A stretch of 64,000 nt of DNA. Source: Porphyromonas sp. COT-290 OH3588 (lineage in GTDB: Bacteria > Bacteroidota > Bacteroidia > Bacteroidales > Porphyromonadaceae). The notes below the pieces were generated by a model. It made no database searches. It worked only from the letters and a program-made list of their open reading frames with translations, and was not told the DNA's origin. Where the stretch lies: NCBI RefSeq assembly GCF_000769075.1, contig NZ_JRFC01000003.1:62001-126000 (forward strand). The letters run 5' to 3'. Made by a program: the position numbers and the translations under genes. Within the stretch, counting starts at the first letter, position 1, and each line of letters opens with the position of its first letter. Of the stretch, positions 1-64,000 are shown piece by piece.

Positions 1-2
1 TG

Positions 3-749
3 CACGACTTCGAGCTCGTTGGCTCCGTCACTCAGATGACTAGCGAGATCGAGGGCGTCATGTTCAGCAGGGTTGAACGCATCTTCCAACCTCCCTACTT
101 AGTAGAAGCAATCACACACAGCGAGCATGGTTCAGACGCTAAGCGCTACACATACATCACACACCCCAAGCTGGGGCGTCCTGTGATCTCTGCAGTCTAT
201 GTAGAGCACAAGCCCTCTAGGCCATATACAGTCAATTACTTCTACGACAAGGCGGGCAATATGGTACTTGAGCGACGCATTCAGGGGGAGAAGGTAGAGC
301 AAGAAGTGCGCTATATGTACGACTACGCCAAGCGAGAGGTAAGCATACGTATCGTACGAGATGGCGTCGAGAGCCCCAAGGATCAGCCCTACTGCGCCCA
401 AGACAAGAAGGGACGCATTGCTTGGATATACACATATCTTGACGGACAACCTTCGCAGAGAAACGACTACCAATACGACGATCTAGGAAATATTGTACAG
501 ACCGAGCAGACCACCTACGCCAACAAGAGTAGCGTCAAGAAGGTTACGAAGTTTAAGTACAATAGAGAGGGCCTCGTGACGAGCTCAGAAACCTTGCTAA
601 ACGGCTCGGTCGAGAGCAAACAAATGATGGAGTACGAGCTAGACCGAGAGAGTAACTGGACACGCAAAACGGTCAAGAGCTATGACGGCAAGGGCGAACT
701 CACTGGCACGCTCGTCACCAAGCGTACGATTACCTACAAGAAGAAATAG
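3..749 (+). CDS. YD-repeat-like hypothetical protein, 5' end outside window
   Basis: The reading frame is open from base 3, in frame with the first ATG at 36, so the gene probably starts upstream and only its C-terminal part (about 248 codons) is visible. The protein contains four or five similar strand-like segments of about 30-40 residues, each with a Tyr-Asp/Asn-x-x-Gly type core (YFYDKAGNMV, YQYDDLGNIV, FKYNREGLVT), which resembles degenerate YD/RHS-type beta repeats. Such repeats usually occur in secreted or surface proteins, but no signal peptide can be checked because the start is missing. No enzymatic motif is recognised. It ends just before a strong hairpin and converges with deoC. 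The function is unknown; the repeat assignment is by eye. Confidence 0.7.
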   Translation, partial: HDFELVGSVTQMTSEIEGVMFSRVERIFQPPYLVEAITHSEHGSDAKRYTYITHPKLGRPVISAVYVEHKPSRPYTVNYFYDKAGNMVLERRIQGEKVEQEVRYMYDYAKREVSIRIVRDGVESPKDQPYCAQDKKGRIAWIYTYLDGQPSQRNDYQYDDLGNIVQTEQTTYANKSSVKKVTKFKYNREGLVTSSETLLNGSVESKQMMEYELDRESNWTRKTVKSYDGKGELTGTLVTKRTITYKKK

Positions 750-771
750 GCTGCCGACAGCCTAGAAACAG

Positions 772-820
772 TTAGCCCCGCTGGAGCGATCTCCTAAGAG
801 ATGTTCTCCAGCGGGGCTAA
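772..820. terminator. Bidirectional hairpin terminator
   Basis: A perfect 15-bp stem (772-786 with 806-820) encloses a 19-nt loop that itself can form a small ATCTC/GAGAT helix. It lies between the converging ends of the YD-like gene and deoC and can serve both. Confidence 0.8.
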
Positions 821-844
821 TTTGTAGGACGAGGTCCACTCGCC

Positions 845-1717
845 TTATAGAATTTCCTTGTGCAGATTCGCCACTAGGCTACTTGCTCCGATGCGTAGCA
901 GCTCTGGCGTGAGCCATTCCTCGCCGAGGATATGCTTGACGAGCGTGTAGTACTTCACCGCATCTTCGGCAGTCTTGATGCCACCGCTGAACTTGATGCC
1001 TCGCTTGTGGCCATACTTCGTGTGGTACTCCTTGAGCACCGTACACATGATGTAGGCAGCCTCTAGGCTAGCACCGGGATATTCCTTACCAGTAGAGGTC
1101 TTGAGGAAGTCTGCCCCTGCATAGAGCGAGAGGATAGAGGCACGACGAATGGCCTCTGGCTCGGCGAGTGCACCCGTTTCAAGGATTACTTTGAGGTGCG
1201 CATCTCTACAAGCCGCTTTCTGCTCTTCGATTTCGCTGCTTGCCTCTTCGTAGTCGCCCTCTAGGAACTTGCCGAGGTTGAGCACGATGTCTATTTCATC
1301 TGCTCCAGCAGCCACGGCGAGAGCGGTCTCGGCAATTTTAACCTCGATGAAGCTCTGCGAGGCTGGGAATGCACCACTAACACAAGCTACACGTACGTTT
1401 GGTGCAGTAAGGGTTTCACGCACTGTGCTCACGAAGTTGGGGTACACGCAGATGGCTGCTACGTTGGGGATACTGTCGTCTAGCCCATCATAGTCATTGA
1501 CCTGCTCTGTGAATTTGGCAACCTTGGTCTCCGTATCTGCGCCCATCAGGGTCGTGAGGTCGATCGTGCCGTGAAGAAATTTCTTAACCTCTACCGTATT
1601 ATTGGCTTCAAACTCGGCATCGAGGATCTTGGCTATGGCACTCTGTAGCGCCTCGCCCATGAGGGCTGGGGCAAACGAGGCGAAAGCCTCTTCGTACTTA
1701 CTTATTGTCTGTTCCAT
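845..1717 (-). CDS. deoC: Deoxyribose-phosphate aldolase
   Basis: This 290-aa protein is the class I aldolase that splits 2-deoxy-D-ribose 5-phosphate into glyceraldehyde 3-phosphate and acetaldehyde, in the cytosol, during deoxynucleoside breakdown. Visible hallmarks are the Schiff-base lysine in FLKTSTGK (about K206), the second active-site lysine in GIKFSGG (about K242), the acidic GADEIDIVLN segment (about 138-147) and CVYP near residue 90. It is longer than the E. coli enzyme (about 259 aa), mainly through an N-terminal extension. The ATG at 1717 lies inside the last codons of the upstream MazG-like gene (20-bp overlap), so the two are probably translationally coupled and co-transcribed. 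The terminator at 772-820 follows. Confidence 0.95.
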   Translation of the reverse strand: MEQTISKYEEAFASFAPALMGEALQSAIAKILDAEFEANNTVEVKKFLHGTIDLTTLMGADTETKVAKFTEQVNDYDGLDDSIPNVAAICVYPNFVSTVRETLTAPNVRVACVSGAFPASQSFIEVKIAETALAVAAGADEIDIVLNLGKFLEGDYEEASSEIEEQKAACRDAHLKVILETGALAEPEAIRRASILSLYAGADFLKTSTGKEYPGASLEAAYIMCTVLKEYHTKYGHKRGIKFSGGIKTAEDAVKYYTLVKHILGEEWLTPELLRIGASSLVANLHKEIL

Positions 1718-2066
1718 TTAGTTTAGGATTATTGATATGTCTAGTCTTGTCTCGGCTCGTTTTCTTCTCCAGATTGCGTGCGAAAGCCTCAGTTAGGTCT
1801 ACACCCGTCTGGTTGGCCAGACAGAGCAACACCCACAGCACATCGGCCATCTCGTCGCCTAGATCATGGCTCTCGCCTGCCTTGAAGCTCTGATCGCCGT
1901 ATTTGCGTGCCATCACTCGAGCCAGCTCGCCGACCTCTTCGGTAAGTATCGCCATATTAGTTAGCTCGCCGAAGTAGCGTACGCCGTAGGTCTTGATCCA
2001 GCCATCTACTTGCATTTGAGCCTCTCTGAGGCTGAGCTCTGCCTTGTGTCTGTGTTCCGTCGTCAT
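1698..2066 (-). CDS. MazG-like nucleotide pyrophosphohydrolase
   Basis: A 122-aa all-alpha NTP pyrophosphohydrolase of the MazG/YpjD type. The Mg-binding pattern is visible: EEVGE at about 43-47 and ELGDE-like DEMAD at about 71-75 (E72, D75). Members hydrolyse nucleoside triphosphates to monophosphates and are thought to clean non-canonical or excess dNTPs. The open frame extends 48 codons further upstream, but that part contains the promoter -7 box TACCTTTG and has no family similarity, so the ATG at 2066 is preferred. The 3' end overlaps deoC by 20 bp, linking it with deoxynucleotide salvage. The substrate is not predictable from the sequence. Confidence 0.85.
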   Translation of the reverse strand: MTTEHRHKAELSLREAQMQVDGWIKTYGVRYFGELTNMAILTEEVGELARVMARKYGDQSFKAGESHDLGDEMADVLWVLLCLANQTGVDLTEAFARNLEKKTSRDKTRHINNPKLNGTDNK

Positions 2067-2093
2067 GAAGAGAAATACCGCTAAAATGTTTGC

Positions 2094-2101
2094 CAAAGGT
2101 A
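2094..2101 (-). promoter_or_regulatory. Promoter -7 box for mazG-like/deoC
   Basis: TACCTTTG on the minus strand matches the Bacteroidota TAnnTTTG consensus, about 28 bp before the chosen start at 2066. No good -33 TTG is seen at the usual spacing. Confidence 0.55.
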
Positions 2102-2173
2102 GTAAAGAATAACGGGAGTGCAGGAGAATATGCTCACTGAAGCCTGCCTCTTGACCACCTAGCGAATAAATTA

Positions 2174-2212
2174 CCGTGCCACAGAGCCCACTCAAGTGGA
2201 TCCGTGGCACGG
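2174..2212 (-). terminator. Hairpin terminator after tnaA
   Basis: A 9-bp GC-rich stem (2174-2182 with 2204-2212) with an inner CCAC/GTGG helix sits about 35 bp past the tnaA stop. On the minus strand it is followed by a T/A-rich stretch. Confidence 0.6.
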
Positions 2213-2245
2213 CTTCTCTATTTAGTCCAATGTGGCTGTGCGAAA

Positions 2246-3625
2246 TTACTTTACACGCTCCAGCTCTACGGTGAAGTGACGCATCACTGGTAGCTCGTGT
2301 ATGATATGGAAGCCCTTGGTGATGTGATCGGCTCGCTCCTTGACATTGGCGAAGGCCGCAGCTACGACGTCCATATGGTTGTTCGTATAGGTGCGGCGAG
2401 GGATCGCAAGGCGAAGTAGCTCGAGTCTTGGATAGCGATTCTCTCGTGTATCGGGATCTCGATCAGCCAGAATGGAACCAATCTCCACACCACGGATACC
2501 AGCCTCCAGATATAGCTCAACGCCTAGGGTCTGAGCGATGAACTGCTCCTTGGGCACATGGGTAAGCACCTGCTTGGCGTCTACAAAGATGGCATGGCCA
2601 CCTGCTGGACGCTGGTAGGGAATGCCATACTCGTCGAGCTTAGCTCCAAGATAAGCAACCTGACGAATACGTGCATCGAGCGTATCGAACTCGGTACCCT
2701 CGTCCAGACCTTGTGCCAGAGCATTCATATCTCGTCCGCTCATACCACCGTATGTGATGTAGCCCTCGTTCATGATGCAGAACATCTGACAGCGACGCCA
2801 CAGCTCCTCGCTCTTGAAAGCAACGAAGCCCCCCATATTGACGATAGCGTCCTTCTTGCTCGACATCGTCATGACGTCGGCATACGAAAACATCTCTCGC
2901 ACGATCTCCTTAATGCTCTTGTCGGCGTAGCCTGCCTCCCTAGTCTTGATGAAATAGGCATTCTCGGCGAAGCGTGCCGAGTCGAGTAGCAACATAATGC
3001 CATATTTGCGGCACAGCTCCGAGGTCTCACGGATATTTTTCATAGATACGGGCTGCCCCCCTGCGGTATTGTTGGTCACAGTGAGCACCACGCATGGGAT
3101 CTGCTCCTTGGGTGTTTCCTTGAGGATCTTCTCGAGCTTATTCAGATCCATCTCGCCCTTGAATGGTAGCTCGATCTGTGTGTCGGCTGCAGCATCAATC
3201 GTGCAGTCTGGTGCGTATGCTTGTCGGAACTCTATATGTCCTTTGGTCGTGTCGAAGTGAGAGTTGCCGGGGAGGATATCGCCCTTCTTGACAATAGTAG
3301 AGAAGAGCACATTCTCGGCGGCACGCCCCTGATGTGTGGGCAGGAAGTAGTCGAAGCCTAGGATATCCTTGATAGCACTCTTCATGTTGAAGTAACTCGA
3401 TGCTCCTGCGTAGCTCTCGTCCCCTAGCATCATCGCCGACCATTGTCTGTCGCTCATGGCTCCAGTACCCGAGTCGGTCAGCAGGTCAATGAATACTTGG
3501 TCGCTTCTGAGCTTGAAAAGGTTGTACTTGGCATCACGAATCCACTGCTCGCGATCTTCTCGTGTTGATACCCGTATAGGCTCTACCATCTTGATCCTGT
3601 ACGGCTCGGCATAAGGTAACTTCAT
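2246..3625 (-). CDS. tnaA: Tryptophanase (L-tryptophan indole-lyase)
   Basis: A 459-aa PLP enzyme that converts L-tryptophan to indole, pyruvate and ammonia in the cytosol. Visible family segments are IDLLTDSGTGAMSD (about 46-59), PTHQGRAAE (about 96-104), AGGQPVS (about 188-194), DSARFAENAYFI (about 215-226) and MSSKKDAIVNMGG, where the second lysine (about K258) should bind PLP. The close relative tyrosine phenol-lyase reads DATRCVENAYFI at the fourth segment, so tryptophanase is the better call. Length matches the family. It is a single-gene unit with a hairpin downstream and a large gene-free region carrying a dispersed element upstream. Indole production is typical of many Porphyromonas. 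Confidence 0.93.
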   Translation of the reverse strand: MKLPYAEPYRIKMVEPIRVSTREDREQWIRDAKYNLFKLRSDQVFIDLLTDSGTGAMSDRQWSAMMLGDESYAGASSYFNMKSAIKDILGFDYFLPTHQGRAAENVLFSTIVKKGDILPGNSHFDTTKGHIEFRQAYAPDCTIDAAADTQIELPFKGEMDLNKLEKILKETPKEQIPCVVLTVTNNTAGGQPVSMKNIRETSELCRKYGIMLLLDSARFAENAYFIKTREAGYADKSIKEIVREMFSYADVMTMSSKKDAIVNMGGFVAFKSEELWRRCQMFCIMNEGYITYGGMSGRDMNALAQGLDEGTEFDTLDARIRQVAYLGAKLDEYGIPYQRPAGGHAIFVDAKQVLTHVPKEQFIAQTLGVELYLEAGIRGVEIGSILADRDPDTRENRYPRLELLRLAIPRRTYTNNHMDVVAAAFANVKERADHITKGFHIIHELPVMRHFTVELERVK

Positions 3626-3678
3626 AACAATTCTCTTGGTTAATAATTAAGACATTTTTTAGTGAATTGAATTCTGGC

Positions 3679-3686
3679 TAAAGTTA
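3679..3686 (-). promoter_or_regulatory. Candidate -7 box for tnaA
   Basis: TAACTTTA on the minus strand is one base from TAnnTTTG and lies about 55 bp before the tnaA ATG. No clear -33 box. Confidence 0.4.
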
Positions 3687-3711
3687 CGAAAAAACAAACA
3701 CCAACCTCCTC

Positions 3712-4131
3712 GGGCGAGATTTATATTTTAGCTCAAATTTCAGAATGTTGATGAGAGAAACGCTTTAGACTAGGGAGAAAAACGGCAGACCGCGTATTTG
3801 GCCCCTAGGAGGCTCTAGATTGTGTCCGACTTCGTTTTGGCACTCCTCTCCAGTCCAATGGAAATAACCACCTAGAACGACATATTTGCAAACGCCTAAT
3901 ATACAAACAAATAAAATATGTTTATAGTTGATTTTATGCCTTCGTGTCGCCCTTTTGAGGATTTCTACCCATCAATCTTCTCGGATTAGTGGGCACATTG
4001 GCGAGAATTAGCCCACTAATCCGAAAAAGTCTTCCCTTTAATTTCCCTATATCGTCGCCTTGATCTCCCAAAACCTCCCTACCGTCCGCCTAAATTTCAG
4101 CGTAATTTGTTTACACACTTTAACCAAAAAC
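3712..4131 (+). repeat. Dispersed intergenic element, copy A
   Basis: One of four diverged copies of an element of about 400 bp found in gene-free gaps (others near 15.4-15.8, 27.6-28.0 and 50.9-51.3 kb). Shared landmarks in order are a left block GGGCGAGATTTATATTTT (as in copy C), a block around TATTTGGCCCCTAGGAGGC starting at 3795, a block starting CCATCAATCTTCTCGGATTA at 3969, and a right end TTAACCAAAAA near 4120. The two middle blocks are 174 bp apart. Only this copy carries a perfect 14-bp inverted repeat (3981-3994 with 4011-4024). No conserved coding frame through the whole element. Confidence 0.7.
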
Positions 4132-4178
4132 TCGAAAAGTAGATTTCTCGAATCTTCGGGTTTTCAATGCTGCGTGCA

Positions 4179-4241
4179 GCGTTGCTACAAGGCAGAACTA
4201 GCAAACCGAAAAGGCGATTGATAATAATCTTGTAGCAACGC
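4179..4241. repeat. 13-bp perfect inverted repeat
   Basis: GCGTTGCTACAAG at 4179-4191 is the exact reverse complement of 4229-4241, with a 37-nt spacer. It lies between element copy A and the promoter of the next gene. It could be a structured RNA or the relic of a small mobile element; the rest of 4132-4376 shows nothing recognisable. Confidence 0.5.
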
Positions 4242-4376
4242 CTCGGGCTGTGTCGCATGAGGGATTGTCCACCGGCCTCTACCCTCGAAACTGTTTAGTC
4301 ATGAGGGTGATTGTTTTTACAGATATAAATTCTAACAAACTCTTTTTTATTAGTAAGTTATTTGATGAAATATCTG

Positions 4377-4384
4377 TACCTTTG
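4377..4384 (+). promoter_or_regulatory. Promoter -7 box for the NagB/LmbE fusion
   Basis: TACCTTTG matches TAnnTTTG and lies 30 bp before the start codon at 4414. The upstream 40 bp are AT-rich without a clear TTG at the standard spacing. Confidence 0.6.
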
Positions 4385-4413
4385 TGGTAGCTCAACTAAA
4401 TAGATAAAATGCA

Positions 4414-6408
4414 ATGAGAACAAATCTTAGTTCGCTTATCAAACTTACAGAGATCCCCGAGCAGTATTATCGCCCGGCCAATGCTCTAGAAGAGGCCGTC
4501 CTAACACGTTACGAGAAGATCCCAACTTTCATCGGAGAAAACGATAAGGAAGCCGCTACCCTACTAGCGCGTGAGGTGGCAGAAGGTATTCGTGCCAAGG
4601 CTGCTGAGGGTAAACAATACATACTCGGACTATCGGGAGGCGAATCTCCTGTGATTGTTTATCAGAAGCTAATTGACCTGCACAAAAACGAAGGCCTTAG
4701 CTTCGACAACGTAGTAGCAGTGCTCGGCTATGAGTACTACCCACTTGGTGCTAATGCGGCTCAGGGCTGTTTGGCTAAGGTGCGTGAGGAGTTTCTCAAC
4801 CACGTAAACATCAAGGCCGAGCATATCCTAGCGCCCAATGTAGCTCTACCAGTAGAGCAGATTAGCGCCGAGTGTGCTGGCTTCGAAGCACGCATTGACG
4901 AGCTTGGCGGGTTGGATATGATCATTCTTGGCATCAGCACGACCTCAAGCATCGGCTTCAACGCCCCCGGCACCAACGCCAACACCTACACACGCCTCGT
5001 GGTGCTAGATCCAGTTGCTCGCAAAGAGGCTGCCAAGAGTATGTTCAACCACCTAGACGAGGTACCACAGAGTGCCATTAGCCTAGGGCTCGCCTCTATC
5101 CTCAAGGCTCGTCGCATCGCTCTAGTGGCTTGGGGCGATAGCAAAGCCAAGCAGATTGCCCAAGCTATCGAGCAGCCACAAAACGACCTTGTACCTGCCT
5201 CTATCCTACAGCAGCACCACAACGCTCGTGTGTACCTAGACCTTGGCTCGGCCTCCCTCCTGACACGCATCAACCACCCTTGGCTGGTAACGAGCTGCGT
5301 GTGGAACAAGAAGCTCATTCGCCGTGCTATCGTATGGCTCTGCGAGATCACAGGTCTACCTATCCTCAAGCTCACCAACAAGCACTACACCGACCACGGT
5401 CTAGGCGAGCTGGTAGCCAAGTATGGATCGGCGTACAACGTAAACATCAAAGTTTTCAACGACATTCAGCACACCATCACGGGCTGGCCCGGAGGTAAGC
5501 CCAATGCCGACGATACCAATCGCCCAGAGCGAGCCAACCCATACCCCAAGCGTGTGATCGTCTTCAGCCCACACCCCGACGATGATGTGATCTCCATGGG
5601 AGGAACATATCGTCGCCTCGTGGAGCAGGGACACGACGTACATGTAGCCTATCAGACCTCTGGCAACATTGCCGTGGGCGACGAGGAGGTAATCCGCTAT
5701 GTGAGCTTCCTGCGCAATGTGTGCAAGCACTACGGCCGCGAAGATGACCCCGTACTACAGAAGGCAGAGGAGATCCGTGACTTCTTGATGAACCACAAGA
5801 AGGAGGGTGAGCCTGAGCGTCTGGACGTACGCTTCATGAAGGGTAATATCCGCCGTGAGGAGGCTCGCACAGGTAGCCGCTTCGTAGGTCTAGATGACGA
5901 CCATATCCACTTCCTCGACCTACCATTCTACGAAACTGGTTTGGTTAAGAAGAATGACCTCAGCGAGGCAGACATCACGATCGTCAAGAACTTCATCGAG
6001 AGCATCAAGCCTCACGAGATCTTCGTTGCTGGCGACCTTGCCGACCCACACGGCACACACAAGGTGTGTCTAGATGCAATCCTAGGGGCTATCGACCTAT
6101 TCAAGCACGAGAAGTGGTACGCCGAGGACTGCCGTGTATGGATGTACCGTGGTGCTTGGGCAGAGTGGGAGATCGAGCACATCGAGATGGCTGTGCCAAT
6201 GAGCCCAGAGGAGCTACGCTTCAAGCGCAATAGTATCCTCAAGCATCAGAGCCAAATGGAGTCTGCGCCATTCCTTGGCGACGACGAGCGCCTATTCTGG
6301 CAGAGATCGGAAGACCGCAACCGTGGTCTGGCTCAGCTCTACGCAAGCCTCGGTCTGGCTTCGTACGAGGCTATTGAGGCCTTCGTACAGTATCATACGG
6401 TAGACTAG
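4414..6408 (+). CDS. NagB-like / LmbE-like deacetylase fusion protein
   Basis: A 664-aa two-domain protein. Residues about 30-280 resemble glucosamine-6-phosphate deaminase (NagB), and residues about 380-640 are a PIG-L/LmbE-type zinc deacetylase domain with SPHPDDD at about 385-391, RREEA at about 481-485 and DPHGTH at about 545-550. This architecture is known in Bacteroidetes as a NagB-like protein of about 660 aa. The usual NagB catalytic residues look lost: the DEY of the base-acting Asp region reads GYEYYPLG, and the DGHxxFNEPG loop reads TTSSIGFNAPG (about 176-186). The LmbE metal site looks intact, so de-N-acetylation of an amino sugar is the likelier activity (inference). It has its own promoter and is followed by a long hairpin. 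Confidence 0.88.
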   Translation: MRTNLSSLIKLTEIPEQYYRPANALEEAVLTRYEKIPTFIGENDKEAATLLAREVAEGIRAKAAEGKQYILGLSGGESPVIVYQKLIDLHKNEGLSFDNVVAVLGYEYYPLGANAAQGCLAKVREEFLNHVNIKAEHILAPNVALPVEQISAECAGFEARIDELGGLDMIILGISTTSSIGFNAPGTNANTYTRLVVLDPVARKEAAKSMFNHLDEVPQSAISLGLASILKARRIALVAWGDSKAKQIAQAIEQPQNDLVPASILQQHHNARVYLDLGSASLLTRINHPWLVTSCVWNKKLIRRAIVWLCEITGLPILKLTNKHYTDHGLGELVAKYGSAYNVNIKVFNDIQHTITGWPGGKPNADDTNRPERANPYPKRVIVFSPHPDDDVISMGGTYRRLVEQGHDVHVAYQTSGNIAVGDEEVIRYVSFLRNVCKHYGREDDPVLQKAEEIRDFLMNHKKEGEPERLDVRFMKGNIRREEARTGSRFVGLDDDHIHFLDLPFYETGLVKKNDLSEADITIVKNFIESIKPHEIFVAGDLADPHGTHKVCLDAILGAIDLFKHEKWYAEDCRVWMYRGAWAEWEIEHIEMAVPMSPEELRFKRNSILKHQSQMESAPFLGDDERLFWQRSEDRNRGLAQLYASLGLASYEAIEAFVQYHTVD

Positions 6409-6430
6409 CTATCTTGACCTACCATAAAGT

Positions 6431-6473
6431 CTAGGGGGCTGTGTCGAATATCACATTCGGCATAGCCCCCTAG
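6431..6473 (+). terminator. Hairpin terminator after the NagB/LmbE fusion
   Basis: A 10-bp stem CTAGGGGGCT (6431-6440 with 6464-6473) continues inward through G-U pairs to a loop of about 5 nt. It ends 20 bp before the next start codon, so it could also act as an attenuator for that gene, which shows no promoter of its own. Confidence 0.65.
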
Positions 6474-6492
6474 AGGTATTAAGTCTGGGACA

Positions 6493-7167
6493 ATGAAAGG
6501 ATTACTATATACACTTCTGCTAGGAGGGCTATTCATTGCCTCTCCTTTGCTGGCACAAACCAACTACGATAGCCTAATGCGTCGCTCCGGGCTAGTCGAT
6601 GTGCAGAGCCTAGAGCCAAGTATCGGGGTAGAGCTCAAGTACAGCACATCGGACAACTTCGTCGGGCGAGATATGTACGGCTCACTAGAGCGTGCTTATC
6701 TAGAACGAGGGTTTGCCGAACGAATTGCTCAAGCACAGCGCCTACTAACCAAACGACGCCAAGGCTATCACCTGCTGATCTACGATGCTGCACGACCGAT
6801 GAGCGTGCAAGCTGCCATGTATGCACTGGTGGAGGGAACGCCTCTAAGTATCTACGTTGCCCCAGCCAAGCGAGGCGGTCGGCACAACTATGGCGTAGCG
6901 GTAGATCTGACAATCGTAGATGATAAGGGGAAACCGCTCGATATGGGTTCGCCATTCGATTACTTCGGTACAGAGGCGCACGTTGGTAGCGAGGACTCCT
7001 TAGTCAAGGCTGGGCGTATGTCGGCAGTAGTTCGAGCTAATAGGCGGCTACTCTACTCCATTATGAGTGAGGTGGGCTTGCGACCCTATGACAAAGAGTG
7101 GTGGCACTACCAAGAGCGCATCTCAATGACCGAAGTAAGGCGACGCTATAAGCGGCTCGACTTCTAG
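6493..7167 (+). CDS. VanX/DdpX-like D-Ala-D-Ala dipeptidase
   Basis: A 224-aa M15D-family zinc dipeptidase with an N-terminal signal peptide (hydrophobic stretch, cleavage near ASPLLA-Q at about 21), so it should act in the periplasm. Zinc ligands and catalytic residues are visible: RHNYGVAVD (H131, D138) and EWWHY (E202, H205), with YDAARP (R101) corresponding to the VanX substrate-binding arginine. Such enzymes hydrolyse D-alanyl-D-alanine; outside resistance clusters they are used to recycle or trim cell-wall peptides. No vanH/vanA-like genes are nearby, so a role in vancomycin resistance is not supported. It converges with sov with only 13 bp between the stops. Confidence 0.88.
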   Translation: MKGLLYTLLLGGLFIASPLLAQTNYDSLMRRSGLVDVQSLEPSIGVELKYSTSDNFVGRDMYGSLERAYLERGFAERIAQAQRLLTKRRQGYHLLIYDAARPMSVQAAMYALVEGTPLSIYVAPAKRGGRHNYGVAVDLTIVDDKGKPLDMGSPFDYFGTEAHVGSEDSLVKAGRMSAVVRANRRLLYSIMSEVGLRPYDKEWWHYQERISMTEVRRRYKRLDF

Positions 7168-7180
7168 AGGTGGTAAGGAG

Positions 7181-10100
7181 CTATTGAGTGAGGTTGAAGC
7201 GCAGACTAACCCCAAAGGAGGTATTACGCACGGGGAAGGCGGAGGCGCTAACTAGAGGACGGTTGCTCGTCCATTCGAAGTAAGCCTTTAGGGCGAGCAT
7301 ACGGCTTAGGTCGTACTCGGCACTTAGGCTCAGACGGCTATCCACATTGCCAGAGTTGGCTTGTGTATAGTCGTCTTGTATTTTGCGGATTAGGCTTAGG
7401 TTGTGTCGGTAGCTGTAGTCGGCACGCAGGTTCAGCCCCTTGGCTGAGGTGGAGGTATTGCCCTTGGTGCTACTACCACGGCGTTTGCGCTTGGCTTTGG
7501 CAGGAGAGAAGAGGGCTTTGATGTCGGCTATCTTGTAGCTGGCGCCGAGGTTGAGCTCGTTGGAGCTGGTCTCAATCAGGCGGAAAGCCGATAGGTTGAG
7601 CGTTACAGAGCGGTTGCGCCTCCACTGCGTCGTCAGCGTCAGCCCGTTCTCCAGCGTGATGTCTATGCCTAGCAGGGGGAAGAAGCTCTCTTGGATCGTG
7701 ATTGAAGCGATGTCGTAGGGCAAACTTAGGCGGGGCTTACCGCTTGCACTCGCTTGGTCTGGCACGTAGCCAAACGTTGAAGCCCGATCGCCAACCCAGC
7801 TCGGGAAAGAGGTGTAGTTGTCTACTCGGTAGGTGCCTCGATAGGCGTGGCGGAGTGTAACGTTGCTGAAGAGCTTCTTGAGCGCCTCGATCTTATTCAG
7901 CCCATTGTAGGTAACATTCCAGTTAGGGAGCATAGATAGTAGATCGGGCAGTGGGTTTAGATCTATGCCACCAGCCCCACTCGACTGGGTATAGGCCGAG
8001 CGGAAAGCAGGAATCAGTACTGCCGAGGCATTACGGTCTACCTGTATATTCTCTTCGTTGATGGTCTGACCTGCCCAACCACCTTGAGCGAGAAAGCCTT
8101 GGTTTGGGTAGCTATCGCCGTAGGCCTCCTCTTTGAGGCGACTGACCACGGCATCACGTGAGGCCAAAAAGCGATCGAACTGAGCAGAGCGATAGCCAGA
8201 GTTTGCCTCAGGCGAAGAGAAGATTCCCTTGAGCCCTATGGTAGTCATCACGAAGTCGCCACCGAAGAGGCGTGGGCGTCCCTCGTACATATATTGTAAC
8301 TCGGTGCGATCCGTTCGGGTGTGATTGGCCGATAGACTGATATTCAGGTCACGAATGGGCTGTATCGTGGCCTTGATGTCTAGCACTGCCGAGCGAGAAA
8401 CCACGGCGGGCTGTACGTTTTGCTGGTCGTGTGAGAGCCAACCTCTCTCGGCAGCCCTATCTATGTAGTCTTCGTCCGTGAAGCCAAGCGCAAAGCCCAC
8501 ACCGGGCGACATCACACCGCTCGTGTTTTGCCCCAGAGCAGCGCCAATGCTGGGCAAGAAGCCCGGCAGATGCGTAGAGCCCGTATGGCGATATGATAGG
8601 CTCACGTCCTTAACCATCAGCAGAGTGTAGACTGAGCGATCGATGATAGCACGTAGTGTCGGATTCATTTCCTTGGGCGGCTCAGGCGTTAGGGTCAGAG
8701 TCAGCGTAGAGCTATCCGTACCGAATACCTTAATGGTCTTATCGTCCACCAGCTCTGTCTTGATCGGACGCACTAGCCCAGTGCTGTCTTTGGCAACGAT
8801 CCTCATGCGCTTCGTACCAAGTCCGTGCGCTACCACGAGAGTAGAGTCGGGCAGTAGGTTGAGCGTTTTGACGAAGCTCTTGGGCTTAGGCTTCTCTTTC
8901 TTGCGTTGAGAGGAGGAACTGTTGCTGTTGAACTTCAGCTCTAGCCCCTTGAGATACTTACTCTTGGCATAGAGGTTCTTCAAGCGAAGTTGTCCAGAAA
9001 GCTCGAGATTCATCTGATTCGTAATGACATTCGGCAGACGCAGTTGCTCCTTGGGTAGCTCCGCCCCGAGTGTCCAGTTGTACGCCCCCGAGTAATTGCC
9101 CTGAGCATTGATCCAGTTGAGCGGCTCAATCGCAGAGGTTGGTAGAGTGTAGGTCAGCGAAGTAGTTTGGGCGTAGCGCATCGGCGTTCCCAGCTCCTTG
9201 ATGCTTTTATCTACCGCATACTTCCACTGCGCATAAGCATCGGGGTTCAGCTCTCGATTGACCTGCACGTGTGGCTCTTCGATACGGGCGTCCGTTCCCG
9301 TGGCGAGGGTAAAAATGAGGTTGGGGGTGAGATTCCAATTCAGATTGAGCTTACGATACCAGACGAACTGCTGTGAGAAGCTCACGGGTAGCTTGGTATC
9401 GCCTGCGGCATCGATGTGGTTGCGCAGTTGCTCCTCCTCGTAAGAGCGGATCATCGAGGTCTGCAGGTTCAGCCTGCTAGGCCACAGATTTAGGCCGTAC
9501 TGCTTGAGGTAGCGAGCCAGAGCGCCGTTGCCCTTGAGCGAAGCGAAGGGACGAATCGAACGCCACTGTGGGCTAAAGTCGTAGTTAAGGCCGGCTTGCC
9601 AGTTGATTTGATGCAGATATTCCGTCTGCGGATTCTGCACTTCGGTGAAGTTGTGCGAAAAGTTGGCCGAGAGGTTAGCAGGGTCGTAGGGCATTGGCTC
9701 CTTGCTTCGGATGCCGACGTTGATGTTACTTAGGCTGAGCGATCGGGTAATACGGCGGTCGATGGCGTAGTTCATGATCGAATCCCTCTGTGCACTCGTG
9801 GCGACTGATTCTAAAGCGTCCTTGAGCTTGACGTCCTCGTCCATCGGATTGTACTGAGGCGTGTTCTGCTCGTCGGTGATGTTGTAGTAGACGGGGATAG
9901 AAACCTTGGCCTTCTCTGGGAAGAACTTGCCAAGCTCTAGGTTCGTAGAGAGGTTGATGCTACGGCGATCCTCGATCTGACGTTCGCTCAGAGATTGGTC
10001 GATCGCCCCAAAGCCTGCGGTAGACATCTGCCCACGCAGGTTGAATGCTCCCAAATCGGATAGCTGAACCGCTAGGTTGGCGTTGGCCGCCCAACCGCCC

Positions 10101-13100
10101 TCTTCGTGGTAGTCGCCCACACGCAACTCATTGACCCATACTTCGACGCTACGCACCTCTCCGCTATTATTGCGTAGACCAATCATGATGGTACGCACGT
10201 TGGAGAGGGACGGATTGCCGAGTATGCTGATACTATTATTCGTGGCGTCGGGATCGGGCTGGCTGAATAGCTCAAAGAGTGAGAAGCCTGCCAGCCCACG
10301 TGCGACAGCTTCGTTGCGCTTGCGTTTGTGAACGATCAGGCCATCTAGGTCGATATTAACAAAGTTGGCATCGGGCCAGACACGCCTCTGGTCTACGTCC
10401 GAGTAACCATTGTATCTACCCGACTGAGTCAGCTTGAGCGGAACGGAGTACTCGTAGTAGTTGTTGCGGTAGTCCGAGCCAAGACGTACAAAGACTGATA
10501 TATCTCCGTCTTGGGTATTGGTATTGTCCTCGACGAGCTGCTCGGCGTGGACGAAGAGCTGTAGGCGGCGATAGCGTCGTAGATCGTAGGAGGTATTGCG
10601 GTAGATCGCACGTGCATCGTCGGGTGCGATCTGGCGGAGCTTGAGGCTGAGTGACTGCTCATTGAGCTGAGTGCTCTGCGTTTGTTGGGCATCGAGCGAG
10701 CGAGGCACACCCGGGGGCAACACGTAGTTGATGGGCGTTCGGTCGCCGTCTGCCTCGATATTGACAGCACTAACCGAGATCTGCGCCTTCGTAATAGGTG
10801 CGACCTTGCCGTGTAGAGGCTGATCGTACAGACGCCAGTCACCACGCACCAGATGCAACGCTCCGAAGCGCAGATTGGTCTGTTGGGCAAAGCCCTTGAG
10901 GTAGATGCGCATAAAGCGCATCGAGCGCAGGTCCGAGATCCCCCCAATAGCCGAGGTGTACTGCGATAGGGGTACTTTGAACTGATACCAAGTAACCTTA
11001 GAGTTCTGCCCATTGCGCAGACGAACATCTGCCTCTCGGCTAGCCACGATATAGTTCTGGCCCACACGCAAGTCCTCTGGGCGCAGCGATATTTTGTACT
11101 CGTAGTAGCGATCTAGCTCGTTGAGGTTATTGTCTTGGTTGATGTCCTCGACATCAGGAGCCACACGGCTCGCCACACTGTAGTCGCTAGAGCCTGTGGC
11201 CTCGGCGGAGTTGCCCTCTACGCCGTTGTAGTACTTGTAGCGATCGAGGATAGAGAGGCGTGCAGCATCGAAGTCGTCCCCACGATAGTGGTGGAAGTTG
11301 TCGCCCCCCGGGTCATTGATTGGGCTAAACGGATCGCCAGCCCACCGACCGAGGGTCTCGCCCGAAGCGATACGCTTGAGCTGATCAAGGTAGTTCCTAT
11401 AGCTCTCGTGCTGCTGTTCCTCGGCAGTAGTGAGGCCATTGAAGCCGACGTCCTGCTTAGCTCTTGCCCCGGGAGCATTGTCGAACGAATACCCTACGCT
11501 CTGCCTGCGAGGCACACGCCCCCAAACGGTCGTTTCCATGGCCGTAGGGTCATCAGTAAGGGGAATACCATTCTCGAAGAACTTCTTCTCGTCCTTGAGT
11601 ATATCCTCGGATATATCCCCGAGGTTGAAGTACAAATCTCCTCCCTTAGCACCTGTGCTGTGGACGAATGGATCCATCAGCCAAAACTCAAGATACTCGA
11701 CATTGGAGGCCTCGAAGTCGCTTTGGTCAATCTTGCGCATGATACCACCCCAGCTCTCCTCTGGTTTGTCTAGTAGTCCCGAGGGAAGCATACGTTCCAG
11801 ACCTAGATTGTACGGGCCTCGCTCTTGGGGGTAGAAGCTCAGATTGAGTGTCTGCAAGAAGCTCACCTGATTGACATTGAGATCTCGGTAGGGGAATAGC
11901 TCACGCATCTCTACCTCACGCACGAAGTGGTTACTTACCAGCTCAGGATTGTTGCGAATGTAAGACGGCGTGAGGCTACTGCGCTCTCGTGTGAAGATGG
12001 GGTCAATGTTGTACCACGACAGCAAGGCTCGATCGTAGCCCGTAGCTAGATAGTCGCTCGGTGAGGTCAGCTGACGAGAAGCATCGAAGGGGACAGAGGC
12101 CAGCGACCAAGCGTACGGATTCATCAAGTCAATCTCGCTGCGTGAGCTCTCGAAGTCGTCGAGATAGCTATTGCCCTGCGCATAACGGCTCTCGTAGTGG
12201 CCCGGGATTAGATGAGCGAACTCTGCGTCTAGACTAATCTGCGAAGCAGTCGTCAGGTCTAGCAGAGGGAGCTTGTCGAGCATATTGGTCAGCCACTGGC
12301 TCTTGGTGCGCCAGCTGAGGTTCGTCCCCCAAAGGAAGTTTTGCATCGACTCATCGCCCAGATTGGTCTTGGTGGTCAGAGGGAGCTCCGAGAGATACAT
12401 CGCCGTGGCTCCTAGCTGCAACTGAGGCGTGAGCTGATAGCCAAGGTCTAGCCCCAACATTGTCTTGCGCTGCGTGCCGAAGCCTCCACTATCCTCTAGG
12501 CTAACCTCCACGGGAGTACGTGCGCTCTGGATCTGCGTGTTGATGATCTTCACTACACCCGAGAGATAGTCTACCGTATAGTCTACATTCTCCTGTAGAG
12601 TAACGCCTCCTGCCGTTACACGAACCGTCCCAGGGGTTACATTCATAGCTCCGAGCGCAATCTCTCCACTACCCGATGCCTTGTATTCGCCCCTCAAAAT
12701 GTACTTATTCTTCTCTGCCACCTGCTGAGCCTTGACCTTAGTCTGGGTATATAGCTCTCGATAGACGAACTCGTCCCCTGCATTCTGCTCGGCTAGAGTC
12801 TGGCCAAATGGCTCGACCGAGGGGAAGTAGATCAGACCTCTATTGGCATTGACGGTCAGCCCCTCCACATAGTCGAAGCGGCCATCGCTGTGCTGCTGCT
12901 CACGCTGATTGATTTTGTCCAAGCCCAACACCTCTAGTAGCCTCTGCCCCTTGAGGCTCCCAGAGGGCAGGTAGGGGACATAGCTACCCGTGCCGTCGCT
13001 ACGATAGAGGACGTCTAGACGGAAGCCCTCGGATTGCAGGTTGTACACCCCTGCTCCTAAGCTATAGACATTGCGCATCATATTCTCCCAGTAGGGCGCA

Positions 13101-14590
13101 TTGGGGCTCATATTGCTCCCCTTGATGAGCTTGACGAAGAGATTGTCGGTAGATTGGTCAGGTCTGTCGGACGAAAACTCGCCCACACGATAGAGTTGAC
13201 CATTGTAGGTATATTCGTAGGCCACGGCTAGCACCTCATCACTCTGGAGCTTAGAGGAGAGTGTAATGTAGCCAAGGCTTGCGTTTAGGTCGTATTCGCT
13301 CTCGCCGAGCCTGCGAGCAGACTCGAGCTTGTCGTAGTCCGACCCTGCGGTCAGCTTGCCCGATAGCACTCGGGTTACCTGATCGATGCGTCGTAGCTCG
13401 GGGTCGGCACTTAGAGTGCTGTAGAGGTCATTGGCAGAGTTGCGTGGGTATAGGCTCCCCGAGTTGGTAATAGTAATCGAGGGGTTGTGCACACGCCGAG
13501 CATCGCCAAGGTCGGCGAAAGCCACTACGTTGCGAGCATCGTCGTACCGCCCACGTTTGTTCGTCACCCAGACCTCTACGCGATTGATCTTGACGGCAGA
13601 GCGCACGTATGGAAGCGAGCGCAGCGCTTCGTTGTACTGCTGGCGGAAGAAGTCCCCGAGGAAGAAGTGCCTATTCTCATCGTAGTTGGCAGCCGATAGC
13701 TCGAAGCTCGTCGTCTGCGCTCCTCCCTTGGTGGCGATGCGCTTGCGCTGTGTACGCTGCTGGCTGACTAGCATATCGAGAGTTAGCTTACCAAACTGCA
13801 TCTTACTATGCACTCCGAAGAGAGCTCCTCCACCGTTGATGAGCGAGTTCTTGGGCTGCATCGATACATTACCCGCCTCGATGAGCTTGACGATGTCGTC
13901 CTCCTCGCCCTCGAAAGCCAGTTTGAGCTTCTTGGAGTCGAAGTCGAACGTGCTGGCTGTATTGTAGTTGAGGTTGAAGTTGAGCTTATTGCCTACAGAG
14001 GCCTGCACACCTGCTTGGATCTTCTCGTCGAAGTCGAAGAAGGTATTGCGCCGAGCACGCTCACTTACTGAGGGGTTGTCGGTGGCGTTGCTTTTGATGC
14101 CAGCCGATAGCTCTGCCGAACCTTGCAGGCGTAGCTTCACTCCGCCGGGGCCGAAGATGCGCTCCGCTGGCCCTATCCCAAACTCCATATCTAGCGGGTT
14201 AAAGCCTTTTTTCTTTTGCTTGTCTTCCTCGGGGCGATTGAGCAGGCCAAAGTAATGGGCATCGCTACGCTTAGCCATATAGGCCATAAATTCGGCTGGA
14301 GTATAGGGGATAGGAGTGCCTAGGCGTTGCTCGCCTAGGTAAGTCGTCAGTAGATAAAGGTTAGTTCTGGGATCGTACTCAAATCGTGTGGTCAGGTTCG
14401 ACGGACGCCGAGGTGAGAAGACGGACGCCTCTCGGCTTATATCTTCGGCACTGGAGGGCAGAATAACACGAGGAGAAATAACCTTGACGCTATCTCCCTT
14501 GCTCTTGCTCTGTGCAGAGGCGTGACTAAGCCCCAAGGTCAGACAGCCTAACCCCACACACAGCACTTGTATCAGCTTTCTGCGCTCCAA
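7181..14590 (-). CDS. sov: T9SS outer-membrane translocon Sov/SprA
   Basis: A 2,469-aa outer-membrane protein, matching the Sov (P. gingivalis) / SprA (Flavobacterium) family of about 2,400-2,500 aa. It forms the giant beta-barrel pore through which type IX cargo proteins leave the periplasm. An N-terminal signal peptide is visible (cleavage near SHASA-Q, about 26), followed by a long, strand-rich sequence with repeated alternating polar/hydrophobic segments, and a C-terminal barrel ending in a hydrophobic-aromatic strand (SLRFNLTQ). A short basic, Lys/Arg-rich loop is seen near the C-terminus. It has its own -7 promoter box just upstream and stands alone. The identity rests on length, export signal and recognisable family segments; it is the longest gene here. 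Confidence 0.93.
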   Translation of the reverse strand: MERRKLIQVLCVGLGCLTLGLSHASAQSKSKGDSVKVISPRVILPSSAEDISREASVFSPRRPSNLTTRFEYDPRTNLYLLTTYLGEQRLGTPIPYTPAEFMAYMAKRSDAHYFGLLNRPEEDKQKKKGFNPLDMEFGIGPAERIFGPGGVKLRLQGSAELSAGIKSNATDNPSVSERARRNTFFDFDEKIQAGVQASVGNKLNFNLNYNTASTFDFDSKKLKLAFEGEEDDIVKLIEAGNVSMQPKNSLINGGGALFGVHSKMQFGKLTLDMLVSQQRTQRKRIATKGGAQTTSFELSAANYDENRHFFLGDFFRQQYNEALRSLPYVRSAVKINRVEVWVTNKRGRYDDARNVVAFADLGDARRVHNPSITITNSGSLYPRNSANDLYSTLSADPELRRIDQVTRVLSGKLTAGSDYDKLESARRLGESEYDLNASLGYITLSSKLQSDEVLAVAYEYTYNGQLYRVGEFSSDRPDQSTDNLFVKLIKGSNMSPNAPYWENMMRNVYSLGAGVYNLQSEGFRLDVLYRSDGTGSYVPYLPSGSLKGQRLLEVLGLDKINQREQQHSDGRFDYVEGLTVNANRGLIYFPSVEPFGQTLAEQNAGDEFVYRELYTQTKVKAQQVAEKNKYILRGEYKASGSGEIALGAMNVTPGTVRVTAGGVTLQENVDYTVDYLSGVVKIINTQIQSARTPVEVSLEDSGGFGTQRKTMLGLDLGYQLTPQLQLGATAMYLSELPLTTKTNLGDESMQNFLWGTNLSWRTKSQWLTNMLDKLPLLDLTTASQISLDAEFAHLIPGHYESRYAQGNSYLDDFESSRSEIDLMNPYAWSLASVPFDASRQLTSPSDYLATGYDRALLSWYNIDPIFTRERSSLTPSYIRNNPELVSNHFVREVEMRELFPYRDLNVNQVSFLQTLNLSFYPQERGPYNLGLERMLPSGLLDKPEESWGGIMRKIDQSDFEASNVEYLEFWLMDPFVHSTGAKGGDLYFNLGDISEDILKDEKKFFENGIPLTDDPTAMETTVWGRVPRRQSVGYSFDNAPGARAKQDVGFNGLTTAEEQQHESYRNYLDQLKRIASGETLGRWAGDPFSPINDPGGDNFHHYRGDDFDAARLSILDRYKYYNGVEGNSAEATGSSDYSVASRVAPDVEDINQDNNLNELDRYYEYKISLRPEDLRVGQNYIVASREADVRLRNGQNSKVTWYQFKVPLSQYTSAIGGISDLRSMRFMRIYLKGFAQQTNLRFGALHLVRGDWRLYDQPLHGKVAPITKAQISVSAVNIEADGDRTPINYVLPPGVPRSLDAQQTQSTQLNEQSLSLKLRQIAPDDARAIYRNTSYDLRRYRRLQLFVHAEQLVEDNTNTQDGDISVFVRLGSDYRNNYYEYSVPLKLTQSGRYNGYSDVDQRRVWPDANFVNIDLDGLIVHKRKRNEAVARGLAGFSLFELFSQPDPDATNNSISILGNPSLSNVRTIMIGLRNNSGEVRSVEVWVNELRVGDYHEEGGWAANANLAVQLSDLGAFNLRGQMSTAGFGAIDQSLSERQIEDRRSINLSTNLELGKFFPEKAKVSIPVYYNITDEQNTPQYNPMDEDVKLKDALESVATSAQRDSIMNYAIDRRITRSLSLSNINVGIRSKEPMPYDPANLSANFSHNFTEVQNPQTEYLHQINWQAGLNYDFSPQWRSIRPFASLKGNGALARYLKQYGLNLWPSRLNLQTSMIRSYEEEQLRNHIDAAGDTKLPVSFSQQFVWYRKLNLNWNLTPNLIFTLATGTDARIEEPHVQVNRELNPDAYAQWKYAVDKSIKELGTPMRYAQTTSLTYTLPTSAIEPLNWINAQGNYSGAYNWTLGAELPKEQLRLPNVITNQMNLELSGQLRLKNLYAKSKYLKGLELKFNSNSSSSQRKKEKPKPKSFVKTLNLLPDSTLVVAHGLGTKRMRIVAKDSTGLVRPIKTELVDDKTIKVFGTDSSTLTLTLTPEPPKEMNPTLRAIIDRSVYTLLMVKDVSLSYRHTGSTHLPGFLPSIGAALGQNTSGVMSPGVGFALGFTDEDYIDRAAERGWLSHDQQNVQPAVVSRSAVLDIKATIQPIRDLNISLSANHTRTDRTELQYMYEGRPRLFGGDFVMTTIGLKGIFSSPEANSGYRSAQFDRFLASRDAVVSRLKEEAYGDSYPNQGFLAQGGWAGQTINEENIQVDRNASAVLIPAFRSAYTQSSGAGGIDLNPLPDLLSMLPNWNVTYNGLNKIEALKKLFSNVTLRHAYRGTYRVDNYTSFPSWVGDRASTFGYVPDQASASGKPRLSLPYDIASITIQESFFPLLGIDITLENGLTLTTQWRRNRSVTLNLSAFRLIETSSNELNLGASYKIADIKALFSPAKAKRKRRGSSTKGNTSTSAKGLNLRADYSYRHNLSLIRKIQDDYTQANSGNVDSRLSLSAEYDLSRMLALKAYFEWTSNRPLVSASAFPVRNTSFGVSLRFNLTQ

Positions 14591-14632
14591 CCCTAATCCG
14601 TATTCCTGATTTCCCGTACTATATTAAACGAA

Positions 14633-14640
14633 CAAAGATA
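14633..14640 (-). promoter_or_regulatory. Promoter -7 box for sov
   Basis: TATCTTTG on the minus strand, 43 bp before the sov ATG. It lies downstream of the riboswitch terminator, so sov can be transcribed independently of the riboswitch. Confidence 0.6.
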
Positions 14641-14819
14641 CTTAAAAATTGCACAGACTAGCAGGCCTCGCACCCCCTAAACTTAGTGTGCAAATAGGCT
14701 ACTTGGGCAGGTATGCCAAAGATCTATTTAGAGATTACTCACCTATCCTCCCGATGACTAAGTAACGGAACAGAGAGGCCAATGCATATCACACCAAACA
14801 TCTAGGGGAGGGACGAAAA

Positions 14820-14875
14820 AAGCCTTAGAGCTGATCCCCTCTTGGTTTCCCACAAGCGAATCAAGCCTAAGGCTT
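14820..14875 (-). terminator. Intrinsic terminator downstream of the riboswitch
   Basis: AAGCCTTAG at 14820-14828 pairs with 14867-14875, with inner helices, and is followed on the minus strand by six T residues. It precedes the sov promoter and would separate the riboswitch transcript from sov. Confidence 0.75.
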
Positions 14876-15003
14876 CCTTTCACTAAATTTTAACGTAGCT
14901 TGGCGAGCCACGCCCATCGTTGATCATGGGTGATGGGGATCCCGCGGGGATTAATTTCAGTCGCCCTCAGGGGCGTACTGCAGCTTTCCTCGAAGCCTTT
15001 AAT

Positions 15004-15152
15004 AGCTTTGCAGGTCTTCTGACTCACAATCTCGCCTCGGTCTACCTTCCCAGTAGCACAGAACTACCAGTGGTATCGACTCGACCAAAGGCTTGACGAT
15101 CGTACACAGCAGCGGGACTGTCCGAGATTCGCACTCGATTCCCTTTTAAGCT
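15004..15152 (-). promoter_or_regulatory. Cobalamin (B12) riboswitch
   Basis: Read on the minus strand, the conserved core of the cobalamin riboswitch appears in order: AAAAGGGAA, GTGCGAATC, GGACAGTCCCGCTGCTGT, a CCACTGG segment, CTGGGAAGG, then GAGTCAGAAGACCTGC (the B12 box). A short closing helix AGCTT/AAGCT joins 15152-15148 with 15008-15004. These elements bind adenosyl- or methylcobalamin and usually repress B12 transport or synthesis genes; in Bacteroidota typically btuB-like receptors. Here no such gene follows. The two cobalamin-synthesis genes of the window lie 20 kb away on the other strand. Confidence 0.9.
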
Positions 15153-15406
15153 CCAGCCCCCACATCAATAGACGCCAAGGCAAGGAACACAAAGCCGACG
15201 GCAAAGGTAAGCATTTTATCTATCTATCACAAAACTAGCAGATAGAATATGTTATCCTAGCTAGAGGTCTATACGACTAACCTAGGACTTGGCAATAGCC
15301 TTAATGTGCAGCGCAGCAAGACGGAAGAGGGAGAAGCAGAAGCCACCTATCCATGCCTCTCGTCTAAGGGCATCAAGGCGGTGTACAGTGTATGCTCATT
15401 CGTCTA

Positions 15407-15790
15407 CTTTTTAGTTAAGGAGTGTTAAAGATTTACTAACGGATTTAAGAGAATAAAGCCCAAGTTTATAAAGGAGCTCTGGGCGACTAAAGGAAATCGA
15501 AGGGAAGCCCTTGCCCTATTGGTGGGCTAATCCGCCGAGGTGTGTCTACTGAGCCGAAAAGATTGATGGGAAGAAACACCTCAAAATGCGGTTCAAGCCC
15601 ATACAAGCGCTGCAAAATACTCTCTATACACCTGAATACCAGCATGCTAAAAACAAGACGATTTAAGGCAGGTATTTTCATTCGGTGGGGGCAAGGAGCC
15701 TAAACGAGGTAGGACGCCATACAGAGCCTCGTAGGCGGCAAATATAGGATTTGACACTTTTAGTCCTCTCGGACGGGGAGAACATAGGCA
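15407..15790 (-). repeat. Dispersed intergenic element, copy D (inverted)
   Basis: The minus strand shows the same landmarks as copies A-C: TATATTTGCCGCCTACGAGG with its TATTT starting at 15744, CTTCCCATCAATCTTTTCGG with its CCATC starting at 15569 (spacing 175 bp), and a right end TTAACTAAAAAG near 15416-15407. Boundaries are approximate. A 64-codon frame inside it (15681-15487) is probably not a gene. It points toward the riboswitch transcript. Between 15238 and 15406 nothing recognisable is seen. Confidence 0.65.
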
Positions 15791-15903
15791 GTGTGTCTAA
15801 ACACACTCCAAAGTGTTAAATATCGCAAACGACAATACGCCACTGCACAGAAGTTCTAAAGAGCTAAGGCTAAACAAGTAGATTGACGGCTCGTAGCCTA
15901 GAG

Positions 15904-17130
15904 TTAGATGATCTGGCTCTCTTGGCTAACCTCTAGGCTACGACTCTGGGACCAGAGCACCAGAAGAGCCAAGAGAGAGAGCACAGCCTCAACCCCGAAG
16001 AGCGCCGTGTAGCCGAAAGCATCAGCCATACGTCCACTCAGAGCAGCCACGATCAGCCCACTGAGATGGGTAATCATAATCTGGATTGTGAAGTCCGTTC
16101 CCTCAAGCTCTGGACGTACCCGATCCATCGCCAGAGTATAGATCCCCACAGACGATAGGCCATAGGCACCCCATACCCAAGCAATCGCCACATACATCTG
16201 TATCTCGGAGGGGATACCAAGAGATATATACCAATAGAATAGGGCTGCCGTTAGACTAAGACACAAGAAAGATGCTAAAGCCGTCAGGTGCCCCATTCGT
16301 CTTAGGAGCAGACCGCCAGCCATAGCACATAGCGCTGCCACAGCAGAGCCGAAGACACCGAGCATCACGGCGATACGCTCTGTCGAGTAACCTAAATCAA
16401 CCATAAAGGGCTTAACCATCGCCATAACACCGATGATGCCCGAGTAGTAGAGCAACAGGAGCAAGATATGTCGCTTGCTAGATAGAGATGTGAAGAAACT
16501 GGGGATATCTCGCAAATTAATGCTGCGGCGGCTGCGTGGCGCAGACTCATATAGCCGATCTCGTCGCCTGCGCAGCCACAGTGGGAGAACAGCTAATACG
16601 ATAAACATAGCCAGCAAACTAAGCACCCACTGCCAGCCTAGATGATGATAAGCTACCAGCAATACCCCCGTACCGAAGAGGCTACCGACGAAGCTCCCCC
16701 CAGCCTGCATGCTATTACCTAGCCCACGCTCAGAACCTCTGAGCGAGAGTATTGCATACTTATCCACCGCAATATCCTGAGTGGCAGAGGCAGCGAAAGA
16801 GAGGATTACCAACAGGAGTATGAGGCCAAAGTTCGTCTTGAGCTCAAGCAGCCCAATACCAAGAATGATGCAGGCGTAGAATAGCTCCGAGAGTATAATC
16901 CAGCGCCTAAGGCTTGTATAGTCACGAGCATGATGATCGACCACGGGCGCCCACAGGAGCTTGACAATCCACGGCAGCTTAATGAGCTGCAGTAGCCCAA
17001 TCTGCGAGAGTGAGTACTGCTCCTGCCTCATAATGACAGGTAATACCGTGGAGAAAAAGGCCATCGGTATAGACTGGGCGATGTACAGACAGAAGAGCGT
17101 CGGGAGCTTGAAGGGATCTCTGGGCTTCAT
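15904..17130 (-). CDS. MFS permease, AmpG/RhtX-FptX type
   Basis: A 408-aa inner-membrane protein with about 12 predicted transmembrane helices. The start (LPTLFCLYIAQSIPMAFF), KLLWAPVVD near residue 57-65, and ATQDIAVDKYA near 115-125 are typical of the peptide-acetyl-CoA/AmpG branch of the major facilitator superfamily. This branch includes AmpG (muropeptide import) and the RhtX/FptX single-subunit siderophore permeases. The gene follows the TonB receptor gene by 36 bp on the same strand, so the two probably form an operon. That partnership favours import of a siderophore or similar chelate after outer-membrane uptake (inference); muropeptide uptake is the alternative. Confidence 0.82.
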   Translation of the reverse strand: MKPRDPFKLPTLFCLYIAQSIPMAFFSTVLPVIMRQEQYSLSQIGLLQLIKLPWIVKLLWAPVVDHHARDYTSLRRWIILSELFYACIILGIGLLELKTNFGLILLLVILSFAASATQDIAVDKYAILSLRGSERGLGNSMQAGGSFVGSLFGTGVLLVAYHHLGWQWVLSLLAMFIVLAVLPLWLRRRRDRLYESAPRSRRSINLRDIPSFFTSLSSKRHILLLLLYYSGIIGVMAMVKPFMVDLGYSTERIAVMLGVFGSAVAALCAMAGGLLLRRMGHLTALASFLCLSLTAALFYWYISLGIPSEIQMYVAIAWVWGAYGLSSVGIYTLAMDRVRPELEGTDFTIQIMITHLSGLIVAALSGRMADAFGYTALFGVEAVLSLLALLVLWSQSRSLEVSQESQII

Positions 17131-17166
17131 ATCTAGGATAGATCTATCATGTGTACAGGTAGAAGC

Positions 17167-19254
17167 CTAAAGAGAGAAGTGGAGCGTAGCACCAAGCTGC
17201 AAGGGGCGACCAGCTTGAGCGAAGCTCTGACGAGTTTTGCTCATCTGCAACGCAAAGTAGTGCGCCAGATAGTGCGTGTTGGTAAGGTTCTCCCCCCAGA
17301 GATCTAGGCGAGCGAACGGAAGCTCAAGCGAGAGGCGAGCCGAGAGCAGGCTGTAGTAGTTCTGCACAAGAGTATTCGCCTCATCGTAGTAGATCTTGCC
17401 TGCGCCCTTGTACTGAGCAGAGATATGTAGCGCTCGCACCCAGCTAGTTTGGGCGATGTCTATAGCCTTGCGTAGCTCTAGCGAAACGGTATTCTCCGGG
17501 GCATAGGGCAGGCGCTTGTCCTTGTGGTCAGTCTTGGCATCACGCCTATTCTCTATGAACTTAGCATCAGTCAGACCATAGGCTCCGATCAGCTCGAAGC
17601 CGTAGAATGGAGCTGTCCGCAGGCTTAGCTCTAGGCCTCGGCTACGGCTATGACCAGCATTCACGAGCATAGCTCCGCCAACGCTCACAGAGCGATAAAT
17701 CTGTTGGTTGCTCCAGTCGATGAAAAAGAGTGAGAGCTCGCTAAAGATACGCTTGCCGAGCCAAGACGACTTGAGCCCGACTTCATAATTCCAGCTCTGT
17801 TCGGGATCGAATGTGATGTCCTCCATTGTCTCGAAGCTCGTATTGAAGCCCCCAGTCTTGTAGCCTCTAGCTGCAGTGGCGTAGGCAGTATGGTTGCCGA
17901 TCTGGTAGCTTAGGGCGAGCTTAGGGAGTAGCTCCACCGAGGATAGAGGGCCGAAGCGCTCGTCTGCCTTGATTATTGGTTTACCGGCAACCTCAGCTTG
18001 GTGACGGAAGTCAAGCGCATCACGCTCGGCATCGAGCCTTAGGCCTGCTGTTAGGCTCAAGCCAGAGAGCCAGAGATCTCTCGCCGAGGCTTGCAGATAT
18101 AGGGCTCCACCGGCTATACTGTGCTTATTGTGCTTGATGTCGGCAACCTTCTGAGCGATGCGGTCTACCTTGACGTCCATATCAAAGTACTGGTAGAATC
18201 CATTGAGCCCCATCAACAGGGAGAACCGCTCCGAGGGATTAAGGCGCAAGCTGATGTCTTGAGCCACGAGGTGCTGCTTCTGCCTCTGCTCTACATAGAC
18301 GGCACGAATGGGGCTAAAGTCTTGGTCAATATACTGCCTATCCCTAAAGAATTGGTACGAAGTCGTGGAGATTAACTCTTTGCCTGCGTCACGATATTTG
18401 AGGACGAGGGCGTCCGAGAGCATCATACGCTCATAGCCGCTCTCATCGCTGTGGGCTATAGGGGATAGTTTTTGGGTCTTGGCATCGTACTGAGTGTAGG
18501 GATAGCCACCTTGGTCACTGTGCTCTAGGCTAAAGATATTCTCTAGGGAGATCTTGTGGTTGGGGAGATAGTTGAGCCGGTTGCGCAGGCCGTAGGACTT
18601 CATGCGGTCGATCGGCTTGCCTAGATGCTCATTGCGGAAGAAGCCATCTCGATGCACAGCATGCCCACTGAGGGAGTAGGCAAAGGTCTCTAGGGGACGA
18701 GCATAATAACCGACCGAGGCACTATGATCTCCGTAGGTCGCAGTTTGTAGGCGCAGGTCTAGACCTTGGTAATCGACTGGCGACTTGGTGCGGATATTGA
18801 TGATCCCCCCCATAGTATTGCGGCCGTACTCGGTGCCTTGAGGCCCACGAAGCAGCTCAATGCGGTTGATATCGTAGAGGTCAAAGTTCATCACAGCTTT
18901 CTCGTAGTAGGGGACATGGTCTACATACAGCCCCACCGATGGAGCATTGATACGAGAGCCAATGCCTCGCACATAGACCGGCGAAGTCAGCTTGCTACCA
19001 TAGTCGCCCATGAAGAGGTTGGGCATCACGAGGCTCAAGCTAGGGACAGACTGTAGCCCAGTACGCAGGATCTCCTCACTGGTGAGCACACTCACCGAGG
19101 CAGGCAGACGCTTGAACTTAAACCCTGCTTTCGATGCCTCAATGAGCACATCATGTAGCTCTACGGTATCTGTAGGGAGCGGCTCGCTAGCGTATACACC
19201 TAGACTCTGGAGCATCAGTGCGACAGAAAAGATAAACTTGTATATTTTTACCAT
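17167..19254 (-). CDS. TonB-dependent outer-membrane receptor
   Basis: A 695-aa receptor with a signal peptide (cleavage near VYA-SE, about 23), a TonB-box-like segment VELHDVLIEAS (about 31-41), a plug domain (PVYVRGIGSR, RIELLRGPQGTEYGRNTMGG at about 131-150) and a 22-strand barrel ending in LGATLHFSL. The plug-to-barrel arrangement and the GTEYGRNTMGG motif are those of siderophore-type receptors; no SusD partner or CNA-like N-terminal domain is present, so it is not a SusC glycan importer. Its likely partner is the adjacent MFS permease. The promoter region contains a 9-bp inverted repeat over the -7 box. The ligand is unknown; ferric siderophore is the best guess, and B12 or haem are possible. 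Confidence 0.88.
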   Translation of the reverse strand: MVKIYKFIFSVALMLQSLGVYASEPLPTDTVELHDVLIEASKAGFKFKRLPASVSVLTSEEILRTGLQSVPSLSLVMPNLFMGDYGSKLTSPVYVRGIGSRINAPSVGLYVDHVPYYEKAVMNFDLYDINRIELLRGPQGTEYGRNTMGGIINIRTKSPVDYQGLDLRLQTATYGDHSASVGYYARPLETFAYSLSGHAVHRDGFFRNEHLGKPIDRMKSYGLRNRLNYLPNHKISLENIFSLEHSDQGGYPYTQYDAKTQKLSPIAHSDESGYERMMLSDALVLKYRDAGKELISTTSYQFFRDRQYIDQDFSPIRAVYVEQRQKQHLVAQDISLRLNPSERFSLLMGLNGFYQYFDMDVKVDRIAQKVADIKHNKHSIAGGALYLQASARDLWLSGLSLTAGLRLDAERDALDFRHQAEVAGKPIIKADERFGPLSSVELLPKLALSYQIGNHTAYATAARGYKTGGFNTSFETMEDITFDPEQSWNYEVGLKSSWLGKRIFSELSLFFIDWSNQQIYRSVSVGGAMLVNAGHSRSRGLELSLRTAPFYGFELIGAYGLTDAKFIENRRDAKTDHKDKRLPYAPENTVSLELRKAIDIAQTSWVRALHISAQYKGAGKIYYDEANTLVQNYYSLLSARLSLELPFARLDLWGENLTNTHYLAHYFALQMSKTRQSFAQAGRPLQLGATLHFSL

Positions 19255-19275
19255 TCTATATTTTGATTTATTTCA

Positions 19276-19303
19276 CAAAATTAGCCTCTCAATGGGCTAA
19301 TTT
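19276..19303 (-). promoter_or_regulatory. Promoter with overlapping inverted repeat (candidate operator)
   Basis: TAATTTTG at 19283-19276 (minus strand) fits TAnnTTTG. AAATTAGCC at 19278-19286 is the exact inverse of 19295-19303 with an 8-bp spacer, so a dimeric repressor site would cover the -7 box. It does not resemble a classical Fur box. Confidence 0.5.
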
Positions 19304-19324
19304 GAGGCCATTATATATAAGAAA

Positions 19325-19358
19325 TCTGGCTTGCACTAACTCTGTAGTACAAGCCAGA
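19325..19358 (-). terminator. Hairpin terminator, probably of porU
   Basis: TCTGGCTTG at 19325-19333 pairs with 19350-19358, with a further inner ACT/AGT pairing. It lies about 145 bp past the porU stop and before the TonB receptor promoter. The intervening 19359-19503 holds nothing recognisable. Confidence 0.65.
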
Positions 19359-19503
19359 CCCAATAATAATCTGTAAAACAAATCTATATCACACACCCAT
19401 TACCCGAGGCTACTGCTGCGACTCTGCTCGCCCGATGTTACATAAACATACTAACGCCTATGGCGATAAGCCATTATTGTCCGAATAGAGCGAGCATCTA
19501 GGC

Positions 19504-22500
19504 CTAGTGCCTAAGTAGCCATTTGGTACTGGCCGAAGCCTCAGCCCCACCATCAGAGCCAATCCACAGCCTAATCAGGTAGGCACCGCTGGGGAGAGAA
19601 GTTAGGCGACCTGCATCGAGCGCAGAGAGATCGATGCGATAGTCTGCACCGTTGGTGGACGAGGCTACGAGCTGTATCTTGTCGTAGCTCCAGATCATCT
19701 GCCCAAGCATATCATAGATGCCGATACGAGCCTGCAGATTCATGCCTGCCAAGCTGTGTCTGAGCCGTAGACTAGGCGTCTGCCCTCCCTCACTCTTGGC
19801 AATTAGCTCGAGCGCCTCGATGCGAGGAGCCAGAGCAGGCTCAACCCTAAAGGCGAATTGTACTCGTGTAGCATTGTTGTACACGTCCCAGACCTCCAGC
19901 TGCGCCGTATGATCTCCAGCCGATAATCCCTCAAGTACAAACTTAACCTCGCCAAGCCCTTCCTGCTGAAGCGAAGCCGTATAGTAACGAGAGAGATCGT
20001 AGCTCTGGTCTGCCTTACCATCTATCGTGAGCATTGGGCGATGCCCTAGCCCAGAGGTCGAGAGATTGATTGCGCTGCCATCACGCAGAGCCACCTCAAG
20101 CAAAGCAGACGATGCCACCAGTGGTGTCTTAGAACCCAGCACATCTTGCCCCGACAGACGGATCGAGAGGAGCTCTGGGCTATCGGTATCGTCGAGTGTC
20201 TGCTGAGCTCTACCGGTCTTGATGACGAAGCTTCGTGACAGGCCTACGCTCTCCACTCCTCGCTTATCGTCACGAGCATATAGGCTGATACGCCCCTTAC
20301 GCCCAGAGTAAGCGACATCTTTGGGGACACTAAACTCCAATGTATAGCGTCCGTCCTCTATCTTCGTCCCTCCAGTGTAGATGATGTTTCGGTAGTCACG
20401 GTAGCGAGTAGGACTTGTTTCGGTATTGCGGCGATTGAAGTTGTCTATCGTTTCGAGCTCTTCTTCGCCATCGTACACCCAGACTTCTAGCTTGCCCGAG
20501 AAGTCGCCATCGACATCTCCACTAGGTGTCTGCACATATCCCTCGATACGCACCCGCTCTAGAGCGTGTAGATCAACGAGCTTATCCTCCTCGAGGTCTT
20601 GCGAGGCGAGGCGATTGACCTTTAGATGTGCTGGAGGCACGGCAATGTAGGTCAGCGGAGAGCCCAGAAGTACGAAGTTGAGCCTATTCTCCGGAGTGGA
20701 ACGTAGACGAAGACTATTTTTGGCGTCGCGAATAACCAAACCCAAGGGCCGAGGTTTGCCCTGAGCATCAGGGGTGAATAGCTCCTTGAGAATGGCAGTA
20801 TTGAGCATTTGGTTGGGGATATCCCACACGACTCTAGTAGTAGAGAGCAGGGCTACCCCACCGCTCGTAGGGTGTAGTAGGATCTCTTCGCCAGCCGAGG
20901 TCGAGAAGGCGTCGAAATTGGCGAAGTCGCAGGTCGCCGTGATCCAGAGCGGCAAGTGCGGATAGGAGAAGTTTTGAATATCACTCATCGAGAGTACACG
21001 CTCGTCTGCCCAAGACTGCGGATTGCCGTGTCCGTTGTAGTTGGCGATCAGCACGCCTTCCTGCAAAGCATCCATCAGAGCTTTATGTGCTCCCGGTACG
21101 GTGGTTCGTCCACCTACATTGACACGAGGATAGGCAGCCATGTAGATCTTGCGCAGCTGTAGCTCGGGCATCTGGCTCTCAAGCCCATCGCTAATCTCGA
21201 TACTCTGGCGTGTATGGCTGTTGCCGTCACCATTATCGGCGACGAAGGCGGCACGCATCTTCCACGATCCGTAGTCACCTCCTCTGTCGTAGCCGATGAT
21301 TTTGTCTATAACCGTCCTTGCTTGAGCAGGCGAACGCACGGGCAATCGGCCCACACCGACGTCCATCTCCAGCTCGTGTAGTAGTGGATAGCGAAGAACA
21401 TCGGAGTAGTAATCCTTCTTGAGCTCTTCGTCTGCAAGCACTCCGAAGTAGTCATCGGAAGTATAGCTCTCCAGATCGAGCGATGCCACCGACTGATAAG
21501 TTAGCAGAAACTCGGTGTGCTGCATCTCTGGGATCTGCCAGACGGTCGTTAGCTTTCGGTTGTCCTGTGCGCCGTCCCCGATAAGTAAGATCTGCATCGG
21601 ACAGTCTTCTTTGGCGTGCTCCGCCTTGTAGAGATCGTACAGCTTACGGGCAAAGAGTCTGTAGGCTGTAGCATCGGGCGTGCCTCCATTGAACTCATTG
21701 AAAATCTCCGTCTGCGTCACGACGAGCACTTTCTGACCTTTGCTCTCGTAGTAGCTCGCCAAACGGACGGATTCGGCTCTGAGCGCATCGGTCGTGATGA
21801 TAAGTAGATCTGGTGCGGAGGATGTACCAATCAAATTCTGATTACCAATCCGCCCCACTAGACTGGGCTTATAGGCATCGCCCAAGCGCAGCAATAAGTA
21901 TCGGCTAGGAGCACCACTGGCCGATCGTGCAGGTAGAGCAAGGCTCAAAGTGGAGCTAGCAATCTGTTGGCGCACTAGACTAGCTGAACCTGAGTCGTCC
22001 ACACGCAGTAGTGTTAGACCCGACACCTGATCCATCGTATATGTGGAAGTCGCAGCCTTATCTTCTTTGTGAAGTGCCCTGCTGAAGCTCATCTGCCCAC
22101 CACGATAGCTGAGTGTTCGCTCGACATTGAGCTCGTAGTAGTCTAGATGCGACGAGATCCCCTGTGCCGAGAGGGTAAAGTCGATGCGCAGATCTTCGCC
22201 AGAGAGTGGAGTGCTCTTTGCCTCGATATGGGTACGATCTATTCCATAGACTTTGTAACCACTGGAGGAAACAAGGCGATTCATCTCCTCGAGCGTGATA
22301 TTCTCCTCTGCATAGGGAGCTCCGCCGATCTGTGCACTCAGACGAGCATCCGATTTATTCGGATAGGCCATGTAGGAGAAGCGCATACGCATGCTCTTGG
22401 CTCCCGGCAGCTTGTGCGAGAAGCTCAGGCGCTGCGAGGCGAGCATACTCTCTCCATAGAGCTTACGCCCCGACTGGGAGGGCGAATACAGCTCCTGCTC

Positions 22501-22995
22501 ATGGTGCAAGACATCGGTATAAAGCCTACTGGCTTCAGTTGCCTCACTCACTTCGGTGGCCTCCGTCTGCCCCATACGCATAGGAATGCCACCTTCACTA
22601 ATGAGGTAATAGCCTTGGCGAGTATAGTGATTGATTTGATGATAGAAGAAAGTTCTATGCTGATCGTAGAGCCACGACACTGTACCCACGGCATAGAAAT
22701 ACAGCTTACCATCTACGAACAGTGTGGGTACCTCTTGCAAATCTCGACCAGCCAGCCCGACGACTTGCTCTGGCAATAGAGCCCCCCCATAGCCCCACAC
22801 ACGCACTTTGTCTAGCTCCTTGAACCCAAGGGCAGCGATATCCGACGAGGTTAGTACATAAAGCCCACTCTGCTGCACGGCAATCTTGCTCCACTGCCCC
22901 GTCTGCATAGGGCTCTGTGACCAAGCCTTACCCCAGAGTGTGGGCAAAAGCGCCAGCAAGATGAATAGAATATTTAGTCGTCTATAAGCATTCAT
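19504..22995 (-). CDS. porU: T9SS sortase PorU
   Basis: A 1,163-aa gingipain-fold (peptidase C25) protein at the cell surface that removes the C-terminal secretion signal of T9SS cargo and attaches cargo to A-LPS. The catalytic pair is visible: NYNGHGNPQSW (H656) and WITATCDFANFD (C689), at nearly the same positions as in the P. gingivalis enzyme. A signal peptide (cleavage near KAWSQ, about 27) starts the protein, and its end (SGAYLIRLWIG... KWLLRH) is itself a T9SS-type C-terminal domain, as in known PorU. It has a well-formed promoter. The usual neighbour porV is not beside it. Confidence 0.95.
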   Translation of the reverse strand: MNAYRRLNILFILLALLPTLWGKAWSQSPMQTGQWSKIAVQQSGLYVLTSSDIAALGFKELDKVRVWGYGGALLPEQVVGLAGRDLQEVPTLFVDGKLYFYAVGTVSWLYDQHRTFFYHQINHYTRQGYYLISEGGIPMRMGQTEATEVSEATEASRLYTDVLHHEQELYSPSQSGRKLYGESMLASQRLSFSHKLPGAKSMRMRFSYMAYPNKSDARLSAQIGGAPYAEENITLEEMNRLVSSSGYKVYGIDRTHIEAKSTPLSGEDLRIDFTLSAQGISSHLDYYELNVERTLSYRGGQMSFSRALHKEDKAATSTYTMDQVSGLTLLRVDDSGSASLVRQQIASSTLSLALPARSASGAPSRYLLLRLGDAYKPSLVGRIGNQNLIGTSSAPDLLIITTDALRAESVRLASYYESKGQKVLVVTQTEIFNEFNGGTPDATAYRLFARKLYDLYKAEHAKEDCPMQILLIGDGAQDNRKLTTVWQIPEMQHTEFLLTYQSVASLDLESYTSDDYFGVLADEELKKDYYSDVLRYPLLHELEMDVGVGRLPVRSPAQARTVIDKIIGYDRGGDYGSWKMRAAFVADNGDGNSHTRQSIEISDGLESQMPELQLRKIYMAAYPRVNVGGRTTVPGAHKALMDALQEGVLIANYNGHGNPQSWADERVLSMSDIQNFSYPHLPLWITATCDFANFDAFSTSAGEEILLHPTSGGVALLSTTRVVWDIPNQMLNTAILKELFTPDAQGKPRPLGLVIRDAKNSLRLRSTPENRLNFVLLGSPLTYIAVPPAHLKVNRLASQDLEEDKLVDLHALERVRIEGYVQTPSGDVDGDFSGKLEVWVYDGEEELETIDNFNRRNTETSPTRYRDYRNIIYTGGTKIEDGRYTLEFSVPKDVAYSGRKGRISLYARDDKRGVESVGLSRSFVIKTGRAQQTLDDTDSPELLSIRLSGQDVLGSKTPLVASSALLEVALRDGSAINLSTSGLGHRPMLTIDGKADQSYDLSRYYTASLQQEGLGEVKFVLEGLSAGDHTAQLEVWDVYNNATRVQFAFRVEPALAPRIEALELIAKSEGGQTPSLRLRHSLAGMNLQARIGIYDMLGQMIWSYDKIQLVASSTNGADYRIDLSALDAGRLTSLPSGAYLIRLWIGSDGGAEASASTKWLLRH

Positions 22996-23101
22996 TGTCT
23001 AAGTAGCATATTTATTTCTGTAAGCCGAGCCTAGCGCTGGGCCTAAGCCGCCAATAGAGTTAGCTAGATCCTACCTTATACTAACGCAAATCAGCCTCGA
23101 A

Positions 23102-23131
23102 CAAATATACAAACACCTTACCAAACCGCAA
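23102..23131 (-). promoter_or_regulatory. Promoter of porU
   Basis: On the minus strand TTG (23131-23129), 19 bp, then TATATTTG (23109-23102): a full match to the Bacteroidota -33/-7 consensus. The leader before the ATG at 22995 is about 100 nt. Confidence 0.75.
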
Positions 23132-23141
23132 GTTACTAACG

Positions 23142-23189
23142 AATAGAGGGCATGCGCCGAAGCTCTCGCCTCGACGCATGCCCTCTATT
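23142..23189 (-). terminator. Hairpin terminator after the TPR lipoprotein gene
   Basis: A perfect 15-bp stem (23142-23156 with 23175-23189) with an 18-nt loop, starting 23 bp past the stop at 23212. It also insulates the porU promoter. Confidence 0.8.
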
Positions 23190-23211
23190 GCTATGTGGAG
23201 TTTGCTCTCGC

Positions 23212-24933
23212 TTACTTGAGCATGTTTGGGGCAAGTGCTAGCACACGTGCCATATCGGGGTTGCTCAGATACTTGGCAAACTCAATGTTGTCGGCTACGC
23301 CAGAGAGCATAGATGGGTCTAGCTTAGCAACCATCTCCAGAGCTTCGGTGGCGAGCTTCACATCGCCAGAGCGTGCACCTACGATAGCCTTGATCAGGTG
23401 TGTCGTAGCATCGGGAGTAGCGACAGCAGAGAGGGTCTTGAGTGCCTTGGCATAGTTGCCGTTGAGCAGCTGTGCTACGGCAGCATTGTTGCTAAGCGTT
23501 TCGCCGAAAGCAGTCTCTGCCTTGGCATACTCACCTTGCTTGAGGTAGAGATAGCCGAGTGCCTGACCGAGCTCTGGCACATCTGTAGCAGAAGCGATGA
23601 GGGTCGTAGCCTTGTCCGACTCACCCTTGGCTAGAGAGATAAGGCCTTGGTTCATCTTCGTCACAGAGTTATCGGCTCTCTTGGCGGCTTGGTTGAACCA
23701 AAGCTCTGCCTGATCGAGCTTACCCTGAGCAAATAGCAGAGCACCGATGTTGTTGTAAGCCTTGTAGTCCTTGGGGAAAATCTTATTGACGACTTGATAG
23801 ATACTCATCTTCTCCTCGGGAGTCTTGGCGAGTGTAGCAGCATAGAGTAGCTCCTCGATGGTCAGGTGACCCGGAGCCTTGGCTACCCAGTCTTGGATCT
23901 CGGCATCACTCTTACCAATGATCTTAACGTTGGCGAGCAGACGAGAGCGACGTAGCTTAGGTAGCACGTCATCGGCAAGCTGACTGAAGACAGCCGAGAT
24001 ATTGCGGATCTCACGCTCACGCTGCTCTGGGTCTGGATACATAGAGAGCACACGTAGCACAAGCTCCTTATCCTGCAGGTCGCTCTGCTCGACAAGTGTC
24101 TTGAAGCCCTCCCAGTCTTGAGCTGTGTAATGAGCGTCAATGGCTACACCTGAGAGCTTCTGCTTGCGGAACTGCTGCTTGAGCGAAGCCGTCGTGTTGC
24201 GCTCACGTGCCTCACTAAGGCGTTCGTTGAGCTTAGCACCGCCGTCGGGCGATGCGTAGGCCTGTACCTCTACAGATACCTCTTGATCTGGAGCCTCCTT
24301 GGCGTTCTGCACGATGTATGCCCACTCCTCTACGTCCTGCTTGTTGATCTCACTTGAACGCACGTTGGACTGCTGAATCTGGAACATGATGTTGGCATCG
24401 TAACTCTCCTTGATGATACGCTGGAAGCCATCGGGAGCGATAGCAGGGTGTACGCCACGCAGTGTAGCTAATGCCTCAGTAGCGATGATGCCACTACCGA
24501 TCTTCAGGTCGGGGAGCTTGACACTCTTGCTACCGATCTTGCCGTGGAAGGTCAGATACAATTCACTCTTGGCCATCTCGCTCTTGTAGGGAACGCTGAA
24601 GTGTAGCACTACGTTACCGCCCTCCTTGTAGGACACGACGACATCGTTGCCATAGACCTTCTCTCCCTGATAGGCGTGCGTCTGCCCCCACTTCTCACCA
24701 CCCTTGTAGCGCAGTACGGGCGTGATCTTGAGTGTGGCCTTCTTGGGGAAGCTCTTGGCTGGGAAAGTAATATGCACCTTAGCTGGCACCTCGCCACCAC
24801 GCACCTCTAGTGGTTGGGGCTCTGCCGTAACGTGCTTGGACGTCAGCGGGCGAAACTTAGCGCCACAGCTTGATAGGACGAACGCTGCCGCACCAACGAG
24901 GGCAAGCGAACGAAGAATCGATTGTTTCGTCAT
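23212..24933 (-). CDS. Lipoprotein with OmpA-like segment and TPR repeats
   Basis: A 573-aa predicted lipoprotein: signal ending in FVLSSC (lipidated Cys about 23). Residues about 40-200 look like a beta-rich domain; about 225-275 (VEVQAYASPDGG, LNERLSEARERN) resemble an OmpA-C-type peptidoglycan-binding segment; from about 395 to the end are tandem helical repeats of TPR type (AYNNIGALLFAQGKLDQAEL, GYLYLKQGEYAKAETAF). T9SS accessory proteins such as PorE and PorW combine TPRs with envelope anchoring, but the full PorE order (TPR, propeller, OmpA) is absent, so no symbol is given. It starts 28 bp after the YfhO-type gene and probably shares its promoter. A scaffold in the periplasm or outer membrane is the likely role. 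Confidence 0.75.
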   Translation of the reverse strand: MTKQSILRSLALVGAAAFVLSSCGAKFRPLTSKHVTAEPQPLEVRGGEVPAKVHITFPAKSFPKKATLKITPVLRYKGGEKWGQTHAYQGEKVYGNDVVVSYKEGGNVVLHFSVPYKSEMAKSELYLTFHGKIGSKSVKLPDLKIGSGIIATEALATLRGVHPAIAPDGFQRIIKESYDANIMFQIQQSNVRSSEINKQDVEEWAYIVQNAKEAPDQEVSVEVQAYASPDGGAKLNERLSEARERNTTASLKQQFRKQKLSGVAIDAHYTAQDWEGFKTLVEQSDLQDKELVLRVLSMYPDPEQREREIRNISAVFSQLADDVLPKLRRSRLLANVKIIGKSDAEIQDWVAKAPGHLTIEELLYAATLAKTPEEKMSIYQVVNKIFPKDYKAYNNIGALLFAQGKLDQAELWFNQAAKRADNSVTKMNQGLISLAKGESDKATTLIASATDVPELGQALGYLYLKQGEYAKAETAFGETLSNNAAVAQLLNGNYAKALKTLSAVATPDATTHLIKAIVGARSGDVKLATEALEMVAKLDPSMLSGVADNIEFAKYLSNPDMARVLALAPNMLK

Positions 24934-24961
24934 TTCTAATTTGAGTTTATGTTACTGATAA

Positions 24962-27454
24962 TTATTGCTCTGTTGTAGCCCGACTTCTACGCCATAGAGG
25001 CAAGCCAATGGCGAGGATAGCTCCTAGGAGTAGGAGGAGCTGCGCCGTGATCGAGATCCACTCGGTGATGTGTATCGACTTGGGGTCGAAAGTCATCTCT
25101 AGGCGATGTGCACCAGCTGGCACTTTCGCAGCTCTAAGGGCATAGTTGGCCCTAACGATCTCGGCAGGCTCCCCGTCGATAGTTAGCGACCAGCCATGCG
25201 GATAGTAAATCTCGGAGAAAACCAACAAACGCTCACGGTCTGTGCTTACCTCATAGCTCGCCTTATTGGGCTGATAGCTGAGTAGACGCACGGAGCTCTG
25301 CCCTGCTTGCCCAGAGCTCAGCCCGAGGGCCTTAGCCTGTTCTTGCTCTAGAATAGCTGTCGTGGCAGGATCGAAGTCATCAAGGGTAGACATCTCTGCA
25401 CTAGCACTCTCGACGATACGTAGCGAGTCTACGAACCAAGCCGCACCAAGTGCCTCGTGGTTGCGTGTATAGAAGAGCCCTGCCTTCTGATCGGCAGAGA
25501 TGATGTAGCGTACGTCTAGCATATTGAGCACAGCACGATTGCCTTGGCTGATCTGATGCTCGATGAGGTCTTGGTAGCGACTGAGCTTGGCAGCATGATA
25601 CCCCCCGACACTGCGGTGCATATAGCTCGTCGTAGCGTCTTGGAATGTACCGACACTCGTATTGAGCACTCGGTAGTGCGGATCTGTATCCTGCGCAATG
25701 GCTCTATCTACATCGGTTACGGGCCGGGCTTGTAGCTCCACTTGTTTGAAGTCGATGAACTTGCCGTCATTGAGATAACGCTTGTCTACCAACCACAGAT
25801 CCACAAACGTAATCCCGATGATTAGCCCAAGCGTTGCAGCCTTACTCAACTTACCTATACTATATATGTAGCAGACACCAAGGCTGAGCACTATGACTAG
25901 CAGGCTGCGCCAAGCATCGGCGGAGGCAATGCTCGCACGTACATACTTGAGCTGGGTGAGGACCTCCGACACAGCTGGGTTGTCGAGCAGGGCTGCACGA
26001 AACATCTCATTCTCTTGAGCGCTCAAGAAACCGAAGAAGGCACTCGGAGCTAGAGCTACGACAAGGCAGATTCCAGCGGTTAGGCTAAGCGAAGTAATCA
26101 GGGCAACACGCTCGGCCAGTACGGCCTTCGGGCGACGTATAAACTCAACAAGCGCTAGCACGGCCAGAGTGGGGATCGTAAACTCTGCTACCACGAGGAT
26201 CGAAGACACCGTGCGGAACTTATTGTACAGGGGGAAGTAGTCGATAAATAGATCCGTCAGCCACATCATATTGTGCCCCCACGAGAGGGCGACGGAGAGG
26301 GCAGTTCCCGCCACGAGTGCCCACTTAAGAGGAGTACGAACGATAAAGAGCCCCAGAATGAAGAGGAACATCACAAAAGCACCGACATAGACAGGCCCAG
26401 AGGTGAAGGGCTGATCGCCCCAATACTGGTTCATCTGCCCTACATACTGCCTAAGAGGTAGTGGCACATCTTGCATGAGCTCGGGGTTGCTCCCGATGTA
26501 ACCCGTAGCCCCACCATAGGTATTAGGGATAAGGAGCGTCAGTGTCTCGGCCTTGCCATAGCTCCACTGGGTGATATAGGCCTTGTCTAGACCTCCGACA
26601 CTCTTATTGGCGACTCCGCTAGCACTTGCATTAAGCGCCGAGCCGCCACGCATCGTCTCTTGCGTGTACTCGTAGGTATGGTAGAGGTTGGAGCTATTAG
26701 CTCCGATCGAGATAAGACCTGCGGCTGCTGTAACGGCCGTAGCGATGAGGAATCGCTTGACCTGCTTCTCTCGTAGTGCCTCGACGAGGAAGGCGATAAG
26801 GATAAAAACGATCAAGAAGGCGAAGTAATAGCTCATCTGAATGTGGTTGGACATCAGCTGTAGCGTGGCGAAGAATGCCGTCACTACGCCGCCGAGCAAG
26901 TAGCGACCACGGTAAGTCCAGACAATCCCCGCAATCGTTGGGGGAATGAAAGCCAGCACAGTGAGCTTCCAGATATGCCCAGCATCAATGAGTATGATGA
27001 AATAGCTAGAGAAAGCCCACATGACCGCCCCGAGCATCGCCGTCCAACGCCCCAGAGAGAGCGAACGCATAAAGACGAAGAAGCCCACCAGCATCGCAAA
27101 AAGCAGCCAACTATAGCTCGGCAATAGCGACAGAGGCCACTGCAGTGTATAGAGATCTTGGGCATGCTTGAGCGTGGAGAGTGAGGGATAGCTCGGCGAG
27201 ATCTGGTACATAGGCATACCACCAAACAGGCTATTGGTCCAGTATGAGGTCTCGCCAGTAGCATCGTAGTGGTCACGCACATCTTGGGCCGTACCGCTAG
27301 CCCCAGCGACATCTTGCTGGAAGAGCTCTCGTCCCTCAAAAACCGCAGGGGAGAAGTAGACGAGCGAGATCAGTGCAAAGAGTGCAACGATTACAATGGT
27401 CGGCAGGGCAGTGCGCAGTCTGCTCTGCCAGAGAGATGATATTTTTTGCTCCAC
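24962..27454 (-). CDS. YfhO-family membrane protein
   Basis: An 830-aa integral membrane protein with about 12-14 predicted helices and a large extracytoplasmic C-terminal part before one or two final helices. Early features such as FQQDVAGASG (about 45-54) and the C-terminal SEIYYPHGWSLTIDGEPAE (about 745-763) are typical of the YfhO family, which has a GT-C-like glycosyltransferase fold. YfhO of Bacillus is involved in glycosylating lipoteichoic acid; the Bacteroidota members are uncharacterised, and transfer of a sugar from a lipid carrier to an envelope acceptor is an inference. It is preceded by a complete promoter and leads the operon with the TPR lipoprotein. Confidence 0.85.
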   Translation of the reverse strand: MEQKISSLWQSRLRTALPTIVIVALFALISLVYFSPAVFEGRELFQQDVAGASGTAQDVRDHYDATGETSYWTNSLFGGMPMYQISPSYPSLSTLKHAQDLYTLQWPLSLLPSYSWLLFAMLVGFFVFMRSLSLGRWTAMLGAVMWAFSSYFIILIDAGHIWKLTVLAFIPPTIAGIVWTYRGRYLLGGVVTAFFATLQLMSNHIQMSYYFAFLIVFILIAFLVEALREKQVKRFLIATAVTAAAGLISIGANSSNLYHTYEYTQETMRGGSALNASASGVANKSVGGLDKAYITQWSYGKAETLTLLIPNTYGGATGYIGSNPELMQDVPLPLRQYVGQMNQYWGDQPFTSGPVYVGAFVMFLFILGLFIVRTPLKWALVAGTALSVALSWGHNMMWLTDLFIDYFPLYNKFRTVSSILVVAEFTIPTLAVLALVEFIRRPKAVLAERVALITSLSLTAGICLVVALAPSAFFGFLSAQENEMFRAALLDNPAVSEVLTQLKYVRASIASADAWRSLLVIVLSLGVCYIYSIGKLSKAATLGLIIGITFVDLWLVDKRYLNDGKFIDFKQVELQARPVTDVDRAIAQDTDPHYRVLNTSVGTFQDATTSYMHRSVGGYHAAKLSRYQDLIEHQISQGNRAVLNMLDVRYIISADQKAGLFYTRNHEALGAAWFVDSLRIVESASAEMSTLDDFDPATTAILEQEQAKALGLSSGQAGQSSVRLLSYQPNKASYEVSTDRERLLVFSEIYYPHGWSLTIDGEPAEIVRANYALRAAKVPAGAHRLEMTFDPKSIHITEWISITAQLLLLLGAILAIGLPLWRRSRATTEQ

Positions 27455-27483
27455 GATAACGTCTTAATTGATCAAAATTCCCC

Positions 27484-27513
27484 CAAAAATAGCCTAAAAA
27501 CCTTGTATCTACA
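27484..27513 (-). promoter_or_regulatory. Promoter of the yfhO-TPR operon
   Basis: On the minus strand TTG (27513-27511), 19 bp, then TATTTTTG (27491-27484), about 30 bp before the ATG at 27454. Confidence 0.7.
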
Positions 27514-27619
27514 AGTTTATCGTCTGTATGTTAGTTCCCAGCCGTAGAGATAACTCTGGCATGGTAGCCTAAGCACCAAGTGCAGTAATCCACTATCGTC
27601 CTCTACCCATGAAGTACAC

Positions 27620-28042
27620 CTCGGAGAAGCACACATTCTTTTACATTTAAGTATATCAATGACGTGCTTTTTGTTTGCTGATCGGACAAATGCGAAACCT
27701 CGTATTTGCCCTCTAGCAGGCCCTAGATTGCGTTCTAGACAATTTTGGCACTTGACCCTAGACACGAGGGAATAAGCGCCTAAAAACGCCAAGGTGCAAC
27801 CCGTTAAATCAAAGCAATATAGGAAATCTGATCAAGAAATTTGGTATCCATACAGCTTTCTTTTTGGTTTTTCTTCCCATCAATCCTCTTGGATTAGTGG
27901 ACACATCTCGGAGGATTAACCCACCAATTGCCTGAGATTAGTCCTTCAATTCTCTCCAAGCTCTCCGATGGTCTTGACGAACGCCCCCTCAATTGGGTCA
28001 AATTTGAGCATCATCCATTCACACATCTTAACAAAAAAAGCA
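27620..28042 (+). repeat. Dispersed intergenic element, copy B
   Basis: Shares with copy A a continuous block of about 45 bp around TATTTGCCCTCTAGCAGGCC (TATTT at 27703) running to TTTTGGCACT, a second block CCATCAATCCTCTTGGATTA at 27877 (spacing 174 bp, identical to A), and the right end TTAACAAAAAAAG near 28029. The left boundary is unclear. It fills most of the gap between the divergent yfhO and lamin-tail genes; the open frame on the minus strand here (27792-27517) is not supported as a gene. Confidence 0.68.
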
Positions 28043-28064
28043 GACAATCGATCAAGACTATATT

Positions 28065-28094
28065 TTGTTTCTCGGAAATAGTTGTGTACATTTG
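28065..28094 (+). promoter_or_regulatory. Promoter of the lamin-tail gene operon
   Basis: TTG (28065-28067), 19 bp, TACATTTG (28087-28094); about 40 bp before the ATG at 28135. It begins just after the right end of element copy B. Confidence 0.75.
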
Positions 28095-28134
28095 GAGGAT
28101 TTGATACGAAACCACATATACCGAGAAAGACTTT

Positions 28135-29708
28135 ATGAGAGAGAGTACTCGATATACTATAATACTATACATCGCCATTGGCCTATACCTATTACTAGGC
28201 ATACCCCTATCCGCCCAGAATTGGCAAGCTGACCTATCCAACAATGGCCAACCCTCTACCCTGACTTGGCGACACGACACCGAAGATTTCGAGATAGCCA
28301 AGGGCTGGCTATCACTCGATGCCCCACGTGCTAGAGGGCGCAAAATCATCACGACCAACATCACCCTCGGCAAACGCATGCGCTGGCAGGGCATCGTGCG
28401 CCTAGATCAGCCAACCTCAGCCCACAACCATGCCTACATACTGCTCTGCTGCTACGAGCAGGACACATCAACCCAACAGTACGACTACCTCGCTCTGAGT
28501 ATAGGCGGTGGCGAACGCCGCAGCGTAGCTCTAGTAAGCCTTCGCATTCACTGGCGCTCCCACCTACAAGGCGATCAACGGCTCAAGCTGATCAACGAAC
28601 AGCCACTACTAGACACCAGCGAGCTCCCCGAAGCGCTTACTCAAGGGCTTCGATACGATGTCCGCTACAGTCCCGAGGGCGTGCTAGCCCTTAGGCTTCT
28701 GCGCGACCAAACCGGCAGAAAGCTCTATGCCGAGCAGACCGAGTGGCACATGACACCGCCGAAGAGCAATAGCCTAGGCATCATCTGTGTCTATACTGCT
28801 ACTCGTCATAGGGGTATGCACTTCTCAGGCCTACGCCTTGACGACACATTGCCCTCTCAAGAGGAGGATACGAGAGAGGAAGCTACACCCTCTGGCACAC
28901 CAGAGCAGGCACTGATGCTTAGTGAAGTCATGGCCAATCCGAGAGCAGGAGCGCCTGAGTATATAGAGCTGTACAACCCCAACGAGTCGTCAACCTCTCT
29001 CGAGAACTATCGGCTAGGAGTAGGTAAGAGCAGAGGGCAGCTCAAGCTAGTCAGCCTAGGCGATCTCGACGAGTTACCTGCCAAATCCTACACAGCTCTG
29101 AGTGTAGCCCCAGAAGATCTCTGCCGCCACTACACCCCGATGCCCCGCCAGAAAGAGTTAAGGGCATCGCACTACCACGACTAAGCAATACGGGTTGTCT
29201 GATTGCGCTCTACCGAGGCGAGGAGCTGGTAGATGAGCTACTCTACACGCCAGATCTACTAGAGCGTGGCCTCAAAAGCAAGAGAGGTATTGCCCTAGAG
29301 CGGGAGCTAGGGGGCTCCAGCACAGAGCCTCGCTGGCGGTCTGCCCGTGCTAGGGCTGGCTATGCGACACCAGCTGCTCCCAACTCTCTAGAAGCAGACA
29401 ACGAGCTCGACGACAAGAGACAAGCAGATAAGCACAAGAACATAGAAGATCTGCTCCGACTTGCCGAGGAGCAACCCAAGTGGCTACTCAGCCTACACCT
29501 CTACACGCCTACGGGAGCCGAGCTGTGGGGAGTAAGTGGCTCCACTGCTCAGCAGTGGGTGAGGCGACTTGCTCACAATCTAGGACATTTGCACGACCTC
29601 CCCACTAGGCTCCAAGGTCAGCTCATACTTGTGGCACGGCTAAGCGATACCTCCGGCCAGATTAGAGAACAGATGATCCAACGCATTATCCCGATCGCTC
29701 GCCCATGA
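28135..29708 (+). pseudogene. Lamin-tail-domain protein, frameshifted
   Basis: The gene is split by a frameshift. Frame 1 runs 28135-29184 (signal peptide ending near PLSAQ, a beta-rich region, then the lamin-tail start LSEVMANPRAGAPEYIELYN at about residue 262). The domain continues in another frame from about 29160: KGIALPRLSNTGCLIAL, then GIALERELGG and ARAGYATPAAPNS, the typical end of a lamin-tail domain, running without a stop to TGA at 29706-29708. That stop overlaps the next gene's ATG (ATGA), as expected for the true 3' end. The total of 1,574 nt is one short of a multiple of three, so a single-base loss near 29152-29160 explains it. Lamin-tail proteins of bacteria are secreted, often nuclease-linked or structural. 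A sequencing error or programmed shift remains possible; no classic slippery heptamer is seen. Confidence 0.85.
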
Positions 29709-31636
29709 TACACACGAGTCGCCACAGACTAAAGCTATTGCTCCTCTGTACGCTCCTCTACATATCCCCTACATTAGCCCAAACGAGTAGCCAAGAGCGT
29801 ACCCGTAGCTATCTGGAACAACTGCTCCAAGGGCGACTGCAAGACGGACTCATCGATGAGGTTGCCTTATCTATAGCTCTAGAACACATTGACGCACTGC
29901 TGTTGCAGCCTCTGAACATTAACCAGGCCTCTGCCGAGGACCTGGCCGACCTCTACCTGCTCTCCCCCTATCAAATCTATCAGCTAATACGCTACCGAAC
30001 CGATCAGGGCGGGCAAATTGCCTCACTCTATGACCTCAAAACTCTCGATGGCTGGGACGAGGCCACGCTGCATCTGCTAGCTCCATTGCTTCGGTGCGAT
30101 GATGTCAGCTCGGCACATCGAGCAGTGCAAACCAGAGAGGGGCATACTACACTAGCACTGAACACCCAACATCGTCTAGATGCACAAATCCCGAAGGACT
30201 ATCTAGGCTCTGGCTCTGCCGTAGCACTACGTTGGAGCTACCGCCAAGGACAGCAATTCTCTGCCTTCGCAGGAGCAGAGCAAGACACCTACGAGCCATG
30301 GCGCTACGGGCAGCATCAAGGCTTCGACAGCTATGCCGGGCATCTATATCTAGGTCAGTGGGGTTTAGTACGCCGTGCCATACTAGGGGACTATCGGGTA
30401 CATTGGGGTGAGGGGCTAGTCATAGGTCAGGGCTTCCGCCTTAGGGCACCATACTGGCAGGGAAATCGGCGATCGGTAATTCGCCCCGTAAGCTCTCTAA
30501 CCGAGAGCAACAAGAGCAGAGGCCTCGCCGTAGAGCTAGGATCCGAGCGACTACAACTCTCTCTCATCTACTCCAAGCGGAGATTAGACGGACGCATCGA
30601 TGACGAGGGGCTGATCCATGGGCTCAGCGAGCAGGGACTACACCGCACACAGCAGGAATGGGAGCGACGAAGACAAATCTCCCTATTCACTTGGGGAGCA
30701 AGGATAGGCTATGTAGAGCGGAGATGGCACATAGCCCTGCAAACTGTCGCGACTTCCTTCGGGGGCTATCGTCTAGCTAGAGCAACGGGAGCAACGCACA
30801 TGGAGGCACTCGAGGGGATAGGCCTACATCGCACCGCCAGCCTAAGCTACCACTGGCAGACACAATCGGCACGGCTACGCCTCCGGGGAGAAGTCGCCCG
30901 TGCAGATAGGAAAGGCTGGGCATGGGTACAGATGCTACAGTATCACTCCGCTCGCTGGGGAGAGATACAAACTGGAGCTAGGTACATCAGCCCAACCTAC
31001 TGGACATACCAAGGTCAGAGCCATACACACAAGCTGCGCCCTAATGGAGAAGCAGGACTAAGCCTTAACTACCGCACCCGAGAGCTACTTCCTTATGCTC
31101 AGCTCGAGCTAGCGGCAGACTGGTACCGAGATTTGCAGACAAGCAGAGCAAGAGAGGCAAGATATGGGCGCATACTAAGCGTCGCAGTAGAGAAGCAACT
31201 CGGGCAGCTCGGGCTTAGGCTGGCTCTAGCACACAAGAGCGAGCAGAACCACAAGGGGCGGTTTCGCCTAGCCCTACATACGGCCTATGCGTATAGGAAC
31301 TTGCAGACGCAAGTGGGTATATCGCTCAGTCGTGTAGGGCAGAGCTACGGACGTATGGGCTATAGCCGTGTACGCTACAGCCCCCAACCACCTGTATCTC
31401 TCTGGGCTTCTTTGGCTTTTTTCGACACAGACCATTGGGCAGCTCGGCTCTACTTGGCAGAGCCACGCCTAAACTACGAATACGGACTCTTGATGCTCTC
31501 TGGGCGAGGAGCAAGACTCTCTTTGGGTGCTCAGCTCAAATTCTCTGGGCGCTGGGCAATCGGGCTCAGAGCTGTACACCAGTCGGGACACAATCCTCTA
31601 CGCCTCCTCTCGACGCATCTATCATATCGGCTATGA
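29705..31636 (+). CDS. Helix-hairpin-helix protein with predicted outer-membrane barrel
   Basis: A 643-aa exported protein: signal peptide (cleavage near SPTLA-Q, about 25), then two helix-hairpin-helix-like motifs (LNINQASAEDLADLYLL and IASLYDLKTLDGWDEATL, about 75-140), followed by about 480 residues of alternating strands rich in aromatic residues that end in LSTHLSYRL, as in outer-membrane beta-barrels. The arrangement ComEA-like HHH plus barrel is recurrent in Bacteroidota, and its HHH part may bind DNA or another partner at the membrane; this is inference. The ATG overlaps the stop of the lamin-tail gene (ATGA), so the two are translationally coupled and may work together on extracellular DNA. 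Confidence 0.78.
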   Translation: MIHTSRHRLKLLLLCTLLYISPTLAQTSSQERTRSYLEQLLQGRLQDGLIDEVALSIALEHIDALLLQPLNINQASAEDLADLYLLSPYQIYQLIRYRTDQGGQIASLYDLKTLDGWDEATLHLLAPLLRCDDVSSAHRAVQTREGHTTLALNTQHRLDAQIPKDYLGSGSAVALRWSYRQGQQFSAFAGAEQDTYEPWRYGQHQGFDSYAGHLYLGQWGLVRRAILGDYRVHWGEGLVIGQGFRLRAPYWQGNRRSVIRPVSSLTESNKSRGLAVELGSERLQLSLIYSKRRLDGRIDDEGLIHGLSEQGLHRTQQEWERRRQISLFTWGARIGYVERRWHIALQTVATSFGGYRLARATGATHMEALEGIGLHRTASLSYHWQTQSARLRLRGEVARADRKGWAWVQMLQYHSARWGEIQTGARYISPTYWTYQGQSHTHKLRPNGEAGLSLNYRTRELLPYAQLELAADWYRDLQTSRAREARYGRILSVAVEKQLGQLGLRLALAHKSEQNHKGRFRLALHTAYAYRNLQTQVGISLSRVGQSYGRMGYSRVRYSPQPPVSLWASLAFFDTDHWAARLYLAEPRLNYEYGLLMLSGRGARLSLGAQLKFSGRWAIGLRAVHQSGHNPLRLLSTHLSYRL

Positions 31637-31647
31637 AGCTGGGCTTT

Positions 31648-31678
31648 TTGCTCCCTATTAGTCCTTTTTCTACCTTTG
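31648..31678 (+). promoter_or_regulatory. Promoter of the crp-like/MATE operon
   Basis: TTG (31648-31650), 20 bp, TACCTTTG (31671-31678). The predicted leader to the ATG at 31855 is about 170 nt, unusually long, with no recognised riboswitch. Confidence 0.72.
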
Positions 31679-31854
31679 CAGGGCCAATGAATGGCTGTGC
31701 AGAGATGCTTTGCTTAGGACAGGTTCTAGGGGTAGTAAGTATGCAAAGCAGGCTATAGTAAATACCGGTTAAGTACTACTCTGCACGATCGGGAAGCGGC
31801 GCCGAGAGAGTTGTGTCGCTACTATCGGAGCATTGCCACAATCAGGACAAAACA

Positions 31855-32487
31855 ATGGATATATCGAAACTCAAAGAATTGCCCCTATTCAAGGGGTTGG
31901 AGCTGGAGGAAATTAGATCGCTTATTCAAGAGTCGCCAAGTCGTGTATCGTCTTATCGCATGGGTGAGATCGTAGCACGCCAAGGAGAGCGTGTACGTGC
32001 TCTGATGATCCTCACGCAGGGGCGTGTGCGTGCGCAAATGATCGGAGAAGATCAGAAGCGCCTTACGATAGACCTACTCGAAGCACCCCAACTCCTTGCT
32101 CCAGCCTTCATATACAGCACCCAGAACACCTTCCCCGTTGGGGTCGAAACGATGACAGAGAGCGAGATCTTATTCCTCGATAGAGAGTACTTCCTCGATG
32201 TAATGAAGCGCTACCCGAGTGTAATGCGTGCCTTTATGCGTGAGATTTCCGATCGGAGTGCCTTTCTAAGCCAGAAGATCAGCTTATTGAGTCTACAGAA
32301 CCTCAGGGAGCGGCTGATCGGACACCTGCGTGCACACGGGCAGATCGGCACCCAAGAGGAGATGGCGATGCTACTGGGTGTGGCTCGTCCGTCGCTCGGG
32401 CGTGTCCTATCGGAGCTAATCGATGAGGGCATCGTTACCAAACGATTTGGTAAATATCAGCTTGTAAACACGCTACTCAAAAGCTAA
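31855..32487 (+). CDS. Crp/Fnr-family transcription regulator
   Basis: A 210-aa regulator with an N-terminal cyclic-nucleotide-type sensor fold (about 10-125, GEIVARQGERVRALMILTQG) and a C-terminal winged helix (about 155-205) whose recognition segment reads VARPSLGRVLSEL. No Fnr-type cysteine cluster is present, so it is not an iron-sulfur oxygen sensor. The helix arrangement resembles the Bacteroidota regulators of nitrosative or metabolic stress (HcpR group), but membership is not certain. The frame is open 14 codons upstream; the ATG at 31855, after an A-rich stretch, gives the normal family start. It overlaps the MATE gene at TAATG and likely controls its own operon. Confidence 0.85.
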   Translation: MDISKLKELPLFKGLELEEIRSLIQESPSRVSSYRMGEIVARQGERVRALMILTQGRVRAQMIGEDQKRLTIDLLEAPQLLAPAFIYSTQNTFPVGVETMTESEILFLDREYFLDVMKRYPSVMRAFMREISDRSAFLSQKISLLSLQNLRERLIGHLRAHGQIGTQEEMAMLLGVARPSLGRVLSELIDEGIVTKRFGKYQLVNTLLKS

Positions 32488-33824
32488 TGTCAGCAACAAA
32501 GTCGAGTGGTACTAGGCGATCGATGTATGCAGGCATCCTATCGCTCGCTATACCCAATATCATCTCCAACATCAGCGTTCCGCTACTGTCACTAGCCGAT
32601 ACGGCCATCGCTGGGCGTATGCCCACACTTGAGTCAATCGGAGCTGTAGCTCTAGCCACCATGGTCGCCACCTTCTCTTTTTGGCTATGGGGCTTCTTGC
32701 GTATGGCCACCACCGGCTTCACAGCGCAGGCCTACGGTAGGGGGGACGAGCGGCGGATCTGTCGGCAGATCTGCGTAGGGAGCTCAATAGCTCTATTGGG
32801 AGGCGTGCTTATCATGCTCATTAGCCCTCTACTCTGCCAGCTCGGCCTTGCGCTCAACGATGGCTCCACAAGCCTCAATGACGAGATACTCGCCTATCTG
32901 CAAGTCGCTTATCTAGGTGCACCCGCAGCCCTGCTCTTATACGTCCTGAACGGCTGGTTTGTGGGGATACAGAATACCATTGTACCGATGATCACGACGA
33001 TCATCAGCAACGTCCTCAACATCGCTTTCTCATTTGCCTTGGTCAGATACTGGGGGTTAGGCGTCGAGGGCATCGCTTGGGGAACGGTTATCGCTCAGTA
33101 CACAGCGGTAGCGATAATGGTCGGTATCGCTGCGCTACGCTATCGCCACTACTTCCTACATCTAGAACTGAGGGATTTCTACTCTCTGGGCGAATTAACC
33201 TCCTATCTGCATATCGCTAAGTATTTGCTACTACGCACCATCATGCTCGGGTCGATCTCGCTCTACTTCATACACGCAGGTAGCTCCTATGGCTCTGTAC
33301 CCCTAGGAGGGAATACCCTGCTGATGCAGTTCTTCACCATATTTGCCTATTTCATGGACGGCTTTGCCTACGCTGGCGAGGCTCTCACAGGCAAGTATAT
33401 CGGTGCCAAACGCTGGGGGGATCTAAAGGGAATGCTGCGTGCGCTCTTCGCTATCGGTTGGGGGATCGCTCCGCTGATGTCACTAGTATTCTATTTCTTC
33501 GCCGAACCTCTGCTATATCTACTTAGTGATAAGGCAGACGTCTTAGCCTATGCACTAGAGCACCGTCTGTGGGCAGTACTAGTACCTATTGCCTCATTTG
33601 GAGCTTTCCTCTGGGACGGCATCTTCGTTGGGGCTACGACGAGCAAGCCTATGAGCCAAGCCGTGCTAATCGCATGGATCGCATTCTTCGTCACGTATTG
33701 GCTACTACACTCTACACTAGGAGTAGATGCTCTCTGGCTCGCTTTCGTCCTCTACTTGGCGGTACGTTCCCTCCTCTCTGCCTATTGGGGACGCAGGCTA
33801 GTGGGACGGCTCATAGCCCAGTAG
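32487..33824 (+). CDS. MATE-family efflux transporter
   Basis: A 445-aa membrane protein with about 12 helices and typical MATE/DinF features: LAIPNIISNISVPLLSLADT (about 19-38), a duplicated six-helix half starting near residue 230, and GAVALATM near 52-59. Such carriers use H+ or Na+ gradients to export drugs or metabolites. The start codon overlaps the crp-like stop (TAATG), so both are expressed together; the regulator may adjust efflux in response to a signal. Substrate cannot be predicted. About 60 bp after the stop a new promoter begins. Confidence 0.9.
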   Translation: MSATKSSGTRRSMYAGILSLAIPNIISNISVPLLSLADTAIAGRMPTLESIGAVALATMVATFSFWLWGFLRMATTGFTAQAYGRGDERRICRQICVGSSIALLGGVLIMLISPLLCQLGLALNDGSTSLNDEILAYLQVAYLGAPAALLLYVLNGWFVGIQNTIVPMITTIISNVLNIAFSFALVRYWGLGVEGIAWGTVIAQYTAVAIMVGIAALRYRHYFLHLELRDFYSLGELTSYLHIAKYLLLRTIMLGSISLYFIHAGSSYGSVPLGGNTLLMQFFTIFAYFMDGFAYAGEALTGKYIGAKRWGDLKGMLRALFAIGWGIAPLMSLVFYFFAEPLLYLLSDKADVLAYALEHRLWAVLVPIASFGAFLWDGIFVGATTSKPMSQAVLIAWIAFFVTYWLLHSTLGVDALWLAFVLYLAVRSLLSAYWGRRLVGRLIAQ

Positions 33825-33863
33825 ACTGCGAGAGGCGAAGTTAATGTGTCGATCATACTAGAG

Positions 33864-33893
33864 TTGTCACTGCCGTTTTTGTCCTTAACTTTG
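33864..33893 (+). promoter_or_regulatory. Promoter of the flippase gene
   Basis: TTG (33864-33866), 19 bp, TAACTTTG (33886-33893), about 30 bp before the TTG start at 33924. Confidence 0.72.
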
Positions 33894-33923
33894 CCTACAA
33901 CAAATCATATCAGGACTTAGAGA

Positions 33924-35177
33924 TTGGTAGCACAACCCAAACAGAATATCCTCCGAGATAGCCTCAAGTTATTCTCCTCAGGAGCTCTAGGGCAGATTGT
34001 CGCTCTGCTCTTACTCGTCTTCATCGGACGCCAGTACAGTGAGGAGGCTATGGGGATACTCGGCTCCTTCCTCGCATGGAGTGGGCTATTCGCCATAGGC
34101 ATCATGGGGCGCTATGAACAGGCAATCGTCGTCGTCCCAAACGATAGGGAGGCTTGGGGGCTATTTCGCAGCTCCATTGAGCTAGCGATAGTCGGCACAG
34201 TAAACCTATTTATCTTCATCTACCTCGCTAACAAATTCGCTGCCTACATCCCTCTTGGCGGGTACACTTGGTGGATGCCTCTGTACGTACTACTCTTGGC
34301 AATCTTCAGTGCAAGCAGCATGCTTACACTACGCCTAAAACGCTACGGGCATCTAGCCATCTCACAGGGGGTACGCACAGTGAGCAACAACCTACTGAAA
34401 GTGCTCTTTGGCCTGCGTGACCCATCGGCAGCGATGCTTCTACTCTCCTCCGCCTTGGCTTCGCTACTGGGACTAATACCTATTATCCGCTTTGCGAAAC
34501 GCATCTGGCACGAAGCCCCCCCCCGTAAGGCCCGACTAATCGCCCTGAAGCGACATATCAACTTCCTGCGCTATAGCACTCCTCAGACGCTGATTAATAC
34601 AGCTCTGGCCAGTCTACTCATTCTACTTATCCCTTTCGCCTACTCAATCAGCGAAGTGGGGATCTTAACGATGAGTACGATGCTCGCACGCCGACCTCTA
34701 CTCGTACTGTCGGAGAGTATCGGGCAAGTCTACTTCGAGCGCATGAGCCGCACAGTATCCATGCGAGCATCGCTATGGGGGTTAATTCGCAGGCCTATTG
34801 GTCTGATCCTAACCATTGGTCTAGTCATAGCCATAAGCCTAGCCTTCTGTATCGAACCACTTGTAGTATTATTCGTTGGGGATCGCTGGCTTGCCTCTGC
34901 CGAGGTTATTTTGTGGATGCTACCAAGCCTTATCTTTACCTTCGCCAACTCGATATTCAACGTTCTTCCCGACATTTTAGGGCGTCAGAAATCCAATCTA
35001 TACGCCCAAGTATTGATGCTCCTATTTGAGCTCGTTGTTATCGTGTCAGGCTTCTGGCTTTGGGACTTCGGGACATTCATTCCTTACTATTACAGCCTAG
35101 TTTTCGTGGAGCAAGTACTCTATTTCGCATTCCTCCTAAGCCTAGCTCGTCGCTATGAATTGAATATTCAGCTCTAG
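33924..35177 (+). CDS. Wzx-like polysaccharide flippase
   Basis: A 417-aa membrane protein with about 12 helices of the MOP/PST flippase group (LKLFSSGALGQIVALLLLVFIGRQYSEEAMG at its start, read in two halves). These proteins move undecaprenyl-linked repeat units across the inner membrane for O-antigen or capsule. An in-frame TAG at 33918 and the next ATG 44 codons in force a TTG start at 33924, consistent with the promoter position. It is not beside the glycosyltransferase cluster at 39-45 kb but is the only flippase-type gene seen. Distinct in sequence from the MATE gene upstream, although both belong to the wide MOP superfamily. Confidence 0.82.
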   Translation: MVAQPKQNILRDSLKLFSSGALGQIVALLLLVFIGRQYSEEAMGILGSFLAWSGLFAIGIMGRYEQAIVVVPNDREAWGLFRSSIELAIVGTVNLFIFIYLANKFAAYIPLGGYTWWMPLYVLLLAIFSASSMLTLRLKRYGHLAISQGVRTVSNNLLKVLFGLRDPSAAMLLLSSALASLLGLIPIIRFAKRIWHEAPPRKARLIALKRHINFLRYSTPQTLINTALASLLILLIPFAYSISEVGILTMSTMLARRPLLVLSESIGQVYFERMSRTVSMRASLWGLIRRPIGLILTIGLVIAISLAFCIEPLVVLFVGDRWLASAEVILWMLPSLIFTFANSIFNVLPDILGRQKSNLYAQVLMLLFELVVIVSGFWLWDFGTFIPYYYSLVFVEQVLYFAFLLSLARRYELNIQL

Positions 35178-35305
35178 CCATTCGTCTGACATCTATCTAG
35201 ACAAGGGCTTCTCCACTGAAGCCATGCCCTAAGAAAGATATGGCCAAACCAGCAACAAAAGGCATTCAATAACCATTATACCTATATATAGTCAAGCATC
35301 AATCA

Positions 35306-36715
35306 ATGGATAAGCATAAGATTGTCGTAGCAGGCCTCGGCCCCGGTGGGGCAGAAGACATTACTCCTGCTGTACTCGAGGCTGTGCGTACAGCCGATGT
35401 AGTAGTAGGCTACAAGTATTATTTCCAATTCATCGAGGCCTATCTTCGCCCCGAAACGATCTGCATAGATAGCGGTATGAAGAAAGAGCGACAGCGTGCC
35501 GAGGAAGCCTTCCGCTACGCTCTAGAGGGGAAAGATGTCTGTGTGATTAGCTCGGGAGATGCAGGCATCTACGGCATGGCACCACTCATCTATGAGATGA
35601 AGCGTGATAAAGGCGCAGAGCATATCGAAATCGAGGTACTGCCAGGCATTAGCGCCTTCCAGAAGGCCGCTTCTCTGCTCGGCTGCCCTATCGGCCACGA
35701 CCTCTGCATCATCAGCCTCTCAGATCTGATGACCCCTTGGGCTCGCATCGAACAGCGCATCACTGCCGCAGCCTCCGCCGATTTCGTCACAGCTATCTAC
35801 AACCCCAAGAGCCATGGTCGCTACTGGCAACTCTACCGTCTGCTCGAAATCTTCGGGCAATACCGTTCACCTGAAACACCTATTGGTTATGTGCGTCAGG
35901 CAGGACGAGCCGAGGAACAAGTAACCCTCACCACGCTCACCGAGTTCGACCCAGAGAAAATCGACATGTTTACCGTAATTCTTATCGGCAACTCACAGAG
36001 CTACACTTGGGAAAATCACTTCATTACCCCCAGAGGTTATTACCGTGAAGAAGAAACTGAGAACGTGAAACTAGGCCAAAGCATCATGATCGAGAGTTTC
36101 CGCACGATCGCAGGCGAGCTCAAATGCCCCAATATCCCTCTCGACCACAAATGGGCACTCCTGCATGCGATCCACACCACCGCTGATTTCGAGATGGAGG
36201 ATATACTCTATACAGACCAAGATGCGGTACGGAGGCTACACGAGGCGGTTGTGTCAGGTAAACTCAAGACCGTAATCACAGATGTAACAATGGTAGTATC
36301 GGGTATTCGCAAAGGGGCTCTGGAGAGGTTAGGCGTAGAGGCTAAGTGCTACTTACACGACCCTCGTGTGCCAGAGTTAGCCCAGAGGTATGGTATCACT
36401 CGCACTCAAGCAGGTATTCGTCTAGCTGTGGAGGAGCACCCCGATGCGCTATTCGCCTTTGGGAACGCCCCTACAGCGCTCATAGAGCTCTGTGACCTGA
36501 TACGCAAAGGCAAGGCTAAGCCAAGTGGAATCATTGCCTCACCCGTGGGATTCGTCAATGTATGCGAGTCCAAACACATGGCGATGAGCTTCCGCCATAC
36601 CCCTAAGATTGTCGTTCGTGGACGCAAGGGCGGTAGCAATCTTGCGGCTACACTGGTGAACTCTATACTAACGCTCGACGATGCCGAGCAACTAAGACCC
36701 GGGCGTGATGTCTAG
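35306..36715 (+). CDS. cobJ: CobJ-CbiC fusion: precorrin-3B C17-methyltransferase / precorrin-8X methylmutase
   Basis: A 469-aa bifunctional cobalamin-synthesis enzyme. Residues about 4-245 form an S-adenosylmethionine methyltransferase of the CobJ/CbiH type (GLGPGG at 10-15, SSGDAGIYGMA at 82-92, YNPKSHGR at 165-172, VLPGISAFQ at 111-119). Residues about 258-465 are precorrin-8X methylmutase (CbiC/CobH), with the catalytic-type histidine in AIHTTADFEM (about H290). They act at ring contraction and at the later 1,5 methyl shift. The fusion occurs in several Bacteroidota. It is followed by cobL with an 8-bp overlap. The rest of the pathway is not in this window, and no riboswitch is visible in the 128 bp upstream. 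Confidence 0.92.
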   Translation: MDKHKIVVAGLGPGGAEDITPAVLEAVRTADVVVGYKYYFQFIEAYLRPETICIDSGMKKERQRAEEAFRYALEGKDVCVISSGDAGIYGMAPLIYEMKRDKGAEHIEIEVLPGISAFQKAASLLGCPIGHDLCIISLSDLMTPWARIEQRITAAASADFVTAIYNPKSHGRYWQLYRLLEIFGQYRSPETPIGYVRQAGRAEEQVTLTTLTEFDPEKIDMFTVILIGNSQSYTWENHFITPRGYYREEETENVKLGQSIMIESFRTIAGELKCPNIPLDHKWALLHAIHTTADFEMEDILYTDQDAVRRLHEAVVSGKLKTVITDVTMVVSGIRKGALERLGVEAKCYLHDPRVPELAQRYGITRTQAGIRLAVEEHPDALFAFGNAPTALIELCDLIRKGKAKPSGIIASPVGFVNVCESKHMAMSFRHTPKIVVRGRKGGSNLAATLVNSILTLDDAEQLRPGRDV

Positions 36716-37916
36716 ACAGGGGCTGAGCTTCACGGTGGTTGGCATGAGCGACGAGGTTGGCTCCCGCTTTGCCGACGAAGTGATGCAAACAATCAAGGAA
36801 CATCGTGTATTTAGTGGGGGGAAACGTCACCGAGAGCTGGTAGGACACTTACTACCCGAGCAAGCCAAGTGGATTGATGTAACAGTGCCACTAGCGGAAG
36901 TCTTCGAGCAATACAGAGCAGTAAACGAACCAATCTTCGTCTTTGCCTCGGGAGATCCGCTCTTCTTTGGTTACACAACGACACTGATGCGAGAGTTCCC
37001 CAACTTAGTAAAACGGACTTTCCCATACTTCAATTCGCTCCAGCTACTAGCCCACGCCTTAACGCTTCCCTATCATGATATGCGAGTGTGCTCGCTCACG
37101 GGGAGGCCCTGGCATGAGTTCGATCGTGCACTGATCGAGCGGACCAGTAAGCTAGGCGTACTTACTGACCGTAAAAATACGCCCGAGCTCATTGCGCAGA
37201 GAATGCTCGAGTTTGGATATACCAAGTATCGAATGCACATAGGGGTTCGCCTAGGCGGAGCACGCCAAGAACTCTATACACTCAGCCTCGACGAAGCCGC
37301 AAAGCTCTCCTTTGAGCAGCCAAACTGCCTGATTATAGAGGCCACAGAACCACTTGAATACTGTGCTCCATTAGGTTTGTCGGAGGGGGACTTTCATCTA
37401 CTCAACGGACGAGCCAAGATGATTACCAAAATGCCAATCAGACTACTTAGCTTGAGTGCGCTAGACTTGCACCACTGCCAGCGGCTATGGGACGTAGGCT
37501 TCTGTACGGGATCGGTATCGGTGGAGGCTAAGCTACAGTTCCCTCATCTCAAAATAACGAGTTTCGAGATCCGGCCCGACGGAGATCTGCTGATCAGAGA
37601 TAATGCACGCCGGTTCGGCACACCCGGCATTGAGCACTACATTGGTGACTTTATGCAAGCTGATATTAGCACATTGGAGGCACCAGATGCCGTCTTTATC
37701 GGCGGGCATGGGGGAGAGCTACTTGGCTTCATGCAACGCCTTACAGAGAAGATGCAGGAACAAGGACGCATCGTATTCAATTCCGTATCGTCCGACACCC
37801 TTGATCTATTCCGATCTGCCACAAAAGCGGTCGGCTGGACAATCGACCACGAAGTACGTATTGCCCTAGATGAACATAACCCAATCACGATTCTTAGAGC
37901 CGTGCCGAAGGGATAG
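36708..37916 (+). CDS. cobL: Precorrin-6Y C5,15-methyltransferase (decarboxylating)
   Basis: A 402-aa fusion of a CbiE-type methyltransferase (residues about 5-200; SGDPLFFGYTT at about 80-90) and a CbiT-type Rossmann methyltransferase (about 215-400; WDVGFCTGSVSVEA at about 260-273). It methylates C5 and C15 of the corrin ring and removes the acetate side chain. A GTG lies directly before the ATG at 36708, so the start is uncertain by one codon. The ATG overlaps the last codons of cobJ-cbiC, so translation is coupled. The operon ends in the strong hairpin at 37935-37980. Confidence 0.92.
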   Translation: MSRQGLSFTVVGMSDEVGSRFADEVMQTIKEHRVFSGGKRHRELVGHLLPEQAKWIDVTVPLAEVFEQYRAVNEPIFVFASGDPLFFGYTTTLMREFPNLVKRTFPYFNSLQLLAHALTLPYHDMRVCSLTGRPWHEFDRALIERTSKLGVLTDRKNTPELIAQRMLEFGYTKYRMHIGVRLGGARQELYTLSLDEAAKLSFEQPNCLIIEATEPLEYCAPLGLSEGDFHLLNGRAKMITKMPIRLLSLSALDLHHCQRLWDVGFCTGSVSVEAKLQFPHLKITSFEIRPDGDLLIRDNARRFGTPGIEHYIGDFMQADISTLEAPDAVFIGGHGGELLGFMQRLTEKMQEQGRIVFNSVSSDTLDLFRSATKAVGWTIDHEVRIALDEHNPITILRAVPKG

Positions 37917-37934
37917 CACCTTATACTCTCAACG

Positions 37935-37980
37935 TTAAACGGGTATCAGCACTCCTTCTGAATTGCTGATACCCGTTTAA
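37935..37980. terminator. Bidirectional hairpin terminator
   Basis: A perfect 17-bp stem (37935-37951 with 37964-37980), T-rich on both flanks, between convergent cobL and the porin gene. Confidence 0.85.
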
Positions 37981-38002
37981 TATTGGTCGTCATCCTTAGA
38001 CG

Positions 38003-39220
38003 TTAGAACTTATACTGCAAGCGAAGCGTCAGCACATCATCTCGACGATCGGCTTCGTAGCCCTTGACGGCGGAAGACACTTCATTAAAATTGAAGTCAG
38101 CATAAGCCTGCATCAACAACGAATTATTGATGTGCCACAGAAGTCCCACCCCAACTGTCCTCTGAGAGATATCTGCACTAGTCGTCTCTCCATTACCTAT
38201 CTGCTCATCTGCGACAGAGGTATTGGGATCAAACCAATCGTATTTAGCCACAAGCGATAGAGGTAAAGTACCCAATTCCTGCACAAGCATAGCATAGCCA
38301 CCGGCAATAGGACGGATAAACATATTAGCCTGTTCGACCTTGGACGTGTCTGGGCTCTTGTGGCTCTTCTGCGTGCTAGGCTGATCTCCCCATAGATACT
38401 CGGCTCTGAGCTGGGTCTTGCCTAGAGGTGTACTCAGAGCAAACCGGCCGTCCAGCCCCCAATACCTGCGTATGGCGAAAGCTCCTCTGTAAGCCTCAGA
38501 CTCGTAGTGGACGAACCCATGCCCTTGCATACGATAAACATGTTCGGTGGTTTGCAGGACACAGCCATGGTAGTAGGAGGCACCTATCGACCAATCTAGC
38601 AAATCGCCGATACGATCGCTCGCCGTGAGGTGCCCGATGAAATCACGCCGACTATCCCGCTCAGGATTAATCCCATTCCCAGCAAATAAACCGGCCTCTA
38701 GCTTAAACATACTCAGAAATAATTGGTCAGAAGCCTGTAGTGTCAGCATAGCACCTAAATCTCTCTCATGGGGGAAGAGAGCAGGGAAAATGAACGAACG
38801 CTCTGGGGATTCTCGTTGGGATGATGAATAAGCGATTTCGTGCCCGAAAGGACGATTAAAGAGTCCAAACTTCAGAGAGCTCTTGTTCATCTTCTTCCAA
38901 GGGCTACCGATCTGAAAGTAAGCATCCTTTATTCCTAGCTTCTTCTCCGTCATATCAAGCTGAAAAACTGACTTAGTAAGCCCCAGTTTGTACTCAATCT
39001 TTAGATGGCCACGCCTAATACCCCAGCGATTATAGGCGTCATTCCCACTATTAGCCTCTCCCACACGAAGCTTGGCCTTAGGCTCACCCCATTGAGCTTG
39101 AGCCTGTATGTAGCCTGATATATTGAGCTTGCCGTCTTGCTCTGTCAATTTATCTACACTCCCGGCAAGTGCGGCTGTCGTGCAGCCTAGAAGGACAAAA
39201 GTCAGTAAGGATTTATTCAT
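38003..39220 (-). CDS. Porin-like outer-membrane protein (OprO/P type)
   Basis: A 405-aa exported beta-barrel protein: signal peptide MNKSLLTFVLLGCTTAALAG, then short amphipathic strands through to a C-terminal LRLQYKF. The order GYIQAQAQWG, RRGHLKIEY, FGLFNRPFG, SFIFPALFPHERDLGA matches phosphate-selective/OprO-P type porins. The open frame extends 16 codons upstream into the neighbouring glycosyltransferase gene; the ATG at 39220 restores a clean signal peptide and a 23-bp gap. It probably lets small anions or solutes cross the outer membrane; its specificity cannot be told. It ends at the bidirectional hairpin. Confidence 0.8.
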   Translation of the reverse strand: MNKSLLTFVLLGCTTAALAGSVDKLTEQDGKLNISGYIQAQAQWGEPKAKLRVGEANSGNDAYNRWGIRRGHLKIEYKLGLTKSVFQLDMTEKKLGIKDAYFQIGSPWKKMNKSSLKFGLFNRPFGHEIAYSSSQRESPERSFIFPALFPHERDLGAMLTLQASDQLFLSMFKLEAGLFAGNGINPERDSRRDFIGHLTASDRIGDLLDWSIGASYYHGCVLQTTEHVYRMQGHGFVHYESEAYRGAFAIRRYWGLDGRFALSTPLGKTQLRAEYLWGDQPSTQKSHKSPDTSKVEQANMFIRPIAGGYAMLVQELGTLPLSLVAKYDWFDPNTSVADEQIGNGETTSADISQRTVGVGLLWHINNSLLMQAYADFNFNEVSSAVKGYEADRRDDVLTLRLQYKF

Positions 39221-39243
39221 TGCAGTAGTATAACATATTGATC

Positions 39244-40356
39244 TTACTTCGTAAGCAACTTGATCCACTGTTCCATCACAGACTCTAGTGTATATCGTTT
39301 CGAAGCGACTTTGGCCTTTACTCCCATACGCTTACGCAGTTCTTCGTCTTTCATAAGTCGCAGGAGCGCTTGGCAAAAAGAATCCTTATCATGCGGCTCT
39401 ATGATATATCCGTCCTCGCCATGAGTGATAATATCACGAGGGCCACATTGGCAGGCATAGGCGACTATGGGCAGCCCCATCGTCTGTGCCTCCAAAAGAA
39501 CCATCGGCAAACCTTCGTAGTGGGAAGTCATCACATAGAGCGAACTTTGTAGATAAACTTGAGGCATATCTTTGGTTGGTCGCTGCAGGCAGATGTTAGG
39601 AACTGTCCCTTGGTCTATTTGGCGCTGCAGGTTCGTACGTTCTTCTCCGTCGCCATAGATATCTAGCCGCCAGTCTGGATGCTGAGGAGCAATCTGAGCC
39701 CATATTTCGATCAACTCTTCGAAGTTCTTCTGGTAGTTGTATCGTCCCGCAGCAATAATACGCTTAGCTTCACAAATAGATACTTCGTCGCTCTCAAAAG
39801 GTAGAGGGTTAGGTATCACATGGATATTGGGCAGATCGCCCCAAAGCTGTCTATCCTCCTCTGTCAAGACGACGAAATCGTCGTAGAGCTGGACAATCTG
39901 CTCATCCTGCTTAGTATACCAGAGATCAAGCTTACGCCAGAGACCTTTACGATTGTACTGCAGGCGCTTCAGCTTGGAGAAATGATACTCTAGTATCTTG
40001 CGGCTGCCATCTTCAATCCGTGGCAGGAAGGAGGATTCCAATCCGAACATAGAGATGACCACATCAGCCCGTAACTTGAACAATAAAGCTCTGAGGGCCT
40101 TCTCATGCCGCCAGCGCTTCAGTGGAAACTGTAAGATCTTCCGCCATAGGGAACCATTAGTTACCTCGTGATTTATCCCTAAATCGTGCAACTGGATCCG
40201 AGGATCCAGCGGGAAAAACACAGATCTACCCATTTGATCGGAGGTTATGATATGCACCTCATGCCCTAGGCTAACTAAATAATTAGCCTTACAAGAGAGC
40301 ACACGCTCCATTCCTCCAGAATTGGCCATCGCAGGAATACAATAAACGATCTTCAT
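39244..40356 (-). CDS. Glycosyltransferase family 4
   Basis: A 370-aa GT-B-fold glycosyltransferase (GT4). The N-terminal domain starts MKIVYCIPAMANSGGMERV; the C-terminal domain holds AAGRYNYQKNF (about 214-224), the SHYEGLPMVLLEAQTMGLPIV region with the E-x7-E-type nucleotide-sugar site (about 289-309). It moves a sugar from a nucleotide donor to a lipid-linked or protein acceptor in the cytosol. A TTG precedes the ATG at 40356, which is preferred. Its start overlaps the stop of the Wzy-like gene (TGATG), so it is the last gene of a six-gene cluster. The sugar is unknown. Confidence 0.9.
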   Translation of the reverse strand: MKIVYCIPAMANSGGMERVLSCKANYLVSLGHEVHIITSDQMGRSVFFPLDPRIQLHDLGINHEVTNGSLWRKILQFPLKRWRHEKALRALLFKLRADVVISMFGLESSFLPRIEDGSRKILEYHFSKLKRLQYNRKGLWRKLDLWYTKQDEQIVQLYDDFVVLTEEDRQLWGDLPNIHVIPNPLPFESDEVSICEAKRIIAAGRYNYQKNFEELIEIWAQIAPQHPDWRLDIYGDGEERTNLQRQIDQGTVPNICLQRPTKDMPQVYLQSSLYVMTSHYEGLPMVLLEAQTMGLPIVAYACQCGPRDIITHGEDGYIIEPHDKDSFCQALLRLMKDEELRKRMGVKAKVASKRYTLESVMEQWIKLLTK

Positions 40357-41606
40357 CAAAGTGAAAATTTAGGTGTATATCCCATCTCTTCTTCATCATC
40401 GAAACAATAGAGAAGAGCATAAATCATGAATAAATCTGTTGAAACTTTGTACCAAATGATAAAGGACATCGCTAGTAATACCAGGAACATGTACCTATAT
40501 CGACGGTATTTCGTGATAAACACGTAGGCATTATAGACAAACAAAAGTGCAAAAACAGAGAAGCCCACAAGTCCGGAATACAGAATAAGACGGCAATACC
40601 CAATGTCGGTACCAAAATCAAACAACCCGTATCTTCCCATGCCTATAATCCAACCTTTTGTAGTCTCCGGCCATCTCCACATCGTGGCGAGGGTCTCTGT
40701 AGATCCAGTAGTCCAAACTCCCGTTTCTACCCAATTGAAAAAGCCCTCAAATCCGTATCGAAGCAGCGATCGAGTATAGCTATCCGTATTGTATAGAATA
40801 GCAGTCGCTGCTATGCCCAAAATCATAATAGGGGCAAAGATCTTAAACATTCGCAAACTATCTGCACTAATAGTCATTCGATACAAGCCTGTGTTGAACA
40901 GCATCACGAGTAACCCCAGGATCATTCCCGAAGAAGTAGTACGAGAAATCATATTGCCAATAGCGGATATGATAATAAAAGATATCAATAACACGAGGGT
41001 GGTCCTTGCTTCTTTCTTAACCTTCTCATCAAGGCTCAGGACAAAAGCAATCATTATCAGGACAATTGCAAAGCGCGTCCCTGCAGGGTCAAGAGCCGCA
41101 CCAATACCATAAAGTCTGTCAATCTCCTCAAAAAACTCCTCTGATATGTAAAAAATCGAATTAACAGCAGCCTTAGCAGCCTCGAACTTATCTATAATAA
41201 TAGCAATGATACATTGGAGGGAGCAAACCACTGATAAGTATAGCGTGAGTAGCGATATAGTTACCTTTTGATGCCTCCAACGAATGGCTTCAATAGCAGT
41301 ATAAGCTGCAAATAACCAAACAAAAAACGTAGTGATATAGCTAGCGTAACTAAAGTCAAAAGTATCGTTAAGTTCTACCGCCACGAGGTTACACGCTGAA
41401 TAAGCTAGAGCAAAGAAGGTAGCCCCAAATAAAGACTTCTGGGTACTATAATTACGTTTGCGTAAAACCTGTAAAGACAAAATCAATACTCCCACAATGG
41501 CCATTATCATTTTTGAATTGACAGATGGCGCAAAGGTAGGAGCAACTGGGAACCAGTAAAGATCTACTATAATACCGACCAATAATGTCTGTAATACTTT
41601 CAGCAT
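40356..41606 (-). CDS. Wzy-like polysaccharide polymerase (membrane protein)
   Basis: A 416-aa membrane protein of about 11 hydrophobic segments, placed among glycosyltransferases, with the size and topology of an O-antigen polymerase (Wzy) or ligase. A longer periplasmic stretch lies near residues 260-335, as in many polymerases. No sequence motif proves the role; the context suggests it. The open frame runs 26 codons further upstream but this would overlap the GT2 gene, so the ATG at 41606 is chosen. It is visibly AT-richer than the T9SS genes. The start of the next gene overlaps its stop. Confidence 0.65.
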   Translation of the reverse strand: MLKVLQTLLVGIIVDLYWFPVAPTFAPSVNSKMIMAIVGVLILSLQVLRKRNYSTQKSLFGATFFALAYSACNLVAVELNDTFDFSYASYITTFFVWLFAAYTAIEAIRWRHQKVTISLLTLYLSVVCSLQCIIAIIIDKFEAAKAAVNSIFYISEEFFEEIDRLYGIGAALDPAGTRFAIVLIMIAFVLSLDEKVKKEARTTLVLLISFIIISAIGNMISRTTSSGMILGLLVMLFNTGLYRMTISADSLRMFKIFAPIMILGIAATAILYNTDSYTRSLLRYGFEGFFNWVETGVWTTGSTETLATMWRWPETTKGWIIGMGRYGLFDFGTDIGYCRLILYSGLVGFSVFALLFVYNAYVFITKYRRYRYMFLVLLAMSFIIWYKVSTDLFMIYALLYCFDDEEEMGYTPKFSL

Positions 41607-41617
41607 AAAATCTACTT

Positions 41618-42610
41618 TTACTTGTACAATAAGCTGTAAAGAAATCGCATAATCAAATGATAATAAAGCCACACTAGCCCCCAAAGCTTATGCTTGGCGG
41701 CCAATTGTACGAGCCGCGTACGCAACGGTAGCGTCCTATTCTGCATAATATATGTATTGGCTTCCGGGAACCAGTCTGCCCATCGTTGGTAGTCCGCCCT
41801 ACGAGGGGAGATGAGCAGGGGCAACTTGAGATTGAGTTTCAAATACTCAATTTCTTTCTTCTGACTTTCGGTTCCGCAACCATCTACACATCTCGACAAT
41901 GACCTAAGATTAGCATCTACCTGAGCCCAATGGGCATCCGTATAGTTAGCTGTAAGCGACCCCGAATTGGTTTTGGTGTAGTGATATAGATGTTCATCTA
42001 TCATTTCTACCCTCTCCGCACGTAAGAATAGCTTCCCCATGATCATCATATCTTCTCCCATATTTTCCTGAGGAGCAAATCTTAACATCTCCCCCTGCTC
42101 GTACAAGGAGCGTCTAACAAGGAAAAGCCACAGGTTCCATTTAAGAACTCCTTCACACATCTTCGTAAAAGCCTCTGCTCCGGTTAGTACCTTGGGCTGA
42201 AACATCTTTCGCTTCGTCCCTTCGTAACTGAGCTGCCAGTTACACCCTACGATAGCAGCATCCGAGCTCATGGCTCGGGCAACCATTAGCTCAATACCAT
42301 TGGATTCCAAATAATCGTCTGCATCAAAGTAGTAAATATACTCTCCCGTAGCTTGTTCTAGCCCCGTATTCCGAGCCGATGCAACACCTTGATTAACTTG
42401 GTGCTTAATCAGCTTGATCAAATGGCCTCTCTCCTCTAACCTGTGTGCGTACTCTTCAACAAGCGATAAGGAATGGTCTGGACTACAGTCATCGACGAAA
42501 ATGACCTCCAAAGGAGAATATGTCTGGGAGAGCATGCAATCCAAACAACTGGGTAGTACCTGCTCTACCTTATACATCGGTGTTATAATAGAAACTAATG
42601 GTCTATCCAT
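41618..42610 (-). CDS. Glycosyltransferase family 2
   Basis: A 330-aa GT-A-fold transferase. Motifs: VSIITPMYKVEQVLPSCLD at the N-terminus, IFVDDCSPDHS (about 37-47), and the metal-binding FDADDYLE (about 94-101). These sugars are added on the cytoplasmic side of the inner membrane. No transmembrane segment is obvious until the C-terminal LVWLYYHLIMRFLYSLLYK, which could associate with the membrane. It lies between the acyltransferase (21-bp gap) and the Wzy-like gene (11-bp gap). Confidence 0.9.
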   Translation of the reverse strand: MDRPLVSIITPMYKVEQVLPSCLDCMLSQTYSPLEVIFVDDCSPDHSLSLVEEYAHRLEERGHLIKLIKHQVNQGVASARNTGLEQATGEYIYYFDADDYLESNGIELMVARAMSSDAAIVGCNWQLSYEGTKRKMFQPKVLTGAEAFTKMCEGVLKWNLWLFLVRRSLYEQGEMLRFAPQENMGEDMMIMGKLFLRAERVEMIDEHLYHYTKTNSGSLTANYTDAHWAQVDANLRSLSRCVDGCGTESQKKEIEYLKLNLKLPLLISPRRADYQRWADWFPEANTYIMQNRTLPLRTRLVQLAAKHKLWGLVWLYYHLIMRFLYSLLYK

Positions 42611-42631
42611 ATCTTAAACATCTATTTATTA

Positions 42632-43723
42632 TTAGCTTCTACTTCCTGTAAGAATATTCAAAGTACGAGGGGTGTAGCACTTCATCAATCGATAGACCAA
42701 CAAACATGCAATTATCGTCAGAAGCGGTATCAAGAAGTAAGCAACAAGCTTACCATATGCATTGTCATAGAATAAACTTTTCGAGAACGCCCCCTTAATC
42801 CAGTTTTCTAAATATACGAGATGAGATGCATAAATAAAGAAGACGGCGGACGACATTCTCGTGCAATAAGTCATCAACCTAGGAGCATACAAGAAGATCC
42901 AGTCAAGCAATGCAATAATGCCAAACGTGCCAAACATAACTAACCCTCCAGATATGGGATAGAAGGCTATTCCCAAGATAGGGGCTACCGGCTCTCCAAT
43001 CCAAAGGAGGACAGGAAGTATGGAGTACGAGGCAATAAAAATCCAACGGAAGTTTCTGATTAAAGCCAACAAACTCTGCTCATTCAGTGCAAACCATGCA
43101 CCCAAACCAAAATACGAGAAAGCTGTCGTAGGCATAAGATAAGCCCAAAGATTAGGAACTATAATCTGAGATAGGATGAATATACAAAGACCTAAAAAAG
43201 GGAGCCTTTTGATAAGGTAGTAAAGTACTGGGCTGAGTAAACTAACATACATCAAGTCTCTCATGTACCAAAGAGGAAAGTCTATAGGCATAAGCATAAA
43301 GTCCGAGATAGTATTCCTCTTGAAGGCTTCTAGCTCCGCTATGCCAAAAGAGAGATCCAGTAGCTGAGAACCATAGCCCTTGATAGCCATCAAAAACACC
43401 AAAAGCAGATTCCATAATAAATATGGGATAAGAAGAGTTCTCAACCTCTTACCTAGAAGACCATAATAGACTTGCGAAGACCAGCTCTTGACTCCCTGAA
43501 AAAAGTAATACCCAGAGAGCAAGAAGAAGCAAGGCACAGCAACATTACCCCAAGCATGAGATATAGCCTCCGAGACACCTCTATAGATATTCTCGTCCAA
43601 CGACAGTGCTGAGTCCATAGGGGCCACAGAGAATGGTAGCACATGTATGAAAACGACCAATACAATCAAAGGGAAACGTATAGCCGTAAAAAGCCTTGAT
43701 TCAATCTCCTGTAAATTATCCAT
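42632..43723 (-). CDS. Acyltransferase 3 family membrane protein
   Basis: A 363-aa protein with about 10 transmembrane segments of the OafA/acyltransferase-3 family. RFPLIVLVVFIHVLPF (His about 27), FFLLSGYYFF and the conserved RLRTLLIPYLLWN follow the family order. Such proteins transfer acetyl or other acyl groups to surface sugars in the periplasm. It lies inside the glycan cluster, 3 bp after GT14, and probably modifies the polysaccharide. Confidence 0.85.
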   Translation of the reverse strand: MDNLQEIESRLFTAIRFPLIVLVVFIHVLPFSVAPMDSALSLDENIYRGVSEAISHAWGNVAVPCFFLLSGYYFFQGVKSWSSQVYYGLLGKRLRTLLIPYLLWNLLLVFLMAIKGYGSQLLDLSFGIAELEAFKRNTISDFMLMPIDFPLWYMRDLMYVSLLSPVLYYLIKRLPFLGLCIFILSQIIVPNLWAYLMPTTAFSYFGLGAWFALNEQSLLALIRNFRWIFIASYSILPVLLWIGEPVAPILGIAFYPISGGLVMFGTFGIIALLDWIFLYAPRLMTYCTRMSSAVFFIYASHLVYLENWIKGAFSKSLFYDNAYGKLVAYFLIPLLTIIACLLVYRLMKCYTPRTLNILTGSRS

Positions 43724-43726
43724 AGC

Positions 43727-44596
43727 CTAGCACCTATTAAATACTATCACTTGCCGAAGAAACTCCATATTCTGCCCATTGAACTTGCGAGCCCAAAGGG
43801 CGTCCGAAGCTTGTAGGCGTGGTAAATCCCTAGGACTAAAATCTCGTAGCACGTTGGCCTCCCAGCCAATATAGCGCATACAGCCTCTTGCCTCGTCCTG
43901 CTGATCATAAATATTTTGTCGATAGGGAGAATGCCACAAAGCCGTCTGTACAAAGATTTCGTCAGCGCAGAAGCTATATCGGTATAGGCTCAGGATTTCC
44001 TCTCTACGCTCTACAAGGTATTGCGCAAAAGGGAGTGTAATACTTACCCACTGAGTGCCTTTTTTAAATTCCATATCATGGTGCTTCCTAATACCTAGGG
44101 CTATCTGAAACCTCAGGGCTATGAAGCGCAGTACCCTTTTGATTTGATATAGCAGGCCTGATCCTTTGAAAGACCTCGGGAAATAGTGCCAACGACGTAC
44201 CTTACGGTCTATCGAAGCCTCTCCGTCGGCTCCATGATAGTAGCCAACAAACTCTTTGCCTACATGCTGATCAAAGAAAGCATGAATGTAGTCTTGACTC
44301 TTGAGTGGCAAATCAACCCCCGAGAGAAGATGACAATAGCTATACGTTTGGCTAGAAGATACTGCTGCCTCAAAAAGAGCAAACTCTGCCTCGACGACAG
44401 AGAGGTCACCCCAACGCACATCAATGCGACACTCTAGAATTGTCAGCGTTGCGTTCTCAACCTCTAGCTTGGGGGGAGAGGTGACCTTACGATCGAAATG
44501 CACATAAATATCATTGCGCTCGTCATCTAGAGAACTAACCAACAGTTGTAGTAGCTCAAATTCATGGTGGGCTAAGATCAGGTAAGCATGCTTCAT
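43727..44596 (-). CDS. GT14 family (core-2/I-branching type) glycosyltransferase
   Basis: A 289-aa protein with the core-2/I-branching N-acetylglucosaminyltransferase fold: start KHAYLILAHHEFELLQLLV, VHFDRK (about 32-37), SYCHLLSGVDLPLK (about 85-98), GTQWVSIT (about 180-187) and a DEIFVQT segment (about 212-218). Bacterial members are found in polysaccharide clusters and add a branching sugar, often beta-linked GlcNAc or xylose. The ATG overlaps the stop of the GT8 gene by 4 bp (ATGA). Confidence 0.88.
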   Translation of the reverse strand: MKHAYLILAHHEFELLQLLVSSLDDERNDIYVHFDRKVTSPPKLEVENATLTILECRIDVRWGDLSVVEAEFALFEAAVSSSQTYSYCHLLSGVDLPLKSQDYIHAFFDQHVGKEFVGYYHGADGEASIDRKVRRWHYFPRSFKGSGLLYQIKRVLRFIALRFQIALGIRKHHDMEFKKGTQWVSITLPFAQYLVERREEILSLYRYSFCADEIFVQTALWHSPYRQNIYDQQDEARGCMRYIGWEANVLRDFSPRDLPRLQASDALWARKFNGQNMEFLRQVIVFNRC

Positions 44597-45522
44597 CGCT
44601 TCAAAACTCTTTTAAAGTTCAGTATCGTATTGGCTATCGGACGTACTAGAGGGAGGGAAAAGAGCCTTGCCATACGCTCAAGGCGGCGATTAACTTCTAT
44701 CCCTCTTTTCACCTGCTCTGGCAATCTCCAATACTGCTGCCACCATAGCTCAAAAAAGAGAGTATAGGCCCTCCACGGTTTCTCTCCGGTATAGTGTATC
44801 GTACCTCTCCTAGCAACTTCTGCCCAGTCGTGCTCTGTGTAGTAGCGCAAGAAGATTTCTTTATACGTAGGCAGTACAAACGTACGAATGCCATTGTACC
44901 GAGGGGCAAGATAGTGGATCCTCCCTTTGCAAACGATATTTAGGGCATCTTGATCAGGGAACTCCAAGTAAGGAACCCTCAATGCCTCTACAAGCCTATC
45001 GGCAATACGATCTCGGCGAAACAACTCCAAGTTCATGACCAAAAAACCTGAATTGATATACTGGCCAGCCTCGCAGCCTTGGGGCATTCTAGATATTTGC
45101 CAAGGAGTAGAAGCCTCTGCAATACCAGCTAGATAATTCTCGCCTAGGTCTAGGGTCTGATAGAGTTCGGCCAAGTCTTGGCGCACCATGATATCACAGT
45201 CCAAATAAATGGCTCGATCATACTCGGGGAGAAGATCCGCCACAACTAGCCGATAGTTTGCCGCAGCAGTGTACTTAGGATCTACATACACGCCCGAGAG
45301 CTGTTCGGTAAGCTCTAGGGTCCTAAAGCTCAGCCTACCACTCCCCCCATCAATAGCCTCTAACCTCATCATATCCTCGGGACTAAGGGGTTCACTAATC
45401 AAACAGATAACCTCATATCTGGCCTCTGCTTGAGATGCCTCTAGGATAGAGGCGAGCGTCACAGCAGCAGGCAATAAATAGTTGGGCGTGAAGGCAACGA
45501 TAATAGGGATACGTGGTAGCAT
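44593..45522 (-). CDS. Glycosyltransferase family 8
   Basis: A 309-aa GT-A-fold retaining transferase with IYLDCDIMV (DxD, about 90-98), INSGFLVMNL (about 136-145), FPDQDALN and HYTGEKPW. Members add galactose or glucose to LPS core or related glycans. The ATG at 45522 is preferred to a TTG six codons earlier. It is the first gene of the minus-strand cluster and lies right after the hairpin terminator of the OmpA gene; no TAnnTTTG box is visible between them. Confidence 0.9.
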   Translation of the reverse strand: MLPRIPIIVAFTPNYLLPAAVTLASILEASQAEARYEVICLISEPLSPEDMMRLEAIDGGSGRLSFRTLELTEQLSGVYVDPKYTAAANYRLVVADLLPEYDRAIYLDCDIMVRQDLAELYQTLDLGENYLAGIAEASTPWQISRMPQGCEAGQYINSGFLVMNLELFRRDRIADRLVEALRVPYLEFPDQDALNIVCKGRIHYLAPRYNGIRTFVLPTYKEIFLRYYTEHDWAEVARRGTIHYTGEKPWRAYTLFFELWWQQYWRLPEQVKRGIEVNRRLERMARLFSLPLVRPIANTILNFKRVLKR

Positions 45523-45542
45523 AAACTTATCGAATGGCAAAA

Positions 45543-45578
45543 GAGACTAATCTACAAGTTGCCCTGTAGATTAGTCTC
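45543..45578 (-). terminator. Hairpin terminator after the OmpA-family gene
   Basis: A 14-bp perfect stem (45543-45556 with 45565-45578), 8-nt loop, followed on the minus strand by TTTT. It sits 20 bp before the GT8 start. Confidence 0.8.
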
Positions 45579-45632
45579 AGTTTATATTTTCAGTAAGACT
45601 GTCGTGTAGTCAGAATACTCCTGCGAGTATAC

Positions 45633-46925
45633 TTACTCAGCAATCTTGAGAAGAACGGCGCGGCTACAACGTGGGTCATTGTAGTACATATTAGCTACAC
45701 CACCCTTGCTGTCCTTACGAAGCTGGTTCTCAGATACTCCAAACTCCTTCACTAGGCAGTCATAGATAACTTCTGCACGCTTCTGCGCAAGGAACACATT
45801 GCGTTTCTTGCTACCAGTACCTTCGTCTGCGTAGCCTGTAACGACATAAGTCATATTGGGGTTAGCCTTCAGCTCAGCAGCTAGGAAACCTAGGTTCACA
45901 CGATCTCTGTTGCTGATTGTCCAACGGTCGATAGGGAAGGTAACAAGCAGAGGCATACCACACACGTTCTGAGGAGTAACCTCTCTGTTGAGTGCTTGCT
46001 CCAGCTGACGGCGTAGATCATCGTTGGTAAGCTGTAGCTGACCTACACGATTTCTAAGATCTGCTAGGACATTTTCATTGACACGTGTGATGGTAGTCGT
46101 GCTGCGATCCCAACCTTTCTTACCTAGGTTGTAAGACAGACCGAGAGTAGCCGTTAGCAGACCTTCGCCCCAGCGTCCGCCAACCTGCTGGTCGAAGCGG
46201 TCGTTGATGTAAGCACCACGGATATCGAGGTTCAAGTCGAGCGCAGAGCTTAGACGGAAGCGGTTGTTAAGACCTACATTGGCAGTTACCTCATTGGAGT
46301 AACCATCGTTACGGTATCCATGAACATACTCAGCAGGGTTCGAAGCCTTGTTGAGTGTGCTGATCCACCCCACCCCTACATAAGGAATAAAAGAGTAGAA
46401 GCGATTCTGGTTATACCCGAAAAGCATCTGAGAGAGGTTGAGCATCACGTCTAGATGACCATGGAGGTATTCGATCTTCGTCTTATATAGATCGTAGCCA
46501 CCTCCGGGCTCCTTGCCATAAACCTCCTTGGTCAGGAAGCCTCTGTAGTAGTCTAGCGCAGACTGTGAGCCAGCTTTGTGACCCGTCCAGCCAGCTACAC
46601 CTTGACTCTCGTAGCCATTGATACCTACGCGAACGCCAAGACCGGGAGTAAACCACTTACCTACGTAAACCTCGAAGTTTGGAGTAACACGGTCTACAAA
46701 CTTCATCTGCTTATTATGGTCTGAGAATAGCATCTGACCACCAACGCCAGCTCCGATGAACCAATTAGACCAGAAGCGATTGGTTTCAACCTTAAACTTG
46801 TCTGCATTTCTCACCTCAGTGATGGTCACTGAGTCAGCTGACATCTTGGCAAACGACTCTCCTTGAGCATTTGCAAACTGTGTCGCAGCGAGAGCTGCAA
46901 GCACAAACACACTTTTCTTAAACAT
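45633..46925 (-). CDS. OmpA-family outer-membrane protein
   Basis: A 430-aa protein: signal peptide (cleavage near FANA-Q, about 20), an N-terminal eight-strand barrel (about 50-280), a heptad-rich linker (LADLRNRVGQLQLTNDDLRR, about 290-309) and a C-terminal OmpA domain (VTGYADEGTGSKKRN, about 359-373) for peptidoglycan binding. P. gingivalis has two paired OmpA homologues (Pgm6/Pgm7) of comparable size; only one copy is present here. It has a near-consensus promoter with a long leader, as expected of an abundant envelope protein, and a strong terminator. Confidence 0.9.
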   Translation of the reverse strand: MFKKSVFVLAALAATQFANAQGESFAKMSADSVTITEVRNADKFKVETNRFWSNWFIGAGVGGQMLFSDHNKQMKFVDRVTPNFEVYVGKWFTPGLGVRVGINGYESQGVAGWTGHKAGSQSALDYYRGFLTKEVYGKEPGGGYDLYKTKIEYLHGHLDVMLNLSQMLFGYNQNRFYSFIPYVGVGWISTLNKASNPAEYVHGYRNDGYSNEVTANVGLNNRFRLSSALDLNLDIRGAYINDRFDQQVGGRWGEGLLTATLGLSYNLGKKGWDRSTTTITRVNENVLADLRNRVGQLQLTNDDLRRQLEQALNREVTPQNVCGMPLLVTFPIDRWTISNRDRVNLGFLAAELKANPNMTYVVTGYADEGTGSKKRNVFLAQKRAEVIYDCLVKEFGVSENQLRKDSKGGVANMYYNDPRCSRAVLLKIAE

Positions 46926-47026
46926 TTCTTCTTCAATATATTTTATCCAAATATTCTTCTTTCACACACACCCTAATGTCTTACATTTCCCCAACAAAAG
47001 AAGATACTAGACTATGTATTATTGTG

Positions 47027-47057
47027 CAAAGTTACTTTTTTTTTGCTTATGAAGCAA
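47027..47057 (-). promoter_or_regulatory. Promoter of the OmpA-family gene
   Basis: On the minus strand TTG (47057-47055), 20 bp including a long A run, TAACTTTG (47034-47027). The leader is about 95 nt. Confidence 0.75.
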
Positions 47058-47159
47058 AAATGTAAACATATTTATACAATAATTAGGTTTCTCCGGGCTA
47101 ATACAACCTGATCATCAACACAAAACAGACACAAACAAAGGATACCCCCAAGGAACGCC

Positions 47160-48410
47160 TTACAACTGCTTAGTAGCAACGTCACCTCTATAGCGGAAAA
47201 GAATTGCAAAAAGAATTGCAATAACTAGAGCATAACCTGCGAAGATAAACCAGACGGGCGACCAGTCTACGGCTTGCGTTTCGGCATTCTTGTATAGATC
47301 TACGATATATCCACTGCCAAATCCTCCCAGAATAGCCCCTACGCCATTGGTCATCATCATAAATAGTCCCTGAGCAGAGCCTCGCATGCTAGGATCTACC
47401 TCCTTATCAACAAACATAGAGCCCGAAACGTTGAAAAAATCGAACGCCATACCATAAACAATCATAGAGAGGATAAGGAAAACAAATCCATCTCCGGGAT
47501 TGCCAATACCAAACAGCCCAAAGCGAAGCACCCAAGCGAGCATACTCATAAGCATAACCGACTTGATGCCGAAGCGGCGAAGGAAGAAAGGAATAGAGAG
47601 AATAAACAGAGTCTCTGAGATCTGAGAGAGCGAAAGCAGGATAGTGGGGTATTTGACGGCAATACTATCGGCATAGTCCGGCTTGAAACTATCTAGAAAC
47701 GGTGTACCAAATGTATTGGTAACCTGCAACGCTGCCCCTAGAAGCATCGAGAAAATGAAGAACACAGACATATTGTAGTTCTTGAAGAGCACTAGTGCAT
47801 CTAGCCCAAGAACCGAGGCTAAACTCCTCTCTGGCCCTACCTGCTTGTTTGGCGGAGATGGAGGCAGCGTAAGAGCAAACACAGCCAACGTAACCCCTAG
47901 CGCAGCAGATACATACAGCTGCATGGCAGACTGAGCCCAGCCACAGAGCCCCACGAGCCACATCGCTGCGATGAAACCGACCGTCCCCCAAACACGAATG
48001 GAGGGGAAGGTCGCCGCAATATCCATATTATTGCGCGACATCAAGCTGTAGGATATGGTATTGGTCAGAGCAATCGTAGGCATATAGAAGATATTGACTA
48101 GCAAGAAGAGCGGATAGGCCAGTGCATAGTCTGCGTTCTGCGACACCCCGATCAGGAACGCAGCACTAAGCAGATGGCAGATAGCTAGCAGCCGCTCGGC
48201 ATTGACATACTTATCGGCTATAATCCCGATTACCCCCGGCATAAACAAGGAAGCAACCCCCATAGTACCATAGATGGCTCCTACCTGCAGGCCCGAGTAG
48301 CCGAGCGTCCCCATCATATATCCTCCCAAAGAAATTAGGTAACTCCCCCAGACGGCGAACTGCAAGAAGTTCATCACCGTCAATCTTAGTTTCAAGTTAG
48401 CTTTTTGCAT
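47160..48410 (-). CDS. NupG-type nucleoside:H+ symporter (MFS)
   Basis: A 416-aa inner-membrane protein with 12 helices. KLRLTVMNFLQFAVWGSYLI (about 6-25), SIRVWGTVGFIAAMW (about 137-151) and the family length match the NupG/XapB nucleoside permease group of the major facilitator superfamily. It would import nucleosides with protons. The nucleoside salvage genes deoC/mazG-like at the window start fit such a role but are not linked. Specificity is not known. Confidence 0.82.
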   Translation of the reverse strand: MQKANLKLRLTVMNFLQFAVWGSYLISLGGYMMGTLGYSGLQVGAIYGTMGVASLFMPGVIGIIADKYVNAERLLAICHLLSAAFLIGVSQNADYALAYPLFLLVNIFYMPTIALTNTISYSLMSRNNMDIAATFPSIRVWGTVGFIAAMWLVGLCGWAQSAMQLYVSAALGVTLAVFALTLPPSPPNKQVGPERSLASVLGLDALVLFKNYNMSVFFIFSMLLGAALQVTNTFGTPFLDSFKPDYADSIAVKYPTILLSLSQISETLFILSIPFFLRRFGIKSVMLMSMLAWVLRFGLFGIGNPGDGFVFLILSMIVYGMAFDFFNVSGSMFVDKEVDPSMRGSAQGLFMMMTNGVGAILGGFGSGYIVDLYKNAETQAVDWSPVWFIFAGYALVIAILFAILFRYRGDVATKQL

Positions 48411-48447
48411 TTGTCTATGATATCAATAATATAGTTCTACAATGAAA

Positions 48448-48493
48448 CTAAGGCTATCGACAGAGTATAAGCAAACTCTGTTGATAGCCTTAG
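48448..48493 (-). terminator. Hairpin terminator after the DUF4270 gene
   Basis: A 19-bp stem (48448-48466 with 48475-48493) with one G-U pair, loop of 8 nt, 15 bp past the DUF4270 stop and before nupG. Confidence 0.8.
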
Positions 48494-48507
48494 ACACAAA
48501 TGATGAT

Positions 48508-49944
48508 CTACTGACTAAACTGAGAGGATACAACCTCTAGTTGGAGCTTCTCTGGTCGCTTGTCCATGCGCACAAAGCTAGGGAACAAGAACTCATTGAG
48601 TCCTATGGTCTGCACATATTCCCCATTGCGTGTTATCTCTCTATCCACTGGCACAAGGCGCAACTCCAAATCTCGATCGACACTCCAACCAGCCTCCCTG
48701 CTATAGCGTGCATGGTGCTTGAGGTGCTCTGTCACAAGACGAGCTATGTTGGAGAAGTTATAGAAACGTGCAGAAACGCTATACCGAGAGGATAGATAGC
48801 TCGTGGCTGCTCTACTGCGCTCGGTCAACCCTTTGGCAAAAAAGGAGGTTACCGAATCCTTAGGTATGAGCAGCATATAGGAAGGCGGATTGAGCAGAAG
48901 ATCTTTGGGGTTCTTTACATCAATCTGCATCTGGGCATCGGCCAAAGACCAATCGGAGCCGATGTTGATCTTGGCTTTGCCTTTGAGTAAACGAGCCATC
49001 TGCTCTTTTTTGAGCTCTATGGCTCCAATCACCCCAGCAGGCTGCTTGATATAGAAGTATTCATCGCTAGGGACTAGAAGCACATCGGAGTACGGATTGC
49101 TCAAAGCATTGATATGCCCCGTCAGCTTGGTACTAATAAAAGCCTCAGTAGCGACTGGTTTTTTCGCTTTATCCCCCTTAGCTTTCTCACTCTCTGCCTT
49201 GTCGGGAGTGTAGGTGTAGTAAATCACCAAGGCCGTGCTCTCCACCTGCAGCACATTGCCACGCCCCGTAGTTGGGGTGACCAGCAGAGAACCTAGCACA
49301 TCTTTGTCGAAGCTCTCTTGAGTGTCGAATAGATAAGGCTTCTCCTTGGATAGGTCATAGATGCGCTGCCCAACCTTAGTATCAATAGGGAGGGCTATGG
49401 TCAGCACAGAGTCACGGGCCGAGTAGTGGCGCCAGAAGCTATTGCTACTGATGTTGAGGTGCTTCTCCCCGATTAGGTTCTCTGGCTTGCGATACTGCTC
49501 TAGCGCCTCTGGGGTGGTAGAGTAGGCCATAGTACCCAGCCCTTTGACCTCGTAGATCGAGAGCTTCATCTCCGAATTAACGTCCCCGATAGATCGTTCG
49601 TAGCCGAGCATCAACTTAACCGAGTCAATCTTACCTCCTAGTGGCTCACGGGCGAACTTAAACCTCGGCGCCGTACGCAGGCGGGCGACAAACTCTCCAT
49701 GGAAGTCCCCGTACAGAGGGTCGGAGATCTCTCCAAGAAGACTAGTGGTACTACCGGAGGAGTAGACCGACTCCGCCTTAACGCTGCTAGCCTCGAACTG
49801 GAGCCTATGTAGCTCACTATCTACTTTATCTCTGGGCGACTGGATAGACTCTCCTATGCGAGAGAGCTTATCCTCTTGGTCACATGCCCCCAAAACTAGG
49901 CACCCCAGCAAGAGGGCTCCTAGTTGGCTTACGAGCGACTTCAT
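48508..49944 (-). CDS. DUF4270 lipoprotein
   Basis: A 478-aa predicted lipoprotein: signal ending CLVLGAC (lipidated Cys about 21), then a beta-rich body with the SLLGEISDPLYGDF motif (about 68-81) typical of DUF4270. The function of this Bacteroidota family is unknown. It follows the GT5-like gene with an ATGA overlap, an arrangement found repeatedly in this phylum, so the two products may serve one process. It ends at a strong terminator. Confidence 0.82.
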   Translation of the reverse strand: MKSLVSQLGALLLGCLVLGACDQEDKLSRIGESIQSPRDKVDSELHRLQFEASSVKAESVYSSGSTTSLLGEISDPLYGDFHGEFVARLRTAPRFKFAREPLGGKIDSVKLMLGYERSIGDVNSEMKLSIYEVKGLGTMAYSTTPEALEQYRKPENLIGEKHLNISSNSFWRHYSARDSVLTIALPIDTKVGQRIYDLSKEKPYLFDTQESFDKDVLGSLLVTPTTGRGNVLQVESTALVIYYTYTPDKAESEKAKGDKAKKPVATEAFISTKLTGHINALSNPYSDVLLVPSDEYFYIKQPAGVIGAIELKKEQMARLLKGKAKINIGSDWSLADAQMQIDVKNPKDLLLNPPSYMLLIPKDSVTSFFAKGLTERSRAATSYLSSRYSVSARFYNFSNIARLVTEHLKHHARYSREAGWSVDRDLELRLVPVDREITRNGEYVQTIGLNEFLFPSFVRMDKRPEKLQLEVVSSQFSQ

Positions 49945-50744
49945 ACGATCTTGTCATAAAATTCATTGTAGGCATCAGCATAGTCCTCTGTGCCTTGATA
50001 GGGGAGGAAGGGTGTATTGGTCTTCTCAATATAGGCCATCAGCTCAGGATCAATATGCTCACTACCCTGTACGACACCATGAGCATGATGAATAGCTAGG
50101 CGCATGAGAGCCTTATAGTCAGTCTTACCCTCCATCATCGCCACCGATGGGGTTTTGATGTTGTCGAACTTCAGCTTCTCAAACAGCTCCTCAGGCATAA
50201 CACACTGCTCCTCGTCATTGTAAATAGTGAAGATGAACTTGGCCTTCTTCAGGCATGGATCATCGTGGTAGACCTTCTTGAGGTAGATCATAGCGAGGGC
50301 AGTAAACCAGCCGTGGCAGTGAATGAGGTCTGGGATCCAACGCAGCTTCTTGACTGTCTCGAGTGCTCCACGCACGAAGAATATGGAGCGCTCATCGTTG
50401 TCATTGGCTCCCTTATTGTCGGGTCCATAGAGAGATTTGCGCTTGAAGAAGTCATCATTGTCGATGAAGTACACCTGCATACGTGCAGAGGGGATAGAGG
50501 CCACCTTGATGATCAGAGGGTGATCATTGTTATTAATGATCATATTGATCCCCGAGAGGCGGATCACCTCGTGGAGCTGATTACGGCGCTCGTTGATCAA
50601 TCCATATCGAGGCATGAAGAGCCTTACCTCATTTTTCCGCTCCTGAATGAACTGCGGCAGATTTCTCGACAGCTTCGAGATCTCTGTCTCGGGTAGATAT
50701 GGAAAAATCTCCTGCGATATATACAATACTCGTTTAGACTTCAT
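49941..50744 (-). CDS. Glycogen/starch synthase-like GT5 N-terminal domain protein
   Basis: A 267-aa protein that looks like only the N-terminal half of a glycogen synthase (GT5): VLYISQEIFPYLPETEISKL at the start, EVRLFMPRYGLINERR, and DLIHCHGWFTALAMIYLK (about 138-155). The C-terminal nucleotide-sugar half is absent and the last residues belong to no GT domain, yet the frame is intact. Such short forms occur in other Bacteroidota, so this is probably the native gene rather than a truncation. It may be a regulator or partner subunit rather than a full synthase. The frame runs 20 codons further upstream; the ATG at 50744 gives the family start. It is followed by DUF4270. Confidence 0.85.
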   Translation of the reverse strand: MKSKRVLYISQEIFPYLPETEISKLSRNLPQFIQERKNEVRLFMPRYGLINERRNQLHEVIRLSGINMIINNNDHPLIIKVASIPSARMQVYFIDNDDFFKRKSLYGPDNKGANDNDERSIFFVRGALETVKKLRWIPDLIHCHGWFTALAMIYLKKVYHDDPCLKKAKFIFTIYNDEEQCVMPEELFEKLKFDNIKTPSVAMMEGKTDYKALMRLAIHHAHGVVQGSEHIDPELMAYIEKTNTPFLPYQGTEDYADAYNEFYDKIV

Positions 50745-50836
50745 TATACTTTGTTCTTTTCTTATCCTGCTTCTCCCCTCTGTGACCGCCCAAGCGATAC
50801 GCACGAGCAGAGATAGCCAAACCTACAATTAGGGTG

Positions 50837-50844
50837 CAAAGTTA
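50837..50844 (-). promoter_or_regulatory. Promoter -7 box for the GT5-like gene
   Basis: TAACTTTG on the minus strand, about 93 bp before the ATG at 50744. No TTG at the usual spacing. Confidence 0.5.
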
Positions 50845-50931
50845 CGAAAAATCTACCACTTGCGCACCAAAGCAAGCATAGCGTCCCATAGCCACAGCTC
50901 GCTGCGACGGTTCATCACTGGCTCACTTGTA

Positions 50932-51333
50932 GGGCGAGATTTATATTTTCACTCACTTTTCAGATTGTTGATGGGACAACCTCAAGCTCTCCTAGACTCA
51001 GAGAGCAAACTGCATATTTACCCCCTAGGAGGCGCTACACGAGGCGCTGATAGATTTAGGCTGACAGACTCCATCGGCAAAGAGATCGCTCAACCAAGAG
51101 AGTCCTCACAAAGCACTAGACAACAACACCTTAATCCAGATCTCATAAAACGAAGGCCCCTATACGCCCTATTCATCGGGAGTTTCGTCCCATCAATCTT
51201 GGCGAATCGGTGGACACATCGCTCTAGCTTAGTCCTACAGTCCAAGAAAATCTTCCCAGCAATCTATCGACCTATACGAGGCGACCTCTCTCAAATCACC
51301 ATTAATCCATTTGCATTTCTTAACACAAAAGAT
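50932..51333 (+). repeat. Dispersed intergenic element, copy C
   Basis: Begins with GGGCGAGATTTATATTTT, as in copy A, then CATATTTACCCCCTAGGAGG (TATTT at 51015), CCATCAATCTTGGCGAATCG at 51190 (spacing 175 bp), and a right end CTTAACACAAAAG near 51319-51332. The open frame through it on the plus strand (50860-51354) is in a different frame from those in the other copies and is not taken as a gene. The tRNA promoter starts 100 bp later. Confidence 0.66.
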
Positions 51334-51433
51334 AATATCCTGTCTACTTACTAACGTAGCACCACCCATGTAGCGTATGCACCATACTAGCAGATTCTTT
51401 TTACTTGGTGGGTAGCTGTGAGGCACTAGACTC

Positions 51434-51463
51434 TTGTGTATTTTCAAAAAACACTTACCTTTG
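51434..51463 (+). promoter_or_regulatory. Promoter of tRNA-Asn
   Basis: TTG (51434-51436), 19 bp, TACCTTTG (51456-51463), 26 bp before the mature tRNA. Confidence 0.8.
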
Positions 51464-51488
51464 CGAGCGGTTTTGAGCAATTCAACAC

Positions 51489-51565
51489 GCTTTCTTAGCT
51501 CAGTCGGTTAGAGCATCTGACTGTTAATCAGAGGGTCCTTGGTTCGAGCCCAAGAGAAAGCGCCA
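51489..51565 (+). tRNA. tRNA-Asn (anticodon GTT)
   Basis: A complete cloverleaf: acceptor stem GCTTTCT with AGAAAGC, D-arm AGCTCAGTCGGTTAGAGC, anticodon stem TCTGA/TCAGA with loop CTGTTAA, and a T-arm with GGTTCGAGCC. The anticodon GTT is at 51523-51525, so it decodes asparagine. The 3' CCA is encoded (51563-51565). It has its own promoter and terminator. Confidence 0.96.
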
Positions 51566-51579
51566 AACTACGAAGAGAA

Positions 51580-51616
51580 GCGGGTATTTCTGTACGAGGA
51601 ATACCCGTCTTTTTTG
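51580..51616 (+). terminator. Terminator of the tRNA-Asn gene
   Basis: CGGGTATT at 51581-51588 pairs with 51600-51607, followed by a run of seven T. Confidence 0.82.
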
Positions 51617-51673
51617 TATTAGCCCCTTTTATTACTTTTGCTTCGTAGACTTTGTTATATCACATACATTCTA

Positions 51674-52570
51674 ATGAAAGGAATCGTATTGGCCGGCGGA
51701 TCGGGGACACGCCTATACCCTATTACTAAAGGGATCAGTAAGCAGCTACTACCTGTTTACGACAAACCGATGATTTACTACCCCATCTCGGTACTGATGC
51801 TCGCAGGCATCAGAGAGATTCTCATCATATCTACCCCTCACGACTTACCTTGTTTCCGACAGTTACTGGGTGACGGATCAGCTCTAGGCGTACACTTCGA
51901 GTATAGGGAGCAGCCTTCGCCAGATGGGCTAGCACAGGCCTTCTTGATCGGGAGCGACTTCGTTGGCGACGACAGTGTCTGCCTCGTGCTGGGAGATAAC
52001 ATCTTCTACGGCACGGGCTTCTCGGCTATGCTCAAGGAGTCTGTACGCCAAGCCGAGCAGGAGCAAATGGCTACGGTATTTGGTTACTGGGTCAATGACC
52101 CCGAGAGATATGGTGTGGCGGAGTTTGATGAGCAGGGACGCTGCCTCTCCATTGAGGAAAAACCCCAGCAACCGAAATCCAACTACGCAGTCGTGGGGCT
52201 ATACTTCTACCCCAACAAGGTGCTAGAGGTAGCCAAGGACGTCAAACCCTCGGCACGAGGTGAGCTAGAGATTACATCAGTCAATCAAACCTTTCTCCAA
52301 GACAATGAACTACAAGTGCAGACCCTAGGCCGTGGCTTTGCTTGGCTCGATACTGGGACGCACGACTCGCTGATGGAGGCTACAACCTTCATCGAGGCTA
52401 TCGAGAAGCGACAAGGGCTCAAGGTAGCCTGCCTCGAAGAGATTGCCTACCGCAGAGGCTGGATAGATCGGGAGCAACTCCTCAAGCTAGCGGAGCCCAT
52501 GGCCAAAAACCAGTATGGGCAATACCTGACCAAGATAGCCGATGCCGAAGCTCCTAGGCAGAGCAAATAA
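51674..52570 (+). CDS. rmlA: Glucose-1-phosphate thymidylyltransferase
   Basis: A 298-aa nucleotidyltransferase that makes dTDP-glucose from glucose 1-phosphate and dTTP, the first step to dTDP-rhamnose or related sugars. The signature [19 protein letters not shown] (about 8-26), DNIFYG (about 110-115) and EEKP (about 160-163) are present. The frame opens at a TTG 12 codons earlier, but the ATG at 51674 starts the family sequence. A TACTTTTG box at 51633 may be the promoter, with a poor -33 spacing. It is followed after 43 bp by rmlB. Confidence 0.95.
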
Positions 52571-52613
52571 TAGCCTTAGGCCACAAAACTAGAGCACAAG
52601 ACAAGAACACCGT

Positions 52614-53684
52614 ATGGATTATAAGCGTCACATATTGGTAACGGGAGGGGCAGGCTTCATTGGCTCGCACCTTGTCCGCCTACTGGTCAATAAATATCCC
52701 GACTACCTAATCGTCAACCTCGACAAGCTAACCTATGCAGGCAACCTCGCCAATCTCAAAGATGTAGAGGCTGCTACAAACTATCGCTTCGAGTTCGGAG
52801 ATATCTGCGACCTAGAGCGTGTGGCTCATCTCCTAGAGGAGCATTGCATCGATGGTATCATTCATCTAGCCGCCGAGAGTCATGTAGACAGGAGCATCAA
52901 GGATCCGCTAGCCTTTGCACGAACGAACGTCATGGGTACGCTCACACTGCTACAAGCAGCCAAGGCCTATTGGTCCTCTCTACCCTCGGGCTACGAGGGC
53001 AAGCGTTTCCACCACGTCTCGACAGATGAGGTCTATGGCTCTCTAGAGCTAGGCGGTGGCTTCTTCACCGAGGCTACCAGATACGACCCGCATAGCCCAT
53101 ACTCCGCGAGCAAGGCGAGTAGCGACCACTTCGTCCGTGCCTTTGGAGATACGTACGGTCTGCCAGTTGTGGTGACCAACTGCTCCAACAACTATGGCTC
53201 GTATCAGTTCCCCGAGAAGCTTATTCCGCTATTCATCAACAACATTCGCCAAGGCAAGCCCCTACCAGTCTACGGACGTGGCGAGAATGTCCGCGACTGG
53301 CTATACGTCGAGGATCACGCCCGAGCACTAGATGTCGTTTTTCATCAAGGGGCAAACCTACAGACCTACAACATTGGAGGCTTCAACGAGTGGCGCAATA
53401 TCGACCTTATCCACGTACTAATCTCGACCGTAGATAGACTACTAGGCAACCCCGAGGGACATTCACTCGGATTGATTACCTATGTCACCGACCGAGCTGG
53501 TCACGATCTGCGCTATGCGATCGACGCTACCAAGATCAAAGATGAACTAGGCTGGGAGCCCTCTCTACAGTTCGAGGAGGGGATAGAGCGAACGGTACGC
53601 TGGTATCTCGACAATCAAGAGTGGATTGACCAGATTACCACCGGCGACTACCAGCGCTACTACGCAGAGATGTATCAGCTCTAG
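52614..53684 (+). CDS. rmlB: dTDP-glucose 4,6-dehydratase
   Basis: A 356-aa short-chain dehydrogenase that converts dTDP-glucose to dTDP-4-keto-6-deoxyglucose with bound NAD. GGAGFIGSHL (about 11-20) is the nucleotide site, STDEVYGS holds the Thr-Asp-Glu triad residues, and YSASKAS the Tyr-x3-Lys pair. It shares an operon with rmlA. The later genes rmlC and rmlD are absent here and must lie elsewhere if rhamnose is the end product; other deoxy-sugars are possible. Confidence 0.95.
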   Translation: MDYKRHILVTGGAGFIGSHLVRLLVNKYPDYLIVNLDKLTYAGNLANLKDVEAATNYRFEFGDICDLERVAHLLEEHCIDGIIHLAAESHVDRSIKDPLAFARTNVMGTLTLLQAAKAYWSSLPSGYEGKRFHHVSTDEVYGSLELGGGFFTEATRYDPHSPYSASKASSDHFVRAFGDTYGLPVVVTNCSNNYGSYQFPEKLIPLFINNIRQGKPLPVYGRGENVRDWLYVEDHARALDVVFHQGANLQTYNIGGFNEWRNIDLIHVLISTVDRLLGNPEGHSLGLITYVTDRAGHDLRYAIDATKIKDELGWEPSLQFEEGIERTVRWYLDNQEWIDQITTGDYQRYYAEMYQL

Positions 53685-53702
53685 AGCTTTTGCAAAGGAA
53701 GA

Positions 53703-53751
53703 CACCAAGGCGGTACAGCGAAATAAAAACTCTCGCTGTACCGCCTTGGTG
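53703..53751 (+). terminator. Terminator of the rmlAB operon
   Basis: A perfect 18-bp stem (53703-53720 with 53734-53751) with a 13-nt loop, 18 bp after the rmlB stop. Confidence 0.85.
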
Positions 53752-53858
53752 CCTATGAATCTATCATGATGACGATACTTCTCTAGCCACTAGGAGGAGG
53801 AGAATTTGCATGCTTGGCTCACAGTGCCTAATATGCTCGATTGGAACATTAAATTTGC

Positions 53859-53866
53859 TAACTTTG
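53859..53866 (+). promoter_or_regulatory. Promoter -7 box for the amidase operon
   Basis: TAACTTTG lies inside the longest open frame and 22 bp before the proposed GTG start at 53888; a TTG at 53841 is 15 bp away, shorter than usual. The box is the main reason for rejecting the earlier ATG at 53810. Confidence 0.6.
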
Positions 53867-53887
53867 TGCGTTAAAGCGATTAAGTAC

Positions 53888-55081
53888 GTGTATCAAATCA
53901 ACCTATCAAATAAAAATAGACTGCTGGGCGTTTGGCTGTGGGGGCTTCTACTGCTCCTAGGTAGCGGATGGGGGCTGTCGGCAGCCCAATCCAAATTCGT
54001 CGTAGTCATCGACGCAGGGCACGGAGGCAAAGACCCCGGAGCTGTACGCAATGGGCTCAAAGAAAAAGATATAACGCTCTCTGTAGCCCTCAAACTTGGG
54101 GAGATGATTAAAGCCAATCACCCGAAAGTCAAGGTACTCTACACAAGGGACAAAGATGTATTCGTGGGGCTGCAAGCTCGATCCGACTTTGCCAATCGGC
54201 ACAAGGCTTCGCTCTTCATCAGCGTCCACGTCAATAGCGCCTCTCCCTCGGCTAGGGGAACAGAAACCTATGTATTGGGGCTCAATAAGCAAGCTAGCAA
54301 CCTCGCCGTGGCAATGCGAGAAAATGAGGTGATGCTGCTTGAGGACGACTATAAGACAACGTATCGAGGCTTCAACCCCAAATCCACCGAGAGCTACATC
54401 ATGTTCGATCTGATGCAGGACGCCTACATCAACAGTAGCATTGAGTTTGCCAACCTCGTAGAGCAGCAGTATAGCCGTCTAGGCAAACCCAGCCGTGGCG
54501 TACGTCAAGCTGCTCTGTGGGTACTCAGCCAGAGTGCTATGCCTAGCGTACTGACCGAGATAGGGTTTATCTCCAACAACTCCGACCAGAGCTACCTCAA
54601 GAGCCCCGAGGGGCATCGAGAGATCGCACGGGCTCTATCTAAGGCTTTCAGCCAATACTACAAGCGGCAGACAGCTACCCCAAAAGAGAGCAATCGCTCA
54701 GAAGAGAGTAAGAGCGAGGGCTCTGCAGACTCTACCGATACTGACGACTCTATGGCAGATCGCTCAGAGCCCACCGAGCCCAAGGAGCCTCTCCACGAGG
54801 CGACTCGGGCAGAACAACCGAACAGCACAAGCCCCGAGGGGCGAAGCTACCGCATTCAGTTTATGGCTCTATCCAAGGCGATAGACACCAAGGACAAGCG
54901 CTTTGCCAAGCTAGACAAACCAATCAGACGCATCAAGGACGGCGAGCGATATCTCTACACCTGTGGCAATACCGAGAGCCTCGCCGAGGCTCGTAAACTA
55001 CGCAAGCAGATCGCCAAGCAATACAAAGACTGCTTCATCGTGGAGTACAGATCGGGCAAGCGCATCGGACGTGTCCAGTAA
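53888..55081 (+). CDS. N-acetylmuramoyl-L-alanine amidase (Amidase_3)
   Basis: A 397-aa periplasmic zinc amidase that cuts the bond between MurNAc and the first L-Ala of the peptide, in cell division or wall turnover. Features: hydrophobic signal (WLWGLLLLLGSGWGLSAAQ), IDAGHGGKDPG with H45, a glutamate in the GLKEKDITL segment (about E59), SVHVNSAS with a second His, and TEIGFISN with the catalytic Glu. After an acidic Ser/Glu linker (about 245-315) comes a C-terminal SPOR-like segment (YRIQFMALSK). The GTG start lies after the promoter box, which overrides the longer frame from 53810. It leads a long co-directional gene run. Confidence 0.88.
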   Translation: MYQINLSNKNRLLGVWLWGLLLLLGSGWGLSAAQSKFVVVIDAGHGGKDPGAVRNGLKEKDITLSVALKLGEMIKANHPKVKVLYTRDKDVFVGLQARSDFANRHKASLFISVHVNSASPSARGTETYVLGLNKQASNLAVAMRENEVMLLEDDYKTTYRGFNPKSTESYIMFDLMQDAYINSSIEFANLVEQQYSRLGKPSRGVRQAALWVLSQSAMPSVLTEIGFISNNSDQSYLKSPEGHREIARALSKAFSQYYKRQTATPKESNRSEESKSEGSADSTDTDDSMADRSEPTEPKEPLHEATRAEQPNSTSPEGRSYRIQFMALSKAIDTKDKRFAKLDKPIRRIKDGERYLYTCGNTESLAEARKLRKQIAKQYKDCFIVEYRSGKRIGRVQ

Positions 55082-55115
55082 TCAACAGAGGATTAACTAT
55101 ACATCAATAGGAGCA

Positions 55116-56000
55116 ATGAAAATCAGAAAAGAAGTCAAGATAGGGCTAGTAACCCTCATGGCCCTAACCCTAGGGTACGTAGGTCTCAACTTCCTCAAAG
55201 GCATTGACTTGTTTAAGAAGGAGTCTATATTCTACACCAAATTCGACAACCTCAACGGTGTAGCCAATGCTACCCCAGTGATGATCAGTGGCTACAAGGT
55301 AGGAGCTGTGCGCAAAGTGGACTTCATCTATACACCCGGGAAGGGATATGGAGCCACCCTTACCCTAGCTCTTGACCCAAGTGTGCAAATCCCGAGAGGC
55401 AGTAAGCTCAACATCAAGAAGAATATGCTCACGGGCTCTGTCCTGACGATCGAGACTCCAGAGCCACAGCCGGGCTACTTCACAGACCTAGACACTATCC
55501 CAAGTGTGGAGGCACCAGCCGACCTAATCGATGTAGCCACAGAGAAGCTCGTCCCCGCCATGGAGGACGTCATTCCACATCTAATGGCGACACTGGAGCG
55601 GCTCAATGAGATCCTCGGCAACAAGGGAATCGACGCAACCCTCTCTGGGCTGCATGGCGCCACCACAGAGATGCAGTCTGTGGTAAACCAGCTGAGCAAG
55701 TCTATGAATCAGATGCCTCAAATCATGGGCAATGTGCTTACCGCTAGTGAGAGCATGGTAGAGATTGGGCGCAACGCAGAGCAATTCAAAATCGACTCAG
55801 TGATCCACAATGTCAATACGATGACAAGCAACCTGCGCATCCTTAGCGAGCAACTACGTAACCCCAATAGCACCGCAGGCCTACTCATCAACGATGCTCG
55901 CCTCTACAATCGCCTAGATAGTCTAGCCAACAGCGCAGACGAGCTGATGAAGGACCTCAAAGCGAACCCCAAGAGATACGTACACTTCTCGATCTTCTAG
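55116..56000 (+). CDS. MlaD/MCE-family lipid transport protein
   Basis: A 294-aa protein: one N-terminal membrane anchor (IGLVTLMALTLGYVGLNFL, about 9-27), an MCE domain (about 38-120; FDNLNGVANATPVMISGYKVGAV, read in shorter parts, and GSVLTIETP), and a helical C-terminal tail with coiled-coil character. Such proteins form periplasmic rings that carry phospholipids between membranes. It has an AGGAG ribosome site before the ATG at 55116. No MlaE/MlaF partner genes lie next to it, so those subunits must be elsewhere. It starts 34 bp after the amidase stop. Confidence 0.85.
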   Translation: MKIRKEVKIGLVTLMALTLGYVGLNFLKGIDLFKKESIFYTKFDNLNGVANATPVMISGYKVGAVRKVDFIYTPGKGYGATLTLALDPSVQIPRGSKLNIKKNMLTGSVLTIETPEPQPGYFTDLDTIPSVEAPADLIDVATEKLVPAMEDVIPHLMATLERLNEILGNKGIDATLSGLHGATTEMQSVVNQLSKSMNQMPQIMGNVLTASESMVEIGRNAEQFKIDSVIHNVNTMTSNLRILSEQLRNPNSTAGLLINDARLYNRLDSLANSADELMKDLKANPKRYVHFSIF

Positions 56001-56008
56001 CCCCTCGT

Positions 56009-57010
56009 ATGAAGCGCATACTCATCACAGGAGCTACGGGATTTATCGGTGGCCACTTGGTTCGCCAAGCTCAAGCCGCTGGCCTAGAGGTCTGGATAGC
56101 CCTACGCCCCGAGAGTGATAGGCAGAAAGCCGAGGCACTGGGGGCGAAGATTATAGGTTTAGATTATCGGAGCGAAGAGCAGATGCGCCGAGCCATGCAG
56201 ACGGTGCCGACAGCTGGCGAGTGCCCGTGGCACTACGTCGTGCATAACGCTGGCATCACTAAGGCCAAAGACCCCAAGGAGTTTGACGAGGTCAATGCCG
56301 AGCACACGAGGCGATTGTGCTCAGCATTGGCCTCTCTGGCTAATCCGCCCGAGCGGTTTGTGCTGATGAGTAGCCTTAGTAGCTACGGTGTTCCCTCGGG
56401 AAGTGAGCCCATTCGCTCAGCCGATCCTCAACGCCCCAATACGGCGTACGGCCGCAGCAAGATGCTCGCCGAGCAGTATGTAGAGCACAGCGGTCTTGCC
56501 TATACGATTCTTCTCCCTACCGGGGTATATGGCCCGGGCGATCAAGACTACCTGCTAGCGATTAAGTCGATCGCAGGCGGGCTCAACTTTATGAGCGGCC
56601 TACAGCCACAGATCTTGACTTTCGTCTACGGCGAAGATGTCGCTCGGGCAGCACTATTCCTGCTTGCCGAACCGAAAGCGAGAAACAACCGCTACATCAT
56701 ATCCGACGGGGCAACCTATACCGACGAGCAGTTTGGGCGACTAACACAGAGATTACTCGGGCGTAAGCATTGCTTGCACCTAAGGGCGCCTCTCTCTCTT
56801 CTATGGTGTATCTGCCAGGTAGGCTCACTCTGGACGAAGCTCAGTGGCCGTATGACGCCACTCAATCGGGACAAATATCCAATCCTCTCCCAGCGCTCAT
56901 GGCGGTGCGATGCTAGCCCTCTACTAGAGCTTGGCTTCGTACCCAAGTATCTACTGGAGCAGGGCATAGAGGCAACGATACGGCACGCCCAAGCCACACA
57001 TAGCATTTGA
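56009..57010 (+). CDS. NAD-dependent epimerase/dehydratase (extended SDR)
   Basis: A 333-aa cytosolic protein: ITGATGFIGGHL (about 5-16) for NAD(P), HNAGITK region (about 85-91), SSLSSYG (about 119-125) and AYGRSKMLAEQY (about 149-160) with the Tyr-x3-Lys pair. It follows mlaD by 8 bp, and overlaps or abuts the GH92 gene. The substrate is probably a nucleotide sugar or related intermediate; which one cannot be told from the sequence. A short hydrophobic stretch near residue 268 (LSLLWCICQVGSLW) is unusual for a soluble SDR. Confidence 0.82.
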   Translation: MKRILITGATGFIGGHLVRQAQAAGLEVWIALRPESDRQKAEALGAKIIGLDYRSEEQMRRAMQTVPTAGECPWHYVVHNAGITKAKDPKEFDEVNAEHTRRLCSALASLANPPERFVLMSSLSSYGVPSGSEPIRSADPQRPNTAYGRSKMLAEQYVEHSGLAYTILLPTGVYGPGDQDYLLAIKSIAGGLNFMSGLQPQILTFVYGEDVARAALFLLAEPKARNNRYIISDGATYTDEQFGRLTQRLLGRKHCLHLRAPLSLLWCICQVGSLWTKLSGRMTPLNRDKYPILSQRSWRCDASPLLELGFVPKYLLEQGIEATIRHAQATHSI

Positions 57011-57021
57011 ATGATTTGATT

Positions 57022-59292
57022 ATGAATACAAGACAACTATACGCCCCACTTATGGGGTTCGCATTGCTTGCTCTAGGCGCATGTAGCCCAACCAAAGAGC
57101 ACGTAGCCGAGCGTGATCTGCTCGTCTATGTCGATCCGTTCATCGGCACTGGTGGTCACGGACATACCTTCCCCGGGGCAACACGCCCCAATGCCATGGT
57201 ACAGTTTAGCCCAGATACGCATCTGCTAGGCTGGGAGGCTAGTAGCGGATATCACGAGAGCGACAGCTTGATCTATGCTTTCAGCCTAACTCATCTGAGC
57301 GGTACAGGTATCGGGGATCTAGGCGATGTGGCACTACTACCCTACTCGGGGGTAGATAGCCTCAAGCCTGTGGCACGATTTAGCAAAGCCAATGAGGTTG
57401 CCTCTCCCGGCTATTACTCGGTATATCTAGAGAACTTCGGTATCCAAACAGAGCTAACCTCCACCGAGCGTGTAGGACTGATGCGTCTGAAGTACGAGTT
57501 ACAAGACGCCAATCGCAACCTTCTGCTCGACCTTGGGCATATCCTACAGCCCAACTGGGGGCACAAGGTACTCAAGAATGATCTGGAGATCGTCAATGAC
57601 TCTACAATTAGAGGCACTTACTACACCAAGGGCTGGGCAGATCAGCATCAGATGAGCTACACCATTCATCTGAGTACCCCAGCCGATAGTATGGTGCTAC
57701 ACAGAAATGGAGAGGGCAGTCGAGTAGCCTATCCACTCGCACTGACCGATACGGCAGATCTCAAGCTACATCTCTACCTGCCACAGGGCACAGAGCCATT
57801 GCTGGTCAAGACCGGCCTCTCGCACGTTAGCCCCGAGCAGGCAGAGAAGAATCTCGCAGCCGAGCTCCCACACTGGGACTTCGACCGCATTCGCGAGGAG
57901 AGCCGTGAGATTTGGCGAGGTGTTTTGGGCAAAATCCAGATTGAGAGCCAAGACCAATCTGTGCTCAAGAACTTCTATACGGCTATGTACCATGCCCACA
58001 TTGCCCCCTTCAACTATCAAGATGTGGACGGACACTTCCGTGGAATGGACAAGCAAGTGCACCGCAACGCCCGCCCCGAGGACGGACACTATACCGTATT
58101 CTCACTCTGGGATACCTACCGCACCCTCCACCCGCTCCTGACGATCATCGACCCCGATCGTGCGCTTCGCTATGGGCGCAGCTTGATTTCGGACTATCAA
58201 GAGGGAACAATCCTACCCCGCTGGCCACTAGCGGCAAACTATACGGGCTGTATGCCAGCCTATCACTCGGTAAGCGTACTGGCAGATCTTGTTGCCAAGG
58301 GTTTGGCATCGGGCGAAGACCTCAAGCTATGGGCAGAGGCTGGCGTGCGTAGTTCGGTCTATCGAGCCGACTTGGCCGAGAAGTTCGCCGGCACTCGTGA
58401 GCTAGACCTCATCACTCGTCACCCTCACTTCAAAGAAACGCTAGGCTTTATCCCCGCCGATTCGTTGCCCGAGTCCGTTTCGTGGGCGGTAGAGATGGCC
58501 TACGACGACTGGTGCATCGCACGTATTGCAGAGGCTGCTGGGCTAGACTCTCTCGCTCGTGAATACGACAAGCGTGGTAGATACTACCAGCGTTATTGGG
58601 ATAAAGGAACCAATCTCATGCGCCCCGTGATGGCAGACGGTAGCTTCCGTACGCCTTTTAATCCCCGCTACTCGGCACACATGGAGAGCGACTACACCGA
58701 GGGGAATGCCTATCAGTGGAGCTTCTATGCCCCACACGATATGTATGGCTTCATCAAAACTATGGGCGGCAGAGAGGTACTAGAGGCAAATCTTGATACA
58801 CTCTTTACGACATCATCACGTATCGACGGAGAGAAGCAATCGGGCGACATCACTGGCCTTATCGGCCAATACGCCCACGGCAATGAGCCAAGCCACCACA
58901 TCGCCTACCTCTACAACTACACCGCTAGCCCACACAAGGGGCAAGCTCTGCTAGACTCAATCATGTACACCTTCTACAAGCCTACCCCGGACGGCATCAT
59001 CGGCAACGAGGACTGTGGGCAAATGTCGGCTTGGTATGTGATGAGTGCTCTTGGCTTCTACCCTGTTTGTCCGGGCCTGCCCGAGTACCAGATCGGTCGC
59101 CCCATCGTAGACGAAGCTCGTATCGCTGTGCAAGGAGGAGTCTTCACCATCAAAGTCAAGAATAATAGCAGAGCCAATAAATATGTCGCCTCGGTGAAGC
59201 TCGACGGCAAACCCCTCGGGGGGCTAACCTTGCAGCACAGTATGCTTCGTGCTGGCGGTACACTCGAGATCGAGATGACGGACAAAATCTAG
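57022..59292 (+). CDS. GH92 alpha-mannosidase, lipoprotein
   Basis: A 756-aa predicted lipoprotein (signal ending ALLALGAC, Cys about 21) of glycoside hydrolase family 92, exo-acting alpha-mannosidases. VDPFIGTGGHGHTFPGA (about 37-53), YHESDSLIYAFSLTHLSG and the hallmark GNEDCGQMSAWYVMSALG (about 659-676) are present. Most characterised members release mannose from N-glycans, which suits a host-associated bacterium. A TTG five codons upstream is rejected because it overlaps the preceding stop; the ATG at 57022 is better. It is followed by GH13 after 14 bp. Confidence 0.92.
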   Translation: MNTRQLYAPLMGFALLALGACSPTKEHVAERDLLVYVDPFIGTGGHGHTFPGATRPNAMVQFSPDTHLLGWEASSGYHESDSLIYAFSLTHLSGTGIGDLGDVALLPYSGVDSLKPVARFSKANEVASPGYYSVYLENFGIQTELTSTERVGLMRLKYELQDANRNLLLDLGHILQPNWGHKVLKNDLEIVNDSTIRGTYYTKGWADQHQMSYTIHLSTPADSMVLHRNGEGSRVAYPLALTDTADLKLHLYLPQGTEPLLVKTGLSHVSPEQAEKNLAAELPHWDFDRIREESREIWRGVLGKIQIESQDQSVLKNFYTAMYHAHIAPFNYQDVDGHFRGMDKQVHRNARPEDGHYTVFSLWDTYRTLHPLLTIIDPDRALRYGRSLISDYQEGTILPRWPLAANYTGCMPAYHSVSVLADLVAKGLASGEDLKLWAEAGVRSSVYRADLAEKFAGTRELDLITRHPHFKETLGFIPADSLPESVSWAVEMAYDDWCIARIAEAAGLDSLAREYDKRGRYYQRYWDKGTNLMRPVMADGSFRTPFNPRYSAHMESDYTEGNAYQWSFYAPHDMYGFIKTMGGREVLEANLDTLFTTSSRIDGEKQSGDITGLIGQYAHGNEPSHHIAYLYNYTASPHKGQALLDSIMYTFYKPTPDGIIGNEDCGQMSAWYVMSALGFYPVCPGLPEYQIGRPIVDEARIAVQGGVFTIKVKNNSRANKYVASVKLDGKPLGGLTLQHSMLRAGGTLEIEMTDKI

Positions 59293-59306
59293 CACCCGAC
59301 TGATCT

Positions 59307-60968
59307 ATGAGTAAAATCATCATCTATTCGCTCCTGCCACGTCTTTGGGGGAATGACTGCCTAGAGCCTAAACCTTGGGGCAGTTATGAAGAGAACGGTT
59401 CGGGTAAGCTCTCGGATCTAGATGAGCGAGCCCTAGATTACATCCGCTCTCTAGGAGCCACGCATCTGTGGTGTATCGGCCTACTCGAGCATGCCACGGC
59501 AACGGCTTGGGCAGAGATCCCTGCCGATGCACCAGATATGGTCAAGGGGATTGCAGGCTCGCCCTATGCTCTGAGGGATTACTACGACATAGCACCGAGC
59601 TTGGCAGACAACATCGACAAGCGTATGCAGGAGTTCGAGGCTCTACTAGAGCGTGTACACCGCTCGGGGCTCAAGCTACTCATAGACTTTATCCCCAACC
59701 ATGTGGCTCGCTCCTACCACTCGGACGCTCAACCTGCTGGCGTTGTGGATCTGGGAGCCGATGATGATACGACCAAGCACTTCGACAACCAAAACAACTT
59801 CTACTACTTCCCCGGCGAGGCACTTCATCTCCCCCAAGGAGGTAGCTGGATAGAATCGCCAGCCAAAGCCACGGGCAACGACTGCTTCTCTACCTATCCT
59901 AGCCAAAATGACTGGTACGAAACGATCAAGCTCAACTACGGCGTAGACTATCTAGGCGGAGGGCATCAACACTTCGACCCTATCCCCAAGACATGGCTGC
60001 GCATGCTCGAGATCTTGGACTTCTGGGCTAGTAAGGGGGTAGACGGCTTCCGCTGCGATATGGCCGAGATGGTGCCCGAGGCTTTCTGGGGCTGGGCTAT
60101 CCCTCAGCTCAAAGAGCGGTATGGAGCCGAGCTGTGTTTCTTGGCAGAGATCTATCAGCCGCACCGGCACTCAAGCTATTTGCACGCAGGCTTCGACTAT
60201 CTATACGATAAGGTAGGGATATACGATACGCTCAGGGCGATCATGCGAGGCGAATGCTCGGCTAGTGCTTTCGACACTGCGAGAGATGCCGTTGCGAGCG
60301 ACCAGCCTGCCATGTGCTACTTCCTAGAGAATCACGACGAACAGCGCATTGCCTCCGACTTCTTCGCCGCTTCGCCCCTTGTCGGCATACCGGCTCTCGG
60401 TGCTTCTTTGCTCTCGGGAGGCAATCCGTACTTGCTCTACTTCGGACAAGAACTCGGCGAGCGAGGTATGCAAGCCGAGGGCTTCAGTGGTGTAGATGGG
60501 CGTACGACGATTTTCGACTACTGGTCGCTTGGGTGTATTCAGCGCCTTAGAGCTGACTATAAGGGAGGCGAACTGACAAAAGAAGAGCGCCATGTCCTAG
60601 AGAGCTACCAGCAGATCCTAGGCATTGCCCAGAGCGAACCACTCATCGCCTCGGGCGCTTACTATGGTCTGAACTTCGCTCAGGGGGTGGGCTATGATGC
60701 CGATCGCTGCCTAAGCTACCTACGCTATGATGACGGAGCCTATCTACTCGTCGTGGCTAATTTCTCAGCAGAAGCAAAGAAGCTGAGCATCAGCCTACCC
60801 AATTTTATCCTTGAGCATATTTCGCTCCCTAGTAATACTCCGCTGCTAGCCGAAGATCTACGCACAGGCGAGCGGAGCATTACGGCACTGACCTCCTATG
60901 CACCGTGGCAAATCTCGGTAGAGGGCTACGGACTCGAGCTCATCAAGCTGACTAAGCTCCAAGACTAA
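59307..60968 (+). CDS. GH13 alpha-amylase-family hydrolase
   Basis: A 553-aa protein without a signal peptide, thus probably cytosolic. The GH13 regions are clear: DFIPNH (about 127-132), GVDGFRCDMAE (nucleophile D251), FLAEIYQ (acid/base E281) and ENHDEQR (D344). The substrate is an alpha-glucan or an alpha-glucoside; which one cannot be told. An intracellular amylase-type enzyme in a probably asaccharolytic genus may serve internal glycogen or an envelope glycan. It is tightly packed in the run between GH92 and the response regulator. Confidence 0.9.
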   Translation: MSKIIIYSLLPRLWGNDCLEPKPWGSYEENGSGKLSDLDERALDYIRSLGATHLWCIGLLEHATATAWAEIPADAPDMVKGIAGSPYALRDYYDIAPSLADNIDKRMQEFEALLERVHRSGLKLLIDFIPNHVARSYHSDAQPAGVVDLGADDDTTKHFDNQNNFYYFPGEALHLPQGGSWIESPAKATGNDCFSTYPSQNDWYETIKLNYGVDYLGGGHQHFDPIPKTWLRMLEILDFWASKGVDGFRCDMAEMVPEAFWGWAIPQLKERYGAELCFLAEIYQPHRHSSYLHAGFDYLYDKVGIYDTLRAIMRGECSASAFDTARDAVASDQPAMCYFLENHDEQRIASDFFAASPLVGIPALGASLLSGGNPYLLYFGQELGERGMQAEGFSGVDGRTTIFDYWSLGCIQRLRADYKGGELTKEERHVLESYQQILGIAQSEPLIASGAYYGLNFAQGVGYDADRCLSYLRYDDGAYLLVVANFSAEAKKLSISLPNFILEHISLPSNTPLLAEDLRTGERSITALTSYAPWQISVEGYGLELIKLTKLQD

Positions 60969-60989
60969 CAGCATCAATATGTAGCTGAT

Positions 60990-61667
60990 ATGAAAATCTT
61001 GATCATCGAAGACGAACCAGAGTTGCTAGAGCTGACCAAAAACGCTCTGGAGAAAGAGCGCTATGTCGTAGAGGTCGCCGCCAACTACCGTCAGGCGATG
61101 GAGAAGGTCGGCGTCTACGACTACGAATGTATTCTACTAGACATCATGCTCCCCGATGGCGATGGGCTAACACTCCTCAACGAGCTGAAAAAGATGCGCA
61201 AACGAGATAGTGTGATCATCGTGTCAGCTCGTGGCTCGGTCGAGGATAAGATACAGGGGCTAGAGCTCGGGGCAGACGACTATTTGGCCAAGCCTTTTCA
61301 TCTCTCGGAGCTCATCGCTCGCATCAAAAGTGTCATTCGGCGCAAGCACAACGATGGCGAAACCTCGATTACGTTGGGCAACGTGGAGATCTTCCCCGAG
61401 AGCTTTAGTGTACAGGTAGCAGGCGAGCCCCTTGAGCTTAACCGCAAGGAGTACGATATCTTACTCTACTTCGCCAATCGCTGCGATAGGCTAATCAACA
61501 AGAGTGCTATGGCAGAGGCCATCTGGGGCGACCACATCGACCAAGTAGACAACTTCGACTTCATCTATGCTCAGATCAAGAACCTACGCAAGAAGCTCAA
61601 GGAGGCCGAGGCCGGTATTGAGATCAAATCGGTCTACGGTGTAGGCTACAAAATGACTTTGCTCTAG
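60990..61667 (+). CDS. OmpR-type response regulator
   Basis: A 225-aa regulator: receiver domain (about 1-118) with acidic pocket E7/D8, phosphorylated D51 (LLDIMLPDGDG), the S in VSARG and K101 (AKPF), then a winged-helix DNA-binding domain (about 128-225; LNRKEYDILLYFA, VYGVGYKM). It is followed 12 bp later by the sensor kinase and is almost certainly its partner. It starts 21 bp after GH13, so it may also be transcribed from the upstream genes. Confidence 0.95.
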   Translation: MKILIIEDEPELLELTKNALEKERYVVEVAANYRQAMEKVGVYDYECILLDIMLPDGDGLTLLNELKKMRKRDSVIIVSARGSVEDKIQGLELGADDYLAKPFHLSELIARIKSVIRRKHNDGETSITLGNVEIFPESFSVQVAGEPLELNRKEYDILLYFANRCDRLINKSAMAEAIWGDHIDQVDNFDFIYAQIKNLRKKLKEAEAGIEIKSVYGVGYKMTLL

Positions 61668-61679
61668 CACATCTGCCCG

Positions 61680-62963
61680 ATGAAGCTCATTCACCACACC
61701 ATATCTAGACTCTCCGTCGCTCTGAGCATCGTACTGGCCCTCTGGGCAGTATTCTTCTACTTCGCCATGATCAACGAAGTAACGGACGAGATCGATGACT
61801 CGCTGGAGGACTATGCCGAGCTACTCATCGTACATGCGCTCTCTGGCGAGCAGCTCCCCTCGGAGCATACCAACAGCAACAACCAGTACTACCTCTCCCC
61901 CATCTCGACCGAGGAGGCTTATCGTAAGCCACACATTACCTATGCCGACTCGATGGTCTATATCCCGCTCAAGCGCGAAACCGAGCCTGCACGCATCATG
62001 ACCATTATATATAAGGACGGAGCGGAGCAGTACTACGAGCTAGCGGTATTTACTCCAACGATCGAGAAACAAGACCTCATGGGAGCCATCCTCTTTTGGG
62101 TCGTCTTCCTGTATCTATCCCTACTGGTAGTGGTGATGGTGGTTACTACGATCATCTACGAACGCAACAATAAGCCACTCTATCGGCTACTCAAATGGCT
62201 TGACCAATACCAAGTGGGGCAGAGCAACGTGCCTCTTGATACGGATACCGATATCGTCGAGTTCCAGAAGCTCAACGATGCAGCTCTGCGGCAAGTCAAG
62301 CGATCGGAGGAAGTCTTCGAGGAGCAGAAGCAATTCATCGGCAACGCCTCTCACGAGATACAGACACCAGTGGCTGTAAGTATGAACCGCATCGAGACAC
62401 TGATGCAAGACGAAACCCTCACAGAGGAGCAGCTGAGCGAATTGGCCAAGACACATCAAACACTGGAGTATCTGAGCAAGCTCAACAAGTCCCTACTCCT
62501 GCTCTTCCGCATCGACAATCATCAGTTTGTGGAGCGCCAACCCATTGAGCTGAACGCACTGCTCTACCGCTCGCTCGAGGACTACAAAGAGGTCTACGAT
62601 CATCTACACATATCCGTGAGCGTGCAGGACAGTGGGACACTAAACCTCGTGATGAACGATGTGCTAGCCTCAATCCTAATCAACAATCTACTGAAGAATA
62701 GCTTCGTGCACAACGTGCCGCATGGGGCTATCCACATAGAGATCACACCCCAATCCTTGACTATACGCAATTCCTCCGAGAGTGAAGCCCTAGACCCACA
62801 AGTCGTATTCGAGCGCTTCTACCAAGGCTATAAGAAGAAAGGGTCTATCGGCCTAGGACTGGCTTTGGTTAAGTCGGTCTGCGATATGGAGCAGCTATCT
62901 ATCCGCTACTACTGGCAGGACAATCTACATTGCTTCGAAATCCAAAAAGCAAAAAAAGAATAA
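61680..62963 (+). CDS. Sensor histidine kinase
   Basis: A 427-aa inner-membrane kinase: TM1 about 11-31, a periplasmic sensor of about 100 residues (32-134) with no recognised domain, TM2 about 135-160, a HAMP-like linker, the phospho-acceptor H225 in NASHEIQTPVAVSMNR, N-box INNLLKNSFVHN, and G-box GSIGLGLALV. In the H-box the usual LRTP is IQTP. It phosphorylates the adjacent response regulator. The signal is unknown, but the periplasmic PepSY-like genes directly downstream may modulate it (inference). Confidence 0.92.
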   Translation: MKLIHHTISRLSVALSIVLALWAVFFYFAMINEVTDEIDDSLEDYAELLIVHALSGEQLPSEHTNSNNQYYLSPISTEEAYRKPHITYADSMVYIPLKRETEPARIMTIIYKDGAEQYYELAVFTPTIEKQDLMGAILFWVVFLYLSLLVVVMVVTTIIYERNNKPLYRLLKWLDQYQVGQSNVPLDTDTDIVEFQKLNDAALRQVKRSEEVFEEQKQFIGNASHEIQTPVAVSMNRIETLMQDETLTEEQLSELAKTHQTLEYLSKLNKSLLLLFRIDNHQFVERQPIELNALLYRSLEDYKEVYDHLHISVSVQDSGTLNLVMNDVLASILINNLLKNSFVHNVPHGAIHIEITPQSLTIRNSSESEALDPQVVFERFYQGYKKKGSIGLGLALVKSVCDMEQLSIRYYWQDNLHCFEIQKAKKE

Positions 62964-63002
62964 AAATTATTATCATTTCAAATTCCTTTCAGAATTGGGT
63001 CC

Positions 63003-63010
63003 TAATTTTG
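63003..63010 (+). promoter_or_regulatory. Promoter -7 box for the PepSY-like pair
   Basis: TAATTTTG fits TAnnTTTG and lies 46 bp before the ATG at 63056. No clear -33 TTG. The preceding 40 bp are very AT-rich. Confidence 0.55.
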
Positions 63011-63055
63011 CCCCTGTAAACTGAATTAAACAACTAAAATAAAAGGAATAAAGAA

Positions 63056-63490
63056 ATGAGAAAGTTTTTAGGTCTAGCACTAGTTGCTATCATCGCTTGC
63101 ACAGTAGCATTCGCTGGTCAAGACAGAATAATCCCCTTCGAGAACCTCCCACAGAAGGCGCAGGTTTTCGTCAAGAAATACTTTGGCGATCAGTCCATCA
63201 GCCTCGTGAAGCAGGAAACCGAAATCCTCTCCAAGACCTACGAGATTATCTTCGCCAGTGGCGATAAAATTGAGTTCGACGGCTCAGGGCTTTGGAAGGA
63301 AGTAGATTGTCGCACAGAACTCCCCAAGGGTATCGTGCCTGCTGGCATCGACAACTACCTAACTAGAAACCACCCAAACTTGCTCGCTCGCAAGATCGAG
63401 AGGCAACGTAGGGACCGCTATGAGGTCAAGCTCACAAACGGGCTAGAGCTGACCCTAACCTCTGGCGGACGAGTAGTCGAGGTAGACTAA
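63056..63490 (+). CDS. PepSY-like (DUF2874) periplasmic protein
   Basis: A 144-aa exported protein (signal peptide cleaved near AFAG-Q, about 21). The body holds two copies of a short PepSY-like unit: ENLPQKAQVFVKKYFG with IEFDGSGLWKEVD, and IDNYLTRNHPN with LELTLTSGGRVVEVD. Such small proteins are common in Bacteroidota and often lie beside two-component systems; some modulate signals or inhibit proteases at the cell surface. Its position 92 bp after the kinase gene, with its own -7 box, suggests it is a target or accessory of that system. Confidence 0.85.
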   Translation: MRKFLGLALVAIIACTVAFAGQDRIIPFENLPQKAQVFVKKYFGDQSISLVKQETEILSKTYEIIFASGDKIEFDGSGLWKEVDCRTELPKGIVPAGIDNYLTRNHPNLLARKIERQRRDRYEVKLTNGLELTLTSGGRVVEVD

Positions 63491-63536
63491 GACGATAGGA
63501 TAGCAATAATTCAACAACTTAACTTCATATTATCTT

Positions 63537-64000
63537 ATGAAAAAGCAGATTCTAGTGGCTCTGCTAGCCACAGCTACGCTTGCATCCGTTGGATGCACCA
63601 AGGACGATGCAACCAACCTCATCTCAGCCCCAGAGGCTACAGTACAGGGTGAGGCTGGCAAGTTGCCTACTCAAGCACGCCAATTCGTGGCCGAGTACTT
63701 CCGTGGCTACGCAGCTAGCGAAGTAAAAACGAATGCCGTAGAAACGGAGAATGGAACACTATACACTAGTATTCTAGAGAAAACCGACGATCAGCTACGT
63801 GCTACGGTTATCTTGCCTTCACGTGTCAAGATCGAGTTCGACCGCAACGGACAGTGGAGAGAAATTGAGAGCCTCATCGACGGTGTTGCTCTACCCGAAA
63901 ATATTCTCGGTCTACTCCCTGCTCCAATAGTACAATACGTACAGCGCAACTATGCAGGTATCGGCATACACGAGATAGAGCGCAAGTCTTACGGCTACAA
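63537..64000 (+). CDS. PepSY-like lipoprotein, 3' end outside window
   Basis: An ATG at 63537 opens a frame that runs to the window edge (at least 154 codons). It encodes a lipoprotein (signal ending TLASVGC, Cys 20) followed by a unit like the gene before it: KLPTQARQFVAEYFRGYA, then KIEFDRNGQWREIES, then a second unit starting LPAPIVQYVQRNYAG. It is therefore a diverged tandem duplicate that differs in having a lipid anchor. The 47-bp gap suggests one operon with the first PepSY-like gene. Confidence 0.82.
   Translation, partial: MKKQILVALLATATLASVGCTKDDATNLISAPEATVQGEAGKLPTQARQFVAEYFRGYAASEVKTNAVETENGTLYTSILEKTDDQLRATVILPSRVKIEFDRNGQWREIESLIDGVALPENILGLLPAPIVQYVQRNYAGIGIHEIERKSYGY

Follow-up and report, generated by a model that had tools for sequence, protein, structure and literature searches.

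About 150 copies of a non-coding DNA element of almost exactly 413 bp are located between genes, roughly every 14 kb, in two sister species of the Porphyromonas group. The sequences of the copies have drifted far apart while their length has stayed locked, and the copies coincide with most of the points at which gene order is broken between the two species. They therefore look like a maintained DNA-binding or chromosome-organizing site rather than an RNA or a classical transposon, although protein binding and architectural function are inferred from sequence and gene order alone.

Copies in the window

The window is a 64,000 bp stretch of the genome of Porphyromonas sp. COT-290 OH3588 (assembly GCF_000769075.1, contig NZ_JRFC01000003.1, positions 62,001 to 126,000). 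An earlier note, made from the sequence of this window, described four intergenic copies of about 400 bp with fixed internal spacing, and this observation was confirmed. No fifth copy was found in the window. The four copies are given here in profile coordinates. Copy A (3719-4131, + strand; profile hit 350.7 bits) is a full 413-bp element in the divergent gap between the beta-eliminating lyase gene (2246-3625, - strand) and the NagB/PIG-L fusion gene (4414-6408, + strand). Its conserved block 1 (3793-3820, CGTATTTGGCCCCTAGGAGGCTCTAG) is among the most conserved columns of the family. Block 2 (3962-4045, TTTCTACCCATCAATC...GGATTAGTGG...CCCACTAATCC...TTCCCTTTAATTT) contains four CCCAYCAAT-like motifs, one of them inverted, and the length of this segment is invariant in 82 of 83 copies. 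The conserved right end is located at 4109-4131 (TTTACACACTTTAACCAAAAA). Copy D (15407-15820, - strand; 249.5 bits, profile positions 46-413, left ~45 bp diverged) lies between the MFS transporter gene (15904-17130, - strand) and the cobalamin riboswitch (14992-15204, - strand). Copy B (27627-28039, + strand; 260.9 bits, profile positions 10-412, left end diverged) lies in the divergent gap between the YfhO-like gene (24962-27454, - strand) and the lamin-tail gene (28135-29184, + strand). The diverged left part of B and D comprises ~60 bp. Copy C (50939-51331, + strand; 180.8 bits) lies between the starch-synthase-like gene (49941-50804, - strand) and tRNA-Asn (51489-51565, + strand). It is the outlier in length (393 bp), with about 21 bp missing near the right end. 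All four copies lie in gene gaps; the 164-aa ORF over copy C is a mechanical ORF. The neighboring genes of copies A, B and C were assigned by Pfam, and the flanking genes in the window are functionally unrelated.

A promoter-like motif, TACCTTTG, was found to the right of copy A, pointing away from it (4378-4385, + strand), upstream of the riboswitch to the right of copy D (15202-15209, - strand), and upstream of tRNA-Asn to the right of copy C (51456-51463, + strand).

Copy number, length and sequence

A profile search identified 94 full copies in 1.38 Mb of the genome, which is 60% of it (about 156 copies genome-wide), and 37 copies in 0.91 Mb of one sister species. No other genome searched has the family; 24 species of the genus are copy-free. 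Chance is excluded: reversed-sequence controls gave no profile hit, and the 16-mer TTTCTTCCCATCAATC with up to 3 mismatches occurs 227 times in the genome against 13 times for the reversed pattern. Of 68 copies, nearly all are 412-415 bp long at a median identity of 53%. Over 83 copies each internal segment varies by 0 or ±1 bp almost without exception, and no compensating indels between segments were found, so that each segment is rigid by itself. A copy carries a median of 131 substitutions but 2.4 indel events. Length differs by more than 2 bp in 5% of copies against their nearest relative, but in 50 of 96 ordinary orthologous gaps that are only 15% diverged. The tree of copies is star-like with long terminal branches (median 0.34 substitutions per site), so selection on each copy in place is implied. 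Almost no truncated copies or fragments were found in the 1.38 Mb.

The family is non-coding, open stretches being of chance length in all frames. The consensus fold energy of 91 copies was 0.0 on both strands, and the pairing excess of antiparallel helices was no better than that of a parallel-strand control. A search of Rfam gave no match. No conserved promoter was found inside the element, and no 10.5-bp periodicity was seen in the conservation profile. The consensus ends are not inverted repeats, and neither inverted matches near the two ends (against mispaired controls) nor direct matches within 60 bp of the ends exceeded controls. A small palindromic family was found near the right ends in a minority of flanks, but it is not part of the element.

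Genomic context and comparison with the sister species

Copies are located upstream of promoters. Of 69 divergent gaps 40 carry a copy, against 2 of 67 convergent gaps (p 3e-13), and the difference also holds for gaps of equal size. The left neighbor points away in 57 of 68 copies and the right neighbor in 50 of 67. The statement of the earlier note that the right end always faces a transcription start holds in the window but does not generalize; family-wide, a copy lies upstream of promoters, usually on both sides. Outward-pointing TAnnTTTG promoters are enriched on both sides and peak 50-250 bp outside both ends, at variable distance from the copy end. Only 2 pairs of copies are closer than 5 kb, against 9.75 in matched random gaps (p 0.001), and the coefficient of variation of the spacing is 0.60 against 0.73 (p 0.03), a regularity beyond gap availability. 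The family is absent from a 68-kb interval holding a conjugative element, so it is not hopping fast.

Gene adjacency across copies is conserved in the sister species in only 3 of 43 cases, against 54 of 89 across copy-free gaps of 150 bp or more (p 1e-9). Even so, genes with a copy upstream keep one in the sister species (20 of 42, against 1 of 38; p 2e-6), with its orientation randomized (14 same, 11 opposite). Copies flanking the same gene in the two species are mostly not orthologous: they are not each other's closest relatives and their ranks are random, so individual copies turn over. Misassembly is an unlikely cause of the breaks, as two copies share exact words of median 24 bp in the sister species and 16 bp in the present genome. 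The association with rearrangement is correlational, since gene order in this genus is also lost between copy-free species.

Interpretation

The favored explanation, held tentatively and at somewhat less than even confidence, is a resident, lineage-specific family of double-stranded DNA elements, each held by selection as one rigid unit. The analysis itself establishes the fixed length and internal spacing at about 53% identity, the lack of conserved RNA structure, the position outside the promoters of outward-pointing genes with preference for divergent gaps, the spacing around 14 kb with avoidance of close neighbors, the replacement of parts of copies by other copies, and the coincidence with most rearrangement points while the same genes keep some copy on their 5' side. 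The remainder is inferred: proteins, none of which was identified, would bind the conserved blocks, including the repeated CCCAYCAAT motifs, in helical register and fold the DNA into a defined complex. This complex, probably architectural or insulating, would act as a boundary or anchor between neighboring operons, for example as a barrier to the supercoils shed between divergent promoters or as a chromosome-folding site. Ectopic recombination between copies, or breaks in the gaps that hold them, would swap the neighboring chromosome blocks, and rearrangements would survive there because they leave operons and promoters intact and each gap keeps one copy. Confinement to two sister species is odd for a core architectural site, and the turnover of individual copies, the lack of a 10.5-bp periodicity and the merely correlational link to rearrangement also count against this explanation. 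A further reading, considered possible but less likely, is that the lineage has evolved a genome-wide set of about 150 long, spacing-locked sites at divergent operon borders, one per ~14 kb, which divide the chromosome into modular blocks, act as topological or architectural boundaries, and are the sites at which the blocks are reshuffled between species.

The interpretation given in the earlier note is partly supported. Its inference that constant spacing despite divergence means selection was right, and the family is undescribed as far as could be searched. Its suggestion of a regulatory or mobile element remains possible, but as a DNA-level site. Its suggestion of a structured RNA, for which the constant spacing and a conserved inverted repeat at profile positions 257-312 could be cited, is not supported by the folding, covariation and Rfam results and is close to refuted.

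The main rival, considered possible but less likely, is a non-autonomous transposable element, MITE-like in role, with a strong preference for gaps upstream of promoters and with target immunity. Replicative transposition within the chromosome would leave copies at inversion end points, and hence at synteny breaks, and the locked length would reflect the needs of the transposition complex. High copy number, intergenic location, restriction to two species, mutual avoidance of copies and breaks of gene order at copies agree with this view, as does species-specific amplification (5 species changes on the tree against 31.6 by chance). The closest copies lie near each other on the sequence designated C23, although local spread was not significant on C6 or C13, and two sites are empty in the sister species. 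Against it, the empty sites are not clean insertions, no terminal inverted repeats or target duplications exceeded controls, fragments are almost lacking, and long terminal branches without length change argue for selection on each copy. No copy with an internal gene was seen. An autonomous transposon that shares the ends of the element may still exist: no split left and right halves around a gene were found in the 1.38 Mb, but 40% of the genome lies outside this sample. No match was obtained in viral contigs, phages or plasmids. No IS200-type transposase or serine recombinase was found in either species, while tyrosine recombinases are present in unremarkable number.

A bidirectional cis-regulatory element (upstream activating region) for the two flanking promoters, spread by recombination, appears improbable. 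The position relative to outward promoters, the conserved gene association with changing neighbors and the independence of orientation agree with it, but 413 bp with spacing locked over the whole length is far longer than known bacterial activator sites, the distance to the promoter is variable, and the flanking genes in the window are unrelated in function. It is still less likely that the elements are passive markers of fragile gaps, kept alike by gene conversion. Gene order is indeed scrambled between copy-free species, the orientation of copies is random relative to the gene, and copy-free divergent gaps of 300 bp or more are also often broken (7 of 10). However, co-directional gaps with a copy are broken in 20 of 22 cases against 22 of 66 without (p 3e-6), divergent gaps in 20 of 21 against 7 of 14 (p 0.003), and gene conversion alone does not explain 53% identity with locked length. 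Invertible promoter segments flipped by a site-specific invertase are very unlikely: copies face the same gene with either end about equally often in the two species, but no flanking inverted repeats above control and no serine recombinase were found, and inversion does not explain the loss of gene adjacency.

Comparison with known elements

Bacterial interspersed repeats are normally short and palindromic, or decaying transposon remains. Neither kind explains a long repeat whose copies share only half their bases yet keep their length to the base pair, spaced through the chromosome and lying where gene order breaks. If the copies are boundaries, this species pair gives a natural system with discrete, sequence-defined sites for testing whether bacterial chromosomes are divided into supercoil domains by fixed DNA elements. 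If they are a transposon, they show an element under strong constraint on its whole body and a link between transposition and block-wise genome shuffling.

The BrickBuilt MITE of Porphyromonas gingivalis (PMC4596501) is likewise intergenic, multi-copy and non-coding, belongs to the same genus, and has segments described as bidirectional promoters. It has 19 copies of 84-991 nt built of 23-nt tandem repeats with leader and tail and terminal repeats GAGACCTTTGCA, whereas the present family has about 156 copies of fixed length, no tandem repeat unit and no terminal inverted repeats. MITEs in general, as defined in PMC4596501, are of 50-1000 bp, high in copy number, intergenic and without a gene inside, as is the present element; it differs in the lack of terminal inverted repeats, target duplications and fragments, and in a length locked while the sequence diverges. 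The REP/BIME repeats of enterobacteria also have many intergenic copies and a proposed role in chromosome topology, but they are short palindromes, typically at the 3' ends of genes, and tied to a Y1 transposase (RAYT). The present element is 413 bp long, lies on the 5' side of genes and avoids convergent gaps, and no Y1 transposase (PF01797) was found in either carrier genome. The invertible promoters of Bacteroides are intergenic, near promoters and variable in orientation, as are the present copies, which number about 156 and lack flanking inverted repeats and a serine recombinase.

Identification and copy number

The observation in the earlier note of four intergenic copies was confirmed, each lying, give or take a few bases, where it had been placed. 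A profile built from copy relatives locates the copies at 3719-4131 (+), 15407-15820 (-), 27627-28039 (+) and 50939-51331 (+) and finds no fifth copy in the window, while reversed sequence gives no profile hit. In the window's own genome (G000, 2.29 Mb in 48 contigs, of which the window is contig C23, positions 62001-126000) the 16-mer TTTCTTCCCATCAATC occurs 227 times with up to 3 mismatches, against 13 occurrences of the reversed pattern. A total of 1.38 Mb of this genome was read as stretches and contains 94 full copies and almost no fragments, which projects to about 156 copies in the genome; as the remaining 40% of G000 lay outside these stretches, an autonomous longer relative could have been missed.

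Taxonomic range

Among the 26 species of the genus, only one other genome carries the family. This genome (G018) is a fragmented MAG filed as Porphyromonadaceae bacterium S17M_Sa_46, of which 0.91 Mb was read, and it was the only other source in an exact scan of 84,980 species. None of 392 other genomes of the order, a sample that did not include G018, contains the first conserved block with up to 2 mismatches, whereas G000 contains it 102 times. No match was found in viral contigs, phages or plasmids. G018 is the sister species: its NagB/PIG-L protein is 97% identical to that of G000, against 87% for the next species (G019), which is copy-free in the 60 kb read. The corresponding gene of the window (4414-6408) encodes one protein of 664 aa that carries both a glucosamine-6-phosphate isomerase domain and a PIG-L/LmbE deacetylase domain; a match is found in 10 of the 26 species of the genus.

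Structure of the element

The copies are noncoding. The conserved parts are the left end (about 40 bp, diverged in about a quarter of the copies), a block around CGTATTTGNCCNCTAGNNGGCTCTAGA with a following 60 bp, a block of 84 bp with four CCCAYCAAT-like motifs, one of them inverted, and the right end TTTACA...TTAACNAAAAA. An AT-rich, poorly conserved middle separates the first two blocks, and a poorly conserved stretch of 70 bp precedes the right end. The median pairwise identity is 53%, yet the length is 412-415 bp in almost every copy. Taken by segment, the length varies by 0 or +-1 bp in each, with no compensation between segments. The typical copy differs from the consensus at 131 sites but has only 2.4 indel events. 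As an alignment-free yardstick, orthologous copy-free gaps between G000 and G018, which are 15% diverged, differ in length by more than 2 bp in 50 of 96 cases, whereas copies compared with their nearest relative, although more diverged (27% on average), do so in 5%. Together with a star-like tree with long terminal branches, this means that indels are selected against in individual copies.

A consensus fold of 91 copies has an energy of 0.0 on both strands. The Watson-Crick excess in antiparallel helices is no higher than in a parallel control, and the strong column couplings reflect two subfamilies of the CCCAYCAAT block. A search of Rfam returned no match. No 10.5-bp periodicity is visible in the conservation, so the step from rigid spacing to a protein-DNA complex is inference. 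The interpretation in the earlier note, which offered a structured RNA or a regulatory or mobile element under selection, is partly supported: selection on the element is upheld, but the RNA reading is not.

A second right end (profile positions 343-411), the only tandem right end seen, is located at 707910-707978 of contig C6 of G000, 34 bp beyond a full copy. A lone copy of the sister species' subfamily type, 79% identical to a G018 copy, is located among G000-type copies at C6:650731. Five of the most similar copies of the genome (78-90% identical) lie within 52 kb of each other at 145032-196776 of contig C23, the contig of the window; relatedness falls with distance on C23 but not on contigs C6 or C13. 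A separate small palindromic repeat of the GTAGCGACGC...GCGTCGCTAC type, about 85-130 bp long with inverted ends, lies just right of some copies, as at 4160-4260 of the window, right of the copy at 3719-4131, and at C6:670300-670400; 28 of 190 flanks share such sequence with another flank.

Genomic context

The copies lie in large gaps. Based on gene calls made here by codon bias rather than on a published annotation, 40 of 69 divergent gaps, 24 of about 500 co-directional gaps and 2 of 67 convergent gaps hold a copy, and the preference for divergent gaps remains at equal gap size (p 6e-5). Promoter motifs of the form TAnnTTTG, the Bacteroidetes -7 motif, are enriched 50-250 bp outside both ends and point away from the copy. 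The claim in the earlier note that the right end faces a transcription start is thus true of both ends. In the window, a cobalamin riboswitch (14992-15204) precedes an open frame of 2469 aa (7181-14590, called from TTG).

The mean spacing of the copies is 14.4 kb. Against random gaps matched for type and size there are too few close pairs, with 2 under 5 kb against 9.75 expected (p 0.001). The largest copy-free interval on C6 (465-534 kb), the only long one on this contig, contains at 480-530 kb an integrase and TopB-like, Mob-like and Tra-like proteins, named by eye from their sequences, and is read as a probable conjugative element that the family has not entered.

Gene order in the sister species

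The genes neighboring a G000 copy on either side are adjacent in G018 in 3 of 43 testable cases, against 54 of 89 for copy-free gaps of 150 bp or more (p 1e-9). For co-directional gaps alone the values are 2/22 against 44/66 (p 3e-6), and for divergent gaps 1/21 against 7/14 (p 0.003). Whole inter-copy blocks of 10-15 kb are found moved or inverted as units. G000 genes with a copy on the 5' side keep a copy there in G018 in 20 of 42 cases, against 1 of 38 for genes with a large copy-free upstream gap (p 2e-6). The copies concerned are not each other's closest relatives, and the end facing the gene is the same in 14 cases and opposite in 11. At the one site conserved on both sides, the left flank and the left ~110 bp of the copy are orthologous, but the interior, the right end and about 120 bp of the right flank have been replaced. 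A recent pair on C23 likewise shares the sequence from profile position ~58 to 133 bp beyond the right end, but not the left end. Parts of copies plus adjacent spacer are therefore exchanged. Misassembly is an unlikely cause, since copies share exact words of only 16-24 bp at the median.

Possible mechanism

The analysis establishes a DNA-level unit of locked geometry that is maintained at the 5' sides of genes, avoids other copies, is exchanged among copies and lies at most breaks of gene order between the two species. A multi-site protein assembly with a boundary or anchoring function is inferred from these properties, and both the protein binding and the function belong to the inference. 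The chief rival is a non-autonomous transposon with target immunity whose transposition rearranges the chromosome. It explains the spread, the self-avoidance and the breaks well, but not the lock on length in copies with long terminal branches, nor the lack of fragments, terminal repeats and target duplications. As the genus as a whole scrambles gene order even where the family is absent, the association between copies and breaks does not distinguish cause from effect.

Comparison with known families

Literature searches for a dispersed family of this kind gave nothing in the collection of papers searched. Serine invertases and Y1 transposases are absent from both carrier genomes. BrickBuilt, the described MITE of P. 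gingivalis, differs from the present family in its defining features (PMC4596501).

Follow-up and report, generated by a model that had tools for sequence, protein, structure and literature searches.

Comparative analysis of a 64,000-nucleotide stretch of the Porphyromonas sp. COT-290 OH3588 genome (contig NZ_JRFC01000003.1, positions 62,001 to 126,000; the window) suggests that the cobalamin riboswitch on its minus strand most probably belongs to a trans-encoded antisense RNA that senses B12 and holds mutA back under B12 scarcity. The mutA gene encodes the small subunit of the B12-dependent methylmalonyl-CoA mutase. The riboswitch locus appears to be an independent RNA gene and not a leader, and sequence comparison indicates that its RNA belongs to a conserved family found across Porphyromonas and in a second family of Bacteroidales. 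The identification of mutA as the predicted target is well supported by complementarity between the tail of the RNA and the start of the gene. Both the RNA family and the tail-mutA match go beyond the single-sequence view of a preliminary description of this DNA.

Promoter, aptamer and terminator

The aptamer occupies positions 15204-14992 of the minus strand, where Rfam cmscan returned a full-length RF00174 match spanning all 189 model positions (1-189) with 83.8 bits against a gathering score of 31.5 (E 3.6e-19); the preliminary description had judged the B12 riboswitch core intact, and the match bears this out. It had also noted a -7-like box ahead of the riboswitch. The putative promoter (15202..15234, minus strand) indeed combines a -7 type box, TACCTTTG at 15209-15202, with a -33 type TTTTG 20 nt 5' of the box, the Bacteroidales-type consensus being TTTG-N19/20-TAnnTTTG. 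The promoter stretch is kept in the sister genome G018, and a TAnnTTTG box lies 5' of every firm relative whose upstream sequence is available (G009 is cut off). The intrinsic terminator (14816..14875, minus strand) is a long hairpin, AAGCCTTAG...CTAAGGCTTTTTT, followed by TTTTTT. A hairpin with six T had been placed about 130 nt beyond the aptamer; hairpin and T-run were recovered, and the distance had to be corrected to about 117 nt. This hairpin (14875-14816) is absent from the output of a generic terminator scan, which takes loops of 3-8 nt; the stem here has internal loops. From promoter and terminator we infer a minus-strand transcript of about 380 nt that runs from the P1 start to the terminator T-run (14816..15196). 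The whole RNA folds better than 100 of 100 shuffles (z -3.2).

No sense ORF of at least 100 aa begins between the unit and sov, and sov has its own promoter box (TATCTTTG at 14640-14633). Two further early claims, that no gene follows the riboswitch and that sov has its own promoter, therefore hold, the latter at motif level. The neighbours 5' of the unit on the same strand encode an MFS transporter and a TonB receptor. At motif level the locus has the marks of a stand-alone small RNA gene, namely its own promoter, an intrinsic terminator and no conserved ORF. A coding function was considered and rejected because the small ORFs are short and lie at unrelated places.

The unit shares its aptamer class with the RF00174 riboswitches that accompany BtuB and BtuG, but it leads neither gene. 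The 2.29-Mb genome (G000) contains four cobalamin riboswitches, three of them further to the window copy. The one on contig C17 lies ahead of genes for a BtuG-like protein (DUF5074) and a TonB receptor, and the one on C6 (L174:8817-11906) leads a 4-hydroxybutyryl-CoA dehydratase-like operon, with a NifU-like protein and a CoA-transferase. On C4 (75954-77470; L173:5955-7471), a second riboswitch with a TAATTTTG box is followed by no ORF of at least 100 aa for about 1.3 kb. This stretch is highly similar in G018 (C114), a related one is present in G019 (C41), and the locus is possibly a second stand-alone riboswitch RNA.

Structure of the tail

The aptamer ends in a P13/L13 hairpin (14983..14996, minus strand; GCUU-CGAGGA-AAGC) that is also present in the relatives. 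By eye, its loop CGAGGA is complementary, with one bulged A, to the L5 loop UCCCG (within 15110-15120); an L5-L13 kissing loop is an expected element of cobalamin riboswitches. RNA folding predicts a structured tail of three minus-strand hairpins (14913..14980), designated H2 (14958-14980), H3 (14939-14951) and H4 (14913-14937). Tail hairpins occur at corresponding places in the relatives, but their sequence differs. The next hairpin, H5 (14894..14912, minus strand; CGUGGCU-CGCCA-AGCUACG), carries a loop GCC opposite the AUGGC at which mutA starts, although the fit is loose in this copy. A candidate antisense seed, UUUAGUGAA (14879..14887, minus strand), lies between H5 and the terminator and is complementary to UUCACUAAA of the genome's own mutA.

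Searched against Rfam, the window unit matched with its aptamer alone; the tail returned plant/animal microRNA-like and similar matches only, far below their gathering scores. Weak CRISPR-repeat matches (E 0.11 to 0.23, below gathering) in the tails of G013 and G011 (L016:1425-1463 and L030:1426-1464) are probably due to chance. Two candidate long-range pairings were rejected. Most members of the second structural group show a J-to-H4-loop pseudoknot (UCUGCG with CGCAGA), but single sequences do not beat shuffles; an AAGGCUU-AAGCCUU antiterminator is present only in G000 and G018. Neither an antiterminator nor a B12-dependent exposure of the seed was found to be conserved among the relatives.

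Conservation of the unit in Porphyromonas

G018, the closest relative (its Sov is 93% identical in the N-terminal part), carries the unit at 91% identity over window positions 14817-15249, on another contig and before an ICMT-like methyltransferase; both G000 and G018 are draft assemblies. Neither flank of the G018 unit matches the window, and the sov region is alike only up to 14657. Despite the different loci, the region after the aptamer is nearly identical in the two genomes. In G019, a homologous aptamer, tail and terminator lie before an M20 peptidase. Elsewhere in the window, 3717-4169 and 50937-51253 resemble sequence 5' of the G018 unit (L035:2086-2537; 69% for the first) and are possibly a dispersed repeat.

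Cobalamin riboswitches were found in 23 of 26 Porphyromonas genomes (85 matches in all); G003, G007 and G020, in which none was found, were left out of the counts. A class pattern composed of the aptamer end and the P13 loop is present in exactly one copy each in 17 of 38 family genomes, all of the window's genus, and is absent from 12 sister-genus genomes. Together with G019, which was recognised by profile, firm copies are present in 18 of the 26 Porphyromonas genomes. Five more genomes, of asaccharolytica type, have a related aptamer with no sense gene of at least 100 aa behind it and probably carry the RNA, which would give 23 of 26 in all; this group has no clear terminator, and its best mutA run is the low-complexity CAACACACAC. 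Each of the 18 firm copies finishes in a terminator-like hairpin, the ends having been assigned by eye. Fifteen have an RNA of about 390-450 nt; the other three are longer, at about 650 nt in G015, 820 nt in G005 and 990 nt in G017. The RNAs of G005 and G017 (P. endodontalis group; L194 and L025; about 820-990 nt) have a long insert in the middle.

The genes next to the unit are unrelated (sov, ICMT, M20 peptidase, HlyD, acyltransferase, GH20, phosphorylase, radical SAM, Asp-Al exchanger, MetG and M3 peptidase). The next gene is convergent to the unit in G012, G015 and G016, and the contig ends in G022. The preliminary description had recommended that related genomes be compared for a missing gene, and none of the common B12 genes lies behind the unit in any relative that carries it. 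With a terminator, no gene behind it and relatives whose next genes are unrelated or convergent, the unit lacks the direct control of a downstream gene that defines a cis-acting leader. In G009 (C2; L225:1-970), the orphan RNA is followed about 300 nt on by a second cobalamin riboswitch, which leads a TonB receptor.

The RNA in a second Bacteroidales family

In an order-wide sample of 393 genomes, the class pattern gave two matches outside the genus, G252 and G129. The G252 match, one of four order-wide pattern matches, was not counted because it is an ordinary TonB-receptor leader, and G129 carries the orphan RNA. A 3'-module pattern, consisting of GCCATA and then GGGATGAGCTCC and containing no aptamer sequence, was found in 2 of the 393 genomes, both in the genus of G129, and at 13 loci in 12 of 59 genomes of the second family. 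A cobalamin aptamer lies directly upstream at each of these 13 loci (94-116 bits).

A covariance model, R1, was built from 11 second-family modules (17 pairs, 6 with changes on both sides) and was restricted to that family because a MAFFT cross-family alignment misaligned stems. R1 matched 16 loci in 16 of 25 genomes of genus g106, with an aptamer at 16 of 16; no module match was obtained in the other 9 genomes of g106, and none in 16 genomes of other families. G129, G468 and G479 are common to the 13-locus pattern set and the 16-locus R1 set. When R1 was run on the window and 84 riboswitch loci, five matches were obtained at E up to 10, weak singly (0.52 to 9), and all five are the 3' ends of orphan RNAs; R1 did not match the window copy. 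The terminator tip CGGGAUGAGCUCCG is present in 11 of 11 second-family modules. G427 has two RNA copies with the same 3' module (C5:3515082 and 3517326; L262 and L269), 2.2 kb apart and far from mutA.

Complementarity to the start of mutA

The B12-dependent mutase is present in 24 of 26 Porphyromonas genomes; G003 and G007 have neither the mutase nor a cobalamin riboswitch. The mutA leaders mirror the RNA segment between H5 and the terminator. A perfect run of 8-14 nt links this segment to positions -27 to +15 of the genome's own mutA in 17 of 18 firm Porphyromonas RNAs (in G015 the longest run with its own mutA is 7 nt), and all 16 second-family RNAs tested have a run of 10-14 nt over the mutA start codon. 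Excluded from the pairing test were G457 and G484, whose MutA match lacks the N-terminus; G431, in which the RNA is present with no MutA match, was left out of the counts. For group I (5 genomes) the search covered 1,230 nt, a longer stretch than in the others. A riboswitch-controlled small RNA, perhaps antisense, had been proposed from the sequence of the window, with a search for complementarity to B12-linked mRNAs as one check; the mutA start answers that check, and the conserved unit with its co-varying mutA match supports the proposal.

The longest run was reached in fewer than 5% of 300 shuffled leaders for most RNAs, a test that left out G449, G468 and G479. The exceptions are G013 (0.057), G009 (0.067), G438 (0.07), G452 (0.063), G129 (0.107), G011 (0.16) and G015 (0.82), and further exceptions are G488 (0.063) and G494 (0.083), with G481 and G491 at 0.05. 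The runs of G011 and G129 do not beat shuffles.

RNA and mutA co-vary between clades. The RNA of G012 has UUUGCCAUAAUAAUUUAGUGAA and its mutA has UUCACUAAAUU and AUUAUGGCAAA. In G010 and G022, GTGATTAGAA is matched with TTCTAATCAC and GUGAUUAGAA with UUCUAAUCAC; in G004, TTAGTGGATT with AATCCACTAA and UUAGUGGAUU with AAUCCACUAA; in G005, both TTTGTTTTGTTGCC and UUUGUUUUGUUGCC with GGCAACAAAACAAA; and in G014, UAAUUUAGUGU with ACACUAAAUUA. The gingivalis-type genomes G006 and G008 have UUCUUUUGCCA with UGGCAAAAGAA and GUAUUGUGA with UCACAAUAC. Across 9 clades with one representative each, cognate RNA-mutA duplexes were more stable than permuted ones (permutation p 0.0012 with G019 standing for clade A and 0.0017 with the window's own genome).

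Short duplex cores were also ranked against AT-matched leaders drawn from the 665 other leaders in the loci examined. The genome's own mutA came first in 8 of the 24 genomes ranked (G019, G012, G010, G006, G008, G312, G434 and G449) and second in G002, G022 and G009; the ranking left out G462, G468 and G479. Poor ranks were obtained in G018 (85 of 346), G014 (38 of 337) and G017 (32 of 269), and duplex energies over long windows did not discriminate targets. When the tail was folded by itself, the seed of 16 of 17 RNAs was unpaired more often than tail positions were on average. The RNA thus displays the co-varying target complementarity expected of a trans-encoded base-pairing RNA, weakly so in the window's own copy.

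In that copy, the seed UUUAGUGAA (14887-14879) pairs UUCACUAAA at -19 to -11 of its own mutA in a perfect 9-nt run, a length reached in 2.7% of 300 shuffled leaders, and is mostly unpaired in the fold. The mutA ATG lies at G000:C12:16290, on another contig than the RNA, which is therefore not a cis-antisense RNA encoded opposite its target. Judged by the whole duplex, mutA comes 65th among 346 AT-matched leaders and 247th among all 666; the duplex is unremarkable because the H5 loop has drifted, leaving only GCCA to face AUGGC, and mutA would accordingly not stand out as a target from this genome alone. A search of all of G000 for the two-part target CACTAAAN{5,20}ATGGCAA gave mutA as the single match; because mutA served as the template for the pattern, this indicates rarity and is not proof. 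G012 has two matches, one at mutA and the other being the reverse complement of the RNA itself.

In 13 second-family genomes the RNA and mutA share a contig, and the two lie within 36 kb of each other in 12. Eleven of these have the RNA downstream of mutA on the same strand at 4.3-19 kb, and one has it upstream at 36 kb; in the thirteenth genome it is 590 kb away on the other strand. The order in G491 is mutA, mutB, one 284-aa gene and the RNA. No RNA-mutAB linkage was found in Porphyromonas.

Proposed mechanism and alternative explanations

We propose that the unit's own promoter would yield an RNA of about 380 nt that begins with a cobalamin aptamer, continues into a structured tail and closes with an intrinsic terminator. 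The loop of the last tail hairpin and the stretch from that hairpin to the terminator would together pair in trans with the mutA start and block mutA translation; translational repression is predicted because the duplex would include the start codon or sit immediately 5' of it. Without B12 the RNA would be active and a useless mutase would not be made, and B12 in the aptamer would refold, destabilise or shorten the RNA and release mutA. Sequence shows the aptamer, the conserved stand-alone unit and a complementarity to mutA that changes in step between clades; we infer that the RNA is transcribed and represses, which way B12 acts on it and how aptamer and seed are coupled. It may be speculated that the L13 loop could kiss L5 or meet the terminator arm. 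In the related bacterium Xylanibacter ruminicola, mutA and mutB mRNA and protein increase with B12 (log2 fold change 1.3-1.7), through a mechanism that the authors of this 2024 study call unknown (PMC11575231). The proposed direction, in which the B12-free RNA represses and B12 relieves, would fit these data as well as the logic of EutX. More broadly, it is likely, if somewhat less so than the action on mutA itself, that in this RNA-gene family, shared by Porphyromonadaceae and a second family of Bacteroidales, a trans-acting antisense domain has been joined to a cobalamin aptamer. The usual B12-OFF riboswitch would thereby become a B12-ON control of the mutase, with other copies switching off B12 uptake and B12-free pathway genes.

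The main target of a stand-alone regulatory RNA might instead lie elsewhere, in another mRNA or an RNA-binding protein as with EutX and EutV, and the mutA match be secondary. The tail is conserved outside the mutA segment as well (L13 in most copies, the CGGGAUGAGCUCCG tip in 11 of 11), and the window's own mutA duplex is not exceptional, but same-site mutA complementarity in two families, co-variation and linkage to mutAB make this unlikely. We consider equally unlikely an opposite sign for the same RNA and target, whereby the RNA would be active at high B12 and limit the mutase, or would stimulate mutA translation. The coupling of aptamer to seed could accommodate such a scheme, but pairing over the start codon is normally repressive and the Xylanibacter response is an increase of mutA and mutB mRNA and protein with B12 (PMC11575231).

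Transcription attenuation, in which B12 would set read-through into the downstream gene, sov in the window, appears highly improbable. In the window, AAGGCUU beside P13 is complementary to AAGCCUU in the 5' arm of the terminator, but this 7-nt match (p 0.07 and 0.12 against shuffles in G000 and G018) is not kept in other clades, the downstream genes are unrelated and sometimes convergent, and the sov promoter motif is kept in G018 with the unit elsewhere, so that control of sov by read-through, an early suggestion, fails as a general explanation. We give almost no credence to a relic that has lost btuB or a similar gene, also suggested earlier, which would suit the lack of a gene after the riboswitch but not a post-aptamer region that two families conserve and that is near-identical in G000 and G018 although its loci differ, nor the absence of such a gene from every relative.

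Relation to known systems and implications

Riboswitch-controlled non-coding RNAs have been described from a few Gram-positive bacteria. The Listeria RNA of Mellin 2013 is reportedly named AspocR and is said to be cis-antisense to its target. In Listeria monocytogenes, a cobalamin riboswitch controls an antisense RNA, and the B12-dependent pathway is maximal only with B12, as summarised in PMC11575231. The antisense RNA proposed here would resemble that system in that a cobalamin riboswitch governs an antisense RNA for a B12-dependent pathway. It differs in being encoded away from its predicted target, in another phylum and with another target, and in its predicted pairing in trans, which is short, imperfect and directed at a co-varying site at the start codon. 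EutX/Rli55 of Enterococcus faecalis and Listeria joins a cobalamin aptamer to an effector part at any genome location (PMC5821096). Our RNA is likewise a non-coding RNA joining such an aptamer to an effector part; EutX, however, sequesters the protein EutV through a dual hairpin, whereas the effector part here appears antisense to an mRNA, and there is no early ligand-stabilised terminator (by eye, no T-run follows P13 in the window). SreA and SreB are SAM riboswitch RNAs that act in trans on prfA and are terminated leader by-products of ordinary riboswitch genes. They are riboswitch-derived RNAs that base-pair in trans, as is predicted for our RNA, which differs in coming from a dedicated gene with no gene behind it.

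This RNA was not found described in the open-access literature searched on cobalamin riboswitches, Bacteroides, Porphyromonas and the mutase. A Porphyromonas cobalamin riboswitch transcript upstream of a hypothetical protein is raised in periodontitis in a metatranscriptome study (PMC7160235). A riboswitch-controlled non-coding RNA is of a known kind; a dedicated, trans-pairing RNA conserved in Bacteroidota with co-varying targets would, judged from its sequence, be new, and it would be the first riboswitch-controlled non-coding RNA in Bacteroidota within that literature. The targets of regulatory RNAs are rarely predictable, and here RNA-mRNA co-variation names the target base by base.

If true, the proposed action on mutA could explain how B12 raises mutA expression in Bacteroidota without a riboswitch near mutA, and it makes the Xylanibacter mutase question (PMC11575231) testable. 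It also suggests how the mutase could be tuned to B12 in some gut and mouth bacteria without a protein regulator. These bacteria have propionate as a main product, and methylmalonyl-CoA mutase sits at the branch leading to it. With mutA under the RNA and the 4-hydroxybutyryl-CoA dehydratase-like operon under the riboswitch on C6, B12 may choose between the propionate and the butyrate route.
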